Below, piece after piece: positions 1-64,000 of a stretch of DNA of 64,000 nt. The stretch's first letter is position 1. Every line of letters begins with the position of its first letter. The translations under genes were made by a program, and so were the position numbers. The notes under the pieces are model-generated. The model was not told where the DNA came from, did not search any database, and saw only the letters and a list, made by a program, of their open reading frames with translations. This DNA is from Chryseobacterium ginsenosidimutans (GTDB taxonomy: Bacteria; Bacteroidota; Bacteroidia; Flavobacteriales; Weeksellaceae): positions 3,641,001 to 3,705,000 of the forward strand of contig NZ_JAUSXC010000001.1 of the NCBI RefSeq assembly GCF_030823405.1, given 5' to 3'.

Positions 1-124
1 TAAAAACTCTGTAACTATTTATTTTAACATAATTCGCAAGAAAATTTTGCTTGTAATGTAAATAGACTATTTCAAGTGTGGAGCTACAACCTTTATCATA
101 GAAAGGTATTACTCCATGATCTCA

Positions 125-1828
125 TTAATCTATTTTATATGCGACAATCTGATCTTCCTGCCAATTATAACCGCCAAACAAACTTATATCCTTTACAGAA
201 CCAATAATATGATTGTCTCCTGCTACATAATAATACCTGGTTGTAGTTGCACCTGTATTGTTAATCACAATTGTACCCTGTACCAAACTGTACAAAGAAC
301 TACCCGGAAGGTTACCACTGATCAGGTAGCTTCCCTGAATATATGATGGTGTAGCAGTAATAGTTACTGTATCTGCATTGCTTGTTGTAAAAGTTGTTCT
401 CAGCCAATAAGATGTATCTGGACTGGTAGTAGCAGCAGGTAAAGTAGCACCCACCGATCTCATTAGCATCGTAACGTTAATTGCCCATTTTCCCGGGGGT
501 AAATCAACATAGGCTCCGGTGTGTAGAAATTGACCTTGTTTTCCATTTTGGAACCCTTGAGTGGTAGGAATATCTCTTCCATTCCAACCCGCTTCCTTCA
601 CTCCAAGAACGGTATTGATTGTTTGATTTTTCCAGCTTGCATTGCCGCTTGCATCCGAAGTAAGTACTTTTCCGCTACCTTGTGTACCATCAACCAGTTT
701 GAATGTTCCTTTCACATCAAGACTGGCAGCAGGCGCATCTATCCCAACACCCACATTACCACTGCTTAAAACTACAACAGCATTTTTCGTAGTACCAGAA
801 ACACCATTCCCTACAATGAATAATGAGTTATCTACTGCTGTATTGTATTTACCCACTACTGCAGCATTGGCCATATTGGTGTTTACGGTATTGCCTGTAC
901 CAAATACTGCTATACCATCAAGACCGACGCCATTAACTTTATTTGATACACCACCCACTATTGCTCCAATAGGTCCGACACCACTTCCAGATAAAATATT
1001 ACCTTGGCCCACAAGCATATTACCTCTACCTGATGTAGTATATGTTGCTTTGTTAGTATCACCAGAAACAATTGAGCTTTGGAAATTATCAATGGTATTG
1101 TTTTGTCCGCTTACCATTGAGCTAACAGAAGCTAGCCCAATACTATTATTGATACCTGTTGTTAATCCAATAGAAGAATTTACAGTATTGCCTCTTCCAA
1201 AAACAGCGGCTAAGTTTGCACTTCCTGCTGTTGACTTATTCCCTGTACCCCAAACTAAGCTACCTGCCATATCAAGTGGAAATGATTGCTGAACAGGGGT
1301 AATAATAGTCGGACTAAAATCATTAGCCAATCCTGCACCTCCAATTAAGCTACCATTTTTGTTAAAAATGGCTCTTGAAGTATTATTTACGCCAATAACC
1401 AAATTTTGACCAGTTGATGTACCAATGTAATTATCGGTTGAAGCCATAGTAATAGGTACTGTACCAGCTGGCGAAGTTCCTGCGTTTCCTGTAAGATGCC
1501 AATCGTTGCCATCAAATTTCACCCAAAGGGATCCATCAAAATAGTAATATCCAGCTGCGGTAATATTGGCTGTTTTTGCACTTGGGGCAGTTACTGCTGC
1601 TGTGGCATATACTATAGCTCCTTTTTGGTTTGCAGTATATTTTGCATCTCCAGATTGTATTTGATCACCTGTAAGTCTTGGTGCTATGATACCTTCTGCA
1701 GTCGTACCATCTGTTTTTATTGCCGTTACATCTAAAGTGGCTTTTGGATCACTGTTGTTAATACCCACCTGGGAGTATACTAAGGAGCTAAGCATCAAAG
1801 CCCCTAAAAGAATCATACTTTTTTTCAT
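125..1828 (-). CDS. Secreted beta-roll (YadA-head-like) protein
   Basis: A 567-aa protein that starts with a Sec signal peptide (Lys-rich start, hydrophobic stretch, then SLVYSQ). The opening VGINNSDPKATLDV is common at the mature N-terminus of Flavobacteriia surface proteins. From about residue 190 to 350 there are loosely repeated units of the type V-x-G-x-x-N-x-V/A (for example MVSGQNNTIDN, IVSGDTNKAT, AVFGTGNTVN), typical of the left-handed beta-roll of trimeric autotransporter heads. The last 165 residues form a separate globular region. No YadA-type membrane anchor and no clear type IX secretion C-terminal domain were recognised, so it may be a secreted or surface-bound structural protein rather than a true autotransporter. 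Function unknown. The next gene to the right is 830 bp away and divergent. Confidence 0.75.
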   Translation of the reverse strand: MKKSMILLGALMLSSLVYSQVGINNSDPKATLDVTAIKTDGTTAEGIIAPRLTGDQIQSGDAKYTANQKGAIVYATAAVTAPSAKTANITAAGYYYFDGSLWVKFDGNDWHLTGNAGTSPAGTVPITMASTDNYIGTSTGQNLVIGVNNTSRAIFNKNGSLIGGAGLANDFSPTIITPVQQSFPLDMAGSLVWGTGNKSTAGSANLAAVFGRGNTVNSSIGLTTGINNSIGLASVSSMVSGQNNTIDNFQSSIVSGDTNKATYTTSGRGNMLVGQGNILSGSGVGPIGAIVGGVSNKVNGVGLDGIAVFGTGNTVNTNMANAAVVGKYNTAVDNSLFIVGNGVSGTTKNAVVVLSSGNVGVGIDAPAASLDVKGTFKLVDGTQGSGKVLTSDASGNASWKNQTINTVLGVKEAGWNGRDIPTTQGFQNGKQGQFLHTGAYVDLPPGKWAINVTMLMRSVGATLPAATTSPDTSYWLRTTFTTSNADTVTITATPSYIQGSYLISGNLPGSSLYSLVQGTIVINNTGATTTRYYYVAGDNHIIGSVKDISLFGGYNWQEDQIVAYKID

Positions 1829-2657
1829 TTGAATGTTTTTTGCGTTTTTTTAATTTTAATTATCTTATTACAACCCTATGCTTTATCCTTGATGATAGAA
1901 GAACTATACCAAGTTAATTTTAGAATTTTATATGATTAATAGCTATTTTTAATAGAGAAAACCAAAGTAAATATCTCAAGATGAAGAAATGTAGACAGGT
2001 TCTCATTAAATAATAAAGATTGCGAAAGTTGACTTTTTTATCCGTTAAAAAAAAACATACATGTAATACTTTCAGAAAAAAACACGTAAAAAAAATTAAT
2101 TATATATTTATAAATAAAGCATTAATTATTTTTTGTCAAAAAACTTTATACTCCTGATCTTAGCTTGAATAACAGAGTTTTTATTGAAACAATCTGAATA
2201 CTTTTTTTTAAAAAAATTGTAATATTTTCGGAAAAAAGCATATTAAAAAATTAATATAAAAACATATTCTAAAATTAGACATTAGTATTGTTTTGTTTTT
2301 CCCAAAAAGCTGCTTTACAATTATTACTTAGAAACAACAGATTAATAATAAATTTAATTGAATAAGAAAAAGTTTTAAGAACTAATCAGGCTACAATTTA
2401 TTTTCACTTTCTATTTTACGTACCAATCACATCGAACTTTTTATGTGGCCATTTACTATATCAATCCAAAACCGGATGCAGTTTTCGGATTTGTTTCACA
2501 AGAATTCACTTAATAATATCATTAATTTCGCTAATAAAAAAAGCGACTTTAATTTTCAACTTTGCATAAAATAAACTATGTTTTGAAGAGAATATATAGT
2601 TTGCTAGATAAAAGTTCAATATATTTGTGATAATAGATTATAAATATTAAATCTTCA
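1829..2657. other. Long AT-rich intergenic region
   Basis: No convincing coding sequence in about 830 bp between divergent genes. It holds an imperfect direct repeat of about 40 bp (around 2060-2105 and 2217-2260, both beginning GTAATA.TTTC.GAAAAAA), and the promoter of the gene at 2658. Composition is extremely AT-rich with many A/T runs. Confidence 0.6.
2600..2627 (+). promoter_or_regulatory. Bacteroidota promoter for the TPR/beta-barrel gene
   Basis: TTTG at 2600-2603 (-33 element) and TATATTTG at 2620-2627 (-7 element), separated by 16 bp. This matches the Bacteroidota sigma-A consensus TTTG / TAnnTTTG. Predicted start of transcription is near 2632, 26 nt before the ATG at 2658. Confidence 0.7.
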
Positions 2658-3890
2658 ATGAAAAGATATAAAGCCTTTTTATTACTGCTATTATTACCCA
2701 TTACGATGTCGGCACAGCAAAATCCCACTGCTGATGAGCTGTTTGCAAAAGCCCGTACTACGGCTTTTGAGCAGAAAGATTATAGTACATCTATTGCTCT
2801 TGCAAAAGAAGCATTGGAAAAAGCTCCCAATTATACTGATATTTCTATTTTTTTAGGAAGACTATATACATGGAACAAAGATGTTGCTTCTGCTAGAGCC
2901 GTATTTGAAGAACTTGGAAAAAAGGGAGTAAAGGATGAGGATTATTTTGTTGCTTATGCTTCTCTGGAGTATTGGAACGATCAAAATACAAACGCCATTA
3001 AGCTGATTGATGATGGATTATCCAATCATCCTTCATCTGAAGCGTTATGGTTATTAAAAGCAAAGGTTTATTTTGGAATTAATGATTATGCTGAAGCAGA
3101 AAAAGCGATTGCCGCTCTTTTATTGATCAATCCAAAAAATACAGAAGCAAGAGCACTTGCTGTGAGAATAAATGAGCTTTCTTCAAAAAATGCAATAGGC
3201 ATTGTTTATAATTATTCACACTTTGATAAACAATTCGGGGATGACTGGCATATTATAGGCGTAAGTTATAAAAGAATAACTTCGTTGGGATCAATAATCC
3301 TGCGGGGAAATTACGCCAATAAGTTTGCACAGAGCGGTACACAAATAGAATTGGAGGCTTATCCAAGATTGTCTAAGATATTTTATCTTTATGTAGGAGG
3401 TGGATATTCTAACGACGTAGGTATTTTTCCGAAATACCGTACGGGAGTTTCACTTAATGCCAATTTACCACACAGTTTTGAAGCGGAAATAGGATACCGA
3501 CAGCTTTATTTCACTAACAATATCTGGATGTATACTGCTTCCGTAGGTAAATATTATAAGAATTTCTGGTTTAATTTGCGAACTTATATTACCCCGGACA
3601 ACAAAAATATTTCACATTCTTATACAGCAACTGTACGTTACTATACAAAAAGTGCCCAGGATTATTTTGCCTTTCAGATAGGAACGGGAATTAGCCCGGA
3701 AGAAAGCCGCAACAATCTTTTAGAGAATGAAACCTTTAAATTGAAGACTTTCAAAGTTGGTGCTGAATATAACTTTTCTGTCCACGCAAATTCGTTTTCA
3801 CTAGGGACAATGTATTATAATCAGGAATACCGACCGAATGAAAAAGGTAATCAATTCGATATAACGTTAGGATACACGAGAAAATTTTAA
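2658..3890 (+). CDS. YaiO-type TPR and outer-membrane beta-barrel protein
   Basis: A 410-aa protein with a signal peptide (LLLLLLPITMSAQQ), then about 150 residues of TPR-like helical repeats (ELFAKARTTAFEQKDYSTSI, ALEKAPNYTDISIFLGRLY, SEALWLLKAKVYFGINDYAEA), then about 230 residues of alternating aromatic beta-strands ending in Phe (LGYTRKF), typical of an outer-membrane barrel. The order TPR then barrel resembles YaiO-family proteins and, in general design, the exporters PgaA and NfrA. It converges with a GT2 synthase operon whose last gene ends 3 bp away, so export of the glycan made by that operon is an attractive inference. Own promoter at 2600-2627. No catalytic motif seen. Confidence 0.8.
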   Translation: MKRYKAFLLLLLLPITMSAQQNPTADELFAKARTTAFEQKDYSTSIALAKEALEKAPNYTDISIFLGRLYTWNKDVASARAVFEELGKKGVKDEDYFVAYASLEYWNDQNTNAIKLIDDGLSNHPSSEALWLLKAKVYFGINDYAEAEKAIAALLLINPKNTEARALAVRINELSSKNAIGIVYNYSHFDKQFGDDWHIIGVSYKRITSLGSIILRGNYANKFAQSGTQIELEAYPRLSKIFYLYVGGGYSNDVGIFPKYRTGVSLNANLPHSFEAEIGYRQLYFTNNIWMYTASVGKYYKNFWFNLRTYITPDNKNISHSYTATVRYYTKSAQDYFAFQIGTGISPEESRNNLLENETFKLKTFKVGAEYNFSVHANSFSLGTMYYNQEYRPNEKGNQFDITLGYTRKF

Positions 3891-3893
3891 AGT

Positions 3894-6800
3894 CTATTTT
3901 CTTTTTTTCATAAAATTGACAATTACAGAATCCGGCATCAATTTTTTAGAAGAATAAAACCTGGAGTTCATCGTTTTAAATTGATTGAACCTGCCACCGA
4001 TTTTCTTTAATGCAGCTGCATCATTGGATTCACCTTCTTCTAAACCTTTTACCGTAAACAGTTTTTCATCATGAATATAGTAGTTTTCACAAACGAAATC
4101 AATCAGCTGGTTTTTACTTTGCATCATAGGAACACCTGAAGTCAAAGTTTCTGAGCCCACAGAAAGCCCTCTTCCGACCCAAGCAACGGTTGAAGGTGTA
4201 TGTATGCTGTAATTATTTCTGTAATACGCCAACAAAGAAGGTGCAAGATCAAAATGACTAACAATTTTATTAAATTTTGACGGTTTTTCAATTAATGGCG
4301 AATAAATCATCAAAGGCACATGGAACCTGTCAATTTTAGATTGCAAGACTATCTCCGGCATACTGTGATCGCCGGTTATCACAAAAATCGTATTGGCAAA
4401 ATCAGAACGTTTACTGTAATTTGTAAAGAATTTTTTTAAGGCATCATCAGCATTCAAGACTGAAATCAATTGATTTTTATGTGACATCGCCCATTTTTTC
4501 TGTTCTGAAGTCAGAATATCACTACTTAACCTTTGATTATACTGCTTTTCGTAATAATCTCTATTATTGATAAGGAAAGGATTATGGGTTGATAAAGTTA
4601 GTACCATATTAAAATAAGGTTGTTCATGGTGAGCCTGTACTTCAAGCATCTTACCGAAAACGGCCTGATCTTCATACCCCCAGCTTTCTCCGTTGTTGGC
4701 AGGGAGTTTACGGTAAGGACTTCTGAATGATGCTTCATCAATAATATTATCTACTTCACTATACTTCAAAAACTCCCGGTATCGGTCGAATTCTATATGA
4801 CCACCATAATAAAAACCTGTTTCAAAACCATTTGTTTTCAGCACATTGTAAAGATTAAAGTGATCAGGCGTTTTTTCGATTTCTAAAAATCCATTCTTTC
4901 CGAAAGGAAGAGATCCTGTCAATGATGGTAATGCTCCAAATGTTCTTCCTGCAGAGCTTAAGCTGCTTTCCCAATACAGACTTTTATTGGATAATGAATC
5001 CATAAAGGGAGTAAAATTACCAATATATCCTTTCGGAGAAGTATAGGCATGTCCAAAACCTTCCATTACTACAAAAACTAAATTGGGTACTTTTTCAGAT
5101 TTTGTAAAATACGGACCCAAAAAATCAGGGGTAGTCTCTTTCCTCCAAAAAGGAAAATCTTCATTCAGCATTTCAGAATTACTCTCAAAATTCTCTCCAC
5201 CACCCAACAAATCACTGATTTCCGGATGATCACTAATAAAATTATCTTCATTGGATTTAAAAAAATATCCCCATTTACTTTTTGCAGCATTTTGAACAAG
5301 CTCGTTGGCATTATTCAGGCCTTTTGATTCCAACATAGTAATAGGAATAAAGAAAGCTGCCAAACCTAGACATAAAATCACAAGACCCGGATACATAGAT
5401 TTAAAGGCCGACCTACCTGCCAACCAAAAAGGAACAACTGATCCTGCCACTAAAAGGCCTAATAAGGCATAGTTCTTAAGATTAAGCATTCCGCTTGCCC
5501 GTAATATCTGTTTTATTTCTTCTTTGGTGTAAAACAAAATATCTGCTCCCAAAACGTTCCCTGTTTCTGAAAAATATAGAAACAAAATATACTGTGTAAT
5601 AGCCACAAATGAAAATATAATGATGGATGATGCCTTCGCCCAGCTTTCCTTGATAAAATACAATATCATGTAAATAATACCAAAACCGAACATCAGCTGA
5701 AAGGCAAACAGGATATTTTCAAAAAAAAGATTCCCAATGATGGCAGAAGAATCAAAATCTGCGAAAAAATATCGATACCAAAGCCACTCCGCTATAATTC
5801 CCACTAAAAACAATATGCTGAAAACCGTAGCCAGAACTCCCCATCTTCTGAGCGCAATCTGTAGAATTGCCAATATTCTCTCTTTAAAAGGCAGGTTTTT
5901 GGTATTTTGATTAAAGCCCTGTCTTGTCATTTCGCCCCAGCCGTGAGATTTTTTAAAATAATCTATAAAACCATTCACCGCCGCTTTTACAACGATGGGG
6001 TGAAAATACAGCGGTTCTGAAAAAGCAGTGCCGATGAGGGCAAGAAAATCTTTTCTTTTGCTGTACACCTGATGACTTACAAGATCTACAAGTATTCCGT
6101 AGATAGAATATAGGAAGCCCATGGAAATCACCAATGCAAACAAAACCGTAAAAAAAGACCAGTTGATAATACCCAAAAGAAGAAAAACAATGAACATTAT
6201 ATATCCCAGAAATTCTACCAAAGGCCCTAAAAACTCAAAAAAGAACCAGTAAGGAAGGCTTATCATCCCCAATTTGCCGTATTTTGGGTTAAACATCATT
6301 TTTCTGTGCTTCCACATGGTTTCGATGGTTCCTCTCATCCATCGGTTACGTTGTTTTTTAAGAATGTCTTTGGTTTCCGGAACTTCCGTCCAGCATAGAG
6401 GATCAGGAATGGTAAGAACTTCGTAAGCTTCATTCTTCTCTTCCATATACTTCCTCATCCGTACTACCAGCTCCATGTCTTCACCTACTGTACTTTTATC
6501 GTAACCACCACATTCCAGCACGATTTTTCTATCAAAAACACCAAAGGCTCCTGAAATTAAAATAAGTCCGGAAGCACGTGACCACGCCATTCTTCCCAAT
6601 ACAAAAGCGCGGATATATTCCAATGCCTGAGTTTTCCCAAGCAATGTTTTAGGCATATTGACGCTTACCACTTTACCGTCTTCAATTACACAGTTGTTGG
6701 CTAAACGAATTACTCCTCCGCAGGCAATAATTTTTTTATCTGTCTGCTGCAAAAATGGTTTTGCCAGCTTCAGAATAGCGTCCTGCTCAAGGATACAGTC

Positions 6801-7322
6801 TACATCTATGCATACAAGATAGTCGCCGGAAGAAACATTGATCCCAACGTTCAGGGCATCAGCTTTACCACCGTTTTCTTTATCGACAACAATGAGTTTT
6901 TTAAAAGCAGGATTTTTACTTTTATAGATACCTCTTACTTTGTTTGTATCTATTTTCCCTTGTATAAAATAAGCCATAGATTCAAGATCATAGGCTTCTA
7001 TTAATTTGTTTATAGAATCATCTTTACTGCCGTCATTTACAATAATAATTTCCAGATTATGATAATAAAGAGATAACAAGGAGCGTACATTTTCTACAAT
7101 GGTCATTCCTTCGTTATAGGCGGGAGCAATAATACTAAAGGTCGGAGCATTTGGATTTGCTGCAATAATGCTGTAATCTGTAAATGTATTTTCTTTTTTA
7201 TATCTTAAAACAGCTCCCAGCGCATAAATTCCTATCCATCCGTAAATGATCGTAACAGCTGTACCATAAAGTAAAAACAACCATATAATAGCTTCGTAAA
7301 TGATGTGTGAGAATTCTATCAT
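3894..7322 (-). CDS. Fusion of processive GT2 glycosyltransferase and LTA-synthase-like phosphotransferase
   Basis: An 1142-aa two-enzyme membrane protein. Residues 1-45 hold a membrane helix. About 60-340 is a GT2 domain with an APAYNEG start, D173-V-D175, G280-E-D282 and Q324-R-N-R-W328, the hallmarks of processive synthases such as PgaC/IcaA and cellulose synthase. Residues 355-665 contain several membrane helices. From about 745 there is an alkaline-phosphatase/sulfatase-superfamily domain with the LtaS-type set: metal ligand E754 (VVMEG), presumed nucleophile T794 (GRTF), H913 (LSTHNPF) and D985-H986 (TGDHS). The likely reading is that one polypeptide makes a beta-glycan and decorates it with phosphoglycerol or phosphoethanolamine; substrates are not known. 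The start codon overlaps the stop of the HEAT-repeat gene by 4 nt, so the two are translationally coupled. It is the last gene of the kinase-receiver-HEAT-synthase operon. Confidence 0.85.
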   Translation of the reverse strand: MIEFSHIIYEAIIWLFLLYGTAVTIIYGWIGIYALGAVLRYKKENTFTDYSIIAANPNAPTFSIIAPAYNEGMTIVENVRSLLSLYYHNLEIIIVNDGSKDDSINKLIEAYDLESMAYFIQGKIDTNKVRGIYKSKNPAFKKLIVVDKENGGKADALNVGINVSSGDYLVCIDVDCILEQDAILKLAKPFLQQTDKKIIACGGVIRLANNCVIEDGKVVSVNMPKTLLGKTQALEYIRAFVLGRMAWSRASGLILISGAFGVFDRKIVLECGGYDKSTVGEDMELVVRMRKYMEEKNEAYEVLTIPDPLCWTEVPETKDILKKQRNRWMRGTIETMWKHRKMMFNPKYGKLGMISLPYWFFFEFLGPLVEFLGYIMFIVFLLLGIINWSFFTVLFALVISMGFLYSIYGILVDLVSHQVYSKRKDFLALIGTAFSEPLYFHPIVVKAAVNGFIDYFKKSHGWGEMTRQGFNQNTKNLPFKERILAILQIALRRWGVLATVFSILFLVGIIAEWLWYRYFFADFDSSAIIGNLFFENILFAFQLMFGFGIIYMILYFIKESWAKASSIIIFSFVAITQYILFLYFSETGNVLGADILFYTKEEIKQILRASGMLNLKNYALLGLLVAGSVVPFWLAGRSAFKSMYPGLVILCLGLAAFFIPITMLESKGLNNANELVQNAAKSKWGYFFKSNEDNFISDHPEISDLLGGGENFESNSEMLNEDFPFWRKETTPDFLGPYFTKSEKVPNLVFVVMEGFGHAYTSPKGYIGNFTPFMDSLSNKSLYWESSLSSAGRTFGALPSLTGSLPFGKNGFLEIEKTPDHFNLYNVLKTNGFETGFYYGGHIEFDRYREFLKYSEVDNIIDEASFRSPYRKLPANNGESWGYEDQAVFGKMLEVQAHHEQPYFNMVLTLSTHNPFLINNRDYYEKQYNQRLSSDILTSEQKKWAMSHKNQLISVLNADDALKKFFTNYSKRSDFANTIFVITGDHSMPEIVLQSKIDRFHVPLMIYSPLIEKPSKFNKIVSHFDLAPSLLAYYRNNYSIHTPSTVAWVGRGLSVGSETLTSGVPMMQSKNQLIDFVCENYYIHDEKLFTVKGLEEGESNDAAALKKIGGRFNQFKTMNSRFYSSKKLMPDSVIVNFMKKRK

Positions 7323-8374
7323 ATTTTTTCCTGCAATGCGTATTTGATGATTTTAATTAATTCTTCAGAAGAAGTTTCATCCAGAGCCATCTGTTCTAAA
7401 TATTCCTGCTGTCCTAATGAAAACAGAGCTTCAGCAGCGCATATCTTTATACCGGACTCTGTGTTATTGAGCATCTGTTCCTTCAGAAAATCGATACTAC
7501 TTTTATCTTTAGAAATTTTTATTGCTTTAAGGATTTCGAGCTGAACTTCAGTAGGCTGTTCTGGATATACTTCAATAAGATCTTTAATCGTCGAAAAATT
7601 CTCCAGAGATAATAAAGTTTGTACCGTCTGTACTCTTACTTCTGTCGAAGGATGAGCCAACAATCTTGTAACCATAGGATAAACTGACAGTACCTGAAAC
7701 TTTTTTAACAGTTTTAGAGTGAAAATAACCACAGAATTATTTTGGCTTTCAAGCCAGCTGTTTATTCTGTCTGCAGAATTTTCAGGAATGTAATTTATTG
7801 AAAGAAGCAGACGCAGCTGCTGCCATTCTGATATTATTGTAGGAATGGTATCTAAGTAATGTAGTCCTTCAAATCCTTTAAAATTCACCAAAGCATATTG
7901 TGCTTCCTGATATACCTGCGGTGAAGGATGCGATAAAAATCTGGAGATTTCCGGCAGGCTGTCTTCTGCATTCATGGCGGTAAGTTCCTGTATTCCTCCT
8001 GCAATTAAGTAAGGTTTCTTTTGTTGCAGCTTTTTTAATGCATCACCTTTAAGGTTGTATTCTTCAAAGAGATATTTAATTTTATTTTGGGCAACTCCTG
8101 AAAATTTCTTCTCAGAATCGACCAGTTTTTGCAAAAATAAATTTCTAAATAAAGGACTCTTACTGGCTAAAATAAAATCATGATCTGCCGATACCTCATC
8201 TTCATAAACAATTACTTTTGTGATTTTTTTATTGATTATTTCTGACCATCTTGACACGCGAACTGATATTCTGTACTGATAGAAACTGTAAATGATGACT
8301 ACGATAATCAGCACAAGCACCAGTGAGAGCATTCCCAGAAAGATAAGAAAAATAAAATGTACAGAATTCAGCAT
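7319..8374 (-). CDS. Membrane-anchored HEAT-repeat protein
   Basis: A 351-aa protein with one N-terminal membrane helix (about residues 8-30, LIFLGMLSLVLVLIIVVIIY). The cytosolic or periplasmic remainder has repeated helical pairs: SHPSPQVYQEAQYALVNF, LLAHPSTEVRVQTVQTLLSL and SGIKICAAEALFSLG, typical of HEAT/PBS-lyase-like repeats. It has no enzyme motif, so it is probably a scaffold or regulator of the synthase encoded next, with which it overlaps by 4 nt. It starts 6 nt after the stop of the receiver gene. The position between a signalling module and a synthase suggests it passes the signal to the enzyme; that is inference. Confidence 0.8.
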   Translation of the reverse strand: MLNSVHFIFLIFLGMLSLVLVLIIVVIIYSFYQYRISVRVSRWSEIINKKITKVIVYEDEVSADHDFILASKSPLFRNLFLQKLVDSEKKFSGVAQNKIKYLFEEYNLKGDALKKLQQKKPYLIAGGIQELTAMNAEDSLPEISRFLSHPSPQVYQEAQYALVNFKGFEGLHYLDTIPTIISEWQQLRLLLSINYIPENSADRINSWLESQNNSVVIFTLKLLKKFQVLSVYPMVTRLLAHPSTEVRVQTVQTLLSLENFSTIKDLIEVYPEQPTEVQLEILKAIKISKDKSSIDFLKEQMLNNTESGIKICAAEALFSLGQQEYLEQMALDETSSEELIKIIKYALQEKI

Positions 8375-8380
8375 CCTATG

Positions 8381-8737
8381 TTATTTTGGAGAAAATCTTT
8401 TTATTCTTAAAATTAATTCATTGGGACTGAAGGGTTTTACAATAAAATCGGATGCTCCTAGGTCAAAAGCATTCAGCACCACTTCTTCCTGTCCCATACT
8501 TGAAAGCATGATTACAGGTATTTGCTTACCCATTATTTTTATAGCAGATAGAATTTCAATTCCTGAGGCGAAAGGCATCATAATATCCGTTATGGCAAGA
8601 TCTATGCTTTCGTTTTTCAGGGTTTCAATAGCTTCTTTACCGTTACGGCTTAAAACTACCTCATGTCCTTCTTTTAGTAATTTATGTTCTATCGTTTTTA
8701 AAATAAGTTCGTCATCTTCAGCAATTAGAATCACCAT
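8381..8737 (-). CDS. Stand-alone receiver-domain response regulator (CheY-like)
   Basis: A 118-aa protein consisting only of a receiver domain: acidic pair ED-D near residues 7-9, phospho-acceptor Asp in LAITDIMMP (about residue 54), conserved Ser/Thr in VIMLSS and Lys in FIVKPFSP. There is no DNA-binding or output domain, so it must act through a protein partner, probably the HEAT protein or the synthase downstream. It lies 12 nt after the hybrid histidine kinase and 6 nt before the HEAT gene, clearly one operon. Either the kinase's HPt domain or its catalytic core could phosphorylate it. Confidence 0.9.
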   Translation of the reverse strand: MVILIAEDDELILKTIEHKLLKEGHEVVLSRNGKEAIETLKNESIDLAITDIMMPFASGIEILSAIKIMGKQIPVIMLSSMGQEEVVLNAFDLGASDFIVKPFSPNELILRIKRFSPK

Positions 8738-8749
8738 AGTCTTATTGTT

Positions 8750-11700
8750 TTATTGTATTAAATCTTTAATTAATTGTAATCCTATCTTTACTTCATGTAT
8801 AATTTCATACTCCATAGAAGTATAATCCATGTTCTCATCAATATGGCTTTCCCAATAAGCCGTTTTTTCTGTAAGTTTTATCAAGCCGGCAGTTCCTGCA
8901 GTTCCTTTGAGCTTGTGGAGGATCTGTTTTAGATATTCGGTATTCTTTTCTTTTACCCCTATTTTTATATTTTCTTGCGCTTGGGTAAGTTCCTGTATCA
9001 CTAAATTCAAAAATATTTCTTTGAAATCTTCATCATCACCCATCTGCTCCTGTAATAGACTCATATCCAAATATGTTTCCGGATTGGCAGGGCTTTCAGC
9101 TAATTCCTGAAGACCATTACCTATGTACTTTTTCAACATTTCCAACAGGTCGGACTGTCTAAGAGGCTTTGGCAGGAAATCATTCATCCCTGAATCCAGG
9201 CATTTTTCTTTTTCACCCAATACATTTCCTGCAGTAACTCCGATAATAGGAACTGTGGAATATTCCGGCAGCATTCGGATCTGTTTCGTAGCTTCTATCC
9301 CGTCCATTACAGGCATTTGTACATCCATTAATAACAGATCAAAAAACTGATCTTTGCATCGTTCCAACGCCTGAAGTCCATCGGTTGCTTCTACTAATTG
9401 CGCGTCGGGAATCAATGATTTCATCATCCTGTTATTAAGAACCATATTCACAGGATTATCATCAACAAGTAAAACATGCGGAGAATCCATAAGTGCGAAA
9501 GTCTCTTCTTTCTGCATCGATTTTTGCACAACCTTTTCTTTTTCTGAACTTTTTATTGCCCGTCGTAACGTCTTGTACAATTCTTCAGATTTAATAGGTT
9601 TAAGTAGAAAATATGAGTTTTCTTCTTTCTTGAAGGAATTGATAACATCATGTTCTTCAGAGGAAGTGTGAAGGACAACAAGAGGTGAGACTTCATTTTG
9701 CTGATCAAATAACTGCTTTATTTTCTCAATTGTTTCAAGTCCTGAGATAATCGGCATATGATAATCTACCAAAATAACATCAAACCGTTCTCCGGCTAAT
9801 AATAACTGAAGAGCTTCCATTCCGTTAGCTGCAAGTACAGAATCTACATTTTTATACGCAAGCATATGCTGAAGAATAACCCTGTTTGCTTCATTATCGT
9901 CAACAATCAAAACCCTGTTGATTTTCAGTGTTTCATCTTCACTTTGGTCAGAAACTTCATCTTCATAAGGAATCTGAATATCAAAATAGAAAACAGATCC
10001 TTTCTGAAGTTCACTTTCCAGGGAAAGTTTACTTCCCATATACTTCAGAATATTATTTGAAATTGTGAGTCCGAGACCGGTTCCTCCATACTGTTTACTG
10101 ATGGAGCTGTTTTCCTGAGTGAAAGCATTAAAGATATGCTTCTGTTTTTCTACAGGAATGCCAATTCCCGTATCTCTTACTGAGAACCGTAATGTAATAT
10201 TTTTATCGTCTGTATTCAGTTTTTCCACTTTAAGTTCTATCTCCCCTTCTGATGTAAATTTTACAGCATTCCCGAGAAGATTGATGAGAATCTGCTTCAG
10301 TCGTGTCTCATCAAGCCAGATTGTTTTGGGTAATCCGGGTTCAATATTTAAAAGAAGCTCGATATTTTTTTTCTGAGACTGATAAAGGACCACATTGATT
10401 ACCTGGCTCACCATATCATAAACATTGGCTTTTTCCACCAAAAGCTCCATTTTTCCTGATTCAATTTTGGAAAAGTCAAGAATATCGTTGATAATATTCA
10501 GCAGGTTTTCGCCTGATTCATTAATGTAATTCAGATACTGTGTCTGTATTTCATTCAGTGGAGTCTGAAGCAAGAGGTCGGAAAATCCGATAACCCCATT
10601 CAGCGGAGTTCTTATTTCATGGCTCATATTGGCGAGAAATTCAGACTTGGTTTTATTGGCAATATCTGCCATTTCCTTTGCATTTTTAAGCTCTTCGTTG
10701 ATTTTTGCCGAATCTGTAATATTCTGTGCAGAAACAATAACCCCACCCATAACCTCATCTGACAGATACCATGGGCTTACTACTATATTATAATGCTGTA
10801 TTCCTTCTTTATGAGGAATTTCTAAAGCCATATCTCTATTGATGTACGCTTTACCTGCCAGCGCATCTCGGTATATTTTCTTTCTTTCATCCGGCACATT
10901 GGGTGAAATAGTAAACATGTTTTTTCCGATAAGATCTGTATCATGCATGTGGAACTCATTTCTCCAACTGCTGCTTACCGATAGATAATTGAGGTCTTTA
11001 TCAAACATCGCCACCGCAGTCGGAACATACGTTACAAATGATTGCAGCATGGCTTCTTTTGTAGCCAATTCGAGATAGATTTTTTTGAAGTTATCAATAT
11101 CCTGGATAATCCCAAAGATTCTTGTACAGACACCATCTTCAAATTCGGGTATTCCTTTTACCCTTACCCATATCATAACTCCGTCATTACGTATAAGCTG
11201 TAATTCTGCATCGTAGGGTATGCCTTCTTCTACAGCTCTATTAAATAATATTTCAAGTTTTGTCCTGCTTTCCTGATTATAAAAACCTAATGCATTTTCA
11301 AAATCAGGCTGAAATGCATTGTCTATTTTATGTATTTCTTTAGTAGATTGCGACCAGAAAACAGTATTGGTTTTAAGGTTAACTTCCCAACCTCCTACCT
11401 GTGCCACAGCGCTCGTCTGTTCCAACATTTTTTTAGTGTACAACAAATCTTTTTCAAGTGTCATTCTTTCAGTAACATTCAGAGCTGTACTTACTACATA
11501 TGGCATCCCTTCTTTGTCTGTTTCTACCAGATTATGATACATCCAGACCATTTCCTCTCCTTCCTTCGATTTTAGGATCATGGTTCCGAGATCTTCCTTG
11601 CTGCTGTTTATCCTTTCAATATACTGCTCAAGTAAAGGCCAGTTTTTCTTAGGAACAAGGTCTTTTAAATTCAACTCTTTAACTTCTTCTGCCGAGTAAT

Positions 11701-12664
11701 GAAGTGTTTTTCTTCCTTTTTCATTAACTGCGATGATATTTCCTTCCATATCATGCATGCTCATTAATCCTATTGCATTTTCAAAAAAGCTTCTAAAGCG
11801 ACGCTCTGAGCTTTCAAGCATTTGTTTTTCTTCGATCTGCTGGGTGATATTTATACCGAAACAGAAAATCTCAGAATGATTTTGATTCTGTTTTAAATAC
11901 CACTCTACAATAATCGTTGAAGTATCGCTGATTTTGGTGGAGGTAGAAAATGTAACTTCCTCCTGAATATCGGGTAGCTTTTTTATAAGTAATTGCAATT
12001 CGTCATTGTCTTCGCCTAAAACGCTTAAAAAGCTTTGATTAAAAGTCTCTGTTTTATTAAAACTGAACACCTTTTCAAAGGCAGGATTAACATCCTTAAG
12101 CATAAAATTACTATCCAGAACACAAATTAGATTATTAGAAATATTGAAAGTCTGCTGAAAATATTCAGCTTCAATGTTCTTCCGTTTCCCTATGAGTAGA
12201 TTTGTAACAGCAGTTCCTATTTTTTGAAGAGCGTTTATTTGATTTTCTGTTAATGTTTTAGGTTTATAGTCAATAACGCATAGAGTACCTAATGCAAACC
12301 CTTCATCATCTATAAGAGGAATTCCTGCATAAAAGCGGATTCCTCCTGCTAATATTAGCGGATTTTCAGATGATCTTTCATCTACCAAAGTATCATTGAT
12401 TATTACAATCTCGCCACTCGCAATTGAATACTGGCATAAAGTACTTTTCCTGTCTACAGAATCAAAGGCAAGCCCTATACAACTTTGGATTACCTGTGTC
12501 TCACTTTCCATCATAGCAATGAGAGAAGCCGGACAGTCCGCAATCAGGCATGCTGTTTCTGCAAAAATATCTAACTGTGGGTCTTTCTTCAACTGTAAAA
12601 GGTCAAAAAACTTCAGCTTATTAATTCGTCCTTCTTCATTAGCAGGAACAGGGTATTTATCCAT
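8750..12664 (-). CDS. Hybrid histidine kinase, GAF-PAS(x4)-HisKA-HATPase-REC-REC-HPt
   Basis: A 1304-aa soluble phosphorelay protein. By eye: GAF about 20-160, PAS-type domains about 165-275, 285-400, 410-530 and 535-650, HisKA with H682 in MSHEIRTP, HATPase with the N box (NLLGNAVKF, about 795), DTGIGIP (about 831) and GGTGLGL (about 860), a first receiver with D967 (ILVDYHMP), a second with D1114 (LLMDVQMP), and an HPt domain with H1250 in ILHKLKGTAG. No membrane helix, so the signal is sensed in the cytoplasm; no heme or flavin site can be assigned by eye. It heads the operon ending with the glycan synthase, so it probably controls that synthase after translation through the stand-alone receiver, because no DNA-binding regulator is present. 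Confidence 0.92.
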   Translation of the reverse strand: MDKYPVPANEEGRINKLKFFDLLQLKKDPQLDIFAETACLIADCPASLIAMMESETQVIQSCIGLAFDSVDRKSTLCQYSIASGEIVIINDTLVDERSSENPLILAGGIRFYAGIPLIDDEGFALGTLCVIDYKPKTLTENQINALQKIGTAVTNLLIGKRKNIEAEYFQQTFNISNNLICVLDSNFMLKDVNPAFEKVFSFNKTETFNQSFLSVLGEDNDELQLLIKKLPDIQEEVTFSTSTKISDTSTIIVEWYLKQNQNHSEIFCFGINITQQIEEKQMLESSERRFRSFFENAIGLMSMHDMEGNIIAVNEKGRKTLHYSAEEVKELNLKDLVPKKNWPLLEQYIERINSSKEDLGTMILKSKEGEEMVWMYHNLVETDKEGMPYVVSTALNVTERMTLEKDLLYTKKMLEQTSAVAQVGGWEVNLKTNTVFWSQSTKEIHKIDNAFQPDFENALGFYNQESRTKLEILFNRAVEEGIPYDAELQLIRNDGVMIWVRVKGIPEFEDGVCTRIFGIIQDIDNFKKIYLELATKEAMLQSFVTYVPTAVAMFDKDLNYLSVSSSWRNEFHMHDTDLIGKNMFTISPNVPDERKKIYRDALAGKAYINRDMALEIPHKEGIQHYNIVVSPWYLSDEVMGGVIVSAQNITDSAKINEELKNAKEMADIANKTKSEFLANMSHEIRTPLNGVIGFSDLLLQTPLNEIQTQYLNYINESGENLLNIINDILDFSKIESGKMELLVEKANVYDMVSQVINVVLYQSQKKNIELLLNIEPGLPKTIWLDETRLKQILINLLGNAVKFTSEGEIELKVEKLNTDDKNITLRFSVRDTGIGIPVEKQKHIFNAFTQENSSISKQYGGTGLGLTISNNILKYMGSKLSLESELQKGSVFYFDIQIPYEDEVSDQSEDETLKINRVLIVDDNEANRVILQHMLAYKNVDSVLAANGMEALQLLLAGERFDVILVDYHMPIISGLETIEKIKQLFDQQNEVSPLVVLHTSSEEHDVINSFKKEENSYFLLKPIKSEELYKTLRRAIKSSEKEKVVQKSMQKEETFALMDSPHVLLVDDNPVNMVLNNRMMKSLIPDAQLVEATDGLQALERCKDQFFDLLLMDVQMPVMDGIEATKQIRMLPEYSTVPIIGVTAGNVLGEKEKCLDSGMNDFLPKPLRQSDLLEMLKKYIGNGLQELAESPANPETYLDMSLLQEQMGDDEDFKEIFLNLVIQELTQAQENIKIGVKEKNTEYLKQILHKLKGTAGTAGLIKLTEKTAYWESHIDENMDYTSMEYEIIHEVKIGLQLIKDLIQ

Positions 12665-13095
12665 ATAGTAGCGTATTGTTTTTTTAAAATGATATTTAAG
12701 ACTAAAGATTTAATTATTGTAACTAATAATGTTATTATTTAATCATAATCCAAATTACAAATTATTTTGCACTTAACCGTTATAAATTAGGATTCATGAA
12801 ATAATGTGGTACCTCCCTATTGATGGATGCTGAAAATTTATCCATTCATGGTGATTAAAACAAGCATGACTTAAAATTAAGGGAAATAATAAAAGTACAT
12901 ATAAGCAATTCTTTAAGCTTTTTATTCAATATTACCAGTTTTAAAAGCTCTAAAACATTATATTAAAGCCGAATTATCATTATCATTTGTGAATAATTGA
13001 TCATGATTTATAAAACTAAATTTAATCTCAGTATTACTATATATCTATTTCTTATTTTTGCAAAGAATTAAACCATAATTCCTTATTCCAACAAA
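12665..13095. other. Divergent intergenic region with a rightward promoter
   Basis: About 430 bp between the leftward kinase operon and the rightward gene at 13096. No ORF. TATTTTTG at 13053-13060 is a -7 box for the rightward gene (predicted start near 13065). No clear leftward -7 box was found for the kinase operon. Confidence 0.5.
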
Positions 13096-13794
13096 ATGAA
13101 CAATACATTTTCCGGCAATAATCAGATTGGAGTCGTTTTCAATTTTTCAGAACTTGTAAATACCAATTTCCAGGACGCTAAGAATGCAATTTGTTGGCAC
13201 AGAGATCTGGTTGGAGATTATAAAGAAATTGTATCCAAACTTCAATTAAAAGAGAATATTACAGAAGTTCACGCTGAAGATCTTTTATCTCTTCAGTTAT
13301 CAGAACAAGGTAATATTGCAAGGGAAATTATTTTAAATGATCTACAATTATTAACCGATTTCGGAGCATCACCTTCCCTCAATTTACTCAAAAGTTACGA
13401 ACGAGATGAAGAATTCGACTTCATTTCAACAGATGTATATTCGTACCATGTCGATCATTCGCCTGTGGGCACAAGCACTTTTTTATGTACTTACTTTGGT
13501 GCTGCAAGTGATATCTTACCTAATGATCAGGCTACACAAAAAATAGTAATTCCTGAAATCCGGGAAAAGCTCAAAGAATTACACAACGGCCCGGAAGCCG
13601 TTTTTGAAACGTTTTTGAAGGATTATTATTTTGATCTCCATTATCAACCCAAGCCGAATGCCCAACCAATTAATTTAGGTTTAGGACATCTCTGGAGATT
13701 GGCAGTAGAACATCCTGGGCAACAGGTTTTACCCTGTATCCATAGAGCACCTGTCGAAAATGATGGTGAATACCGATTGCTTTTAATTTGTTAG
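13096..13794 (+). CDS. DUF1826-like protein
   Basis: A 232-aa cytosolic protein without signal peptide. The middle and end look like the DUF1826 family: a YSYHVDHSPVGTSTFLCTYFG segment is followed by a conserved C-terminal HRAPVENDGEYRLLLIC, comparable with the LCTYRG...LHRSPP...RLLLVLD pattern of that family. His, Cys and Asp residues in these motifs could bind a metal; in proteobacteria DUF1826 genes often sit with zinc-homeostasis genes, but no such gene is next to this one. Transcribed alone from TATTTTTG at 13053-13060. It ends 11 bp from the end of the convergent outer-membrane protein gene. Function unknown. Confidence 0.65.
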   Translation: MNNTFSGNNQIGVVFNFSELVNTNFQDAKNAICWHRDLVGDYKEIVSKLQLKENITEVHAEDLLSLQLSEQGNIAREIILNDLQLLTDFGASPSLNLLKSYERDEEFDFISTDVYSYHVDHSPVGTSTFLCTYFGAASDILPNDQATQKIVIPEIREKLKELHNGPEAVFETFLKDYYFDLHYQPKPNAQPINLGLGHLWRLAVEHPGQQVLPCIHRAPVENDGEYRLLLIC

Positions 13795-13805
13795 TAAATT
13801 AAGCA

Positions 13806-15605
13806 TCAATTTCCAAAATTCACAAAATGCGGAATGTCTGTTGCAAAACTGTTCATTGGCAAAACGTTATTTCGGTTGCTGTTAAAATCGAAAACTGAAT
13901 TGTTATCGAAAGGAACGCGTGGATAATAGGTGAAAGAAATTTGAATCCTATTGAAAACCAAATACGGATTATTAATCAAAACACCAATCCCTATTTTTGT
14001 ATTTGCATTGGTTTTCAACAGCTTATCATTAGGCATACCCAGCCAGCCAACTGCCGCAGTTAAATACGGACTGAAATGAAAGTTCTTCCAGGTTTTATTT
14101 ATGAAAAGCTGAAGCTGATATCTTAAAACTAATTTTTGAGTTCCTATATAATCTGCGTTGTAAACAGGAAATTCGTCTGCCGAGGACAGATTAATCCTGT
14201 CTTTATACGAATAATTATGCTGCGGATTTCCTAATGCTAAAGTTGGAGAAAAGAAATGTCTTGCTTTGGCAAATTTCCAATCCATAATATTGGTAAAATA
14301 AGTTCCGTCTAAGCGGAAAGACTCGCGGTTTTGGCTATTTTCATTAAAAAATCTTCCAAACTGAGCTTTTACATTGAAATAACCAATTTTTGTAAAACTA
14401 CCATAAGAGGCAGAAACCCCCGCATAAGGTATTATTTTACTGCTTCTTGATAAAAATCCACCAGTCAAATTCACCGAATTACCATAATCAACATCCTCCG
14501 GCAAATCATATTGAAAAATATTTTTCTGAACCGAAAATTTTCGCTGGATAAATCCTAAAGACATCAAAAAACTGCTGTAGGAGCTGAAATACTGGTATTG
14601 GTCGATTCCAGGGCTGTCTTTGTACTGATAATTCTGAAATCTCCCTATCAATGCGATATTACTGGATATTTTTTCACTGGGATCGGATGAAACAGGAATT
14701 TGATAACCACCCCATAAATCCTGACTGTACACTTTGATTTGAACTTCCGGAAAAGCAGTATCATTTTCTATTGGAAGCGAAACATGCCGCATAAAATATT
14801 CGAAAGTAAAACCACCTGCCCATTTAGTGAGTGGTGAGAAAAAATCTCTTCTTACATTAAAATTGATCCTTTCATTTTTAAAAAAGTCCCTTTCTCCCAA
14901 AACCTGAGCATTGATATAAGAACCAAAAAGATTATAAGCCGTATAACTTCCTAAAAAATAATCCTGCTTTTCTTTGGAATCGTTTCTATAAAGCACATCT
15001 AATTCGTGTCCCAATCCTAATACATTTTCTTCGGTAACTCCCAAACCAATTTTACTTCCGGAATAACTTACTCTCGGCTTTAGACTCCAGGAATCGAGAA
15101 CTTTTACGACAATATCGATAGAATCTTTGGTAGAAGTACTGTCGGCAATACTGATATTAACCCTGTTTATAAAAGGCATTGTTCTCAGCAAACGTTCGGA
15201 TTCGTAGAGTTTTTGCGCATTATATTCTTCACCTTCTTGGAAAAGCAAATAATTATTAACCGTAGAGATTCTTGTATTGGAATGCAGATGATTCGTAAAC
15301 CAATCGTACCATCTGGATCTTTCTTTTTTATCTTGGGAACCATATCCAAACGGGTCGATTGTTTCTATCTTTATATTTCTGATATATTTTCCATTATAAG
15401 TATCCTGCGAAAGTTTTTCAGTTCTTGTTTTTACAGAAACCGAATCTGCCTCCCTGCGAAATATGAAACGATGAATAAATTTGGTAACTTTTCTTTTATC
15501 CGAAAATTTTTCTATCTTATAATACAGAGAATCTTTTCTTTCCTGTGCATTTAAAAAGGAAAAAAAGCTTAAAAAGAAAATAAAAATTAAAATAGATCTG
15601 CTCAT
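13806..15605 (-). CDS. BamA/TamA-like POTRA and beta-barrel outer-membrane protein
   Basis: About 600 aa. Signal peptide (SILIFIFFLSFFSFLNAQ), a basic region, then POTRA-like modules (IRNIKIETIDPFGYG..., NNYLLFQEGEEYNAQKLYESERLLRTMPFINRV, a typical last-POTRA segment), then a long beta-barrel of alternating aromatic and polar residues. It most resembles short Omp85-superfamily proteins of Flavobacteriia and probably takes part in outer-membrane protein or lipid handling. ATG codons at 15611 and 15605 are both possible starts; I take the second, which gives the tighter signal peptide. The C-terminal residue is not the usual Phe (it ends PHFVNFGN). Confidence 0.75.
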   Translation of the reverse strand: MSRSILIFIFFLSFFSFLNAQERKDSLYYKIEKFSDKRKVTKFIHRFIFRREADSVSVKTRTEKLSQDTYNGKYIRNIKIETIDPFGYGSQDKKERSRWYDWFTNHLHSNTRISTVNNYLLFQEGEEYNAQKLYESERLLRTMPFINRVNISIADSTSTKDSIDIVVKVLDSWSLKPRVSYSGSKIGLGVTEENVLGLGHELDVLYRNDSKEKQDYFLGSYTAYNLFGSYINAQVLGERDFFKNERINFNVRRDFFSPLTKWAGGFTFEYFMRHVSLPIENDTAFPEVQIKVYSQDLWGGYQIPVSSDPSEKISSNIALIGRFQNYQYKDSPGIDQYQYFSSYSSFLMSLGFIQRKFSVQKNIFQYDLPEDVDYGNSVNLTGGFLSRSSKIIPYAGVSASYGSFTKIGYFNVKAQFGRFFNENSQNRESFRLDGTYFTNIMDWKFAKARHFFSPTLALGNPQHNYSYKDRINLSSADEFPVYNADYIGTQKLVLRYQLQLFINKTWKNFHFSPYLTAAVGWLGMPNDKLLKTNANTKIGIGVLINNPYLVFNRIQISFTYYPRVPFDNNSVFDFNSNRNNVLPMNSFATDIPHFVNFGN

Positions 15606-15614
15606 CAACATCAA

Positions 15615-15970
15615 AAAAATTCAATAAAGTCTACTATCAATTTACAAGCCAATAAAGAATAAAATAAGGCAATATGCAGAAACCTTTCCATGTAAAATCA
15701 AAAAAGTCGTTTTTATTTTAATTTTCTCTTAAAAATATGCTGTAATGCAAAGATCATTAATTAAAACATCTTTAAGACCCAATCATCTGTAAACCTTTAG
15801 CTATTCAGATTTTTCAAATATAATAGAATTGCTTTAAGAGACTTTTCTTAAACTGGTTTAAGGAAAAAAGTATTTTCATTTTTTAATTTTGTTTAACAAT
15901 AAATGAATAATCCTTGAAAATGATCTGTAAAGTAAACAAGGGTAAATATTAATCATCTAAAACTATTCTA
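15615..15970. other. Intergenic region with palindrome CTTAAAC-TG-GTTTAAG
   Basis: About 350 bp without a gene between divergent genes. It contains a perfect 7+7 bp inverted repeat with 2-bp spacer (15847-15862), 108 bp upstream of the HD-domain gene at 15971. This could be an operator. No TAnnTTTG box at a sensible distance was seen. Confidence 0.45.
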
Positions 15971-16618
15971 ATGGCAATTAATGGTAAAATAATAGGCGGT
16001 ATAAAAATACCCGATAGTGCAATGGCGGTTCATTCAACAGAATTATTACGGGAGCATGGCAGTGAACTTTTGTATAACCACAGTTTACGCGTTTTTCTTT
16101 TTGCAGTTCTAAACGGACAACAAAATAAGCTTAAATATGACGCGGAACTTTTATACATAAGCAGTATGTTTCATGATCTTGGGCTTACATCACAATATCG
16201 CAGTGAAGACAAGAGATTCGAAATAGACGGTGCAAATGCAGCCCGCGACTTTCTGAGAAGTTATAATGTCTCTCCACAGTCATTACAATTGGTTTGGGAT
16301 ACAATTGCCCTACACACCTCACCCGGAATTGCAGAATATAAAGAACCTGAGGTGGCTTTATTGAATTATGGAGCGGCTCTGGATGTTATCGGAAAGGGAT
16401 ATGATCAGCTATCAAATAATATTCGTGAAGAAATTATTAAAGAATTTCCGCGAAACCAGCTAAAGAAAAACATAATAACAACTTTTTTTGATGGTTTTAA
16501 ACATAAACCACATACTACCTATGGAAATATCAATTCAGATATTTGTGCATGTATGATCCCTAACTATCAGCAACCGGATTATTGCAACTTAATTTTGAAC
16601 TCACCCTGGTCGGAATAA
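15971..16618 (+). CDS. HD-domain metal-dependent hydrolase
   Basis: A 215-aa soluble protein with HD-superfamily residues: H in HSLRVFLFAV, the HD pair in SSMFHDLGL, then an H in WDTIALHTSP and an Asp in AALDVIGKG. This set (H...HD...H...D) fits the branch that includes cyanamide-hydratase-like proteins. The substrate cannot be given from sequence. Single gene, converging with the frameshifted antiporter. Confidence 0.8.
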   Translation: MAINGKIIGGIKIPDSAMAVHSTELLREHGSELLYNHSLRVFLFAVLNGQQNKLKYDAELLYISSMFHDLGLTSQYRSEDKRFEIDGANAARDFLRSYNVSPQSLQLVWDTIALHTSPGIAEYKEPEVALLNYGAALDVIGKGYDQLSNNIREEIIKEFPRNQLKKNIITTFFDGFKHKPHTTYGNINSDICACMIPNYQQPDYCNLILNSPWSE

Positions 16619-16674
16619 GTTTAGGCTCATTAAAATAATTCTGACATATCTGTTTTGGGTGTAAATAAATGAAT

Positions 16675-17852
16675 TCAGAATTTTTTTTTCAGTGGTAATA
16701 TTTTAGGTTCCTTCAAGATTTTTTTAAGCACAGCAATCCATATTGTAGAAAATAAAAGGGTAAGGCAGGTAATTCCCAGACCTGCTTTGTAAAGTTCATA
16801 CTGAATAATATGTGCTTTATAGGCAATCGTAAGTGCCAGAATCCCAAATTCTCCCGTCTGAGATAATAAGGCTCCGCCATACCAACTGTTTTTCCAATCG
16901 AACCGTAAAGAACGGAAAACGATTGCTGATATAAAACTGTTGCTTAATAGAACGAAAAATGTACCTATCAGTATTATTTTAGGATGGTTCAAGAAATAAG
17001 CTATATCTAGCCGCAAACCAATGGATACGAAAAAAAGTGCAACAAAAAACACCTTGAAAGAAGCAAGAGTATGTTCAAACCAATTGAATATCCTAAGTCT
17101 TCCTACGAGAACACCTGCTATAAAGCTTCCTAAAGCACTGCTTAAGCCAACAATATCTGCTAATAACCCAAATCCCATACAAATAAGAAGACCCATAAAA
17201 AGCTGCAGATCATGGTCATGCTCTACCCTTCTAAAGAATCCGGGAAGTTTTATTTCCTGTGGGTTTCTTATTCTTTTAAAAAGGAAAAGATCGCAATACA
17301 CATTGCTACGGGCAATATAAAATTCAATACTGTAAATTGCTCTCCGCTCCATACTTTCAGCAGAGTCAGAACAGGTGCTAAGAGGATATCCTGAAGTAGT
17401 AATATATTGAATATGGTGCTGCCAAATGCAGTATTCAGGATATTATATTTCTTTAAAAACTCGGTAACTACCGCTGTGCTGTTGAAAAAGAAAAGTACGG
17501 CAATTAAGGTTATACTTTTAGGATCCAGATTAAGAAAATACCCTATCAGTAAAGCAAAACCAAAACCCAGAAACACTTTCATACCTTGCGCAATCAAAGG
17601 TTTTATGATGAGATGGCGTTTATTAGGAATGTTGATTTCCAATCCTAAAAAAAACATTAATAAAAGTATTCCTAGTTCACCGATGACCTCTATTTCTTCA
17701 ACATTGGAAAAAACTCCGGTCATGTGAGGACCCAATAAAACTCCGGCAATAATATATGCAATTAAATAAGGCTGGTTAAACTTTTTCAGTATAAAACCCA
17801 GAATTAACAAAGTAAGAGATAATATGCAGATTGACGATAATAACTCATTCAT
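16675..17852 (-). pseudogene. CPA2-family cation/proton antiporter, interrupted by a -1 frame change
   Basis: Two overlapping reading frames together encode one membrane antiporter of about 392 aa. The N-terminal part (17852 to 17268) runs MNELLSSICIL... to IFSFLKE-stop. The C-terminal part continues in the other frame as KRIRNPQEIKLPGFF...ILPLKKKF. The multiple helices, GELGILLLMFFLGLE motif, and SQTGEFGILAL segment are typical of KefB/NhaS-like CPA2 carriers. The frame changes at TTTTTAAAAG near 17275. One additional A in the run would restore a single frame, so a one-base deletion or a sequencing error is the simplest reason. The same bases contain the heptamer T TTA AAA in the zero-frame phase of a -1 slippery site, so programmed frameshifting is an alternative. 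No C-terminal TrkA-N domain. Confidence 0.8.
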
Positions 17853-17883
17853 ATCCTATAACTACAATTATGTGATAAAAATA

Positions 17884-17912
17884 AAAGGTTTCCCGGATAC
17901 CGGGAAACCTTT
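17884..17912 (-). terminator. Intrinsic terminator of the hsp20 gene
   Basis: Perfect 13-bp stem (AAAGGTTTCCCGG / CCGGGAAACCTTT) with an ATA loop just past the stop codon of the leftward small heat-shock protein gene, followed on the minus strand by T-rich sequence. Confidence 0.8.
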
Positions 17913-17917
17913 AAAAA

Positions 17918-18376
17918 TTATTGAATCTCAATTAATCTCGGCGCCTGTGTCTTTGCACCTTCTTTTTTTGGAATTGTAAGCTTTAATACCCCGTTCTCGT
18001 ATTTAGCTTCAATATTTTCATCATCTACGACATCTTTTGCAAGTTCGAAGCTGCGTTGAAAAGATTGATAGCTGAATTCTTTTCGGGTAAATTTCCCATT
18101 ATTTTCTTCATCCCTGTCTTCCTTGGAAGATGAAATAGTAAGCATATTGCCGTCCAGGGTGATTTTAAAATCCTCTTTCTGCATTCCCGGTGCAGCAACT
18201 TCTACTTCAAAAGCTTCCTCATGTTCTTTGATATTCACAGACGGAAGCGTCGTTTGTGAAGAAGAAAAATTATTATTGCCCCAATTAAAAAGTTCGCGGT
18301 TGAAAAAATCGTCGAACAGTAAACGTGAACTGGCAGGGAGCAAACTGCCATTGTTTCTTTTTACGATTGTTGTCAT
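17918..18376 (-). CDS. Small heat-shock protein Hsp20/alpha-crystallin family
   Basis: A 152-aa chaperone that holds unfolded proteins. Residues about 45-150 form the alpha-crystallin domain: PSVNIKEHEEAFEVEVAAPGMQKEDFKI opens it and the family motif occurs near the end as YENGVLKLTIPKKE (A/G-x-L pattern: GVLKLTIPK). The ATG at 18376 is chosen over an upstream TTG because it gives the typical MTTIVKRN start. Own terminator at 17884-17912. It lies next to a small alarmone hydrolase and an antiporter, in line with a general stress island. Confidence 0.93.
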   Translation of the reverse strand: MTTIVKRNNGSLLPASSRLLFDDFFNRELFNWGNNNFSSSQTTLPSVNIKEHEEAFEVEVAAPGMQKEDFKITLDGNMLTISSSKEDRDEENNGKFTRKEFSYQSFQRSFELAKDVVDDENIEAKYENGVLKLTIPKKEGAKTQAPRLIEIQ

Positions 18377-18595
18377 AACAAACAAATTTTAAAGGTTAAA
18401 CAATATTTTAATGATCTCGTTTTAAAAAAAACAAAAAATATACCACCCTGTTCATGTGAAAAATTGTCATTATCTAAAAAGTAGTTTAAACAAATTGTCA
18501 TAAAATATCATTGTTTTTTGAGGAAAAAATGTCAGACTATTTTGCATTTTACAAGCCTTGTTTTTATACTTCTTAAAAAATTTACACGAGGGTTT

Positions 18596-19162
18596 TCATT
18601 CTTTTTTTATGATATTTTCTAATTCTGTAACAACTAAATCTATTGTCTTCTGATGTAGTTGAGGATTACCTTTATCCAGAGCCAAAAGTATATCATAGCA
18701 TTCTATGAGATAACGCTTTGCAAATGACGGATCCTGCTGCGGAATTTCATTTGAATTATCTAAAATATCAGCATATTTTATAGTCTGTGCATCAGCACTT
18801 ATGGTTCGAAGCCTCTCCAACTCCATTTTCTTTCTTTTATACCGGTTAAGTTTTGGAAAATCTTTTTTTATGTAAACATCGGTTAATTCTAGAACCATTT
18901 TGACTGTCAGTTCGCGGTCATTATGACTCATGAATTCTATTAGAAATTGCGAGATATCATATTGCGACAATGGCGTGTCTTCAATGACATCATGCAGTAT
19001 AGCCGCTGCCAATATCGGAAGATCATCCGTATACAGACTGCAGGTTTCCATTACTCTTATTGGGTGAACGATGTATCTTTCGGATGTATATTTTCGGGTT
19101 TGGTTGCCATGTGCCCGATCAGCAAATTCTGTAATTTTATGTATAATTTCTGATCTATCCAT
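18596..19162 (-). CDS. HD-domain small alarmone hydrolase (MESH1/SpoT-hydrolase-like)
   Basis: A 188-aa single-domain protein. It carries the ppGpp-hydrolase signature: H20-type start in ADRAHGNQTRKY, YIVHPIRVM, the HD pair and ED in AAILHDVIEDTP (compare HDVVEDT of SpoT/MESH1), and KYADILDNS for the last metal ligand region. No synthetase, TGS or ACT domain. The likely reaction is removal of pyrophosphate from (p)ppGpp or a related alarmone; this is inferred from motifs only. Leftward, with no promoter match found; the palindrome at 19281-19296 points the other way. Confidence 0.78.
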   Translation of the reverse strand: MDRSEIIHKITEFADRAHGNQTRKYTSERYIVHPIRVMETCSLYTDDLPILAAAILHDVIEDTPLSQYDISQFLIEFMSHNDRELTVKMVLELTDVYIKKDFPKLNRYKRKKMELERLRTISADAQTIKYADILDNSNEIPQQDPSFAKRYLIECYDILLALDKGNPQLHQKTIDLVVTELENIIKKE

Positions 19163-19558
19163 ATTGATTTGTTTAAAATTTCATTAAATCAAAAACAGCA
19201 ACCATCTTGCCAGATTATTATCAACATCTGTAATCATAAAAAGTCTTTTAAATGAAGTAAATATCTCTCTAAATGCCCGTTATGACCTAGATCATATACA
19301 TCTATTTTATGAGATATCTATCTTTGATTTGTACCTTAAATATGAATACACCAAACTAATCCTATCCAATAAACAATTAAAAATATAATGTTATTGCTTC
19401 AGCAATTTACAGATCAATTCTTGCACAAAATAATATTCTGAGCACTAGCGGCAAGCTTTTCCAGATGTAAGATTTCATTCCATTTTATTGAATATTGATA
19501 TGATAAAGTTTATAAATGCAGCAACAGCATAATTTTCAACTTTAAAAAAACATTTCTG
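19163..19558. other. Intergenic region with Crp/Fnr-type promoter and long leader
   Basis: About 395 bp. It contains the Crp/Fnr-type site at 19281-19296 and the -7 box TATCTTTG at 19319-19326. Transcription would start near 19330, leaving a 5' leader of about 230 nt before the gene at 19559. The leader holds only a 5-codon ORF (ATG at 19342) and no clear hairpin. Confidence 0.55.
19281..19326 (+). promoter_or_regulatory. Crp/Fnr-type box and -7 box (site 1)
   Basis: TATGAC-CTAG-ATCATA at 19281-19296, then 22 bp, then TATCTTTG at 19319-19326. Class II spacing. Drives the NAD-dependent epimerase gene at 19559. Confidence 0.75.
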
Positions 19559-20578
19559 ATGATTTTAGTTACAGGAGCAACAGGGCTTTTAGGCAGGGTA
19601 ATTACCTTGGAACTCATAAAAAAAGGAAAGAAAGTGAGAGCCTGTAAAAGATCCGGCAGCGACTTATCCGATGTTAGAAAGTCTTATCATTTTTATACAC
19701 CAAAAGCCGACTTTTTCTTTGATCAAATTGAATGGGTAGATATAGATTTTAATAAACATCAATCCCTTTACGCATCATTAAAAGATGTGGAAGAGGTCTA
19801 TCATTGCGCCGCAAAAGTAAGTTTTGACCCCAAAGATAGCGAAGAGGTGCTTGAAACCGGGATTACAAGTACAAGAAACCTTTTGCGGGCATGTATGTAT
19901 ATGCCTGTAAAAAAATTCCTGTTTGTAAGCTCTGCTGCAGTTCTCAACGTAAATAAAAAAAAAATTGAATTACAGATTAATCAAAATTACAAAGCGTATT
20001 CTTCTTATGTAGTATCAAAATATATTTCGGAAAAAATGATTTGGCAGGCATATAAAGAAGGTCTGAATACCGTTATCATTAATCCTGGAATGATCATCGG
20101 AAGTGGAAACTGGAAAAAAGGAAACAGCCAGATGCTCAATATTTTTGTAACAAGCAGATTCACTTTTTCAGGCGGAACTTCCTGTGTTGATGTACGCGAT
20201 GTAGCCACTGTAGCTATAAATTTAATGGAAAAAAATATTTTTGGAGAGCGATTCTGCATTTCCTCGGAAAATATTCTCTATAAAGATCTCTCCACACGGA
20301 TAAGAAGAATGATGGGTTTAGAAAAACCTATTGTATGCCCTAAAATCTTACTCAAATCTTTAAAACCCTTGCGACTGATTTTGGGAATGATAGATCGTAA
20401 GGCGCGTTTTCTTATTGATGAGAATATAGAATTTGTTTCGGAAAGACAATATTATAACAGCAAAAAAATTAAAAACAGGATACATTGCAGCTTCTATTCT
20501 GCTGCAGAAAGTATTAAGTTCCATTATGGGAATTACCTGGCTTACAAATCCGGTAAAAAATTAAATGAAAATTTATAA
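19559..20578 (+). CDS. NAD-dependent epimerase/dehydratase (extended SDR)
   Basis: A 339-aa Rossmann-fold protein. Nucleotide-binding GATGLLG at residues 6-12, FVSSAAV strand with catalytic Ser, and YVVSK (YxxxK) near residue 150, then NPGMIIGSG. This is the extended short-chain dehydrogenase family close to dihydroflavonol-4-reductase-like proteins. The substrate is not predictable. Preceded by a Crp/Fnr-type promoter with a 230-nt leader (site 1). Confidence 0.85.
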   Translation: MILVTGATGLLGRVITLELIKKGKKVRACKRSGSDLSDVRKSYHFYTPKADFFFDQIEWVDIDFNKHQSLYASLKDVEEVYHCAAKVSFDPKDSEEVLETGITSTRNLLRACMYMPVKKFLFVSSAAVLNVNKKKIELQINQNYKAYSSYVVSKYISEKMIWQAYKEGLNTVIINPGMIIGSGNWKKGNSQMLNIFVTSRFTFSGGTSCVDVRDVATVAINLMEKNIFGERFCISSENILYKDLSTRIRRMMGLEKPIVCPKILLKSLKPLRLILGMIDRKARFLIDENIEFVSERQYYNSKKIKNRIHCSFYSAAESIKFHYGNYLAYKSGKKLNENL

Positions 20579-20620
20579 AAGATACCCATATTTCATTGTA
20601 TGCTGCATTCTTATAGCCAA

Positions 20621-20665
20621 CGTGACTAAAGTCATAATATGTAAAAGCTGATTTCAATATCTTTA
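20621..20665 (+). promoter_or_regulatory. Crp/Fnr-type box and -7 box (site 2)
   Basis: CGTGAC-TAAA-GTCATA at 20621-20636, 21 bp, then TATCTTTA at 20658-20665 (one base off TAnnTTTG). Start of transcription near 20669, 32 nt before the 127-aa gene that leads into the first Crp/Fnr paralogue. Confidence 0.65.
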
Positions 20666-20701
20666 TTTTTAAATCTTTAATCATCACCAAGCCAAATTAG
20701 T

Positions 20702-21085
20702 ATGAAAATCACTGAGCTAAAAATACAGAATCTCGTTAGATATAAAAAGCAGACCTATTCACTTACAGAGGTATTTCAGCATGAAAATGCAGAGTATTAT
20801 GTTAAAATATCAAATTCCAAAAGTTGTGTCTGTATCCCTGCAAAATTAATTAAGCCTGTAAGAATAAATGAATCATGGCTTTTAAAATTTGGCTTTACAA
20901 AAACGTATGATTCTGAGCACATCCTAAGGTTTGAGAGGCGGCAGGAATTTTTAAAATATGATATTGATCTTCATAATACCCATTTTCTGACTGGTCTGAA
21001 GCTTTATGGAAATAACGTAAACTGCGTATGTGTACATCAGTTCCAAAACCTTTTTTGTTTTTTATTCGGAAGGGAACCGATGTGA
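20702..21085 (+). CDS. Small protein resembling Bacteroidota phage/mobilome family
   Basis: A 127-aa protein. Its plan (LKIQNLVRYKKQTYSLTEV..., then PVRINESWLLKFGF, then a C-terminal VHQFQNLFCFLFGREP) matches small proteins common in Bacteroidota prophages and integrative elements, which typically read IGNLV...PI.LTEEWL.KFGF...HQLQNLYFALTGEEL. The function of that family is not known to me. Here it is not beside phage genes: it lies 36 bp upstream of, and probably in one transcript with, a Crp/Fnr regulator, and starts just after a Crp/Fnr-type promoter. It may be a domesticated regulatory partner. Confidence 0.65.
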   Translation: MKITELKIQNLVRYKKQTYSLTEVFQHENAEYYVKISNSKSCVCIPAKLIKPVRINESWLLKFGFTKTYDSEHILRFERRQEFLKYDIDLHNTHFLTGLKLYGNNVNCVCVHQFQNLFCFLFGREPM

Positions 21086-21121
21086 ATTTTATTTGAAAAA
21101 AACTTTTAAAAATATCAAATA

Positions 21122-21718
21122 ATGCTTGTTGATATTGATTTACTACTATCGTATGATGGACTTATTGAGACTTTCAATACGTCCGACATTATTTTTGAAG
21201 AAGGTGAAGTGCCAAAATTTTATTATCAGGTAATTACCGGCTCTGTGAAGCTTAACCATATAACCGAAGACAATAGAGAACTTATTCAAAGTATTTTAAA
21301 AGACGGGCAAAGTGTCTGTGAGCTTCTATCGTTTATTGACAAAACATTTCCGGTAAATGCAATAGCCATTTCGGACTGCACCATCATAAAAGTTCCTAAA
21401 GACAGATTCTTACAGCTTATGGACGACCATCGGCAGGCGGCAAAAGATGTCCAGCGGTTTGTTGCAGAACGGCTGTATCATAAATTTATCATGATGCAGA
21501 ATAATGCATCTAAATATTCTCATGTACGGATAGAGGGTATGCTTAAATATTTCAAAAGTTTCACCAATGATCAGAGCCCGTATTCTTACGAAGTTCCCCT
21601 CACAAGAAAGCAGTTGGCTTCAATAACCGGATTGCGCATAGAAACTGTCATAAGATCAGTAAAAAAAATGGAAAGTGAGAAAATTCTGCAAATTAAAAAC
21701 CGAAAGATTTATTTTTAA
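21122..21718 (+). CDS. Crp/Fnr-family regulator, paralogue 1
   Basis: A 198-aa protein: cyclic-nucleotide-binding-like beta-roll (about 20-115), dimer helix, and winged helix-turn-helix (about 150-198) with recognition helix LRIETVIRSVKKME. It lacks the N-terminal cysteines of the Fe-S protein FNR and the RS pair of cAMP-binding CRP (it has FPVNA there), so the effector is unknown. It differs from the other four in lacking the GA motif near residue 11. Downstream of the phage-like gene and site 2; ends before a bidirectional terminator. Confidence 0.92.
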   Translation: MLVDIDLLLSYDGLIETFNTSDIIFEEGEVPKFYYQVITGSVKLNHITEDNRELIQSILKDGQSVCELLSFIDKTFPVNAIAISDCTIIKVPKDRFLQLMDDHRQAAKDVQRFVAERLYHKFIMMQNNASKYSHVRIEGMLKYFKSFTNDQSPYSYEVPLTRKQLASITGLRIETVIRSVKKMESEKILQIKNRKIYF

Positions 21719-21787
21719 ATGATAATTGATTTCTAAAAACTCCGGGACAAGTATTCTTTTTTGAGTTACAATATAATTCCGGAAAAA

Positions 21788-21813
21788 AAAAGACTGCTTT
21801 CCGGCAGTCTTTT
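21788..21813. terminator. Bidirectional terminator between convergent genes
   Basis: Stem AAAAGACTGC / GCAGTCTTTT with loop TTTCCG. A-run on one side and T-run on the other allow it to end both the rightward Crp/Fnr gene and the leftward DUF892 gene. Confidence 0.8.
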
Positions 21814-21849
21814 CTCAAATAATCTATATGGCATTAAGGCTGCTCATGT

Positions 21850-22440
21850 TTAATCTTCCTGCTCAGCATCAAAATTAATTGATGTTTCGGCGATTTCTGT
21901 AAGATTATAGTCTGTATCTTCTTCTTCCTGTAAAATTTTTTCTAAGAGATCTGCAGCTTTGTCGTGCCCCATTGTGATGGCAAGCTGGGCCAGACCTCCG
22001 TAACTCGCAATTTCGTAATGTTCAACTTTTTGGGCTGCAATTATTAAGGCTGCATCTCTTGTCATGGTACCTTCTTCGGTAGATTTTATAATTTCTTCAC
22101 CTTCTTTGATCAACCCGTCCATTGCTTCGCATTTCTTCTGTTCCGGTGTTTCATCAATTAATTTAAAAACCTTATCCAAACGGCTGATATGCTTTTTGGT
22201 CTGAAGCTGGTGGTCTTCAAAAGCATCTTTCAACTCTTCTGTCGTTGCGGCATCGTGCATCGTTTGCAGTGCATCCACCAATTTGTGTTCAGCATAATAA
22301 ATGTCTTTTAATGCATCTACAAAAAATTTGTGTAAGGGTGCATCTTTCATTTCTTTTTCATTCACGTTTGCATTGTCTACCTGCATCTTTTTTTCAGCAG
22401 ATGACGATGTTGTATTATTTTCTGTTGTTTTAGTTGCCAT
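21850..22440 (-). CDS. DUF892 ferritin-like protein (YciE/YciF-like), copy 1
   Basis: A 196-aa protein. After a polar N-terminus of about 30 residues comes a four-helix ferritin-like domain: LHKFFVDALKDIYYAEHKLVDALQTM, ELKDAFEDHQLQTKKHISRLDKVF, and DAALIIAAQKVEHYEIASYGGLAQLA, with Glu and Glu-x-x-His residues placed as di-iron ligands. E. coli homologues YciE and YciF are stress-induced proteins encoded in the yciGFE operon. It lies directly after a YciG-like gene (22513-23283), separated by a terminator hairpin, and this arrangement is repeated at 34837-36235. Role: stress protection, mechanism unclear. Confidence 0.9.
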   Translation of the reverse strand: MATKTTENNTTSSSAEKKMQVDNANVNEKEMKDAPLHKFFVDALKDIYYAEHKLVDALQTMHDAATTEELKDAFEDHQLQTKKHISRLDKVFKLIDETPEQKKCEAMDGLIKEGEEIIKSTEEGTMTRDAALIIAAQKVEHYEIASYGGLAQLAITMGHDKAADLLEKILQEEEDTDYNLTEIAETSINFDAEQED

Positions 22441-22468
22441 AATATAATGTGTGGTGTTTGGTTAATAA

Positions 22469-22501
22469 AAATCACCTCTTCTCTTTCAAAAGAGGCGATT
22501 T
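22469..22501 (-). terminator. Hairpin/terminator between YciG-like and DUF892 genes, copy 1
   Basis: On the minus strand, AAATC-G-CCTCTT, loop, AAGAGG-T-GATTT then TTTATT. One internal mismatch. It lies 28 nt before the DUF892 start codon, so it probably lowers read-through into that gene. Confidence 0.7.
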
Positions 22502-22512
22502 AACTATAAAAA

Positions 22513-23283
22513 TTATGAATTACGTCTGCCTCCAAATCCGGATCTGCCGGAAGATCTGCCTCCTCCGTGAGAAGCTTCACCTCCCATTCTGGCAATTCTT
22601 GTACGTTCGGATTTACTCATGGATGCGAATCCTCTTTTTGATGTATCGCCACCAGAAGAACCGCCTCTGTTATTGCCTCCTGATCCGGAATTGGAACCAC
22701 GTCCTCTGCCAGAACCGCTGTTTCCGCCAGATCCTGATCCTGAACCTGATCTGCCTGAACCGGAAGATCTTCCGCCTCCGTGAGAAGCCTCACCTCCCAT
22801 TCTGGCAATTCTTGTACGTTCAGCTTTACTCATAGAAGCAAAACCTCTTCTTGAGGTATCTCCTGAAGATCTTCCTCTGCCTTGTCCTGAAGACGATCCG
22901 CGTCCGCCACCTCCGGATGATCCGCCACGGGAGTTTCCTGATCCACCGCGTCCTCCTGAAGTAAATCTTCCCTGGTTGTCACGTTGCTGATTACCGTTTC
23001 CTGAACCTCTTCTGCCACGGTTATCATCATCGCTGTCATAATCTTCATCATCCTCATCGTCGTAATCTTCATCATCATAGCCTTCATCAAGATCTTCGTC
23101 ATCATAGTAATCTTCTTCGAAGTAGTCTTCATAATCAGAGAAATCATCATCATAATCTCCGTCTTCGCTTGCATCACTGTAACCGTGATCGTAACCTAAC
23201 TGATAAGCTTCTTCAAGTATTGACTGATCGTTATCTGATGAATTTCTCCCTGAGTTTCTATTGTTTGAATTTCTAGTGTTCAT
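22513..23283 (-). CDS. YciG-like stress protein with acidic N-terminus and two KGG repeats, copy 1
   Basis: A 256-aa protein of low complexity. Residues about 20-90 are extremely acidic (runs of D, E and Y such as DYDDDFSDYEDYFEEDYYDDED), the middle is Gly/Ser/Arg-rich, and two copies of the stress-induced KGG motif (KRGFASMSKSERTRIARMGG followed by EASHGGG) occur near 160-185 and at the C-terminus. E. coli YciG and fungal Con-10 have the same motif. The ATG at 23283 is preferred to one further upstream because the paralogue at 35492 starts the same way (RNSNNRNSG). First gene of a cassette with DUF892. A 16-bp element shared with the paralogue lies 41 bp upstream. Confidence 0.85.
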   Translation of the reverse strand: MNTRNSNNRNSGRNSSDNDQSILEEAYQLGYDHGYSDASEDGDYDDDFSDYEDYFEEDYYDDEDLDEGYDDEDYDDEDDEDYDSDDDNRGRRGSGNGNQQRDNQGRFTSGGRGGSGNSRGGSSGGGGRGSSSGQGRGRSSGDTSRRGFASMSKAERTRIARMGGEASHGGGRSSGSGRSGSGSGSGGNSGSGRGRGSNSGSGGNNRGGSSGGDTSKRGFASMSKSERTRIARMGGEASHGGGRSSGRSGFGGRRNS

Positions 23284-23323
23284 AACTTGTCTTTTGAAAT
23301 TAATATTAAGTGATGTAAACATA

Positions 23324-23339
23324 ATCCGTGACTAGTATT
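23324..23339 (-). promoter_or_regulatory. 16-bp element shared by both YciG-like genes, copy 1
   Basis: Plus-strand ATCCGTGACTAGTATT, identical to 36278-36293, and at nearly the same distance from the start codon (41 against 43 bp). The flanking DNA is much less alike, so the element is selected. It could be a promoter for an alternative sigma factor, an operator or a leader element. Confidence 0.5.
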
Positions 23340-23490
23340 GGACTATGATTGGTTTGGTTTTAATTTTTTAAGGCATTACAATACCTTCACACCATAAAAA
23401 CGGCATGTAGAAAGATTAAGTCAAAAGATATATCAATACATTTTAATTATGCACTTACTATTTGACTCTGAAAAAATTTGAAATTGCTAT

Positions 23491-23760
23491 TTAGTGGTAC
23501 TATTAGTATTGGTGTTATTTAGTATTATTACTATTCGTACTAGTCGTACCATTGGTATTATTACGATTTGTACCACTTGTATTAGTACCATTTGTACCAT
23601 TAGTATTATTACCAGATGTACCAGTCGTACCAGTCGTACCATTAGTATTATTAGTATTATTACCTGTCGTACCATTACTACCATTAGTATTAGTCCTATT
23701 AGTACCACCAGTAGTGCTGTTAGTACCAGTAGTACCATTAGCGCCGTTAGTATTCATACT
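23491..23760 (-). repeat. Minisatellite-like GGTAC/AATACTAAT repeat tract
   Basis: About 270 bp of irregular, short repeats of GTACC, ATTAGTATTATT and similar units that encode the Asn/Thr/Gly-rich tail of the lipoprotein at 23515-23952. The tract runs about 25 bp past the present stop codon, where another frame still reads Asn/Thr codons. Confidence 0.75.
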
Positions 23761-23952
23761 GTCATTAGTACCAGAACCGCCAGGTGGCAAGGCCGTAGTC
23801 ATTGTATCTGATGGCATCGTCGATGAATTTGTATTCATTGAATCTTGCGTTGAACCCGAATCTGCATCAGATGGAGTTGTTGTTTCTGTTTGCTTTTTAC
23901 AACTGATAACCGTAAGCCCTAAAATAAGAGCTGTTGTGATAATTGATTTCAT
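23515..23952 (-). CDS. Lipoprotein with long Asn/Thr/Gly/Ser-rich tail
   Basis: A 145-aa protein. The ATG at 23952 gives a lipoprotein signal peptide (TTALILGLTVISC, lipobox VISC); an earlier in-frame ATG at 23979 would lie upstream of the predicted transcription start or inside the leader. After Cys the chain is wholly low complexity: Thr/Ser/Asp, then about 100 residues of N, T, G and S. No fold or catalytic motif. Probably a flexible cell-surface or periplasmic stalk, or a target for glycosylation. Regulated by Crp/Fnr-type site 3 directly upstream. Confidence 0.75.
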   Translation of the reverse strand: MKSIITTALILGLTVISCKKQTETTTPSDADSGSTQDSMNTNSSTMPSDTMTTALPPGGSGTNDSMNTNGANGTTGTNSTTGGTNRTNTNGSNGTTGNNTNNTNGTTGTTGTSGNNTNGTNGTNTSGTNRNNTNGTTSTNSNNTK

Positions 23953-23976
23953 ATAATTGATTTTAATTTGGTATTT

Positions 23977-24022
23977 CAAAGCTAAAAAAATGCTCTAAAG
24001 CTATTCTATGATTACGATCATA
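23977..24022 (-). promoter_or_regulatory. Crp/Fnr-type box and -7 box (site 3)
   Basis: Palindrome TATGAT-TACG-ATCATA at 24007-24022 (extended CTATGAT/ATCATAG), 22 bp, then minus-strand TAGCTTTG at 23977-23984. Start of transcription near 23973, 20 nt before the lipoprotein ATG. Confidence 0.8.
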
Positions 24023-24116
24023 GTTTAAAAATTATTTATAACTATTTGATTTGTAATATTTTAAAATAATTTTTAGATAAATAAAATGTAGTTTGATAAT
24101 GTATTTAGATTTTACA

Positions 24117-24914
24117 TTATTTATTTTCTACCGGTTCCTGCATTTCCGCCATACGATATGCAGCCATGCTGTCGGTTGCGAGATTAGACATTGCTACAGT
24201 AAGTTTATTCTTGAGACCCGAGATCACTTTATCCTCACCATTCATAAGAGCTTCATAGCCATCTCTAGCTACCTCTTCAGGATTGGAAAGGTTATCTCTG
24301 TCTTCCAGAAGCTTACTTCGGTTCATATTGGCTTTGTTAAAGAAATCTGTGTCGGTAGGGCCCGGTAAAAGAGCTGTAACCGTAATTCCTGTATCTTTAA
24401 GTTCTTCACGAATAGCTTCCGACCAAGATAGGATGAAGGCTTTGGTTCCATGATAAACGGAATGCCACGGTCCCGGTGCTTTACTGGCAATGGAGGCCAA
24501 ATTCAAAATTTTACCCGACCCTTTTTCCAGACGGTCTTTCAAAAAAAGCTTTGTCAAGATCAATACAGAATTTATATTGAGATTCACAATATCCAGTTCA
24601 CGATAGATATCGGTATCCTGAAATTTCCCATAAGCTCCCTGTCCTGCATCATTCACTAAGATTTCCGGACTTATGCCGCTTAATTTTAATTCTGCATACA
24701 GAGAAAACACGTCATCTTTTTTAAAAAGGTTTTTAGACATTGCGACTATCTTCACGCCGTACTTTTTAAATTCATTTACTCTATTCAGTAATTGCTCCTG
24801 ATTTCGGGATACAATCACAAGGTGATATCCGTTTTCTGCAAATAATTTTGCCAGTTCATAGCCTATCCCATTTGTGGCACCTGTGATGAGCGCATATTGA
24901 TTTTTGATTTCCAT
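24117..24914 (-). CDS. Short-chain dehydrogenase/reductase (classical SDR)
   Basis: A 265-aa protein. Cofactor motif TGATNGIGYELA (TGxxxGIG, residues 11-18), NDAG-type strand (LVNDAGQGAYG; the family norm is NNAG), catalytic Ser in LNLASIASK and YHGTK (YxxxK, about 155-160), then PGPTDTDF. Probably NAD(P)-dependent oxidation or reduction of a small carbonyl or alcohol; the substrate is unknown. The C-terminal part beyond about 245 is polar. Single gene. Confidence 0.9.
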   Translation of the reverse strand: MEIKNQYALITGATNGIGYELAKLFAENGYHLVIVSRNQEQLLNRVNEFKKYGVKIVAMSKNLFKKDDVFSLYAELKLSGISPEILVNDAGQGAYGKFQDTDIYRELDIVNLNINSVLILTKLFLKDRLEKGSGKILNLASIASKAPGPWHSVYHGTKAFILSWSEAIREELKDTGITVTALLPGPTDTDFFNKANMNRSKLLEDRDNLSNPEEVARDGYEALMNGEDKVISGLKNKLTVAMSNLATDSMAAYRMAEMQEPVENK

Positions 24915-25087
24915 AAGGTATATTTTAAATATTTTTATCTGAGATAATAAATCAGTTTAACCATTTTCATAATTTCTTATTGTCAATAAAGAATTTTTAA
25001 TAATCTCCTTCTAAATTGTTTATTACTGATATTTTCCTGTATGTTTCAATAGCAGCTGGAATCGGAAATATGAAATCCAACAGTATA

Positions 25088-25501
25088 TTATATTTCTATA
25101 ATTTTTTTCCTTTGATGCTGATCGGGAAGAAAACACTTTTGGGCAGAAATTTTCTTTCTGTTGCGTGAAACCATGTCGTATATTTTATCACTCAGTGATC
25201 TTGGTAATAAGTATCCTATTTTTAAGAAAGAATAAATTCCTCCGAGAAGATTTGCAATTTCTAAAACTGCCTGCGATTTCATCAGATACTTACCATCGGA
25301 CTTTAGCAGATATAACGTATTAAATTGTTTAGTTTCCAGGCCTCGCTCTGATAAGAACTTCTGACCAAAATCAGACTGTAATGAAGAAAATAAGAATTTG
25401 TCTTTTTTATCACGTTCTAAGATCCATTGTACCCAGAAATTGCAAAATCCGCAATCGCCATCAAAAAACACGATATTTTTATACTTAAATTTCTCTTCCA
25501 T
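25088..25501 (-). CDS. DCC-family (DUF393) thiol-disulfide oxidoreductase-like protein
   Basis: A 137-aa protein. The N-terminal FFDGDCGFCNFWVQWIL contains the DxxCxxC motif that names the DCC family, followed by FSSLQSD and a C-terminal region PRSLSDKIYDMVSRNRKK, all standard for this family. The thioredoxin-like fold with CxxC suggests redox activity; the partner is unknown. Single gene within the stress island. Confidence 0.9.
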   Translation of the reverse strand: MEEKFKYKNIVFFDGDCGFCNFWVQWILERDKKDKFLFSSLQSDFGQKFLSERGLETKQFNTLYLLKSDGKYLMKSQAVLEIANLLGGIYSFLKIGYLLPRSLSDKIYDMVSRNRKKISAQKCFLPDQHQRKKIIEI

Positions 25502-25629
25502 GTCTTTTATGCTTTAAAAAATGATACTTTGATGATTTCTGTAATATTTACTTTTATAATACAGAGATCAATGTCGTTTTTGACGATACAATTTAAAGAA
25601 TGATAGAATAAACAAAAGCGCTGTACTAA

Positions 25630-25809
25630 TTATTTATTGTAAGTTGCAAGTTCAAACTTCTGGTTCTGTACATTCTGAACTGTATCTGATTCTGTTGTCT
25701 GATCTTCGGTGTCATCATCGGGATCACATCTGCAAGAAGTTACGGTCAAGAGACCCAATACTACAAATACTATTTTGAAATTTTTCTTATTCTGAATAGC
25801 TTTTCTCAT
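25630..25809 (-). CDS. Small lipoprotein (59 aa)
   Basis: Translated from the minus strand: basic start, hydrophobic FKIVFVVLGLLTVTSC with lipobox VTSC, then an acidic stretch (DPDDDTEDQTTESD) and a Gln/Asn-rich end. It is too short for many gene finders but well supported: it has a lipoprotein signal, a proper stop, and Crp/Fnr-type site 4 about 120 bp upstream. No function can be assigned. Confidence 0.7.
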   Translation of the reverse strand: MRKAIQNKKNFKIVFVVLGLLTVTSCRCDPDDDTEDQTTESDTVQNVQNQKFELATYNK

Positions 25810-26213
25810 TTTATATCTTCAATTAATATTAATCTAAATCTGTACAATATTTTTGCAGTAAACAAACTTAAAGTTGCTTTACCATATGCGTAAATTCAAA
25901 TATAGTAATGTTGAATTTTTCAATACATGACTCTAATCATAATGAGATTTTTTTACCAGATCAGGAATATTAATAACTATTATTATCACTATTAATCTGC
26001 ATATACCACATAAAATTATATATATTATAAATTAATTTACAATACATATATCTTATTAGTTTTATTTGGAAAATTATCTACCTTGAAATTAACGATAAGC
26101 AGATTATAGTTGATAAAAATTAAAATATTGCAACTACAGGAGTAACCATATTTAATTTTTATGATATTCTACAACATCAGTACTACCTATAGAAAGGCAT
26201 TGAAAGGGCGTGA
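25810..26213. other. Intergenic region with site 4
   Basis: About 400 bp. The leftward promoter of the 59-aa lipoprotein is at 25897-25941. The remainder (25945-26213) is AT-rich with no gene, and no terminator was recognised for the rightward-lying Crp/Fnr gene that ends at 26214. Confidence 0.5.
25897..25941 (-). promoter_or_regulatory. Crp/Fnr-type box and -7 box (site 4)
   Basis: CATGAC-TCTA-ATCATA at 25926-25941, 21 bp, then minus-strand TATATTTG at 25897-25904. Start near 25893. Leads to the 59-aa lipoprotein gene. Confidence 0.75.
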
Positions 26214-26810
26214 TTAATAAAATATTTTACCGTTCTTTATAATCAGAATTTCACTTCTCTCCATTCTCTTTATTGCTCTGATAGCAGTTTCTACAGAAAG
26301 CCCTGTAAGCGAAGCCAGCTGCTGCCTTGTATGTGGAATTTCGAACGAAAATTTATCTTTATTTTCTTTTGAATCTTTCATTTGATTCATAAGCTCCATA
26401 AGACGCTCTTCAGCATTTTCGCTTGTGATCTTTCGCATTAACACAATTTTTTCAGAGGTCTTTTCAGACATTGTTTTATACATATCCAGAAAAATCTCAG
26501 GATGCTCCTGCAGCAATTGGAAGAACTGATCTCTCCCGACCTTAAGAATGGTACATTTGGTAAGTGCAACCGCATTTACCGGATATGGTTTCCCAAGAAT
26601 GAGCATCGATTCGCCGAAACATGAATTGTCAGAAAGAATGTTTTGGATAAATTCTTTGCCATCTTCCTTATAACTGTTCAGTTTCACTTCTCCGGTAACT
26701 ATTTGATAATAAAACTGCGGAGTAGCCTCTTCACGAAATATATAATCGCCAGCGTTATAATGCTCTTCAATTGCTTCTACCGAATGCAAAAGTCTTTCTT
26801 GGATAGACAT
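26214..26810 (-). CDS. Crp/Fnr-family regulator, paralogue 2
   Basis: A 198-aa protein with beta-roll effector domain (GEVKLNSYKEDGKEFIQNIL, GESMLILGKPYPVNAVAL) and winged helix with recognition helix LSVETAIRAIKRME, where Ser replaces the Arg found in paralogues 1, 3 and 4. No FNR cysteines, no cAMP-contact RS. Its promoter appears to be site 5, which would give a 267-nt leader containing a 19-codon ORF (26999-27058). It is divergent from paralogue 3. Confidence 0.92.
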   Translation of the reverse strand: MSIQERLLHSVEAIEEHYNAGDYIFREEATPQFYYQIVTGEVKLNSYKEDGKEFIQNILSDNSCFGESMLILGKPYPVNAVALTKCTILKVGRDQFFQLLQEHPEIFLDMYKTMSEKTSEKIVLMRKITSENAEERLMELMNQMKDSKENKDKFSFEIPHTRQQLASLTGLSVETAIRAIKRMERSEILIIKNGKIFY

Positions 26811-27080
26811 AATGTAATTTTTAAAGTTTTCTTTATTCTACGTTACTGAGATAGAGAATTTGAAGCTTCGGAACGTCCTGGATTATTTGCTAATGTAATC
26901 TAACTGACAACATATTACAGTATTTATACACAACACTTACTCTAAGGTTCAAAGCAGAAATTCTTGCTAAATTTGCCACTGTTTAGCTGACTGAGGATTT
27001 ATGCAACATCATATATCCAAAACTGCTGTTTCGCAACTTGGCTCAGTATTGTATTCATATTTTTTTATTATGTTTTAGCC

Positions 27081-27125
27081 CAAAGGTAGCCTATCAGCAA
27101 GGTATTAAATATGACATAGGTCATA
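27081..27125 (-). promoter_or_regulatory. Crp/Fnr-type box and -7 box (site 5)
   Basis: Near-perfect palindrome TATGAC-ATAG-GTCATA at 27110-27125 (AATATGAC...GTCATATT), 21 bp, then minus-strand TACCTTTG at 27081-27088. Leads leftward to Crp/Fnr paralogue 2. Confidence 0.8.
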
Positions 27126-27348
27126 TTTTAAGATCTTTTGAAGAGAGAAAACTTTCAAATGTAAAAATATCAGTTTTTATTTGATTTTCAACAACTTAAT
27201 GACATTTATAAAGAAAAAATATTAATTTTAAACTGCTTTATGACTGCAGAATGAATTATGAATTACAGATATGGGCAATAGAAACTCAACTTTTTCAAGA
27301 AAAATAAGGATCTGTAAAAAAGACTTGATAACCAGAAAGATTGATCTT

Positions 27349-27393
27349 TTTGACCTAAATCATATTCCGAAAATTATTAAATTAATATATTTG
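27349..27393 (+). promoter_or_regulatory. Crp/Fnr-type box and -7 box (site 6)
   Basis: TTTGAC-CTAA-ATCATA at 27349-27364, 21 bp, then TATATTTG at 27386-27393. Start near 27398, 43 nt before Crp/Fnr paralogue 3. Confidence 0.78.
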
Positions 27394-27440
27394 TGATAAA
27401 TATTCACATCAAGCCGGGTGAAATTGTTTAATTAAGAGTT

Positions 27441-28037
27441 ATGGTCATAAAAGAAGACTTGCTCATTATTTTTGGAGCAGAAATCATTCAATTAAAAAAA
27501 TCCGAATTACTCTTTGAAGAAAATAATTCACCTGAATATTATTTTCAAATCAAAACGGGTAGAATAAAGCTTACAAATTTTCAGACCGAAAATAGAGAGT
27601 TTATCCAGAGTATTCATAAGGATGGTGAATCTGTTGGCGAAATATTCTTATTTTCCAAATACAAATATCCTGTTAATGCTGTTTTGATGGAAGATTGCAC
27701 TATATTCAAATTAGAAAGTCCTAAGCTGTTAAAATTATTGAAGTCTAATTTTGAAATTCAGATGAAATTTCTGGATTATATAGCCGAAAGAACCTATTAC
27801 AGCTATATTTTTTTAAACAGCTTAACCTCAGAAGATGCAACGCATCAATTACTTACTTTGCTTAATCATCTGAAAAACAGCCAAAATAAATCTGAACGTT
27901 ATTCCTATAAAATCCCTTACACAAGAAAAGAGCTTGCTTTTTTAACAGGATTAAGAACCGAAACTGTCATAAGGACTTTTAAGAAAATGGAAAGCGAAAA
28001 TCTAATTAAAATAATTAAAGGAAGAGTGTATTATTAA
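27441..28037 (+). CDS. Crp/Fnr-family regulator, paralogue 3
   Basis: A 198-aa protein. N-terminal beta-roll (GRIKLTNFQTENREFIQSI, GEIFLFSKYKYPVNAVLMEDC) and C-terminal winged helix with recognition helix LRTETVIRTFKKME. Conserved Glu and Arg (E-T-x-x-R) could read the TGA core as in the FNR/CRP family. No Fe-S cysteines. Own promoter at site 6 and a terminator-like hairpin at 28050-28086. Of the five it is most like paralogue 1 by recognition helix. Confidence 0.92.
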   Translation: MVIKEDLLIIFGAEIIQLKKSELLFEENNSPEYYFQIKTGRIKLTNFQTENREFIQSIHKDGESVGEIFLFSKYKYPVNAVLMEDCTIFKLESPKLLKLLKSNFEIQMKFLDYIAERTYYSYIFLNSLTSEDATHQLLTLLNHLKNSQNKSERYSYKIPYTRKELAFLTGLRTETVIRTFKKMESENLIKIIKGRVYY

Positions 28038-28049
28038 AGAAAAAATACT

Positions 28050-28086
28050 AATAGCACTTCGTATTGTACATGTGGGCTATTTTTTC
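28050..28086 (+). terminator. Probable terminator of Crp/Fnr paralogue 3
   Basis: AATAGC ... GCTATT stem with a 20-nt loop, followed by TTTTT. The long loop makes it weaker than other terminators here. Confidence 0.45.
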
Positions 28087-28124
28087 GCCGTAAAACAAAT
28101 TAATTCACTATGATCTATTACTTC

Positions 28125-28721
28125 TCAGTACAAAATTTTTCTGTTTATAATTTTAAGAGCCTTTTCTTTTTCCAGTTTTTTTATAGCCCTTATTGCCGTT
28201 TCTACTCGCAGACCTGTAAGACAGGCCAATTGCTGCCTCGTTAAAGGAACCTGAAAAGAAAACATACATTGTTTTTGCTGGAAACTTTTTAAATAATCCA
28301 TAATCCCCTTTAGTCTTTCTTCCGGAGATTCCAGAGAATTCTTTTGAAGCATAATGTATTTGTAGTAAAGCTGATTTGACAGGCCTTTGCAAAAATCAAA
28401 ATACAGGTGAGGAGATTTTTCGAGCATATTCAAAAAATCCGCCTTATCTAATCTTAGAATGGTACAGTCTGAAATGGCAACGGCATTCATTGGATATGGC
28501 TTATCACCGAAAAGCAATAACTCGCCAAAACTTTGGCCTTTGGATAATATATTTTGGATAAATTCTTTCCCGTCCTTATTGTTATTGTTCAACTTGACCT
28601 CTCCCTGCACGATCTGATAATAATATCCTGAGATTTCTCCTTCATAAAAAATAGTTTCGTCGGTTTTATATTGTTTTAACTTTGCACCTGCAGAGTGTAA
28701 AAATTCTTCTTTAATAACCAT
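28125..28721 (-). CDS. Crp/Fnr-family regulator, paralogue 4
   Basis: A 198-aa protein with the shared frame: AGAKLKQYKTDETIFYEGE, GEVKLNNNNKDGKEFIQNIL, GELLLFGDKPYPMNAVAISDC, and recognition helix LRVETAIRAIKKLE. Cysteines C115-region (FDFCKGL) and CLTGL are not arranged like an Fe-S site. It follows paralogue 5 on the same strand with a 214-bp gap in which no promoter or terminator was recognised, so co-transcription from site 7 is likely. Confidence 0.92.
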   Translation of the reverse strand: MVIKEEFLHSAGAKLKQYKTDETIFYEGEISGYYYQIVQGEVKLNNNNKDGKEFIQNILSKGQSFGELLLFGDKPYPMNAVAISDCTILRLDKADFLNMLEKSPHLYFDFCKGLSNQLYYKYIMLQKNSLESPEERLKGIMDYLKSFQQKQCMFSFQVPLTRQQLACLTGLRVETAIRAIKKLEKEKALKIINRKILY

Positions 28722-28935
28722 AATAATTTTGTTAGCTGTTAATAAGTTTATAAATAACTCCCAATACAGGGATTATTGTGATAAAGTATAAGTAATGAAA
28801 ATAAATAAAGGGTTAGCCAGTAGAAATCAAATACTGCTGAATTTCGCTTTTGTGAAAGACATCAGTAATCTTCCTCCTGAGAAAACCCTTTTTATCACCA
28901 ATATTTGTTAAAAAATATCCTGATAAATGTTTTTT

Positions 28936-29532
28936 TTAAAAATAGATCTTCCGATCTTTAATCTTAACGATCTTTTTCTTTTCCATATTTTTAATGGTTC
29001 TGATTGCTGTTTCAACGCATAAGCCTGTGAGAGCCGCAATTTGCTGCCTTGTAAATGGTACTTTAAAAGAAAATGGAGTATGATCTTTTTTTGAATCCTT
29101 CATATAATCTATGACTCCAATTATTCTTTCAGCAGGATTCTGCGACGAGTTTGCCTGCAACATTATATACTGATAGTAAAGAAAATCTGACAATCCCTGA
29201 CATAGATTAAAATACAGATGAGGATATACATTCAGCATACTGAAAAAATTGGTCCTGTACAGTCTTATAACCGTACATTGCTCTAAAGCTACAGCATCAA
29301 CAGGATAAGGTTTGTCGATAAAAAGCAGCGACTCACCCAGACTTTCTCCTTCTGAGATTATTTTTTGGATAAGCTCTTTACCTTCCTTATTATAATTATT
29401 GAGCTTTACTTTTCCTTTCGTTAATTGATAATAATAAAGAGGAGAAGCACCATCCTGAAAGATAACATCTCCGGTATTATATTCTTTTACTTCAGCACCT
29501 GCTGAGAATAAAAACTTTTCATTGATAATCAT
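28936..29532 (-). CDS. Crp/Fnr-family regulator, paralogue 5
   Basis: A 198-aa protein: AGAEVKEYNTGDVIFQDGA, GKVKLNNYNKEGKELIQKII, GESLLFIDKPYPVDAVAL, and recognition helix LCVETAIRTIKNME, where Cys takes the Arg/Ser position. Closest to paralogue 4. A perfect inverted repeat GATTATG-ATTA-CATAATC (29560-29577) lies 28 bp upstream of the ATG and may be an operator of a related type. Site 7 lies about 490 bp upstream. Confidence 0.92.
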   Translation of the reverse strand: MIINEKFLFSAGAEVKEYNTGDVIFQDGASPLYYYQLTKGKVKLNNYNKEGKELIQKIISEGESLGESLLFIDKPYPVDAVALEQCTVIRLYRTNFFSMLNVYPHLYFNLCQGLSDFLYYQYIMLQANSSQNPAERIIGVIDYMKDSKKDHTPFSFKVPFTRQQIAALTGLCVETAIRTIKNMEKKKIVKIKDRKIYF

Positions 29533-29867
29533 ACTACTATTTTTAGATCTTTAATAATTGATTATGATTACATAATCTTTAAAATTTATTTTTTTACAGC
29601 ATACCGAGAAATGTTCATGAAAAACATTCAGAAGCGCAGCTTCTATTGAAATATAACAGGTTCGGTATTCTGAGACGAATCTGTATTGACGCTTTAGAAT
29701 AAAAAAAGGTCAATCCCGTCTTCATCAATAATGAAAACGTACTGCTAACAATTTCTATAAAATTATTTGCTGCTTTTAATGGTATCTGCACTTCAATTGC
29801 GTTTTCTCTAAAACATAGTCGAAATCGGCGCAATTGGAACTGCATCGGAACAATAATATCGCAGATA

Positions 29868-29966
29868 TTAAACCGCTGATATCTGCATGCTGGATCTTAG
29901 GATCTTTTTTTTGTAGCTGACGACAAAAAACCTATGGAATAGGGTTAGTAACTTTGCTGGTTTCAT
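29868..29966 (-). CDS. Possible micro-ORF after site 7, maybe frameshifted
   Basis: A 32-codon ORF starts 22 nt after the predicted transcription start of site 7. It begins MKPAKLLTLFHRFFVVSYKKK. Its frame breaks at a run of eight A (29903-29910 on the plus strand as T). One extra A would extend it to about 63 aa ending at 29776, with a Cys-containing tail (DPKIQHADISGL..., CSSNCADFDYV). This may be a decayed small gene or a leader peptide. No known family. Confidence 0.3.
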   Translation of the reverse strand: MKPAKLLTLFHRFFVVSYKKKILRSSMQISAV

Positions 29967-29991
29967 AATATCAATTTTGTGGTGTGTAGTA

Positions 29992-30037
29992 CAAATTTAT
30001 AAAAATCAACCTTTTAGTTTTTATGACCTCTGTCATA
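29992..30037 (-). promoter_or_regulatory. Crp/Fnr-type box and -7 box (site 7)
   Basis: Perfect palindrome TTATGAC-CTCT-GTCATAA with core 30022-30037, 22 bp, then minus-strand TAAATTTG at 29992-29999. Start near 29988. Leads leftward to the micro-ORF and Crp/Fnr paralogues 5 and 4. Confidence 0.8.
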
Positions 30038-30114
30038 AAATTAAAAAACGCATTCACAATGATGTGAATGCCAAAAACTTGTGGTATCAAAGACCGAATA
30101 TGATCTATTACTTG

Positions 30115-30789
30115 TTATTGTTTTGAGAGATATTCCTGATCTACCCAATCAAGCAAATCCTTGCTCTCTGTATTTCGCTGAAAAATCGGTTGATGAAAAT
30201 CGGCAAGCTTGTTAAGAATTCGAATAAGCTCCATTTTATCCGAATAATTAAGATTTCCTGATACGATATGGGTTGCCTTTCTAATCTTCGTCATTTGGTT
30301 TTCCAAGGCTTCCAGACCTTTATCTGTTATCTTTATAACCTTTGTTCTTTTATCCACAGAAGAACCCGTCTGCTCGATCCATCCGTGTTTTATAAGACGG
30401 TTAATAATCAAAGTTCCAATAGGTTTTTCGTGAACATTCTTTTTTATAAGCTCAATTTTAGTCATCGCTCCAAAAGCTTTGAGATTGATCAGATAAATAA
30501 AATCTTCCTGTGTAATAAAATCTGAATCGAATATTGCAGATTTAGAATACATCTTGGCATATCTGTTGAGATGAACAAGTAATGTACTTATAACACTTTC
30601 AGGCGTTCTGCCTTTTTCCTTTCCATCCCAGTAGGGCTCATCAATATGGTCATTGCTTTTATCTTGAATCTTTTGATCATAAATCCAGGCTTTAAATCCT
30701 TCAATATCTTCCGAATAAACAGTAGATTTATTATCTGATTCAAATTTTTCAAGCAGTTGAACAACATCTTTTATAATATTAAAATGCAT
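30115..30789 (-). CDS. MarR-family transcriptional regulator with N-terminal extension
   Basis: A 224-aa protein. Residues about 95-205 form a MarR-type winged helix: LINLKAFGAMTKIELIKKNVHEKPIGTLIINRLIKHGWIEQTGSSVDKRTKVIKITDKGLEAL, with the usual DKR in the wing. About 80 residues precede it, longer than most MarR proteins. Its predicted promoter (minus TACATTTG at 30815-30822) is overlapped by the inverted repeat GTATG-N6-CATAC, consistent with autorepression. It closes the row of regulators between 26 and 31 kb; targets unknown. Confidence 0.85.
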   Translation of the reverse strand: MHFNIIKDVVQLLEKFESDNKSTVYSEDIEGFKAWIYDQKIQDKSNDHIDEPYWDGKEKGRTPESVISTLLVHLNRYAKMYSKSAIFDSDFITQEDFIYLINLKAFGAMTKIELIKKNVHEKPIGTLIINRLIKHGWIEQTGSSVDKRTKVIKITDKGLEALENQMTKIRKATHIVSGNLNYSDKMELIRILNKLADFHQPIFQRNTESKDLLDWVDQEYLSKQ

Positions 30790-30814
30790 GGCTTAAATTT
30801 ATTAAAACAGACCC

Positions 30815-30835
30815 CAAATGTATGCAATATCATAC
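30815..30835 (-). promoter_or_regulatory. Promoter and likely operator of the MarR-family gene
   Basis: Minus-strand -7 box TACATTTG (30815-30822) overlaps an inverted repeat GTATG-CAATAT-CATAC (30820-30835). A repressor bound here would block the promoter, the usual autoregulation of MarR proteins. Confidence 0.55.
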
Positions 30836-30847
30836 TATTATCAAAAA

Positions 30848-30873
30848 TCCTTTTCTGATAAATCAGAAAAGGA
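30848..30873 (-). terminator. Perfect inverted repeat, possible leftward terminator
   Basis: TCCTTTTCTGA-TAAA-TCAGAAAAGGA, 11-bp perfect stem, followed by TTTTTGA on the minus strand. It lies upstream of the MarR promoter and could insulate it from leftward transcription. Confidence 0.5.
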
Positions 30874-31030
30874 TACACACCACCTAAGAGCTATTATGTG
30901 AACTTAGGATTAATATTAGGTTATAAATATATAAAATAAAAATAAAAAAGTTCAATAATGGATTATTAATTTAAAAAAATTCTGTAATAATACCACATGA
31001 AAAAAGTTTTAGAAATTTACAACAAAAAAA

Positions 31031-31052
31031 GGCTTTCCAAAATAGGAAAGCC
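31031..31052 (-). terminator. Intrinsic terminator of the leftward micro-transcript
   Basis: Stem GGCTTTCC / GGAAAGCC with a 6-nt loop, followed on the minus strand by seven T (31024-31030). No conventional gene ends here, so it marks the end of the short leftward transcript from the bidirectional site. Confidence 0.75.
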
Positions 31053-31078
31053 CGAAAATATAGGGGTCTAAAAAAGTG

Positions 31079-31156
31079 TTAAGCGAGATATTGATTCCGT
31101 TTTCTGCCTACGTATTGTAGATGTATTAGAATTATCTGAAAATGATGCTCTTTCAT
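31079..31156 (-). CDS. Candidate 25-aa micro-protein
   Basis: The ATG lies 26 nt after the predicted leftward transcription start (about 31182) of the bidirectional Crp/Fnr-type promoter, and the stop lies just before the terminator at 31031-31052. The peptide starts MKEHHFQIILIHLQYVG and ends basic (RKRNQYLA). The transcript (about 155 nt) could instead be a non-coding RNA. Confidence 0.35.
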   Translation of the reverse strand: MKEHHFQIILIHLQYVGRKRNQYLA

Positions 31157-31186
31157 ACAATATGTTAAGTATTGTATTGATACTGC

Positions 31187-31260
31187 CAAAAATATATACA
31201 TATTTGCAGTCAATATATGAGTAGAATCATAAACAGTATTTTTTACGGACATTACATTTG
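31187..31260. promoter_or_regulatory. Bidirectional Crp/Fnr-type site with two -7 boxes (site 8)
   Basis: TATGAG-TAGA-ATCATA at 31216-31231. On the right, 21 bp away, TACATTTG at 31253-31260. On the left, also 21 bp away, minus-strand TATTTTTG at 31187-31194. Both match the class II spacing, so one palindrome can serve two divergent starts (near 31182 and 31265). Confidence 0.75.
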
Positions 31261-31312
31261 TTTTTTAACATTAATAAACATTTTGTAAAATTTTCAATAA
31301 ATTTTTCCTGAT

Positions 31313-31357
31313 TATGATAAGCATCATAAAACTATAAAACGTTCCTTTTTATCTTTG
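31313..31357 (+). promoter_or_regulatory. Crp/Fnr-type box and -7 box (site 9)
   Basis: TATGAT-AAGC-ATCATA at 31313-31328, 21 bp, then TATCTTTG at 31350-31357. Start near 31362. The first thing downstream is a terminator, only about 35 nt later. Confidence 0.8.
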
Positions 31358-31361
31358 AAAA

Positions 31362-31425
31362 ATATCCTTTATCAATTTTGCACTTTATTCTCAGTAGCTC
31401 CTCTTTTCTTGAGGAGCTTTTTTTT
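31362..31425 (+). ncRNA. Candidate small RNA of about 64 nt
   Basis: Bounded by the start predicted for site 9 and the intrinsic terminator at 31396-31425. It contains no ATG and thus no ordinary ORF. A longer form of about 160 nt could start at the rightward promoter of site 8 (about 31265). The unpaired 5' part is AU-rich, as in base-pairing regulatory RNAs. No known family recognised. Confidence 0.45.
31396..31425 (+). terminator. Strong intrinsic terminator between two Crp/Fnr-type promoters
   Basis: Perfect stem AGCTCCTC / GAGGAGCT with a 7-nt loop, then seven T. It ends before site 10 and the lipoprotein gene at 31501, so it closes a transcript that has no conventional gene. Confidence 0.85.
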
Positions 31426-31433
31426 ATAATAAT

Positions 31434-31478
31434 TGTGATTCCCATCATAAAATTTTCATTTTTCGATTATTAAGTTTG
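31434..31478 (+). promoter_or_regulatory. Crp/Fnr-type box and -7 box (site 10)
   Basis: TGTGAT-TCCC-ATCATA at 31434-31449, 21 bp, then TAAGTTTG at 31471-31478. Start near 31483, 18 nt before the lipoprotein ATG at 31501. Confidence 0.8.
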
Positions 31479-31500
31479 GTATAATCAAATCCAAATTATT

Positions 31501-31698
31501 ATGAAATTAGCACTATCTGTATTTTTATTATACATTTTATCAGCATGTACAAAATCTGAAACCCAATACATTAATCAGGACAATAAAAAAGAAACGGTAA
31601 ACAACAAGGCTTCTGATACGATACAGACGCTGAATGAAATATCAGATACCATGAAGCTGGGAAAAGACAGTGCCAATGTAAAAACCGATAACGAATAA
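31501..31698 (+). CDS. Small lipoprotein heading the cyanophycinase operon
   Basis: A 65-aa protein with a lipoprotein signal (LSVFLLYILSAC; Cys at about 16) and a polar Lys/Asp/Asn/Thr-rich remainder without motif. It ends 6 nt before the pseudo-cyanophycinase and shares its promoter (site 10). One of four small lipoproteins placed right after Crp/Fnr-type sites in this island. Confidence 0.75.
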   Translation: MKLALSVFLLYILSACTKSETQYINQDNKKETVNNKASDTIQTLNEISDTMKLGKDSANVKTDNE

Positions 31699-31704
31699 CT
31701 ATTT

Positions 31705-32529
31705 ATGACTCCAAAAGGCAGAATCATTATCATTCGTAGTACCGATACAGATACTACCGATGAAGCAGAACACCGATCGGCATCACATCATTTTCCATCT
31801 AAAATTTTCGCGCTGTTATCAGAAGAAAAAAATGCCCGTATTGAAATAATAACAACATCAAAAGATTCAACAGAGAATTGTAGAAAGCCATATGCTGAAC
31901 TATTAGAAAAAGATGGTTACAGTAATATCGGTTTTATTGATATTGGAAAGCAGGATCCTGATGATTACTATTCAAGGATATCCGAGGCTAAAGTTGTTAT
32001 GTTTGATGATAATGAGCAGCAGATCTGTGAAAGATTGAAAAACTCGGCAATACTTAAGCTTTTAAACAAAAAATATCTCCACGAAGATAATTTTACCGTC
32101 GTCGGAATCAATACGGGAGCAATGTGTCTCTCAGTGTTAAATGACACAGGAACAATCAATCCAGGTCTCGGGTTTATCAACAATTGTATCATTGATACAA
32201 AATTTATGCATGGAGAAAGATGTAAAAATCTGGTAAAAGCAACTATTTACCATAATGAATGTTTAGGACTCGGACTAAAGAACGGCATGGCATTAATCAT
32301 TGAGAAAGGCTACAAAGCAATATGTTTAGGTAACAGTTCTGTGATGGTAGTGAATGCCAAAGATGTTAAAAACAAACGCTTAACAAGAGGATCTTCCGTC
32401 TATAAGAAAAACCTGAAAGGCCACATTCTCACCGAAGGATCTGTTCTTAATTTATTAAACGGAGATCTGATAAAAACCCATTTGTTTGGCCACAGCTTAA
32501 ACTTTATAAACAGAAATACAATTCAATAA
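31705..32529 (+). CDS. Cyanophycinase-like pseudoenzyme
   Basis: A 274-aa protein clearly homologous to the next gene over its whole length (MTPKGRIIII start, GLGFINNCIIDT, HILTEGSVLNLL). However, the S51-peptidase nucleophile motif GTSAG is changed to G134-I-N-T-G (Ser to Asn136), the substrate-loop FTGGDQ is FDDNEQ, and the conserved His in DTHF is Lys166 (DTKF). It should therefore be catalytically dead yet the frame is intact. It may regulate or form a heteromer with its active neighbour, which starts 22 nt downstream. Confidence 0.82.
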   Translation: MTPKGRIIIIRSTDTDTTDEAEHRSASHHFPSKIFALLSEEKNARIEIITTSKDSTENCRKPYAELLEKDGYSNIGFIDIGKQDPDDYYSRISEAKVVMFDDNEQQICERLKNSAILKLLNKKYLHEDNFTVVGINTGAMCLSVLNDTGTINPGLGFINNCIIDTKFMHGERCKNLVKATIYHNECLGLGLKNGMALIIEKGYKAICLGNSSVMVVNAKDVKNKRLTRGSSVYKKNLKGHILTEGSVLNLLNGDLIKTHLFGHSLNFINRNTIQ

Positions 32530-32551
32530 TTTTTAATTAAATATTTAAAAT

Positions 32552-33400
32552 ATGACACCCAAAGGACAATTATTAATTATAGGCGGTAAAGAAGACAAGG
32601 ACGGAAATACTCCTGACATGCAGGAAAATAATAATAATTTTTCGCCCAATGAAATTCTTAAACTTTTAGTAAAATCTAAAGACGACCGTATTGAGGTTAT
32701 CACTGTAGCAACTTCTGATCCCGAAAGTATGCGGGAAACCTACACAAAAACATTTGAAGAGATCGGATACACAAATTTCGATTTTCTGGATATCCGCGAT
32801 GATCAGATTCATACAGATTATCATCTCAAAAGAGTCCAGGCTGCTAAAACCGTTTTTTTTACAGGAGGAGATCAGAGCAAGATCTACGAAACCTTACAGC
32901 AATCTGTCTTAACGCAACTTTTAAAAGAAAAATATCAGAATGAGGAAGGTTTTATGATTGCAGGAACCAGTGCAGGAGCCATGTGCATACCGAAAATTGT
33001 GATTCTAGAAGCCGATAACGGGGAAGCTATGCTGGAACATGATATTGAGCTGAGTTCCGGGCTGGGCTTTATCGAAAACTGTATTATTGATACACATTTT
33101 GTACACCGGGCGAGATTCGGAAGACTGGCACATGCTGTCATCTTGAATCAGGAATGTTGGGGAATAGGATTAGGGGAAGATACTGCCCTCCTGATAGAAG
33201 AAGGAAGCAAAGCAATCTGCCGCGGATCGGGAATGGTATGGCTTCTTAATGCAAAGGAAATCGGTAAGACCAACACTAGAAATGTAAAAAAAGGTTCTCC
33301 CATTTATGCAGAAAATCTTAAAGTTCATATTTTAACAGATGGTTGTGAAATTAATTTCAATAACAATACATTTGAAGAACCTGATTCGGGAGAAGAATAA
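32552..33400 (+). CDS. cphB: Cyanophycinase (S51 serine peptidase)
   Basis: A 282-aa protein. Catalytic Ser140 in GTSAGA, FTGGDQ loop (103-108), and D180-T-H182-F with following R-x-R-F-G-R-L, all standard for cyanophycinase, which cuts the arginine-aspartate polymer cyanophycin into beta-Asp-Arg dipeptides. No cyanophycin synthetase is present in the window, so the true substrate could be another isoaspartyl peptide. Third gene of the operon lipoprotein-pseudoenzyme-cyanophycinase from site 10. Terminator at 33406-33433. Confidence 0.85.
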   Translation: MTPKGQLLIIGGKEDKDGNTPDMQENNNNFSPNEILKLLVKSKDDRIEVITVATSDPESMRETYTKTFEEIGYTNFDFLDIRDDQIHTDYHLKRVQAAKTVFFTGGDQSKIYETLQQSVLTQLLKEKYQNEEGFMIAGTSAGAMCIPKIVILEADNGEAMLEHDIELSSGLGFIENCIIDTHFVHRARFGRLAHAVILNQECWGIGLGEDTALLIEEGSKAICRGSGMVWLLNAKEIGKTNTRNVKKGSPIYAENLKVHILTDGCEINFNNNTFEEPDSGEE

Positions 33401-33405
33401 ACAAC

Positions 33406-33433
33406 AAAGGAGGCTAAAGTAGTCTCCTTTTTT
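33406..33433 (+). terminator. Terminator of the cyanophycinase operon
   Basis: AAAGGAG ... CTCCTTT stem with an 11-nt loop, then TTTT. Confidence 0.75.
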
Positions 33434-33460
33434 ATATTTTACCCCCTTTTGCATACATAA

Positions 33461-33506
33461 TATGAGACAGCTCATAAAGTAATGAGCCTCTTAGGCTGTA
33501 CTTTTA
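33461..33506 (+). promoter_or_regulatory. Crp/Fnr-type box and -7-like box (site 11)
   Basis: Perfect palindrome TATGAG-ACAG-CTCATA at 33461-33476, 22 bp, then TACTTTTA at 33499-33506 (last base differs from TAnnTTTG). Start near 33511, 18 nt before the SdhB-like gene. Confidence 0.65.
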
Positions 33507-33528
33507 ATATTTAAATCAACAATATGTT

Positions 33529-34296
33529 ATGAATACGAGAAAAAATTTAAATCTTACTTTAAAAATCTGGCGGCAGAAAAACAGAAAATCAAAAGGGAAA
33601 TTTGAACTTTACAAAATTTCGGATATTTCTACCGATGCCTCATTTCTGGAAATGCTGGATATCCTTAATGAACAGTTAATTAATGAAAATAAAGAACCCG
33701 TAGCATTTGATCACGACTGCCGCGAAGGAATATGCGGAATGTGTTCTTTGTATATCAACGGAAGAGCACACGGTCCGGATACGGGGATTACGACCTGCCA
33801 GCTACACATGAGAATGTTCAATGATGGTGATACAATCGTTATTGAACCTTGGAGAAGCGTTGCATTTCCCGTTATTAAAGATTTAATTACAGATCGAAGT
33901 GCTTTTGACAGGATCATGGCGGCAGGCGGATTTATTTCTGTCAACACTTCAGGAAACACCTTGGATGCCAATGCTATTGCCGTTCCAAAAGATGATGCGG
34001 ATAAAGCCATGGATGCTGCCGCATGTATCAGCTGCGGGGCTTGTGTTGCCTGCTGTCCGAATGGTGCTGCAATGCTTTTCGTAGGTGCCAAAGTTTCTCA
34101 TTTTGCTTTACTTCCGCAAGGGCAAATTGAAAGAAAAAGAAGGGTTTTAAATATGGTAAAAGCAATGGACGAAGAAGGTTTTGGGAACTGCTCGGTTATC
34201 GGAGCCTGTGAAGTCGAATGTCCTAAAAAAATTTCTTTAGATAATATTGCAAGGATGAACAGAGAATATATAAACGCCCGGATCAGTACAAAATAA
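33529..34296 (+). CDS. sdhB: Orphan succinate dehydrogenase/fumarate reductase iron-sulfur subunit
   Basis: A 255-aa SdhB/FrdB protein. The 2Fe-2S site is C64, C69, C72, C90 ([10 protein letters not shown] ... TTC). The C-terminal ferredoxin-like part holds C166-x-x-C169-x-x-C172-x-x-x-C176-P and C221-x5-C227-x-x-x-C231-P. An extra Cys175 stands beside C176, where Bacteroidota SdhB usually has Ala. No flavoprotein (SdhA) or membrane anchor (SdhC) gene lies next to it, which is unusual; in most Flavobacteriia these form sdhCAB. It is under a Crp/Fnr-type promoter, so it may be a condition-specific replacement for the housekeeping subunit. Confidence 0.88.
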
Positions 34297-34347
34297 AGCG
34301 AAGTGCTGAAATTTTAATTTTAAAATTGTATTCAACACCGATCTAAG

Positions 34348-34377
34348 ATAAATCGTAAACAGTTAATTACGATTTAT
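34348..34377. terminator. Hairpin between convergent genes
   Basis: ATAAATCGTAA / TTACGATTTAT, an 11-bp perfect stem with an 8-nt loop, between the SdhB-like gene and the convergent small membrane protein gene; flanking A and T are modest. Confidence 0.6.
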
Positions 34378-34418
34378 TTGCAGTGAATAAATTGTTTCTT
34401 TCTAAAGAATAAAGTGTG

Positions 34419-34784
34419 TTATTTATTTTTTGAGTGGACTATATAATAAGCCCAATAGGTAAAAAACAAAAGCTCAAAAAAACCATCAACCAGATATACC
34501 CACTTAATAACGTTCTTGAAATAATAATAAAGATCAATAAATAATAAACCCAGACAGCAAAGCATCACTGTTATTACAATAATGAAATTTTTTTTAAAGC
34601 TAAATGTAAGATAAACCAAGAGCAAACAATAGGGTAAAAGTAAAAAACTTACTGTTTTTACCAGCCAAATATCTATTTTGTAACCCGTTACCAATAAGAA
34701 ACTATCAATATGAATCAACGGCCATACTGCAGTAATAAAATAGTAAACCAAATGGCTGATAGGAAATATTTTAGAAGTATGCAT
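34419..34784 (-). CDS. Small integral membrane protein
   Basis: A 121-aa protein made almost wholly of four membrane helices (SHLVYYFITAVWPLIHI, TVSFLLLPYCLLLVYLTF, FIIVITVMLCCLGLLFIDLYYYF, WVYLVDGFFELLFFTYWAYYIV) with a short polar C-terminus. No family recognised. It follows the DUF892 copy 2 gene on the same strand, but a terminator lies between them. Confidence 0.65.
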   Translation of the reverse strand: MHTSKIFPISHLVYYFITAVWPLIHIDSFLLVTGYKIDIWLVKTVSFLLLPYCLLLVYLTFSFKKNFIIVITVMLCCLGLLFIDLYYYFKNVIKWVYLVDGFFELLFFTYWAYYIVHSKNK

Positions 34785-34801
34785 ATTTATAAATGAAAAA
34801 A

Positions 34802-34827
34802 AGCCATATACTTTCCTGTATATGGCT
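34802..34827 (-). terminator. Terminator of DUF892 copy 2
   Basis: AGCCATATAC / GTATATGGCT, a 10-bp perfect stem with a 6-nt loop, followed on the minus strand by a T run. Confidence 0.8.
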
Positions 34828-34836
34828 GTATATTAT

Positions 34837-35412
34837 TTAGCCTTCTTGTTCGGCATCAAAATTAATTGATGTTTCCGCGATTTCCGTAAGAATATAATCA
34901 GTATCTTCTTCTTCCTGAAGAGTTACCTCAAGAAGGTCTGCAGCTTTATCTTCACCTAATGTAAGGGCAAGCTGTACGAGACCTCCGTAGGTAGCAATTT
35001 CGTAATGTTCTACTTTTTGTGCAGCGATAATCAGCGCGGCATCGCGGGTCATAGAGCCTTCTTCTGTAGACTTTATTATTTCCTGACCTTCTTTGATAAT
35101 ACCTTCAATAGCTTCACACTTTTTCTTTTGTGGTTTTTCATTCAGCAATTTAAAAACTTTTTCCAGACGGCTTACATGTTTTTCTGTCTGTAGCTGATGA
35201 TCTTCAAATGCATTTTTCAGTTCTTCGGTGGTAGCCGCTTCCTCCATTTTTTTCAAAGCTTCTATTATTGCTTCCTCTGCGTAATAGATATCTTTTAATG
35301 CATCTACAAAAAATTTCTTCAATGAAGAGTTTTTATCGTCTGTTGAGGTAACTGCTGACACTATTTTTTCTGCAATACTTTTGTTTCTACTTGTTGTTGC
35401 TGTTTTTGCCAT
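34837..35412 (-). CDS. DUF892 ferritin-like protein (YciE/YciF-like), copy 2
   Basis: A 191-aa protein nearly collinear with copy 1 (21850-22440): KKFFVDALKDIYYAEEAIIEALKKM, ELKNAFEDHQLQTEKHVSRLEKVF, DAALIIAAQKVEHYEIATYGGLVQLAL and the same C-terminus (TDYILTEIAETSINFDAEQ). Carboxylate and His residues of the ferritin-like core are kept. Preceded by the second YciG-like gene with a terminator between them. Divergence in the N-terminal 30 residues and in loops suggests an old duplication rather than a recent one. Confidence 0.9.
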   Translation of the reverse strand: MAKTATTSRNKSIAEKIVSAVTSTDDKNSSLKKFFVDALKDIYYAEEAIIEALKKMEEAATTEELKNAFEDHQLQTEKHVSRLEKVFKLLNEKPQKKKCEAIEGIIKEGQEIIKSTEEGSMTRDAALIIAAQKVEHYEIATYGGLVQLALTLGEDKAADLLEVTLQEEEDTDYILTEIAETSINFDAEQEG

Positions 35413-35439
35413 GATTGTAAACTTTTAAATTAAAAAAAC

Positions 35440-35473
35440 GATTACCTCTTTTGAACACAAAAAAGAGGTAATC
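35440..35473 (-). terminator. Hairpin/terminator between YciG-like and DUF892 genes, copy 2
   Basis: GATTACCTCTTTT / AAAAGAGGTAATC, a 13-bp perfect stem, then a T run on the minus strand. It ends 28 nt before the DUF892 start codon, the same place as the hairpin in copy 1. Confidence 0.8.
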
Positions 35474-35491
35474 TAAAATATCAATTATGAA

Positions 35492-36235
35492 CTAAGAATT
35501 ACGGCCGCCTCCTGATCTGCCACCGCCATGAGAAGCCTTACCTCCCATTCTGGCAATTCTTGTACGTTCAGCTTTGCTCATAGAAGCAAAACCTCTTCTT
35601 GAGGTTCCGTTGCCTGAACCTGATCCTCCGCTATTACCACCTGAATTGGAACCTCTTCCTCTGCCAGAACCGCTGTTTCCGCCAGATCCTGAACCTGATC
35701 TGCCTGAACCGGAAGATCTTCCGCCTCCGTGAGAAGCCTCACCTCCCATTCTGGCAATTCTTGTACGTTCAGCTTTACTCATAGAAGCAAAACCTCTTCT
35801 TGAAGTTCCGTTGCCTGATGACGACCTGCCACTTCCTCCACCTCTGGATCCAGAACCTGAACCTGATCTGGAACCAGACCCAGAACCGGAACCTCCACGA
35901 GAACCACCGCCAGATCTTCCTCTTCCTCCTCCGGATGTGAATCTTCCCTGGCTGTCTCTTTGCTGGTTTCCGTTATTTCTTCTTCCGTCTTCGTCATCTT
36001 CTTCATCATCATAATCTTCCTCGTCATCATAATCTTCCTCATCATCATCGTATTCGTTTTCGTAATCTTCATATTCATCCTCATAATCTGAGAAATCATC
36101 ATCATAATCTTCATCTTCCGAAGCATCGTTAAAACCATGGTCGTATCCTAATTGGTATACTTCCTCAAGAGTAGATCTGCCTTCGTTTGAAGAATTGTTT
36201 CCTGAATTTCGATTGTTTGAATTTCGATTTTTCAT
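35492..36235 (-). CDS. YciG-like stress protein with acidic N-terminus and two KGG repeats, copy 2
   Basis: A 247-aa protein built like copy 1: shared RNSNNRNSG start, YQLGYDHG segment, acidic D/E/Y-rich run (about 40-85), conserved NQQRD-QGRFTSGG linker, Gly/Ser/Arg-rich spacer and two KGG motifs (RGFASMSKAERTRIARMGG + EASHGGG and KASHGGG). The DNA coding for the KGG motifs is almost identical in all four copies in the window. Upstream are the shared 16-bp element and a Crp/Fnr-type site (site 12). Confidence 0.85.
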   Translation of the reverse strand: MKNRNSNNRNSGNNSSNEGRSTLEEVYQLGYDHGFNDASEDEDYDDDFSDYEDEYEDYENEYDDDEEDYDDEEDYDDEEDDEDGRRNNGNQQRDSQGRFTSGGGRGRSGGGSRGGSGSGSGSRSGSGSGSRGGGSGRSSSGNGTSRRGFASMSKAERTRIARMGGEASHGGGRSSGSGRSGSGSGGNSGSGRGRGSNSGGNSGGSGSGNGTSRRGFASMSKAERTRIARMGGKASHGGGRSGGGRNS

Positions 36236-36277
36236 AACTAAATTTTTTAAAAATTAATATTTGGTGATAGTCTGCAG

Positions 36278-36293
36278 ATCCGTGACTAGTATT
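36278..36293 (-). promoter_or_regulatory. 16-bp element shared by both YciG-like genes, copy 2
   Basis: Plus-strand ATCCGTGACTAGTATT, 43 bp upstream of the start codon; identical to 23324-23339. Confidence 0.5.
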
Positions 36294-36356
36294 AGACCTA
36301 CAAAAATTTATAGAAATGTAATGGTCTTACCATTAACAACTTATAAGAATAATATG

Positions 36357-36402
36357 CTAATTTATAAACTATGTTACCTTTCAGATTATGACCGGAATCA
36401 CA
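36357..36402 (-). promoter_or_regulatory. Crp/Fnr-type box and weak -7 box (site 12)
   Basis: TATGAC-CGGA-ATCACA at 36387-36402, 22 bp, then minus-strand TAAATTAG at 36357-36364 (one base off TAnnTTTG). Start near 36353, a leader of about 118 nt before the YciG-like gene. Confidence 0.5.
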
Positions 36403-36442
36403 TCAAAAAATAAATTTTGCATCTATTGATTTTTAATTTGAT

Positions 36443-36850
36443 TTACTGTATGTTGGCACTTGTTATCTCATAATAAATTGCCCAACCTGTAAATAAAATA
36501 ATGATAATCCATATCCAGAATGGAATCGTTTGTGGCGTTTCACTCCCGTTGATGAGAAAACTCTTTTGGTTTCCTTTATCGTAGGCATTTATCATTAATG
36601 ACAATGTTCCGTCTACAACATCTTTATCTTTCAGCCCTTCGATTCTTATAGCGGGTCCGTTTGATACTGTAAAATGTATTTTCCGGATTCCTTCTTTTCC
36701 TGTCGGTGAATGGCTTACAATTTTAAGAATATGCTCCCCGTCTGTAAGTTTCTTAGTATCCAGATCAAAAACGATAGGAGTATCCAGTTCTGCAATAGGG
36801 GCAGGATCATCGTCTACAAAAAGAAAAACTTTACTTCTGTCTTTAGTCAT
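36443..36850 (-). CDS. Oxidase-associated protein with Ig-like domain and C-terminal membrane helix
   Basis: A 135-aa protein. Two short beta-rich repeats (FDLDTKKLTDGEHILKIVSHSPTGKEGIRKIHFTVSNGP and IEGLKDKDVVDGTLSLMINAY) look like Ig-like strands, followed by the membrane helix PFWIWIIIILFTGWAIYY. There is no signal peptide; a C-terminal anchor is expected. It ends the cbb3-type oxidase operon, 13 nt after the 86-aa gene. Probably an accessory or electron-donor-docking subunit. No heme motif. Confidence 0.65.
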   Translation of the reverse strand: MTKDRSKVFLFVDDDPAPIAELDTPIVFDLDTKKLTDGEHILKIVSHSPTGKEGIRKIHFTVSNGPAIRIEGLKDKDVVDGTLSLMINAYDKGNQKSFLINGSETPQTIPFWIWIIIILFTGWAIYYEITSANIQ

Positions 36851-36863
36851 AAGGCTTCATTTT

Positions 36864-37124
36864 TCATTGTAAAAAAGAATATTTGACATGTCTTTTATCC
36901 TTCTCTCCCGGTTTTATAAGATATTTGATTGAATAAATAAAAGCTACAACTGTTATCATAATAACAATTCCTACGATAAACCAGTCCCAGTCACTCTCCG
37001 GCCCGGCTCCGTGTGTCAGATCTTTGGTAATTTCCGGTTGCTGGCTTTTACAGGCATCACATGCTGAAGCAGAGGTTGCCAAAAACATTACAATAAAAGT
37101 CAGTATTTTAGTTAGATTTTTCAT
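36864..37124 (-). CDS. Small oxidase-associated membrane protein with CDAC motif
   Basis: An 86-aa protein: signal peptide (LTFIVMFLATSASA), then C-D-A-C-K, a polar stretch, and a membrane helix (WFIVGIVIMITVVAFIYSIKYL) with a short basic tail. The CxxC lacks a following His, so it is not a c-type heme site; it might bind copper or form a disulfide. It lies 2 nt after the c-type cytochrome gene and 13 nt before the Ig-like gene, so it is part of the oxidase operon. It may be a CcoQ/H-like helper; not assignable. Confidence 0.65.
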   Translation of the reverse strand: MKNLTKILTFIVMFLATSASACDACKSQQPEITKDLTHGAGPESDWDWFIVGIVIMITVVAFIYSIKYLIKPGEKDKRHVKYSFLQ

Positions 37125-37126
37125 AT

Positions 37127-38125
37127 TTATTTAATTTTATCCATGATAACTTTTATTTCTTTTACACTCACTTTCTGGGCATTGTTTCCCCAGCTCGTTC
37201 TTTCATGATTTATAATTGCCGTAACATCTTCCGGGGTAAAATTCGCATTGGTTCCTACGGGAGGCATCGTTGCAAATTCCGGTCTCGGATCGTAGCCTTT
37301 CATAATGATCGTTACATATAGCTCCAGATCTCCACCTCCGACAACAGGACTACCCTTCAATGGCGGAAATGCTCCCGGAACACCTTCTCCGTTTGCCTGA
37401 TGACAAGACGCACAATTGGCCGTGAATAATTCTCCACCATCCGGAAGGTTTTCTCCTCCTTCACCTCCACCACCTTCTTCTTTTTTCTTTTGTTTGTAAA
37501 GAAATGCCGGAACAATTGATTTATCTGTATAATCTGTTTGTTTCAAAGATTTTAGATAAGCGACCAACTGAAGAACTTTTGGGGTAGCAACAATTTTTTT
37601 CCTTTTATTTTTTAAAAACTTTTCAGGGACTTTCACTTCAACATCACCGGGCTGCAGATAATCTCTTTCTATGAAAAGAAACTCATACGAAGGCATGATA
37701 GAAGCTTCAACAGCTGCTCTGGGCTGAAACAGGTGAATAAGATGCCATTCTGCACTTGGCTGTCTTTCTCCCACATTGGTAAGATCGGGGCCGGCTCGCT
37801 GTGTTCCCATCAGATTGGCCGTATTTCTCCAGAAATCTGTTCTTCTGTTAATAGCAAAATCGGCAGGGATACTTGGTCTTTTCCCAAAAACATTATCCAT
37901 TTCTACGCTTCTTACCTGTTGGGTATGGCAGGCAACGCATCCATTTTCGATATAAACCATTTTTCCTGCTTTCTCATCTTTAGTTAAAACTTTTGACTGA
38001 CGAGGCAGAGGCTGATTGATTTTCTGATTTTCCATGGCAGGAATAATCGCAATGTAAAATGTAAGAAATACAAAGAGGCCAAGTGCCGATCCGAAAAGTA
38101 TCCTATGATCATTTAATAGCATCAT
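37127..38125 (-). CDS. Membrane-anchored diheme cytochrome c, fused CcoO-like and CcoP-like subunit
   Basis: A 332-aa protein. An N-terminal helix (about 8-30) anchors it. C63-V-A-C-H67 is the first heme site in a CcoO/FixO-like domain (CVACHTQQVRSVEMDNVFGKRPSIPADF, then PGD and axial-Met candidate in IMPSYEF). A Glu/Gly-rich linker leads to a second, CcoP-like cytochrome domain with CASCH near residue 240 and a distal MPP. Canonical cbb3 oxidases use separate CcoO (one heme) and CcoP (two hemes), so this single diheme subunit is a reduced version. It starts 11 nt after CcoN. Confidence 0.85.
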   Translation of the reverse strand: MMLLNDHRILFGSALGLFVFLTFYIAIIPAMENQKINQPLPRQSKVLTKDEKAGKMVYIENGCVACHTQQVRSVEMDNVFGKRPSIPADFAINRRTDFWRNTANLMGTQRAGPDLTNVGERQPSAEWHLIHLFQPRAAVEASIMPSYEFLFIERDYLQPGDVEVKVPEKFLKNKRKKIVATPKVLQLVAYLKSLKQTDYTDKSIVPAFLYKQKKKEEGGGGEGGENLPDGGELFTANCASCHQANGEGVPGAFPPLKGSPVVGGGDLELYVTIIMKGYDPRPEFATMPPVGTNANFTPEDVTAIINHERTSWGNNAQKVSVKEIKVIMDKIK

Positions 38126-38136
38126 AATCTTAAATT

Positions 38137-39888
38137 TTATGAGTTAAACTCGGTATTTCCAAACTGCCTTTTGGCAGCTAATATTTCTGCTGGTGTTCTG
38201 GGAATTATTACGTCTTCTTTTGTTCTTACCATTCGATAAAAATTATACGCAAAGATGAGATGGGAAATCCACATGAATGTTCCGCCGATTGCTCTCCAGA
38301 GCCAGAAAGGAAACATATTGATAACACCGTCTATAAAAGGTTTTTTCTTCATCCACATCAGCCCTGTCTGTGTACCTCCGATCATTAAGGCAATGACATA
38401 CATTAATAAACCTATTAAAGCAAGCCAGAAATGTATTCCGACTAATATTTTTGGCGGTTCTTTTCCCGTAAGTCTGGGAATTAGTGTGTAAGAAAATGCC
38501 CATATCATAAATGTGATAATACCATACATCGTTAAGTGTGAATGCGAAACGGTAAAATCTGTAAAGTGCCAAAGCAGGTTGGTATATCTGAAAGCTTCTA
38601 CCGTTCCCTGGAATGATCCGGTAAAATAAAATATAATTGCCATAAAATAAAAAGGAAGAGTATAGCTTGTTTTCAGCTGATACCAAGCCCCGTTGAAGGT
38701 CAAAAGAAAGTTGGTTGTTCCCGCTGCCACAGGAATCAGCATTCCCACACTTGCAATAATGGCAGTGGTCTGTAACCTCCACGGAATAGCACTGAAAATA
38801 AAATGATGGGTTCCTATTAAGGTATAGAACAAAACATGTGTCCAGAATGCCAAAGCCCCCAAACTGTAAGAGTAAATTGGCTTATTAAGCTGCTGAGGAA
38901 GAAAATAATACATAAGCCCAAGATTGATCATCATAAACCACATACCAATTGCCTGATGCATATAATATCCCTGTGTAATGGTTTCCCCGACACCATTTTG
39001 CCATACAGGGATATATCCTACCAAAATAACAATGACAATGAACATAAATCCTGAAATAATATACCAATTTGAGATATAGATTTCTTTAACGATCCTATTG
39101 GCAACAGGTTTAAACAGATTAAACGTAGAAATGGCTACTCCGATACCGAAAGTGATCATAATCGGCCAGATATATTCGCGGTATTCTCCGCCGCCGTTGT
39201 TGACTCCTGCTAACAGTGATATGGTTCCTGCCAATACTGCGGCATTAATGAGAATAAGAGAAATATAACCGCTTTTAATGTTGTAGTTTTCAACATTGCT
39301 CACTCTGGTTACCACATAATGCGACAGACCGACCATTGCCAGCGAAGCCCATCCCCAAAATACCGCATTGGTATGTGCCGGGCGCAGTCTTCCGAAACTG
39401 AGCCAGCTTGTATGTTCCACATCAGGAACTACATATTTTATCCCCGCATAAAGTCCGAATGTCGTTCCGATAATCAGCCATGCTATTGCGGTTCCTAAAA
39501 ACCATAGAATAAGCTTGGTAAGTTCCGGAGATACATAATTGAGAAAAGAAGAGGTTCTTCTTTTAGTAGGGAAAAACCTGAAGTTTTCAACAGAATTGAT
39601 ATTTCTGATCATTCCTTTCTCATCAGACGGAGAAAAGCTTCCTGAAAGCTGGTTTTGAGTCTGCTCGTAGTTCAGTTCCTGTTCTCTTTTTTCGTATTCC
39701 TGAAGTTCTTCAGGGCTGAGCTTCTGGATTTTTTTTTGGATTTCTAAGTATTCCCTGCGCCTTAAAATATTAGAATATACTGATAAGAATTTGAGAACTA
39801 CGATAATCAAACCGGCGATAATGATGATCAGCATTAAAGCCAATGTAATTTGTATACCGGTCTGATTAAATAATGACGATTCTGCCAT
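38137..39888 (-). CDS. ccoN: cbb3-type (C-family) heme-copper oxidase subunit I, noncanonical
   Basis: A 583-aa protein with an unusual N-terminal extension: a helix (13-40) and a charged stretch (EIQKKIQKLSPEELQEYEKRE) before the core. Core ligands: H172 (RPAHTN) for low-spin heme, H311 (YYMHQA) and H361-H362 (IGTHHF) for CuB, H449 and H451 (VSHSHLTMYG) for the hemes. Y355, six residues before H361, matches the cross-linked Tyr of cbb3 oxidases and argues against a nitric-oxide reductase, which lacks it. It probably reduces oxygen to water with low-oxygen affinity typical of the family. The usual ccoS, ccoG, ccoH and ccoI genes are not present here. Confidence 0.88.
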   Translation of the reverse strand: MAESSLFNQTGIQITLALMLIIIIAGLIIVVLKFLSVYSNILRRREYLEIQKKIQKLSPEELQEYEKREQELNYEQTQNQLSGSFSPSDEKGMIRNINSVENFRFFPTKRRTSSFLNYVSPELTKLILWFLGTAIAWLIIGTTFGLYAGIKYVVPDVEHTSWLSFGRLRPAHTNAVFWGWASLAMVGLSHYVVTRVSNVENYNIKSGYISLILINAAVLAGTISLLAGVNNGGGEYREYIWPIMITFGIGVAISTFNLFKPVANRIVKEIYISNWYIISGFMFIVIVILVGYIPVWQNGVGETITQGYYMHQAIGMWFMMINLGLMYYFLPQQLNKPIYSYSLGALAFWTHVLFYTLIGTHHFIFSAIPWRLQTTAIIASVGMLIPVAAGTTNFLLTFNGAWYQLKTSYTLPFYFMAIIFYFTGSFQGTVEAFRYTNLLWHFTDFTVSHSHLTMYGIITFMIWAFSYTLIPRLTGKEPPKILVGIHFWLALIGLLMYVIALMIGGTQTGLMWMKKKPFIDGVINMFPFWLWRAIGGTFMWISHLIFAYNFYRMVRTKEDVIIPRTPAEILAAKRQFGNTEFNS

Positions 39889-40026
39889 AACAAAAAATAG
39901 TATGGATTAATGGGTAAATGATAAGAAACTTTTAAGTCTTCAGTGCCGATGTATTCTGTTGCACAAAATAACATCAGCCCCGCTTCCATAAAAATGGAAA
40001 CGTGAACTAAATCTGTATAAAAATTA

Positions 40027-40242
40027 TTATTTGCTGTTTTTGATAGAGTCTACATCGTACGATGCGCTGTCCATTGGCAATGTATTGTCTCCGGTATCCG
40101 GTGTTACTCCAGCCGTTCCCGAAACGATGCTGTCTCCTGTGTTTACATTATCAATATTGGTTTGCTGTGGTTGTGGCTGCTGCTTGGTACATCCTATAAT
40201 AAGGCTGCCTGCAAATAATGCCAATAAAAAGAATAATTTCAT
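40027..40242 (-). CDS. Small lipoprotein upstream of the oxidase genes
   Basis: A 71-aa protein. The ATG at 40242 gives a lipoprotein signal (FFLLALFAGSLIIGC, lipobox IIGC), then a Gln/Pro stretch and an Asp/Thr/Ser-rich tail. An in-frame ATG at 40290 lies upstream of the predicted transcription start and is rejected. It is separated by 138 bp from ccoN with no terminator or new promoter recognised, so it may lead the oxidase operon. Controlled by site 13. Confidence 0.72.
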   Translation of the reverse strand: MKLFFLLALFAGSLIIGCTKQQPQPQQTNIDNVNTGDSIVSGTAGVTPDTGDNTLPMDSASYDVDSIKNSK

Positions 40243-40272
40243 AATAATAATAATTTTGTGTAGTGTGTAAGC

Positions 40273-40317
40273 CAAAGGTAGAGAGATCAAATAAAAAACT
40301 TTATGACTGGTATCATA
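40273..40317 (-). promoter_or_regulatory. Crp/Fnr-type box and -7 box (site 13)
   Basis: TATGAC-TGGT-ATCATA at 40302-40317, 21 bp, then minus-strand TACCTTTG at 40273-40280. Start near 40268, 26 nt before the lipoprotein ATG. Confidence 0.8.
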
Positions 40318-40351
40318 TTGAATATATTTTTTTCGGTATTTCTAAATTAAA

Positions 40352-40374
40352 AGGCTCCTCAAGATGAGGAGCCT
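40352..40374 (-). terminator. Terminator of the 201-aa gene
   Basis: AGGCTCCTC / GAGGAGCCT, a 9-bp stem with a 5-nt loop, followed by TTTT on the minus strand. It separates the 201-aa gene from site 13. Confidence 0.8.
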
Positions 40375-40411
40375 GCAAGAAAAAGTGAGTGAATTGAAAT
40401 GTATATCTAAT

Positions 40412-41017
40412 TTATTCGAAGTTAAGAAGTCCGTCTGCTAAAAGTTTCCATTGCATTTTTCCGAAACCGAACATTCCTCCTAAAGAAATAAAGAAATTTC
40501 TTATTTTATCTATAAATCCGGTATTGAAGTTCGGTCTTTCATTACGTCCGTAAATTCCGACCTTTAAAGAATCTCCCTCTCTCACGATCATAATGTTGGA
40601 AGTTGCCGCCGAACTGTAGAAGTGCGCAATATATCCTTTCAGTCTATTGGGTACTTTAGAAGGTCTGCACATCATCAGAAAAGATTCGCTGTTATCAGTA
40701 TCTCTGTGCGAAATATTTACAATTTCTACCCAATCATACCCTTCGGCTTCTTTTGTGCCCGGTCCCGGAATACCGATTCTGATGAAGTCTCCTTTTTTAG
40801 GAATTCTTTCAACCCATTGTCCCGAACTGTCAAAATGCTTAAAATCTGCAGAAGCACTTCCACAATAATCTTTCCATTTATTAATGGTAAAAAAACGTTC
40901 TTTCAGGATATTGAATTTTGTATTTATTACTAAAGCATTATACTGTTTTGTACTTTCCGTATCATGAAATCCTCCCTTTTTGTGTATGGGAACTCCCGGA
41001 ATCTGTTTAGGTTTCAT
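40412..41017 (-). CDS. Conserved hypothetical protein (201 aa)
   Basis: A soluble protein without signal peptide or membrane segment. Recognisable segments are W-V-E-R-I-P-K-K-G-D-F-I-R-I-G-I-P-G-P, a DWVEIVNI strand, and SFLMMCRPSKVP followed by a FYSSAATS segment. I do not recognise a family. Single-gene unit: Crp/Fnr-type site 14 directly upstream (start about 20 nt before the ATG) and a terminator downstream. The tight regulatory packaging says it belongs to the same regulon as the oxidase-linked lipoprotein. Confidence 0.7.
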   Translation of the reverse strand: MKPKQIPGVPIHKKGGFHDTESTKQYNALVINTKFNILKERFFTINKWKDYCGSASADFKHFDSSGQWVERIPKKGDFIRIGIPGPGTKEAEGYDWVEIVNISHRDTDNSESFLMMCRPSKVPNRLKGYIAHFYSSAATSNIMIVREGDSLKVGIYGRNERPNFNTGFIDKIRNFFISLGGMFGFGKMQWKLLADGLLNFE

Positions 41018-41040
41018 AAAATCATTTTGTGGTGCTTGAA

Positions 41041-41085
41041 CAAAATTAACATAAGTGCTCTTAAACGATTATGAGCGGAATCATA
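41041..41085 (-). promoter_or_regulatory. Crp/Fnr-type box and -7 box (site 14)
   Basis: TATGAG-CGGA-ATCATA at 41070-41085, 21 bp, then minus-strand TAATTTTG at 41041-41048. Start near 41037, 20 nt before the 201-aa gene. Confidence 0.78.
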
Positions 41086-41133
41086 TCTATTCAACAAATA
41101 TGAATTAATCCTCAGGAAATCCGCAAACAAAAA

Positions 41134-41177
41134 ATTCTGATAAAATCTAAGCTTTCAAACTTTTATTTTATCAGAAT
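41134..41177 (-). terminator. Terminator of the DUF4142 gene
   Basis: ATTCTGATAAAAT / ATTTTATCAGAAT, a 13-bp perfect stem with an 18-nt loop, then six T on the minus strand. Confidence 0.75.
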
Positions 41178-41221
41178 AACTTGACATTTAATTCTTACGT
41201 TTTAACGATAAAATTTAAGAA

Positions 41222-41836
41222 TTATTTTACTGCAGTCTTCGCTTTTTCAGACTCCATTAAATGGTGTTCTAAAGTAGGAAGTGTCTTGCTTGCAAAAGAT
41301 TTCAGTGAAGCTTCTTTGCCACCGGCTGCTTCTTTTTTAAACTCTGCTATATCTTTTTGATGGTCGCTCACCATAAGATCGGTGTACATTTTATCAAACT
41401 CAGCGCCTTTTTTGGCTTTCAGATCATCATATCTCTTTTGTTTTTCGGCATCTAAACCGGTAGGTAAAGTATAACCAGTTTTTGAGGCCCAGTTCTTAAG
41501 TTCATCGTTGGCCTTGCTATGATCTTTTACCATCATTTCGCCCAGTGCTTTTACAGCAGCATTGTTGGCATTACCGGCTGCAAGTTTCCCCATCATTACT
41601 TCCATCATTCCTCCCATTGCTGCTGCATCTGCAAACTTTTTGTCATCACTGCTAAGAGAATCTGCTGAATTGGCATTCCCTGGCGCTGTGACAGAATCAC
41701 CACCAGACACGGTATCAGATGTTACCGCTGCAGGAGCCCCTGTACTGTCTGCAGACCGATCAGTAGCTGTCGTTTGATTTTTTTTGCATGCTACCATAGC
41801 AGCGATTGCCAAAATGGCTAAAATTGGATTTTTCAT
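41222..41836 (-). CDS. DUF4142 lipoprotein
   Basis: A 204-aa protein. Lipoprotein signal (ILAILAIAAMVAC), a Ser/Thr/Ala/Asp-rich linker to about residue 65, then the DUF4142 helical bundle: FADAAAMGGMMEVMMGKLA, VKALGEMMVKDHSKANDELKNWA, MVSDHQKDIAEFKKEA and TLPTLEHHL. DUF4142 is a ferritin-like four-helix family with conserved DH motifs, often stress-linked in Bacteroidota and proteobacteria. An inverted repeat TGCAAT-ATAG-ATTGCA (41869-41884) lies 33 bp upstream of the ATG, with the same N4 spacing as the Crp/Fnr-type sites but different half-sites. Confidence 0.88.
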   Translation of the reverse strand: MKNPILAILAIAAMVACKKNQTTATDRSADSTGAPAAVTSDTVSGGDSVTAPGNANSADSLSSDDKKFADAAAMGGMMEVMMGKLAAGNANNAAVKALGEMMVKDHSKANDELKNWASKTGYTLPTGLDAEKQKRYDDLKAKKGAEFDKMYTDLMVSDHQKDIAEFKKEAAGGKEASLKSFASKTLPTLEHHLMESEKAKTAVK

Positions 41837-41868
41837 AATATAATTTATTTATGTGGTTTATGGTGAAT

Positions 41869-41884
41869 TGCAATATAGATTGCA
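41869..41884 (-). promoter_or_regulatory. Inverted repeat TGCAAT-ATAG-ATTGCA
   Basis: Perfect 6+4+6 palindrome 33 bp upstream of the DUF4142 gene. No TAnnTTTG box at class II distance, so it may be a different operator. Confidence 0.35.
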
Positions 41885-42091
41885 TTATCGTAGCCTCAAC
41901 AATTTATTTGCCAAACTTTTAGCAATTAATCTTATATTTTAGTAAAATCCAGAATAATCATTTAATAAACCCGTAAATAGTCATGAATAATTATAGCCGA
42001 CGGCAATTCCATAATGCCTGAAATGCTTATGGAATAGGTATATTTTTAAAAATTATATTTATTTATCCCGGTTTTTTGGGGAAGATTAGAT

Positions 42092-43279
42092 TTAAACATT
42101 TTGTTCAACAACTTCAACAAACTTTTTGCATAAAATCGACTTGTCATAAACTGTTTCTGCCAATTTTCTGGAATTGTTTCCCATTTCTTCAACTAATCGG
42201 GGATTGCTTTTCAAGTGCAGAACCTTTTCCACAAGTTCCTGTGGCTGATTGGGGTTTACATAAAATCCGCAATTGTATTGTTCAGCAATATCTTTTGTCC
42301 ATCCCGCTGAGTTCACAATAATTGGCTTACCTGCTGACAGGGAATCAAATAATTTGTTCGGCGAATTGGTATACAGAATAGGAAGGTCTAAGAATGAAAT
42401 GATGGATACATCTGAAAAATTTACAATTTCGGAAACGTCTTTCATTGGGAACTTACCTAAAAATTTTACATTTTTAAGGTTATTTTTCTTTACTTCTTCC
42501 TGCAAATCCTTCTCTGTTGATCCGCCTCCTACAAATAAAAACTCTACATCATCCCTGTGATTTAATAATTTGGTAGATTCCACAATAGTTTGAGCACCAT
42601 TCGCAAGACCTAAAGAGCCAAAGTGAACGACTTTAAACGATTCTTTTTTCAGTCCCAGCTTATTAATCAGGTCGTCATTTTTTTCCCTCGGCCAGAATTC
42701 ATCCATTTTGGCCATATTGGGAATCATTGATGTTTTCTCTTTTTTAATATATTTCGTCACCCCTTCCTGCATCCCGTGAGACAGGGCAACAACGTGTGAT
42801 GAATTTTTGTAGATGGTCTTTTCCAGCCAACGGGCTATTTTAATTACCCATCGGTTCGTTATCGCTCCCATCTGAATAGGAACTTCAGGCCACAGATCTC
42901 TTACTTCAAAAATAAAAGGCTTACCCTTGAACCACTTTAAAAGTAAAGCAGGAATTCCTATTGTCAAAGGTGTAGAAGTAGCAATAACCAAATCAATATC
43001 TTTCTGTTTAAATCCTACTACTGAAGATTTGTACATGAATCTCAGAAAAGCTTTCAGTCTTCTTGTAACGCTCATATTCTGATCGTAATCCTCTTTGATA
43101 TAGATCACTTCAATACCATCTATATTAACATTTTTAATATTTTCTGAAAATTTGGAAGAGGAAGTGATCATCGTAACTTTGTGCCCGTTCTTTATAAGCT
43201 CCTGCGCCAGCCAATATGATCTTGTACCTCCCGGCTCCTGAGGAGTCAAAAAATACTGATGTAAGTATAAGATATTCAT
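42092..43279 (-). CDS. GT4-family glycosyltransferase (WbuB-like)
   Basis: A 395-aa GT-B enzyme. N-terminal LYLHQYFLTPQEPGGTRSYWLAQEL start, FIFEVRDLWPEVPI, and C-terminal VVHFGSLGLANGAQT, FVGGGSTEKDL and the E-x7-E region around SLSAGKPIIVNSAGWTKDI, as in WbuB-like N-acetylsugar transferases. Last gene of the leftward EPS operon. It adds a sugar to the lipid-linked repeat unit at the inner membrane; donor unknown. No U-tract terminator follows; a hairpin ATTCCATAA/TTATGGAAT is found at 42006-42035. Confidence 0.9.
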   Translation of the reverse strand: MNILYLHQYFLTPQEPGGTRSYWLAQELIKNGHKVTMITSSSKFSENIKNVNIDGIEVIYIKEDYDQNMSVTRRLKAFLRFMYKSSVVGFKQKDIDLVIATSTPLTIGIPALLLKWFKGKPFIFEVRDLWPEVPIQMGAITNRWVIKIARWLEKTIYKNSSHVVALSHGMQEGVTKYIKKEKTSMIPNMAKMDEFWPREKNDDLINKLGLKKESFKVVHFGSLGLANGAQTIVESTKLLNHRDDVEFLFVGGGSTEKDLQEEVKKNNLKNVKFLGKFPMKDVSEIVNFSDVSIISFLDLPILYTNSPNKLFDSLSAGKPIIVNSAGWTKDIAEQYNCGFYVNPNQPQELVEKVLHLKSNPRLVEEMGNNSRKLAETVYDKSILCKKFVEVVEQNV

Positions 43280-43286
43280 TACTATT

Positions 43287-44414
43287 TTATTTTGTGTATA
43301 ATTGGTGATAGGTTTCAGCTATTCTTTTCCAGTCATGATTTCTGGAGAACTTTTCAGTACTAAAGTTGTATTGATTATAATTGGATATCAGACGCTCTAC
43401 TTTATGCTGAATCTCCTCTACTGATGTATTTTCTACTTTTTCTCCTATAGGATCATCGTAAAAACCGTCTATCCCTTCGTTTTGTGTGTATAAAATCGGC
43501 AGTCCCTGCAATAGAGCTTCCATATAGACCAGCCCAAATGTTTCTGCTTTAGAAGGCATCGTGAAAATATCACTCTGCTCATAGTACATTTTCAGTTGTT
43601 GCAAGTCGTATATTTTTCCGACATAATTGAAAGATTCATCGTCCTTAATGGAATTCAGAATATTCTTTTCGTCATTTCCTCCTCCTCCGATAAGTGTTAA
43701 CTTAACCATATTCTCATTTTTCCGATTCAAATTCTTGACTGCATTGATGAGGTTGATTACATTTTTTCCCTTATCAAATTTTCCTATATAAAGTAACTGG
43801 ATGGTCGTGTTATTGCCGATATTCTTTCTTTGTAAAACCTTTGATTCTATCCAATACGGGTCTACTCCATTGGGAATCACGACTACTTTTTTCTCTGTTT
43901 CGCTAATAATTGAAGCTAAACGAGGGTCTTCAAGCATTCTTTTTTTATAGACTGCAGAGATCGTTATGATTTTATCTGCAGCCAGCAGTATTTTTTTACC
44001 GTAACTTCTTTCGTGCAGGAAGTATTTCAGAAACAAATTCAAATCTGTGTTTCGTACTGCAACTATGTATGGTATCTTATATTTTTTATGAAGCTCATAC
44101 GCAACTCCTCCGTCACTATACCATGTGTGGGCATGGATAAATTTAATCTTTGACAGGTCTACTTTTGCTTCTATATCCTGCACTATCTTTTTTATCTTCT
44201 GCTGGTAGAAAATGCGGTCTGTATATTTTGATAAAATATGACTGTAGATAATCTGAGACCCGTTATTTTTTAAATCTATTCCGTTCTTTCCTATTCTGGA
44301 TGCTTCCCTGACAGGATTATAAATAGTCTGTTCAAGACTAAGATGATCCAGTTCTCTAATTAAATTTTTATAAACAGCAGATCCCGAGTAATCGTTTGTG
44401 ATATGAAGTATCAT
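43287..44414 (-). CDS. GT4-family glycosyltransferase
   Basis: A 375-aa GT-B enzyme. HAHTWYSDGGVAYELHKKYKIPYIVAVRNTDLN in the acceptor domain, and IPNGVDPYW, LLYIGKFDKGKNVINLI, GGGGNDEKNIL and MPSKAETFGLVYMEAL (E-x7-E) in the donor domain. Its start codon overlaps the stop of the 60-codon chimeric ORF (TAATG). The start (MILHITNDYSGSAVYKN) is echoed by that ORF. Retaining transferase, donor unknown. Confidence 0.9.
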   Translation of the reverse strand: MILHITNDYSGSAVYKNLIRELDHLSLEQTIYNPVREASRIGKNGIDLKNNGSQIIYSHILSKYTDRIFYQQKIKKIVQDIEAKVDLSKIKFIHAHTWYSDGGVAYELHKKYKIPYIVAVRNTDLNLFLKYFLHERSYGKKILLAADKIITISAVYKKRMLEDPRLASIISETEKKVVVIPNGVDPYWIESKVLQRKNIGNNTTIQLLYIGKFDKGKNVINLINAVKNLNRKNENMVKLTLIGGGGNDEKNILNSIKDDESFNYVGKIYDLQQLKMYYEQSDIFTMPSKAETFGLVYMEALLQGLPILYTQNEGIDGFYDDPIGEKVENTSVEEIQHKVERLISNYNQYNFSTEKFSRNHDWKRIAETYHQLYTK

Positions 44415-44596
44415 TAATGGTAAATTGAATTAAACTGTAACTCTAAAACTGAATTGCTTATTCTATAATCTGTCAAATTTTGGTATTTATCATGTGGTGA
44501 ATTGTACAAAACCCCACTTGCGCTCTGATTATCAAGTCTTCTAATATTTTTATAAGTAGTAGTTCCTGTGCAATCGTTTGTAGTATGAGGTATCAT
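44414..44596 (-). CDS. 60-codon chimeric ORF, a duplication scar
   Basis: The first part (MIPHTTNDCTGTTTYKN) copies the start of the downstream glycosyltransferase, and the last part (LELQFNSIYH) copies the end of the upstream secreted protein, with a middle piece (SASGVLYN) like that protein's RSASGVSYY. The DNA of the junctions is also repeated: 44411-44470 resembles 44593-44655. So a tandem copy of the gene junction was made and then trimmed by deletion. The start and stop overlap both neighbours by TAATG, so translation can still pass through. Probably not functional. Confidence 0.55.
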   Translation of the reverse strand: MIPHTTNDCTGTTTYKNIRRLDNQSASGVLYNSPHDKYQNLTDYRISNSVLELQFNSIYH

Positions 44597-45699
44597 TAAG
44601 GGTAAATTGAATTAAACTGTAACTCTAAACCCGAATTATCTATTCTATTCTGGTAATTTGTCAAACTTTTCTCAAATAAAGGATACAAACTCTTATCATA
44701 ATAAATGAGTTTCATCCAGCCATCTGATATTCTCCAGCCTGTATTTTTTACAGTTGGATCCGTAGTTCCATCTACATTATCTGCAATACTGTCTGTTTTT
44801 AAAATTTTAAGCTTTAAAGTATTAGCTAAATAACTAAAATCAAAATCTTTCCAATTCGCATTATTCAATTCTCTAGCCTTAATTAAATATAGCACAACAT
44901 GATTGCCATGTGAAACATCCTGAACAACAGGTTTATAATTTTTTATTGCCTGCAATGCCTTACAGAATTTATCAGGATATGTACTGTTCCATGTGTAGTA
45001 CGAAACCCCACTTGCGCTTCGGTTGACAACCAAAGCTTTTTTTAGTTCCTGATCGAATTGATTAACAAATGTAGAATAGGTATCTTTACTGGAGGCATCA
45101 TACTTCATTAAGTATAAAGCAACAATAGCCCAATTTGCCCCTGTATGTAATCTCTGGTGGAATAACATTGAATAATCGTCATACTTACTAAAACTTCTGG
45201 CTTTCCACTTATTAAAAGAATATTTTAAGCCACTTTTTATTAAAGGCTGATAATTTGTATATAAATTATTTTTTGCTAATATATCCAGAAACTCACCGAT
45301 GTATCTAAAAAAATATCCTTCAGAAATAAGATGTTCCTGACCATTAACCGTCGCATTTTGATTATTTTTTCCAACATTCATCACCCAAACATTTTTTTGG
45401 TAGGCTGAATTGGAATTGGTATCAATCAAAATCGGTTTTATGATGGAAATATTATTATCGATGTATTTCTTATCTTTTGTTTTCAGATACATATTATTAT
45501 TGGCATTAATAAAATATCCTAATGCCATAAAATCATATGTATTTTTACTCTTTGACGAAACCCCCATTTTTTGTAAACCAAAATTTTTAGAGGTGCCTAG
45601 ATCTGCATTATAATTAGCTATCCTATTTTGTTGACCAAAGGATAAACTACTAAAAAGTAAAACAAAACTAAATTTTATTAATTCACTTAAAAACCTCAT
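44596..45699 (-). CDS. Secreted protein of the EPS locus, possibly polysaccharide-acting
   Basis: A 367-aa protein with a signal peptide (FSFVLLFSSLSFGQ). The rest is rich in aromatic residues and in paired helices (YDFMALGYFINANNNMYLKTKDKKYIDNN, SEGYFFRYIGEFLDILAKNN, GANWAIVALYLMKYD, SHGNHVVLYLIKAREL), which could form an alpha/alpha toroid as in polysaccharide lyases or C5-epimerases. Candidate catalytic residues (H of FHQRLHTG, H of SHGNH) cannot be confirmed. It overlaps the upstream glycosyltransferase by 17 nt. A role in cutting or modifying the polymer in the periplasm is inference. Confidence 0.6.
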   Translation of the reverse strand: MRFLSELIKFSFVLLFSSLSFGQQNRIANYNADLGTSKNFGLQKMGVSSKSKNTYDFMALGYFINANNNMYLKTKDKKYIDNNISIIKPILIDTNSNSAYQKNVWVMNVGKNNQNATVNGQEHLISEGYFFRYIGEFLDILAKNNLYTNYQPLIKSGLKYSFNKWKARSFSKYDDYSMLFHQRLHTGANWAIVALYLMKYDASSKDTYSTFVNQFDQELKKALVVNRSASGVSYYTWNSTYPDKFCKALQAIKNYKPVVQDVSHGNHVVLYLIKARELNNANWKDFDFSYLANTLKLKILKTDSIADNVDGTTDPTVKNTGWRISDGWMKLIYYDKSLYPLFEKSLTNYQNRIDNSGLELQFNSIYP

Positions 45700-46603
45700 A
45701 ATTATTTAAATTATAATTTTTAATTAGATTATACAGTTGAACATCATTGCCTCCATGTTGAACATTTTGTTCACTCAATTTGAAAAATGATTTTTTATTT
45801 TCAATAGGAATTAAGTTTGAAAAATAATTTGATTTAACAGTTTTAGTTTTATTTATCTGTGCCATTACGTTTAACCAAACATCATCAGCCATAAAACATT
45901 GTTCTTTAATAGTTTTTTTATTTAACACTTCTTTATTAAAAAAACTAGCCTTATATAATGTCCCACCGCCACTAGTGTGGAATAAATCAAAAGTCGGTCC
46001 AGAAATACCAAATACTTTTTGCCATTTAGCATATTTACTTATTTTCCCATCCTCTTCTCTTAACACCTTATGTGCTCTATGACAACAAATTGTATCAGGA
46101 AATTCATTATGCAGAGAAATTAAATCTTCAATAATATTAGAGGGATAAAAAATATCATCATCTATAGTTATGATAAGATCATCAGGATATTCTTGAAATG
46201 CATAATAATACTTTTTATGTGACCTCAAATCGTCATCAACAAAATTAATCTCAATTTGATTATTATGATAATATTTCAACAATTTTTTTGGGATATCATT
46301 CATCTCATTGGGAAATTGTTCTTTTGATAACCAAAGTATTATTTTATTTGGTAGTAAAGTTTGTCTTAGCATACATTCTATTACTATCCATATTTTTGAT
46401 ATTCTTTCTGGAAAAGTAGTAATTGATACTATAATATTCTGCCCATTTTTAGCAGGTAATAATACATCTTTTTTTGATTTATCTAAATAAAACGGAAGAA
46501 TTAAGTTACTAAGCTTTCGAAGCGAAAATCTCAGCAAAGATTCATATTTACTATCTTTCCTTCGAAATGATGAATAATAACTATCTAACTTGTTTAGTAA
46601 CAT
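45683..46603 (-). CDS. GT2-like glycosyltransferase
   Basis: A 306-aa protein. IIVSITTFPERISKIWIVIECMLRQTLLPNKIILWLS opens the nucleotide-binding fold, and DDLIITIDDDIFYPSNII supplies the DxD-type metal site (DDD), followed by HTSGGGTLYK and DDVWLNVMA. This fits the GT2-like family often found in capsule loci. It overlaps the upstream polymerase by 23 nt and the downstream gene by 17 nt. Unusually AT-rich, like the two membrane genes upstream. Confidence 0.8.
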   Translation of the reverse strand: MLLNKLDSYYSSFRRKDSKYESLLRFSLRKLSNLILPFYLDKSKKDVLLPAKNGQNIIVSITTFPERISKIWIVIECMLRQTLLPNKIILWLSKEQFPNEMNDIPKKLLKYYHNNQIEINFVDDDLRSHKKYYYAFQEYPDDLIITIDDDIFYPSNIIEDLISLHNEFPDTICCHRAHKVLREEDGKISKYAKWQKVFGISGPTFDLFHTSGGGTLYKASFFNKEVLNKKTIKEQCFMADDVWLNVMAQINKTKTVKSNYFSNLIPIENKKSFFKLSEQNVQHGGNDVQLYNLIKNYNLNNYEVFK

Positions 46604-47792
46604 AAGGTATTTTAGCTGTTTTAAATTGAATAGAAAATGAATATAATGTAGCTAAAAAGATCCATAAGTATGGATTGCTTAAATAGACACTATTAATAGT
46701 ATGTGATATTGGAAAAATGACTAATGATGTAACAAAAATGTAATGCAAATAATTTTTTTTCCTTTTTTCAAATAAGTGCTTTACCGAAAAGGAATAGTAT
46801 AATAAAGCTAAAAATAATAAAAAAACAATTAAACCATATTGAGAAATTAATTCTATAAATATATTATGTGGTGCCACTACATTACTAGTAGTATATAATA
46901 CAGCTTCATCACTAAAGTTACTTGCTCCAACACCAACAAACTTGGAATCAATAAACATCTGTAAGCCAATATTTATCATTTCTTCTCTAGTATTATCTTC
47001 TAAACCTTTTGATAATAGTCTTGTTTGTAAATAAGTAAATTTGTCACTTTGGAAAATATAATATATACCTCCTGTAAGTAAAAAAGAACTCACAGCTATA
47101 ATTACAACTTTTTTATTGATAGAATTTGATGAATAAAAAATTATATAAATCAGCAATGAAATAATTAAACATATGAAGGCACCTCTACTACCATTCATTA
47201 AAACTATATAAAAAATTAACAATATAATTGTAAAAACGATAAATTTTCTTTTTAACACACTTAAACAAGCAATTAAAAAAGGAAAAGAAATAGAGATTAT
47301 ATAATTATATAAATTATAATTACCATATGTGATTGCAGCATAGATTTTTTCAGTTCCGACTCCTCCAATAAGTGTATCATCACCAAACTTTGAATTTGGC
47401 AAATGAATATTATATGAGATTTCTATTAAAGCAATTGGTATAGTTAGAACTAAATAAATTAACCACGATTTTAATAAGTATGCGCTTTTTCTATTATAGC
47501 TGAAGTTTACTATTTCTATAAAAATTACACAATTTATTAGAGAATAACAAAAATCCTTAAATGCATTTACTGAATTTTCTGTTAAAAAAAGCATAGAAAT
47601 TATACAGTCAAGACAATAAATAAAAAAAAATGCTACAATTATTTTATTATTTAATATTTCTTTGTGAAAATTTTTAATTAAAACTGGTAAAAAAATTATG
47701 GCTAAAACTCTTGGGACTTGGAGCATTCCTCCAAATAATCCGAAGATTTGAGATACTATTAGTATAAAAGGTATATAATTTTTAATTTTCAT
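46581..47792 (-). CDS. wzy: O-antigen polymerase/ligase-like membrane protein (Wzy)
   Basis: A 403-aa protein with about 11 membrane helices and a large outer loop (about 225-310: FTYLQTRLLSKGLEDNTREEMINIG... APHNIFIELISQYGL). The NGSRGAFI and HNIFIELISQYG segments are typical of the Wzy/WaaL O-antigen ligase-like family. In this locus it should join lipid-linked repeats in the periplasm. Strongly AT-rich. Follows the flippase by 39 bp. Confidence 0.8.
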   Translation of the reverse strand: MKIKNYIPFILIVSQIFGLFGGMLQVPRVLAIIFLPVLIKNFHKEILNNKIIVAFFFIYCLDCIISMLFLTENSVNAFKDFCYSLINCVIFIEIVNFSYNRKSAYLLKSWLIYLVLTIPIALIEISYNIHLPNSKFGDDTLIGGVGTEKIYAAITYGNYNLYNYIISISFPFLIACLSVLKRKFIVFTIILLIFYIVLMNGSRGAFICLIISLLIYIIFYSSNSINKKVVIIAVSSFLLTGGIYYIFQSDKFTYLQTRLLSKGLEDNTREEMINIGLQMFIDSKFVGVGASNFSDEAVLYTTSNVVAPHNIFIELISQYGLIVFLLFLALLYYSFSVKHLFEKRKKNYLHYIFVTSLVIFPISHTINSVYLSNPYLWIFLATLYSFSIQFKTAKIPYVTKQVR

Positions 47793-47831
47793 TTTATTAT
47801 ATTAAGTATATCTTTAGTAATTAACAACAAT

Positions 47832-49289
47832 TTAATTTTTTAAAGAATTAACACTTTCTTTTATTTTCTTGAACATTAAAACTAAAAATATCGAACTTAT
47901 TATTAGTGATTTAAAAACTAAACTTAAATACTTATTTAAAATAATCGAATCAATAAAAACATTAACAAAACTATGCATTAAGACAACAAGAATAGTACAT
48001 AATATAATAGGATATTTAATTGAATTTATAAGATCAATTGATCTTATGTTTTGTATTATAACTTTTATAACTATTTCTCTGTAGAAAAATAATGTAAAGA
48101 TTGAGTATAAAGCTTGTGAAATTGCTATACCCTTCATTCCCCAAAAGTAACCACCTATCAATATAAATAATGGATTTAATATAAGTCTGAATTGTGTCCA
48201 TTTAAATCCTAAATCAGTTCTTCCTGTAGAAATAACCAATATAACACTAGCACAATTAATAATTGATGAGAATATACCCCATATACATAGTATACTTAAT
48301 AAATTATTGTAGATAATATAATCCTTTCCATAAAAAATATACAGTACCTCTTTGTCACAAGCAATAATTATACTATAAATTAGAATATTAATTATTGAAA
48401 TTAATTGTATTATAATTAAATATTTATTTTTAAACTCTGAAGTTTCTGGTTTTATTTTAGCAAAATACGGAACAGTAACCTTTGTAACTATCTGGTTAAC
48501 AGAACTGTAAATTCGCAACACTAGCGTTTTAACGATAGAGTATACTCCCATTTCTGACATCGGCAATATTTTACCTAATATTAAAACATCTATTTGAGAA
48601 GCAATATAATCTAGTATTTGCGCTCCTGTATGATAGAAACCAATTTTATATAGATGTTTAGTCTCTTTTATATTTAGACAAAAAATTAATGGGTGACTTT
48701 TATAACCTAATATGAAATTTAAAATACTATTTATAAATGAGGATGTTAATAAAGATAAAATTAAACTCCATATTCCATATCCATTCAATGCTAATATAAT
48801 TGCAACAAATAATGATGTAGTCTCACTTAAAATTTTTATTATAGCTAATTCTCTAAATTTAAATTCTTTTTGTTTAAATACCGAAAACTGCCTACCTACA
48901 GAAGAAATAATTATATCTAATCCCATTATTGGAATTAATGTATTCAATTCATCATGTTCATAAAAATTGGCAAATAAAGGACTAGATAATGATATAAGCA
49001 AATATAAAATTATAGCTAATATAGAACCGCCCCAATATAAACTACTATACTCCCTTTTAGTTATATGTTTTTGTGATAATAAAGACGTCGAAATACCTAA
49101 TTCTGCGAATATATTTGTAAATCCCAATACAAATAGAACAATTGCCACTAAACCAAAGTCAGATTTATTTAAGTAACGTGTTAAAATTGAAATCCGTAGT
49201 AAATATATGATACTAACAACTATAAATGAAATAGTAGTCCAAATGGTACCACCTAATAGTCCATTATTCGTTTTAAAGTTTAGTTTCAT
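47832..49289 (-). CDS. wzx: Polysaccharide flippase, MOP superfamily (Wzx)
   Basis: A 485-aa protein with about 12-14 membrane helices. The N-terminal TISFIVVSIIYLLRISILTRYLNKSDFGLVAIVLFVLGF is characteristic of WzxC-type lipopolysaccharide flippases, with GISTSLLSQK next. It moves undecaprenyl-linked repeat units across the inner membrane. Overlaps the acetyltransferase by 17 nt. AT-rich. Confidence 0.9.
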   Translation of the reverse strand: MKLNFKTNNGLLGGTIWTTISFIVVSIIYLLRISILTRYLNKSDFGLVAIVLFVLGFTNIFAELGISTSLLSQKHITKREYSSLYWGGSILAIILYLLISLSSPLFANFYEHDELNTLIPIMGLDIIISSVGRQFSVFKQKEFKFRELAIIKILSETTSLFVAIILALNGYGIWSLILSLLTSSFINSILNFILGYKSHPLIFCLNIKETKHLYKIGFYHTGAQILDYIASQIDVLILGKILPMSEMGVYSIVKTLVLRIYSSVNQIVTKVTVPYFAKIKPETSEFKNKYLIIIQLISIINILIYSIIIACDKEVLYIFYGKDYIIYNNLLSILCIWGIFSSIINCASVILVISTGRTDLGFKWTQFRLILNPLFILIGGYFWGMKGIAISQALYSIFTLFFYREIVIKVIIQNIRSIDLINSIKYPIILCTILVVLMHSFVNVFIDSIILNKYLSLVFKSLIISSIFLVLMFKKIKESVNSLKN

Positions 49290-49845
49290 TTCTTGTTCTA
49301 ATTAATCTTGAGGGATTTCCTCCAACAATTGAATAAGATGGAAAATCTTTTGTTAACACTGTTCGAGCCCCAACAATAGATCCTATTTTTATAATTCTTC
49401 CAGGAGTAAATAATGCTTCTCGCCCTATCCAAACATCATCTTCTATTATTGTTTGTAGCTTTTCTAAATGACCCTGAAACATCATAGGAATTTCAATTGA
49501 ATCAAATTTATGATTGGCATCTAAAATGTAACATTCAGGTCCCATCATTACATTCTTACCTATTTGTATATTAGAAGGTACTCGGCAATTAACTCCGATT
49601 CCTGAATTGTCACCTATAATTACTTCAAAGCCACTTCCAAAATCTGCACCTTTTTCGATATTAACATTTTTACCGCACTCTTTAAAAATATTTTTGCAGC
49701 AATAATATCTACATTTCTTTGACAAATTACCAAATAGCATATTTGTAGACATAGGTAAATGTTTAAATATCAATTTATATAAAAATAAATAAAATATTTT
49801 TTTTACATTATTCCTATTTTTATGTAATAAACTAAGTAATTTCAT
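49273..49845 (-). CDS. Left-handed beta-helix O-acetyltransferase
   Basis: A 190-aa hexapeptide-repeat protein: (V/I)-G-x-x-x-x repeats such as VIIGDNSGIGVNCRVPSNIQIGKNVMMGPEC and IEDDVWIGREALFTPGRIIKIGSIVGARTVLTKD, with IVGGNPSRLIR at the end, as in the maltose/serine acetyltransferase group. Likely acetylates a sugar of the repeat unit. The first 30 residues are basic and helical. Confidence 0.88.
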   Translation of the reverse strand: MKLLSLLHKNRNNVKKIFYLFLYKLIFKHLPMSTNMLFGNLSKKCRYYCCKNIFKECGKNVNIEKGADFGSGFEVIIGDNSGIGVNCRVPSNIQIGKNVMMGPECYILDANHKFDSIEIPMMFQGHLEKLQTIIEDDVWIGREALFTPGRIIKIGSIVGARTVLTKDFPSYSIVGGNPSRLIRTRNETKL

Positions 49846-49853
49846 AATATTTT

Positions 49854-51020
49854 TTAGTCATTTCCAAAAAGATCACGAGTATATACTTTACTCTGTACAT
49901 CAGCTAATTCAGGAGCATTACGATTAGAAATAATGATGTCGCATTCTGCTTTAAACTGCTCCAGATCACTTACTACTTTAGATCCAAAGAAATGGTCTTC
50001 TTTTAAAGCCGGCTCAAACACTTCTACTTCAATTCCTTTTGCTTTGATACGTTTCATGACTCCCTGTATGGCAGATGCTCTAAAATTATCAGAGCCCGAC
50101 TTCATAATCAAGCGATACACTCCTACCTTTTTTGGATTTTTCGCTAAAATAGAATCAGCGATAAAATCTTTACGGGTACGGTTAGCATCTACAATGGCCT
50201 GGATAATATTGTTCGGTACAGCATCATAATTCGCTAAAAGTTGTTTGGTATCTTTCGGCAGACAATATCCTCCATATCCAAAAGAAGGATTGTTGTAATG
50301 AGATCCGATACGAGGGTCTAATCCTACTCCTTCGATAATCTGCCTGCTATCCAATTCATGAATTTGTGCGTAACTGTCCAGCTCATTGAAATATGCTACA
50401 CGTAAAGCCAAATAAGTATTTGAAAATAACTTAATCGCTTCCGCTTCTGTAGGATTGGTAAATAAAATAGAAACATCTTTTTTTATTGCTCCTCCTTTCA
50501 ATAGATCAACAAATATTTTTGCACGTTCGCTTTGTTCACCGATGATGATTCGGGAAGGATATAAATTGTCATACAACGCTTTACCTTCTCTCAAAAATTC
50601 CGGAGAGAAAATAATATTATCAAATCCCAGTTTCTTTTTTAAGTCTTCAGTAAAACCAACGGGAACTGTAGATTTAATAATGATAACTGCATCCGGATTG
50701 TACTCTTTTACCTCTTTTACAACCGCCTCTACACTACTTGTATTAAAATAATTGGTCTTAACATCATAATCTGTCGGCGTTGCAACGATAACATAAGCTG
50801 CATTCTGAAAAGCTTCTTCTTTATCTAAGGTTGCTCTGAAATTAAGTTCTTTATTAGTTAGAAAATCAATAATTTCTTTATCTTCAATAGGAGATTTTTT
50901 TGCGTTAAGCATTTCAATCTTTTCAGGAACTATATCTAAAGCTACCACTTCATTATGCTGTGCTAATAAAACAGCATTCGACAATCCCACGTAACCTGTT
51001 CCTACTACAGCTATTTTCAT
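49854..51020 (-). CDS. ugd: UDP-glucose 6-dehydrogenase
   Basis: A 388-aa protein. NAD-binding VGTGYVGLS (residues 6-14), [25 protein letters not shown] and catalytic C253 in [11 protein letters not shown], exactly as in the UDP-glucose/GDP-mannose dehydrogenase family; the [10 protein letters not shown] form suits Ugd. Makes UDP-glucuronate for the polymer. The ATG at 51020 is preferred over one at 51050 because the NAD motif must be near the start. It begins 14 nt after the second dehydrogenase gene. Confidence 0.88.
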
Positions 51021-51033
51021 TTTATCCGTCAAT

Positions 51034-52329
51034 TTACAATCGATTATCACTGTTTTTTAATATTCCTTTTACATCATATAATACCCCTCCTTCTTTAAGA
51101 TATTTTGATAAGTCTAAATCCAAAAACTCGTTATGAGCAACTGTAAGAATAATGACATCAAATTTCTCTTTAATGTCTTCCAGAGAATCGGTAGATTGTA
51201 TCCCGTATTCATGCATCACTTCAGCAGGGCTTGCCCAAGGATCATAAGTGGTAACATGTAAAGAGTAATCCTCCATTGCAACGATAACATCTGCTGCTTT
51301 AGTATTTCTGACATCAGGACAGTTTTCTTTAAAAGTTATCCCAAGATTTAAAACTTTAGCACCATTAATATTAACTCCTTTTTTAATCATTGTTTTAACA
51401 ACCTGAGAAGCAACAAAAGATCCCATTGAATCATTCAGTCTTCTGGCTGTTAATATCAATTCTGAATAATACCCTACATCCTGAGCTTTCTGAGCAAGGT
51501 AAAAAGGATCTACTCCTATACAGTGTCCTCCCACTAAACCTGGTTTAAACGGTAAAAAGTTCCATTTTGTACCTGCAGCTTCCAAGACTGCATGAGTATC
51601 AATATCTAACAGGTTGAAAATTTTTGCCAATTCATTAACAAAAGCGATATTAATATCACGTTGTGAATTCTCAATCACTTTAGATGCTTCAGCTACTTTT
51701 ATGGTGGGTGCTAAATGCGTTCCTGCTGTAATAACCGATTTGTAAAGATCATCTACTACTTTACCTATTTCCGGAGTGGAGCCCGAAGTAACCTTCAGAA
51801 TTTTTTCTACGGTACGTTCTTTATCTCCCGGATTGATTCTTTCCGGTGAATAACCTGCGAAAAAGTCTACATTAAATTGTAAGCCGGAAACCCTTTCTAA
51901 TACAGGGATACATTCTTCTTCCGTTACACCCGGATATACTGTTGATTCATAAATAACGATATCTCCTTTCTTCAATACTTTCCCAACAGTTTCTGATGCC
52001 TTATATAAAGGGGTCAAGTCGGGACGGTTATGCTTATCCACCGGTGTAGGTACGGTAACAACATAAACATCAGCATCTGTAATATCTTCAAGATTTGAAG
52101 AACAATACAGACCTTTTGATGAGCTTAAAAACGGATTCTCCTGTACTAAAACAGACTGAAGTACTTCGTCTTCAACTTCAAGAGTTGAATCTTTCCCATT
52201 TTTTAATTCTGCAATCCTGTTCTGATTAATATCAAAACCTACTACAGAATATTTCGTTGCAAATAGACGAGCTAAAGGTAACCCAACATAGCCCAATCCA
52301 ATGATCCCGATTTTATTTTGTATACTCAT
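51034..52329 (-). CDS. UDP-N-acetyl-hexosamine 6-dehydrogenase (TviB/WbpA-like)
   Basis: A 431-aa protein. NAD motif [10 protein letters not shown] (residues 11-20), [42 protein letters not shown] and catalytic Cys in [14 protein letters not shown]. The GGHCIGVDP and NPGD features separate it from Ugd and point to UDP-GlcNAc or UDP-GalNAc/ManNAc oxidation, as in Vi-antigen and O-antigen loci. The product, an N-acetylhexosaminuronic acid, would make the capsule acidic. Confidence 0.88.
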
Positions 52330-52381
52330 ATTTTATGATGCGCTTTACTAATTTATTTTTATTTTAGAACAGTGGACAAGA

Positions 52382-54724
52382 TTATTTTTTGAAAAGTCTC
52401 TGCCACCAGTTTTTATTTTTATCGCTTGTATAGCCATATCCATAGCCATAATTATAACCATATCCATAGCCTCCTACATTTTTAGAAACGTCATTAATCA
52501 CGAAAGAAACATTGGATAATTTCTTTTCTTTCACCAAACTGTTAGCAAATTCAATTAAAATTTTTCTCGATACTGCCGATCTTACTACATATAACGTTGC
52601 ATCCGAAGTATCTGCAATGTTCAGCGTATCCGAAACCAACATCAGAGGAGCTGAATCTATCACAATATAAGCATAGTGAGAAGACATTCTTTTAATAAGC
52701 TCCTGATATCTGCCATTAGAGAGAAGTTCCTGAGGATTCGGAGGAATGCTTCCTGCATAGATCACATCACACTCAGGATTGGTATCTGATGTATGAATAA
52801 GATCTTCAACATCTACTGAATCATCATATAAATATTCCGTAAGCCCCTTTCTTTTTATGGGCTCGTTATCATATCTCTGAATCTGAGGATTCCTGATATC
52901 CGAACCAATCAAAAGTGATCTTCCATTTTTATTTCCTAAAGTCAACGCCAGGTTAACAGATACTAATGTTTTTCCCTCCCCTTTTACTGATGAAGTTACC
53001 AGAATAACTCTAGCAGAATCTTTGGAAGGTATAATAAATTTCATGTTGGAAACCAATATTCTGAATGCTTCGGCCAATTCAGAAAAATCATTGTGCTGTA
53101 CCAAATGATTATGATCTTCCCTCAATGATGGTATATCAGCCAGTACATTCAGTGGCGAGATCTCAGCAATATCCTTACGGGTATAGATCTTGTCATCCCA
53201 AATAAAGAAAAGATAAAACATACCAAATGGCAACATCAAACCAAGTAAGGTTGCTCCTAAAAGAACTATACCTTTTTTCGGTGAAACCGGTTCGTCATCA
53301 CTATAAGCAGGGTTTACAATTTTAGCTTTCGGCACATTCACAGAAAGATTGATTGCATTTTCTTCTCTTTTCTGTAGCAAGAAAAGGAAAAGCTGTTCCT
53401 TAAGATTCTGCTGACGCTCTATTCCTCTGTAAATTTTCGATTGACCGGGAACACGATCAATCATTCCTGTATTAGAGGATATCTGGCCGTTTATTTTCCC
53501 AATGGATGCTTGAATCGTTGCTTTTTGCTGACGTATATTATCACGGACGATCTCTTTTAATGAAGAAATTTCCTTAGTCATCTCTATGACCGCAGGGTTC
53601 TCATCCGTAGCCTGCTTTAAGGTCTTGTTTCTACTGATAACAAGAGTATTATATTGTGAAATAGCCTGCTCTAGTGAAGGATTAAGCCCCAGGTTCGAAG
53701 GCATCAGCTGATTATCACCTTTTGATGCTTCTCCCTGAAGAGAGTTCAAAAGATCAAGCTGGGTTTGCTGCTGAAGTAACGATTTGGTGCTCTCATCCGT
53801 ATTCTGAAGTGCAAGCTGTGCCTGTGTCTGCAAATCTACAATACGGTTTCGGTTTTGAAAATCTTCTTTCTGGTTTTCAACTCCGGAAAGATCACGGGAA
53901 ATTACCTCAAGCCTTTTATCTATAAATTCCTGGGTATTTTGCGCCTGCATATTCTTATCTTTAAGACCATCCAGGTTATACTGTTTGGTTACTTCATTAA
54001 GAATGGCTTCTGATTTTTCAGGTACAGTCCCGACTATGCTTATATCCATCAGCATGGCTTTCTGGTCAGGCAGTTCTACCTGTAATTTCTTTTCTAATCT
54101 TTTAACTTTTTCTAAAGGATTCCAAAATACAATTTTATACTTCGATTTGAAGGTAAGACCGGGAACCTTCTGTAAGATAACAGTTCCAAAATCCAGTGCC
54201 AATTCTTTATTGAAACTCCCTTTGAAAATCTTTTTGTCATTATCTTGCAGGACAAAATTATTTCCATTTACTTCTTTTACTATATATTCGGAAGAAACGA
54301 ACTTTTTACTATCAGTATAAGAAATCACTTTACCTACAATCGGAACTTCCGAAAACAATTCCGAATCTTTAATCTCTCCTTCGTTATAATATTGTACATT
54401 AAGATTAAGATTTTCTACAACTTTCATAAGAATAGGCCTGGAATTCACCACAGCCACCTCACTTTTCAGTTCGTCAGCATTTCCTAATCCTAAACCTAAA
54501 TCATCCAGATCAATTAAGGCACTCGACAGATCCGATTGCTTTTTATCAAATTTAAGTGTTGTAGTAGACTGGTACTGAGGTACGGAATATCTAAGATATA
54601 TAAAAGCTATAATGACAAACAATAAAACAGATCCTATAAACCAAGGCCATTTACTCAAATATTTTCCTACGATCTTTCTTAGGTCTAAAGTCTCTTCCCT
54701 TTCCTGAAATTCTATCTGCTGCAT
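52382..54724 (-). CDS. wzc: Wzc-like polysaccharide co-polymerase with tyrosine kinase domain
   Basis: A 780-aa protein. A cytosolic N-terminus, first membrane helix (about 35-50, FIGSVLLFVIIAFIYLRY), long periplasmic coiled region, second helix near 500 (GIVLLGATLLGLMLPFGMFYLF), then a BY-kinase domain: Walker A SSVKGEGKTLVSVNLALTL, Walker A' SLLIGSDIRNP, Walker B YIVIDSAPLML. The C-terminus is a Tyr/Gly cluster (GGYGYGYNYGYGYGYTS) for autophosphorylation. It controls chain length and export with the Wza-like partner encoded 8 nt upstream. Confidence 0.93.
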   Translation of the reverse strand: MQQIEFQEREETLDLRKIVGKYLSKWPWFIGSVLLFVIIAFIYLRYSVPQYQSTTTLKFDKKQSDLSSALIDLDDLGLGLGNADELKSEVAVVNSRPILMKVVENLNLNVQYYNEGEIKDSELFSEVPIVGKVISYTDSKKFVSSEYIVKEVNGNNFVLQDNDKKIFKGSFNKELALDFGTVILQKVPGLTFKSKYKIVFWNPLEKVKRLEKKLQVELPDQKAMLMDISIVGTVPEKSEAILNEVTKQYNLDGLKDKNMQAQNTQEFIDKRLEVISRDLSGVENQKEDFQNRNRIVDLQTQAQLALQNTDESTKSLLQQQTQLDLLNSLQGEASKGDNQLMPSNLGLNPSLEQAISQYNTLVISRNKTLKQATDENPAVIEMTKEISSLKEIVRDNIRQQKATIQASIGKINGQISSNTGMIDRVPGQSKIYRGIERQQNLKEQLFLFLLQKREENAINLSVNVPKAKIVNPAYSDDEPVSPKKGIVLLGATLLGLMLPFGMFYLFFIWDDKIYTRKDIAEISPLNVLADIPSLREDHNHLVQHNDFSELAEAFRILVSNMKFIIPSKDSARVILVTSSVKGEGKTLVSVNLALTLGNKNGRSLLIGSDIRNPQIQRYDNEPIKRKGLTEYLYDDSVDVEDLIHTSDTNPECDVIYAGSIPPNPQELLSNGRYQELIKRMSSHYAYIVIDSAPLMLVSDTLNIADTSDATLYVVRSAVSRKILIEFANSLVKEKKLSNVSFVINDVSKNVGGYGYGYNYGYGYGYTSDKNKNWWQRLFKK

Positions 54725-54732
54725 ATTTGTAT

Positions 54733-55521
54733 TTATCGGGTTAAAGCAATAACAAGGGTAGCTGCCGAAATTGCCGCACCAATAATCTGGAATGTAAGAG
54801 CTCTGTTCGGATTAGTATTAGCCTGAATCTGTTTGTTTTTATCGGGTTGCACGTACAGCACGTCGTTTTGCTTCATATAGTAGTAAGGCGAACTCACAAT
54901 ATCTGATCTTGAAAGATCGATATTAACAACCTGATCTGTCCCATCTTCCCCTGTACGGATAAGCTTAACATGAGTACGGTCTCCAAAATCTGTAAGATCA
55001 CCCGCAAGACCTAATGCCTGAAAAACATTTACCTTTTGAGAAAGGCTTTCTTTTTGACCAGGAACTTTAACTTCCCCTAAAACACTGATATTAAAGTTTT
55101 TCAGCGTAATGGTAACCAAAGGATCTGTTAAATACCTTTTTAGACGAGATTCCAAATCCTGTTTCAGCTGCAACTGAGTCATTCCTCTGGCATATACGTT
55201 CCCCAACACCGGAAAATTAATATTTCCTTCTTCATTTACCATATATTCACTCGGCTGTACATATTGATTCACACCGGTGGTCATCTCGCTTCCTACTTTA
55301 TTCGCGGTATTAAGATTGAAAGGTTTTACGGCGGCTTCGTCAAGTGCAGATACCAAAATCAGAAGAACATCGCCTTCCTGTATATGCAACCCCTGGAACT
55401 TAGCCTTGCTAACCTCTTCTTCCATATTGTCTTTTGACATATATATCATGTTCTGCTTAGGTTTACATGATAATAAAATAACTGATAACAGTATAAGATA
55501 TGTAATAATAGTTTTCCTCAT
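54733..55521 (-). CDS. wza: Wza-like polysaccharide export lipoprotein
   Basis: A 262-aa protein. Lipoprotein signal (YLILLSVILLSC), Poly_export motif (IQEGDVLLILVSALDE, YMVNEEGNINFPVLGNVYARGMTQLQLKQDLESRLKRYL), an SLBB domain (VSVLGEVKVPGQKESLSQKVNVFQALGLAGDLTDFGDR) and a C-terminal hydrophobic segment. Smaller than E. coli Wza but usual for Bacteroidota. Forms the outer-membrane channel that meets Wzc. Confidence 0.92.
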   Translation of the reverse strand: MRKTIITYLILLSVILLSCKPKQNMIYMSKDNMEEEVSKAKFQGLHIQEGDVLLILVSALDEAAVKPFNLNTANKVGSEMTTGVNQYVQPSEYMVNEEGNINFPVLGNVYARGMTQLQLKQDLESRLKRYLTDPLVTITLKNFNISVLGEVKVPGQKESLSQKVNVFQALGLAGDLTDFGDRTHVKLIRTGEDGTDQVVNIDLSRSDIVSSPYYYMKQNDVLYVQPDKNKQIQANTNPNRALTFQIIGAAISAATLVIALTR

Positions 55522-55790
55522 ATATTATTTATTCTGCTGAAGTTCAATCTCAATTTTTATTAAAGGTAATTATTAATGAAAGTGAACTGTATTTTTTTTA
55601 TTATAACACAATTTCACGTTGAATGAAATTATATTAATGTGGTATATCATTTTATGGTTAAACCTTTGTGTAGCAATTTTCGTTCCTATTAAGAATAAAA
55701 CACCAATAAAATAATATTTTAACATTTTGCATAATTGAAAATATCATTACTTCAAATAAATGAAACTGGTCAATTCTATTCCTTAACTTA

Positions 55791-57701
55791 TTAGTATGCT
55801 AATTCTTTCGGCACTCTATCAAGAATTTCAAATTCCGAATTATTACTGATAAACTCCGGTACAATTATTTTTAAAATTTTAACAACTTCTAAATTATCTT
55901 TTTTTATAGCCGACTTCATAATTTGTTTGCATAAAAGTTCTATGTCTGCAAACTCCATCAACTGATCTTTTGATATCATTATTTTCTCGTGGTGCGTAGG
56001 AACAGTTGTAGAATTATCTGTTAAAAGTTCCTCATACAATTTTTCACCCGGTCTTAACCCTATAAATTCAATTTTAATATCAACATCGGGTGTATATCCT
56101 GATAGTTTTATCATTCTTTTTGCCAGATCCAGAATTTTAATTGGTTTACCCATATCAAAAACATAAATCTCTCCTCCATTTCCCATTGTACCTGCCTGAA
56201 GTACCAATTCACACGCTTCGGGAATCGTCATAAAATAACGGATAATATCCGGATGGGTAATCGTCACAGGACCTCCTTTTTCAATTTGCTTTCTGAAATG
56301 TGGAATTACAGAACCATTGGAACCCAATACATTTCCAAAACGTGTTGTAATAAATTTTGTTGTATTGCCGGAAGAATTTTGTAGAGACTGTACAAAAAGC
56401 TCGGCAGTTCTCTTTGAAGCTCCCATTACATTGGTCGGGTTCACAGCTTTATCTGTAGATACCATCACAAAACGACTAACGTTGTATTGCTTGGATAATA
56501 AAGCTAAATTTCTGGTTCCGCCAATATTTACAAAAATTGCTTCGGGTGGATTGTCTTCTATTAAAGGAACATGTTTGTAGGCCGCAGCATGGTAAACGAT
56601 TGAAAACTTGTACTCATCAAATAATTTTTCGATCCTGTAAAGATTCAAAATATCGGCCAGTACAAATTTAAAATTCTGGTTCGGAAACCTTTCCAAAAGT
56701 TCGAGCTTCAGTTCGTGTAAAGGAGATTCCGCCTGGTCTACAATCACAATAAGTGATGCGTCCAATTGAGCCACCTGTCTCACAATTTCGCTTCCGATGG
56801 AGCCTGCCCCACCTGTTACCAGAATATTCTTTTTAAAATGACGGTTTCTTATCTCTTCATTTTCTATTTTAATAGGTGCACGGTCAAGCAAATCTTCAAT
56901 CTGGAGCGGGCGGATATCTTCTACAATACCACCTTCTTTTATTTCATTAACTACCGGTGCCTTTAATACTTTCAAACCTTTATCTAGTGCGAGAGCCGTC
57001 CATTCTTCCATTTCCGGTTTTGCCATAATCCCCTTGATTAAAACCGCATCAAATTGCTTGTTTAAATCATCGCTTTCCAGGAATTCCTCTTTATTATAAA
57101 TTTTATGACCGAGCAGCATTGCTTTTTTAGAATCTGATCTGGCAGTGATAAATCCTCTTAACCGATAAGGATGGCGAGGGCTGTGTATAATCGCATTAGC
57201 CAATGAGACAGATTCGTTATCTACTCCTACAACAGCAATTCTTACTTTAGATGGAACATTGTTAACACCCATAACCATCTTAAAAGACCGTTTGATAATC
57301 ATTCTGAAAAAGAACATCAGAAAAGTAGAAACAAAAAAAAACAAAAAAATAACCGGATATAAATACACCGATTTCCCTAATACCAATTCCGATATAAAAT
57401 TAAGCCCAAGCAATACAAGAAGAGTACTCCCGGAAGACCATACAATTTTAAAAAAATCAAAAAAAGTAGAGTGTCTCACAATGCCTGCATACGTCTTGAA
57501 AAGAAGCATAAACAGTACATTGACAACAATGACTACAAATATTTTTTTATCTTGATATTCACTAAAATTAACTTTCGCTTTCAGACTTTTTAAAAACAGA
57601 TATGAAATCCATATAGAAACAAAAATAATTGAAATATCAATAAAAAAAACTACCCATCTAGGTATATACCTTAACTCTTTGATTTTAAAAACATTCCCCA
57701 T
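55791..57701 (-). CDS. Membrane-bound UDP-N-acetylhexosamine 4,6-dehydratase (CapD/PglF/WbpM-like)
   Basis: A 636-aa protein. Four N-terminal membrane helices (to about 135), a first Rossmann-like domain (RIAVVGVDNES), then the SDR catalytic domain: GGAGSIG at 297-303, and VMVSTDKAVNPTNVMGASKR around 415-435. Such enzymes turn UDP-GlcNAc into 4-keto-6-deoxy sugars for QuiNAc, bacillosamine or FucNAc. It is first in the EPS operon, 269 bp ahead of wza, and its -7 box TATCTTTG lies at 57770-57777. Confidence 0.9.
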   Translation of the reverse strand: MGNVFKIKELRYIPRWVVFFIDISIIFVSIWISYLFLKSLKAKVNFSEYQDKKIFVVIVVNVLFMLLFKTYAGIVRHSTFFDFFKIVWSSGSTLLVLLGLNFISELVLGKSVYLYPVIFLFFFVSTFLMFFFRMIIKRSFKMVMGVNNVPSKVRIAVVGVDNESVSLANAIIHSPRHPYRLRGFITARSDSKKAMLLGHKIYNKEEFLESDDLNKQFDAVLIKGIMAKPEMEEWTALALDKGLKVLKAPVVNEIKEGGIVEDIRPLQIEDLLDRAPIKIENEEIRNRHFKKNILVTGGAGSIGSEIVRQVAQLDASLIVIVDQAESPLHELKLELLERFPNQNFKFVLADILNLYRIEKLFDEYKFSIVYHAAAYKHVPLIEDNPPEAIFVNIGGTRNLALLSKQYNVSRFVMVSTDKAVNPTNVMGASKRTAELFVQSLQNSSGNTTKFITTRFGNVLGSNGSVIPHFRKQIEKGGPVTITHPDIIRYFMTIPEACELVLQAGTMGNGGEIYVFDMGKPIKILDLAKRMIKLSGYTPDVDIKIEFIGLRPGEKLYEELLTDNSTTVPTHHEKIMISKDQLMEFADIELLCKQIMKSAIKKDNLEVVKILKIIVPEFISNNSEFEILDRVPKELAY

Positions 57702-58077
57702 ACTACAAATAAATAAACCTAAAATATCATTTATTTTTAACTCAACATTTGGTGGATTTTATTATTATGCAAAGATAAATAATTATTATTAATATTTAAG
57801 ATCGCCTACATTAATTTCATTTAAAACAGGAAACGCTGTATTGAAATCCCAATGATAATGGCGGGGAAAAAGATTACAAATTTTAAGCTATTTTTCAGGA
57901 TTCGGATGATTCTTACGGTGATAATTATCTTAAAGCTATCAATAATACCGTATGTCTTTTTTATATTTTTAAGGGGATTTAAATAAAAATAATTTTGAGG
58001 ATTTCAAAATTAAGATCAGTTAAAAAAGAAATATAAGATCAATAAAAATTTTACTGACCTTATATTATCATTATCGC
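57702..58077. other. Intergenic region: EPS operon promoter and pgl terminator
   Basis: About 375 bp. Minus-strand TATCTTTG at 57770-57777 is the likely -7 box for the whole EPS operon (start near 57766). The terminator of the pentose phosphate operon is at 58032-58064. No gene. Confidence 0.55.
58032..58064 (-). terminator. Terminator of the gnd-zwf-pgl operon
   Basis: TATAAGGTCA / TGATCTTATA on the minus strand (one G-U pair) with a 13-nt loop, followed by a TTTCTTTTTT run. Confidence 0.65.
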
Positions 58078-58788
58078 TTAGCCCATTGCTTTTTCATCTG
58101 TAAAAAACTGCAGACCGTCTTTTTTCTCAATAAGTTGCAAAGGATATAATTGTGGATTGTACTCTCCGTTTATTACTTCATTCAATGCATGTTTTTTAGA
58201 TTCTCCAAATGCAACAACCAATATATTTTCAGCTTTATTAATTAATGGCGCTGTCAGAGTAATTCTATACATCTCCTGTGGTTTAAGATAATATGCGGAA
58301 ACCCATTTTTCATTTTCGTCTAGCACATCTTCACCAGGAAACAGAGAAGCAGTATGGCCGTCATCTCCCATTCCTAAAAGGATAAAATCGAAAATTCCAT
58401 TCTCTCCCAGAATACTTTTAAGCTGTTTTTCATATTCTACAGCATAATTTTCCGGAAGTATTCCATCTTTATACATTGGGAAAATTTGCTCTTTATTGAC
58501 AGGAACATTGTCAAAAAGTGCCTCAAACGTCATCTTTGCATTACTCTTCTCATGATCTAAAGGAACCCACCGTTCATCGACCCAGAAAAAATAAAGCTTA
58601 TCCCATTCAATTTTTTCGGAATATTCTTTTGTTGCTAACAATTTGAATATAGCTTTGGGAGAAGAGCCTCCGCTTAATGCTGTCACAAAGCGGTTATTTT
58701 TCCTGATTGATTTTTCTGCAAGATCAACAAATGTATCCGCAGCCTTTTTATATAATGTATCCAGATCGTCAAATACTGTAATATTCAT
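58078..58788 (-). CDS. pgl: 6-phosphogluconolactonase
   Basis: A 236-aa protein of the DevB/NagB-like type: LSGGSSPKAIF, FFWVDERWVP, and LLGMGDDGHTASLFPG, the standard Pgl motifs. Hydrolyses 6-phosphogluconolactone, the second step of the oxidative pentose phosphate pathway. An upstream in-frame ATG at 58815 would overlap zwf; the ATG at 58788 gives the usual MNITVFDD start. Ends at a terminator. Confidence 0.93.
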   Translation of the reverse strand: MNITVFDDLDTLYKKAADTFVDLAEKSIRKNNRFVTALSGGSSPKAIFKLLATKEYSEKIEWDKLYFFWVDERWVPLDHEKSNAKMTFEALFDNVPVNKEQIFPMYKDGILPENYAVEYEKQLKSILGENGIFDFILLGMGDDGHTASLFPGEDVLDENEKWVSAYYLKPQEMYRITLTAPLINKAENILVVAFGESKKHALNEVINGEYNPQLYPLQLIEKKDGLQFFTDEKAMG

Positions 58789-58805
58789 TTTAAGTTTCTT
58801 TAAGT

Positions 58806-60287
58806 TTATACCCAATTGTGACCTTGTCTTTCAACCAAAGCAAAACTGTCTTCCGGCCCCCAGCTTCCCGCATCATAGTTCGGAAAAGATGAATCTTTAT
58901 TATTCTCCCACGCTTCCTGTATCGTTTTTACAACATCCCAGGCTTCTTCCACCTGATCAGAACGCATAAATAAAGTAAGATCCCCAATAAGCGCATCCAG
59001 CAATAGGGTTTCATAAGCTTCAGGAGTATCTTCCTGACAGGCGAAATTGTCAAAGATCATCTCAACAGGCTTTAAAACCAATGAAAGTCCCGGTTTTTTT
59101 GCCATAAACTGGAGTCTGATATCCATTAACGGCTGAATATTGATAATTAATCTGTTGGCTGACAAAAGCTGTGAACTTTCTGAAAAAGTAGAATGCGGAA
59201 GCGGTTTAAACTGAATCGTAATATAAGAATGCTTTTCCTTCATTTTTTTCCCTGTACGTACATAAAAAGGAACATCCTGCCATCTTTCGTTATCAAGATA
59301 GAATTTTACTGCCGCGAAAGTTTCCGTATTAGAATCTTCAGCAATACCATCTTCCTGGCGGTAACCTTTGGCTTTCACTCCGTTTATCGTACCTTTTCCG
59401 TACTGGCCCCTTACTGCATAATAATCAACTTTATCAGCTGAAATTCTGCGGATTGATTTAAGAACATCCACCTTACGATCTCTTATTTCGCCAGATTCTA
59501 TTGAAGCCGGCGGCTCCATAGCGATCATACACAAAATTTGCAGCAAATGATTCTGTATCATATCCCTTAAAGCTCCTGTCTGCTCGTAGAAACTTCCTCT
59601 TGTTTCGACACCAACCTCTTCAGCTACAGTAATTTGTACTGATTCTATATGCTTATGATCCCACAAAGGTTCAAATATGGAATTCCCAAACCTGAACGCC
59701 AATATATTCTGTACCGTTTCTTTTCCCAAATAATGATCGATACGGTAAATCTGCTCTTCTTCAAAAGTCTCAGCCAGCAAACTGTTCAGCTCGATCGCCG
59801 ACTGCTTGTTGTGGCCAAAAGGTTTTTCAATAATGATACGGTCTTTTTCAGCATCGGAAGCTAATGACGTATTTTTGATATGGTTTGATATAGTCGACAC
59901 AAAGTTAGGCCCGATTGACAGGTAAAATAACCTGTTTCCTCTGGTTCCGTAGACCGTGTCAAAACTGTCTAATTTCTTATGCAGATTTTTGTAGGACTCT
60001 TCCTCATCCAATTGATGCTGGAAATAGGTGATATGTGCCTGAAAACCTGCCCAGTCTTCCGCCGTTACCTTTTTCCTGGAAAAGCTTTCAAGATTTTCTT
60101 TAATGTAATTTTTAAAATATTCATCGGTATTATCTGCTCTGCCTAATGCTACAATATTAAAGCCTTTAGGCATTCTTCCATCGATATATAAATTATAAAA
60201 CGCAGGAAAAAGCTTTCTTTTCGCCAAATCTCCTGTAGCACCAAAAATAATTATTGTAGTTGGCTTCAAGATTTTATTTTCACTCAT
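58806..60287 (-). CDS. zwf: Glucose-6-phosphate 1-dehydrogenase
   Basis: A 493-aa protein of normal length. NADP-binding FGATGDLAKRKLFPA (residues 14-28), IIEKPFGHN, and the active-site RIDHYLGKETVQN (His as base). First step of the oxidative pentose phosphate pathway, making NADPH. It starts 11 nt after gnd and lies 17 nt before pgl. Confidence 0.96.
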   Translation of the reverse strand: MSENKILKPTTIIIFGATGDLAKRKLFPAFYNLYIDGRMPKGFNIVALGRADNTDEYFKNYIKENLESFSRKKVTAEDWAGFQAHITYFQHQLDEEESYKNLHKKLDSFDTVYGTRGNRLFYLSIGPNFVSTISNHIKNTSLASDAEKDRIIIEKPFGHNKQSAIELNSLLAETFEEEQIYRIDHYLGKETVQNILAFRFGNSIFEPLWDHKHIESVQITVAEEVGVETRGSFYEQTGALRDMIQNHLLQILCMIAMEPPASIESGEIRDRKVDVLKSIRRISADKVDYYAVRGQYGKGTINGVKAKGYRQEDGIAEDSNTETFAAVKFYLDNERWQDVPFYVRTGKKMKEKHSYITIQFKPLPHSTFSESSQLLSANRLIINIQPLMDIRLQFMAKKPGLSLVLKPVEMIFDNFACQEDTPEAYETLLLDALIGDLTLFMRSDQVEEAWDVVKTIQEAWENNKDSSFPNYDAGSWGPEDSFALVERQGHNWV

Positions 60288-60298
60288 TTTTTCCTGAT

Positions 60299-61717
60299 TT
60301 AATTATTTACACTTTGCCATGATGTATGAAAGACTCCTTCCCTGTCGATTCTCTGATAAGTATGTGCTCCAAAATAATCACGCTGAGCCTGAATCAAATT
60401 TACCGGTAAAGATTCTGTGGTATAAGCATCAAAATATCCTAAAGCCGTTTGAATTCCTAAGCTTGAAATTCCGTTTGAAGCGGCAAAGCCTGCAACATTT
60501 CGCAGAGATTTAATCTTTTCTTTAACGATAATGGAAATATCTTTATCAAGTAAAATATTAGGCAAATTCGGGTTGTTTGTATAAGCAGAATAAAACTTTT
60601 CTAATAAAACGGAACGAATGATACATCCTCCTCTCCAGATTTTCACAACATCCCTTACTGGAATTTCAAAATTATATTCTTCAGAAGCTTTCACCAATAA
60701 AGCCAAACCTTGTGCATAGCTTATTAATGTAGCCAGATAAAGTGCATCTCCCACTTCCTTGATAAATAAGTCTATATTTTCCGGATTTATCATTTCTTTT
60801 TCAGAATACAATTGAGAAGCCTGAACTCTTTCTTCTTTATATGCTGATAAAATTCTTGAAGTCACCGCAATATCAATCGTCGGAATAGAAACACCGATTT
60901 CCATTGCCTGCTCAGAAGTCCATTTTCCGGTTCCTTTTGCCCCTGCTTTATCCAGGATATGATCTACAAGATAACCATCTTTCAATGGATCTTTCTGCTG
61001 GAAAATATCCCTTGTTATCTCTATGAGAAATGAGTTCATTTCGCCATCATTCCATTCTTTGAAAACTTTGTACAGCTGATCGTTGCTTAAATTAGCTCCT
61101 CTTTTAAGCAAATCATAAGCCTCACTAATGAGCTGCATAATGGCATATTCTATTCCGTTATGCACCATTTTCACATAGTTTCCGGCAGAATCTTTCCCCA
61201 TATAAGCTGTACACGCTTCGTTATCAACCTTTGCAGCAATTGATTCCAACATTGGTTTAATAAGTTTGAAAGCTTCCAAATCTCCTCCAGGCATGATACT
61301 AGGTCCTTTTCTTGCCCCTTTTTCACCTCCTGAAACTCCCATTCCCATAAAATGCAGATTTTTTGATGCCAAATCGGCAATCCGTCTGTCGGTATCTTTG
61401 AAATATGAATTCCCTGCATCAATAACAATATCCCCTTTGCTTAAAAGCGGTGTAATATTATCTAAAACTGCATCTACAGGCTTTCCTGCAGGAACCATAA
61501 GAATTATTTTTCGAGGGATTTCCAGTTGAGATACAAACTCTTCAAGAGAGCCTGTACCTTTTACAGTCATGTTTGAAGTAGCTCCACTTTCAAGTTCTTT
61601 GATTTTTTCTTCATCAAGATCAAATCCTGCTACCGAAAAACCGTTATCGGCAATGTTATAAAGAAGATTTCGCCCCATTACTCCAAGGCCGATCATCCCG
61701 TAATTATATCTTTCCAT
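60299..61717 (-). CDS. gndA: 6-phosphogluconate dehydrogenase, NADP-dependent, decarboxylating
   Basis: A 472-aa protein, the length of the long (GndA) type. MIGLGVMGRNLLYNIADNGF NADP motif, GVSGGEKGARKGPSIMPGG, KMVHNGIEYAIMQLI, and C-terminal AQRDYFGAHTYQRID. Third step of the pathway, but first in the operon, giving the order gnd-zwf-pgl. Confidence 0.96.
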   Translation of the reverse strand: MERYNYGMIGLGVMGRNLLYNIADNGFSVAGFDLDEEKIKELESGATSNMTVKGTGSLEEFVSQLEIPRKIILMVPAGKPVDAVLDNITPLLSKGDIVIDAGNSYFKDTDRRIADLASKNLHFMGMGVSGGEKGARKGPSIMPGGDLEAFKLIKPMLESIAAKVDNEACTAYMGKDSAGNYVKMVHNGIEYAIMQLISEAYDLLKRGANLSNDQLYKVFKEWNDGEMNSFLIEITRDIFQQKDPLKDGYLVDHILDKAGAKGTGKWTSEQAMEIGVSIPTIDIAVTSRILSAYKEERVQASQLYSEKEMINPENIDLFIKEVGDALYLATLISYAQGLALLVKASEEYNFEIPVRDVVKIWRGGCIIRSVLLEKFYSAYTNNPNLPNILLDKDISIIVKEKIKSLRNVAGFAASNGISSLGIQTALGYFDAYTTESLPVNLIQAQRDYFGAHTYQRIDREGVFHTSWQSVNN

Positions 61718-62456
61718 TGTATGATATTATATGAATTCTATTTTACGGAGTATAAAATTACGTAAATGCTAATTAGGAAAAAAATAAAAGGATAGAAAAA
61801 ATTCCATGCCTTTTTGCATATTACTCATTTATAAGCTTATAGTATTTTTCGAAAAATCTCTGATCGGATTTTTTCGGATTAAAAACCCTGAAATATGATG
61901 TTTTACAGCTCCATTTCGCATTCTCCTTTTTATACGGTTATCATCATTTTTAGCAAATTATTTTTTACTACTTTTGTTATCTTAATTTTTAAAAATACAC
62001 TTAATGAGAAATTTTTCGACTTACAAACTTTACGATTTTCCAGCGTATTCAGTAAAGAAACCCTTTACTGTTTTTCAATCTTTAACTCCAAAAAATTAAT
62101 AAATTCCATACATTTATAATTTGGTCAGGCAGAATTAACATTTATTTCAAACAGTATCCATTTCTTTTTCGAAAACACATTCATTAACAATTGATTATTA
62201 ATTAATTACAGCAATTATCAAAATGATTTTAACTTTTGAATCCATAAGATAGTTATTTTATCAATTCAAAAACAAATCAATGATTATCAGCCATTTAAAA
62301 TAATTTATTATTTATTGAATGTATACCATTCGACAACTTTCATTAATCGATATTAAAAAAAATTGTTACTTTTGCTCAAAGGAATAAAAAAATGTTTTTT
62401 TACGTTTTATTTGTTAATTTAGATATACCAAATTATAAAACATTAAAAATCACCTT
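61718..62456. other. Intergenic region between divergent operons
   Basis: About 740 bp without a supportable gene (a 74-codon ORF at 61895 looks random). It holds the palindrome TATAAGCTTATA (61830-61841) and a rightward -7 box TACTTTTG at 62367-62374 for the gene at 62457 (leader about 78 nt). Confidence 0.5.
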
Positions 62457-63020
62457 ATGAGAAAAATAATTCTACTATTTACATGTTTGTTCGGTATTTC
62501 GGCTTTCTCACAGATTAAAGTGTTGAAAAACGAAACTTTGGTGGAAATTGGTAAAGATAATTCCGTAGGTTTATATAAAAAAGAAGATAAGTTTACTATA
62601 AATTATCAGGATTTAAATACTGCAAATCTGAATACTTTCAGATCTTTTTCTTTCCAGAACTTAAATAAAGATGTTTCCGGACTATATGAGCTGATTATAA
62701 ACGGATTTATAGACGCTCCTGAAAGCAATATCGTTCTGGAGCTGCCAAATGATATTATTGAGCTTCATTTTGAGAAAAACTTTGGACAGCCTACTGTTCA
62801 GTTTATCCAATATATTAATAAGAATAAAAAATATGTTGGAAAATCTCAGTTTCTGAACAAAAAGCAGGTCGATAAAATCTTCGGTAAATCAAACGGAAAA
62901 TCTGCAACGTACGAGAAGCCGGGTACAATGAACAATATCAATTCTGCCAATCAGTCTACCAATACAGCATCAACAGCTGTTCCTGCTGCAAATGGCAAGG
63001 ATAAGAAATCAAAAAAATAA
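62457..63020 (+). CDS. Secreted protein of unknown function
   Basis: A 187-aa protein with signal peptide (IILLFTCLFGISAFSQ). The mature part has beta-rich segments (VLKNETLVEIGKDNSVGLYKKEDKFTINYQ, IVLELPNDIIELHFEKNF) and a Ser/Asn/Thr/Ala-rich tail ending in Lys. No family recognised. Monocistronic: -7 box at 62367-62374, terminator at 63044-63071. Confidence 0.75.
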   Translation: MRKIILLFTCLFGISAFSQIKVLKNETLVEIGKDNSVGLYKKEDKFTINYQDLNTANLNTFRSFSFQNLNKDVSGLYELIINGFIDAPESNIVLELPNDIIELHFEKNFGQPTVQFIQYINKNKKYVGKSQFLNKKQVDKIFGKSNGKSATYEKPGTMNNINSANQSTNTASTAVPAANGKDKKSKK

Positions 63021-63043
63021 TTACATTTTTGAAATATTAACTC

Positions 63044-63071
63044 AACTCATTCACCCGAATGAGTTTTTTTA
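63044..63071 (+). terminator. Terminator of the secreted-protein gene
   Basis: AACTCATTC / GAATGAGTT with a 4-nt loop, then a T run. It directly precedes the -7 box of the next gene. Confidence 0.85.
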
Positions 63072-63075
63072 TTTT

Positions 63076-63083
63076 TATTTTTG
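63076..63083 (+). promoter_or_regulatory. -7 box of the ABC ATPase gene
   Basis: TATTTTTG; predicted start near 63088, 17 nt before the ATG at 63105. No TTTG at -33, partly because the previous terminator occupies that place. Confidence 0.5.
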
Positions 63084-63104
63084 CAAAAAGATCATTACAA
63101 AATT

Positions 63105-63800
63105 ATGGCTCTTCAAATAAATAATCTGACCAAGAAATTTGGTGAACAAACTGCCCTAAACAATATTAATATTTCTATTGATAAAAATGAAATCATAGGT
63201 CTTCTTGGTCCGAACGGAGCCGGAAAATCCACCTTAATGAAATCTATTGTGGGTGCATTGAAAATAGATGAAGGCGAAATAATTTTTAATGGTAAAAACG
63301 TCTCGGAAAACGAAATCGAAAGTAAGAGAAAAATTGGTTTCCTTCCCGAAAACAATCCATTATACCTGGAAATGTTTGTAAAAGAATATTTGCAATTCGT
63401 TGCCAACATCCATAAAATTTCGGAGGCAAGAGTAGATGAAGTGATAGAATTAGTAGGAATTACTCCTGAAAAGTCAAAAAAAATCGGACAGCTTTCTAAA
63501 GGTTACAAACAAAGAATAGGCCTTGCTCAGGCAATTATTCATCAACCGGATTTATTGATCTTGGATGAACCTACAAATGGTCTTGATCCAAACCAAATCA
63601 TCGAAATTCGTAATGTAATCAAGGAAATTGGTAAAGAAAAAACGGTTTTACTTTCCACACACATCATGCAGGAAGTTGAAGCACTTTGCTCACGAGTGAT
63701 TCTTATTCACAAAGGAAATATTTTACAAGATTGTCCAATTGAAGAATTCAAAGGTAAGTTTGAAAGTTTAGAAGAAGCTTTTGCAAGCTACACTGCTTAA
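63105..63800 (+). CDS. ABC transporter ATP-binding protein
   Basis: A 231-aa ATPase: Walker A GLLGPNGAGKSTLM (about 36-49), Q-loop region GFLPENNPLYLEMFVKEYL, signature LSKGYKQRIGLAQA, Walker B LLILDEPTNGLDP and H-loop STHIMQEVE. The closest type is CcmA/YhbG-like drug or gliding-motility (GldA-like) ATPases. No permease gene lies in the window; the gene is monocistronic with a terminator after it. The ATG at 63105 is chosen over 63081, which would overlap the -7 box. Confidence 0.9.
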   Translation: MALQINNLTKKFGEQTALNNINISIDKNEIIGLLGPNGAGKSTLMKSIVGALKIDEGEIIFNGKNVSENEIESKRKIGFLPENNPLYLEMFVKEYLQFVANIHKISEARVDEVIELVGITPEKSKKIGQLSKGYKQRIGLAQAIIHQPDLLILDEPTNGLDPNQIIEIRNVIKEIGKEKTVLLSTHIMQEVEALCSRVILIHKGNILQDCPIEEFKGKFESLEEAFASYTA

Positions 63801-63807
63801 ATAAAAA

Positions 63808-63835
63808 AATGCTCCAGAATTTGGAGCATTTTTCT
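63808..63835. terminator. Bidirectional terminator
   Basis: AATGCTCCA / TGGAGCATT, a 9-bp stem with a 5-nt loop, A run on the left and T run on the right, between the convergent ABC ATPase gene and the gene entering from the right edge. Confidence 0.85.
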
Positions 63836-63851
63836 TTTATTTTGTTAAAGC

Positions 63852-64000
63852 TTAAGAATTGTTATCCTGTTTTTCTTCAATTCCCGGAACTGTTTCTACA
63901 TTTTTCTTTTGTATCTGTTCTAAAAGCTGAAGTCCCAACAATCCGCTGATTCCACCGTTTGCGGAATCTCCGTTTCCTCCGATCAACACTTCAGGCATAA
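63852..64000 (-). CDS. 3' end of a gene, possibly SPFH/flotillin-like (partial)
   Basis: Minus strand, open to the window edge; the visible 48 codons plus stop read MPEVLIGGNGDSANGG, ISGLLGLQLLEQIQ, then a charged tail. A Gly-rich piece followed by a short amphipathic helix recalls the C-terminus of flotillin/SPFH proteins, but this is a weak resemblance. Most of the gene lies outside. Confidence 0.5.
   Translation of the reverse strand, partial: MPEVLIGGNGDSANGGISGLLGLQLLEQIQKKNVETVPGIEEKQDNNS

Follow-up and report, generated by a model that had tools for sequence, protein, structure and literature searches.

FNR and FixK represent the Crp/Fnr-type regulons with which the present locus is compared, and in E. 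coli the short RNA FnrS is tied to the Crp/Fnr-type anaerobic response. Little is known of the regulatory codes used by Bacteroidota. In one source (PMC1274295), the DNR box is given as TTGAT-N4-ATCAA and the HcpR motifs as TGTGAN6TCACA, TTGACN4GTCAA and GTAACN4GTTAC. For the SnoA RNA locus in B. thetaiotaomicron, a second source reports RNA levels that are independent of HcpR (PMC13370916). No description of the box or the RNA presented here was found in the library of mainly open-access papers that was searched.

The window, i.e. the whole 64-kb stretch of Chryseobacterium ginsenosidimutans DNA that was analyzed, has a G+C content of 34%. At 19–41 kb it displays a cluster of palindromes next to −7 boxes, which is quite probably a regulon of class II activator promoters run by a Crp/Fnr subfamily. 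Proteins of this subfamily, which lack the N-terminal cysteine cluster of FNR, would bind TATGAY-N4-RTCATA as a dimer; the dimer site would be centred near −41.5, adjoining a TAnnTTTG −7 box that has no −33 partner, and the bound regulator would recruit the main RNA polymerase. In Chryseobacterium the regulators appear to have multiplied, and several have the box before their own genes, which may reflect auto- or cross-regulation. Recruitment of the box would also have brought in an additional cbb3-like oxidase, an SdhB-like protein, small lipoproteins, the KGG/DUF892 stress genes, the metabolism of cyanophycin and PHA, and an RNA of approximately 65 nt. The motif, its geometry, its conservation and the target families were computed, and binding, activation, start sites, signal and transcription of the RNA are predictions from the sequence.

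Palindromes and boxes in the window, the genome and the order

A pattern scan of the window finds nine exact TATGAN6TCATA palindromes, all at 19–41 kb, and the conserved half-site is TATGAY. A sequence-only reading had counted 14 palindromes; nine of these are exact, four have one mismatch (25926, 27349, 31434, 36387) and the one at 20621 has two (CGTGAC...). Its count of 11 out of 14 sites with an exact TAnnTTTG box at 21 or 22 nt stands. The features of the cluster are as follows.

19281–19326, plus: exact palindrome (19281–19296) and box (19319–19326); next gene NAD-dependent epimerase-like, 19559–20578
20621–20665, plus: degenerate site (20621–20636), box one base off; followed by the 127-aa gene 20702, then Crp/Fnr 21122
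21122–21718, plus: Crp/Fnr gene 1, 198 aa (PF00027, PF13545)
23977–24022, minus: exact palindrome (24007–24022) and box (23977–23984); 20 nt after the predicted start begins a lipoprotein-like ORF of 145 aa, then KGG and DUF892 genes
25897–25941, minus: one-mismatch site, exact box; first gene of at least 80 aa DCC1-like, 25088–25501
26214–26810, minus: Crp/Fnr gene 2, 198 aa
27081–27125, minus: exact palindrome (27110–27125) and box, before Crp/Fnr gene 2
27349–27393, plus: one-mismatch site, exact box; Crp/Fnr 27441 begins 43 nt after the predicted start
27441–28037, plus: Crp/Fnr gene 3, 198 aa
28125–28721, minus: Crp/Fnr gene 4, 198 aa, without its own site
28936–29532, minus: Crp/Fnr gene 5, 198 aa
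29992–30037, minus: exact palindrome (30022–30037) and box; 32-aa ORF at 21 nt, Crp/Fnr gene 5 at 455 nt
31030–31182, minus: candidate short transcript, from the minus box of the 31216 site to a terminator at 31053–31030
31187–31260, divergent promoter: exact palindrome (31216–31231), exact boxes at 31187–31194 (minus) and 31253–31260 (plus)
31313–31357, plus: exact palindrome (31313–31328) and box (31350–31357), predicted promoter of the small-RNA candidate
31360–31425, plus: small-RNA candidate, about 65 nt, terminator at 31396–31418
31434–31478, plus: site with one mismatch (TGTGA), exact box; 65-aa lipoprotein-like ORF at 18 nt
31501–31698, plus: small lipoprotein-like ORF, 65 aa, no NCBIfam match
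31705–33400, plus: two cyanophycinase-like genes, the second above and the first below the equivalog cut-off
33461–33506, plus: exact palindrome, box one base off; SdhB/FrdB-like gene 33529–34296, 18 nt after the predicted start
36357–36402, minus: one-mismatch site, box one base off; KGG gene 35492–36235, then DUF892 34837–35412
37127–39888, minus: divergent cbb3-like oxidase (CcoN-like 38137–39888; CcoO-like/cytochrome c fusion 37127–38125)
40027–40242, minus: small lipoprotein-like ORF, 71 aa, 26 nt after the predicted start
40273–40317, minus: exact palindrome (40302–40317) and box, before the 71-aa ORF and the CcoN-like gene
41041–41085, minus: exact palindrome (41070–41085) and box; 201-aa gene 40412–41017, 19 nt after the predicted start

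In comparison, 100 shuffles of the window have a mean of 0.19 exact palindromes and a largest number of 1, against the nine observed. When oriented promoters are counted that deviate at no more than one position of site and box together, the window has 13 at 12 sites, the 31216 site being flanked on either side by an exact TAnnTTTG and thus divergent; 40 simulated 64-kb sequences with the dinucleotide make-up of the window have one in total. The 36387 site and its box show two deviations in all. The 20621 promoter was left out of the list of 13 with its two site mismatches and, by the earlier count, one in the box; in the homologous promoter of C. oleae (L031), which likewise precedes the 127-aa gene, both site and box are exact. 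In that locus the distance from the predicted start to the gene corresponding to Crp/Fnr 26214–26810 is 266 nt, as it is here.

The whole genome has 29 palindromes, compared with 7 in the reversed control. With a slightly looser pattern (ATGAN6TCAT, 22/23 nt, TAnnTTTG), 14 pairs of site and box are found genome-wide and the control gives 0 forward and 1 reverse. Ten of the 14 fall in this cluster. The earlier statement that there are none outside 19–41 kb holds for exact palindromes within the window. The pair is present in 129 of 148 genomes of the genus and in 90 of 296 genomes of the order, with reversed-pattern controls near zero in both sets.

Crp/Fnr proteins and the reader of the box

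All five Crp/Fnr proteins of the window score above the gathering score for PF00027 and PF13545, i.e. a cNMP-binding-type domain and a Crp-like helix-turn-helix, and the closest solved chains are CRP and DNR. There are eight close paralogues in the genome. That all five genes lie downstream of a site, as had been proposed, is correct for 21122 (behind gene 20702), 26214, 27441 and 28936. It is not correct for 28125–28721: the preceding 214 nt contain no such site, and transcription from 30022 would have to read through 28936 to reach this gene.

The term FNR-like fits the site and the geometry but not the oxygen sensor, as the N-terminal cysteine cluster of FNR is absent: the first 30 residues contain no cysteine in 52 of 74 proteins and one in the other 22. 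The two window proteins scanned against NCBIfam are below the equivalog cut-offs, with best scores of 53.3/300 bits for FixK, 50.5/266 for CRP and 31.9/228 for Fnr; gene 1 scores 53/300, 51/266 and 30/228 bits, respectively.

The pair is found in 59 of 65 genomes of the order with a close homologue of these proteins and in 31 of 231 without one (hand tally, Fisher test, uncorrected for kinship). In family f3 the corresponding numbers are 22 of 22 and 14 of 27. The presence of the pair in genomes that have no close homologue indicates that another regulator can use it. It is accordingly conceivable, though rather unlikely, that the box is mainly read by another Crp/Fnr protein, e.g. the one at 3547792, 856090 or 3532227, and that the eight paralogues are only its targets or answer other signals. 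The protein at 3547792 has an FNR-type helix ending ETVSR, which is in keeping with this. Against it are the 59 of 65 genomes, and the fact that in seven loci of other genomes the orthologue stands directly before the pair (L121–L124) or beside it (L191, L193, L198).

Promoter geometry

In 79 related loci, 66 boxes lie no more than 52 nt from an exact palindrome; 59 of them begin at 21 or 22 nt, and the reversed control has none. A −33 TTG is present in 4 of 114 site promoters versus 106 of 712 site-less intergenic boxes, i.e. it is depleted. The fixed gap and the scarce −33 TTG fit the predicted class II activation with a site centre at about −41.5. The earlier description of a class II FNR-like promoter set is supported by the recurring gap, the reversed controls, the −33 depletion and the low-oxygen and NO genes behind the pair in other families of the order.

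That the protein acts from the site as a repressor, or as both repressor and activator, with the fixed spacing due to steric exclusion of the polymerase, is improbable. A Crp/Fnr site adjoining the −33 region could also block the polymerase; however the −33 TTG is depleted as if an activator were needed, and exclusion would not require a gap confined to 21–22 nt. Chance in an AT-rich region, or copying of one duplicated promoter, as the 34% G+C and the duplicated modules (KGG with DUF892 twice in the window, a MarR gene with the RNA candidate twice in the genome) might suggest, is very unlikely and is contradicted by the shuffles and simulations, by the near-zero reversed controls in 148 and 296 genomes and by spacers that are no more alike than shuffled ones (31.3% versus 31.1% identity) and, being unrelated, show that the promoters are not copies.

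Target genes, small-RNA candidate and known systems

Genes for cbb3 oxidase (CcoNO), NirK, RIC, U32 and truncated haemoglobin follow the pair in other families of the order, where a Crp/Fnr orthologue often adjoins it. In two of ten loci from the order list (L194, L196), the first gene behind the pair has no evident link to low oxygen or NO. Within the genus, many of the targets serve stress or storage and not respiration (KGG, DUF892, cyanophycinase). The CcoN-like protein is below the ccoN equivalog cut-off (242/583 bits) and is thus related but divergent, and neither of the two more canonical haem-copper oxidases of the genome adjoins a listed pair. We read the box as a flavobacterial FNR/DNR-type low-oxygen/NO box, with the regulator multiplied here to eight copies and with a divergent cbb3-like oxidase, lipoproteins, stress proteins and cyanophycin and PHA synthesis as recruited targets. 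The target genes in related families make low oxygen and/or NO the most likely signal. An NO response of the regulators, which in DNR and HcpR goes with haem binding, is suggested only by the target genes.

The RNA candidate of about 65 nt ends in a terminator, is conserved and lies behind the same type of promoter; the pair is kept in 13 of 17 held-out genomes. A second copy is at G000:C1:2061402–2061460 (minus). No Rfam match above the gathering score is found in the window. RNAalifold gives no consensus pair for the RNA alignment and the model (R1) is thus sequence-only; 5 of the 16 sequences, folded one by one, are the basis for the hairpin. With promoter and RNA together as the BLAST query, hits were listed in 35 of 148 genomes; most had an E value above 0.001, and these were left out of the counts. 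The RNA is presented as a sequence-conserved candidate, which is presumably transcribed. Part of the minus-strand candidate transcript 31030–31182 has similar sequence in L031 and L036. Further RNA-like families were seen, in part in loci retrieved by means of a poly-T pattern. The box as a general driver of terminator-ended RNAs was considered and rejected; terminators follow 5 of 112 site promoters versus 14 of 381 site-less intergenic boxes.

A broader proposal, offered tentatively and at slightly less than even likelihood, is that Flavobacteriales have their own FNR/DNR-type code, with TATGAY-N4-RTCATA in a fixed class II position at TAnnTTTG promoters, which in Chryseobacterium has grown to a multi-regulator network that would drive at least one dedicated small RNA (a Bacteroidota counterpart of FnrS) and cyanophycin/PHA metabolism when oxygen falls or NO is present. 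A motif pair with almost no reversed-control background would make low-oxygen/NO regulons predictable from sequence throughout Flavobacteriales. The division of labour among Crp/Fnr duplicates has a natural test in the eight paralogous regulators that face a single box, and the small-RNA candidate, being under box control, is open to immediate testing.

The proposed regulon resembles those of FNR, FixK and DNR in its inverted repeat with a 4-bp centre, its predicted class II position, its microaerobic and NO genes and its regulator genes under their own box. It differs in that the half-site TATGAY does not match the FNR box TTGAT-N4-ATCAA, as A replaces the first T of TTGAT, in the Bacteroidota −7 box TAnnTTTG and in the eight close paralogues; in addition, the cysteine cluster of FNR is missing, and the scores of gene 1 fall well short of the cut-offs for FixK, CRP and Fnr. 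Crp/Fnr regulators, NO-related genes and occurrence in Bacteroidota are shared with HcpR of Bacteroides, Porphyromonas and Desulfovibrio, but the box is unlike the HcpR motifs given in PMC1274295, and no hcp gene is among the annotated targets. As with FnrS and SnoA, a short RNA candidate is linked to a Crp/Fnr-type anaerobic or NO response. Unlike both, the candidate is about 65 nt long with one terminator hairpin and no Rfam match, and unlike SnoA, whose levels are reported to be independent of HcpR (PMC13370916), it is located directly behind the palindrome.

Site and box in the window and in the genome

The exact palindrome TATGAN6TCATA (the site) occurs nine times in the window (C1:3641001–3705000 of a 4.30 Mb genome), every time at 19–41 kb, against an expectation of 0.19. 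The sequence-only reading had listed 14 sites; nine of these are exact, four differ from the palindrome at one base and 20621 at two. Its fixed geometry stands, as an exact TAnnTTTG (the box, a predicted -7 element) starts 21 or 22 nt off at 11 of the 14; 31216 has one on either side. Promoters with no more than one deviation over site and box, taken with orientation, number 13 in the window versus a total of one in 40 simulated windows. The statement that all five Crp/Fnr genes are downstream of a site needs correction, since the gene at 28125–28721 is an exception.

Genome-wide, the palindrome alone is found 29 times versus seven for the reversed control. The paired motif, ATGAN6TCAT followed at 22 or 23 by TAnnTTTG, is far above its control, with 14 occurrences versus 0 forward and 1 reverse. 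Ten of the 14 pairs are inside the 22-kb window cluster and four stand outside it.

Pairs outside the window cluster
2.06 Mb: before another copy of the small-RNA candidate (window 31360–31425, +), then a CocE-like hydrolase
2.10 Mb: cyanophycin synthetase 328 nt downstream (982 bits, cut-off 850)
2.92 Mb: before a 603 amino acid protein, judged by its sequence to be an outer-membrane receptor
2.93 Mb: before PhaE and PhaC, polyhydroxyalkanoate synthase

Adjoining the PhaE pair is another site, whose box deviates by one base, and a cyanophycinase lies behind it. The storage genes behind the box in this one genome are cyanophycin synthetase, cyanophycinases and PhaEC (G000:C1:2098676 and 2931213; window 31705–33400).

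Conservation and promoter architecture

The 79 loci around related Crp/Fnr genes come from the best 80 of 160 candidates; of the named relatives, 77 loci belong to Chryseobacterium and 2 to Epilithonimonas, with the source genome's own records possibly excluded. These loci display 164 exact palindromes, both strands counted, versus 10 for the reversed control. TAnnTTTG is found 0–52 nt behind an exact palindrome in 66 cases and the gap is 21 or 22 in 59 of them (control 0). With one mismatch permitted the peak is 103; the control shows 12 boxes, eight of those at 35. Within the genus the strict pair is present in 129 of 148 genomes, and within the order in 90 of 296; the reversed pattern hit two and five genomes (read from tables by eye).

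TAnnTTTG is the sigma-A -7 box (PMC9723704, whose main text has no words beginning with "crp" or "fnr"). The predicted site centre of -41.5 assumes the usual box-to-start distance. TTG at -33 is present in 4 of 114 site promoters versus 106 of 712 site-less intergenic boxes, counts that are not fully independent because orthologous promoters are included. The positions after the site, where the -33 TTG is rare, are A-rich, and the spacers of the window promoters show no excess likeness (31.3% versus 31.1% when shuffled). Unrelated spacers, a rare -33 TTG and A-rich positions are what one would expect if an activator took over the -33 contact.

Genes and candidate short transcripts behind the pair

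In the relatives' loci the first open reading frame of at least 80 amino acids was scored behind 123 pairs, with overlapping loci kept in. It is a Crp/Fnr gene behind 38, a count biased by the fetching of loci around such genes. KGG follows with 25, DUF892 with five, cyanophycinase with four, CcoN and SdhB with three each and other window homologues with four; 27 have no window-protein match and 14 pairs have no such open reading frame. KGG and DUF892 gene pairs are present twice in the window, at 21850–23322 and 34837–36235.

Ten loci outside the genus (L189–L198) were picked from the order list. By family match, the pair is followed first or next by U32 peptidase, CcoNO, RIC and copper nitrite reductase, the last at 352.8 bits against a cut-off of 296.3. 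By eye, truncated-haemoglobin-like open reading frames are found in L192 and L198, a ferredoxin and a 2-oxoacid:ferredoxin oxidoreductase in L195, and a Crp/Fnr gene in L191 and L193. No link to low O2 or NO is seen by eye in L194, which has an outer-membrane-type protein, or in L196, where a DoxX-like protein precedes formate-tetrahydrofolate ligase.

The window oxidase is the lowest scoring of the three haem-copper oxidases of the genome (251 versus 376 and 369 bits) and reaches 242 of 583 bits against the ccoN equivalog, under the cut-off. A more canonical oxidase (369 bits) at G000:C1:851772–856635 is without a listed pair; one of the distant Crp/Fnr genes stands about 3 kb away. Elsewhere in the window, a cation/proton antiporter-like protein (16675–17852, -) is apparently split into two overlapping open reading frames in different frames (by eye).

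A small lipoprotein-like open reading frame recurs about 20 nt past the predicted start.

Small lipoprotein-like open reading frames behind box promoters of the window
40027–40242 (-)
31501–31698 (+)
23515–23979 (-)

Relatives with this arrangement include L031, L043–L045 and L051–L058, among others; their sequences are 56–79 amino acids, often MK...LSCKKE. The genes that follow are CcoN, Crp/Fnr and cyanophycinase. NCBIfam gives no match for two short window examples. Ahead of the Crp/Fnr gene 5 homologue, where relatives have a 60–79 amino acid lipoprotein-like sequence, the window has a 32 amino acid open reading frame (29890–29970, -) that looks like a remnant of it.

Behind the 31313 promoter, a terminator (31396–31418) precedes the first 30 amino acid open reading frame, which is 139 nt on. 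The second copy of this region at 2.06 Mb is 82% identical and adjoins a paralogue of the window MarR gene (35% identity, 176 positions). With a cut-off of E 1e-5, a sequence-only RNA model of 16 sequences, promoter excluded, hits 33 of the 148 genomes, the E-values being rough. Among 30 fetched loci, a pair with at most one deviation ends at the RNA 5′ end in 13 of 17 held-out loci; the 13 of 13 in training genomes are true by construction. Two held-out exceptions are G121 (exact palindrome, poor box) and G037 (one change in site, one in box), and no pair was found before the RNA in G085 and G051; the G121 and G051 loci end at contig ends, which disturbs the position check. Terminators are not enriched behind the box in general, thus the RNA claim rests on conservation of this RNA.

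The divergent promoter at 31216 may also give a short transcript (31030–31182, -) that stops at a terminator and whose end resembles sequence in L031 and L036. Other Chryseobacterium genomes have at least two more families of short terminator-ended RNA candidates immediately after the pair, at loci partly selected by a poly-T pattern.

Further RNA-like families
L145, L147, L160, L166, L174, L208
L127, L161, L164, L167, L187

The probable regulator of the box

The genome has eight close Crp/Fnr paralogues, five of them in the window, with three distant and five still weaker Crp/Fnr proteins. In the order set, where kinship is not removed, 59 of the 65 genomes that have a close homologue (E up to 1e-40) carry the pair, versus 31 of the 231 that have none; for family f3 alone the counts are 22 of 22 versus 14 of 27. 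Co-occurrence was tallied by hand from tables and put to Fisher tests. Pairs do occur in genomes without a close homologue, thus another regulator can use the box.

Four genomes from one genus of f3 (L121–L124) share a gene order, in which an orthologue is followed directly by a pair (box one base off in L124), then by a small protein of membrane type and by a truncated-haemoglobin-like open reading frame. That of L122, the only one of the four tested, matches the group III truncated haemoglobin 2ig3 (E 2e-9) and has no Pfam or NCBIfam match. In L191, L193 and L198 the palindrome is in a divergent region adjoining a Crp/Fnr gene.

FNR uses Ser212 to read bases. Of 74 Crp/Fnr proteins, gathered by a helix pattern requiring ET-x-x-R, 72 have I and two have V at the position that we take to be equivalent. 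Replacement of the FNR serine would fit the presence of A instead of T in the box.
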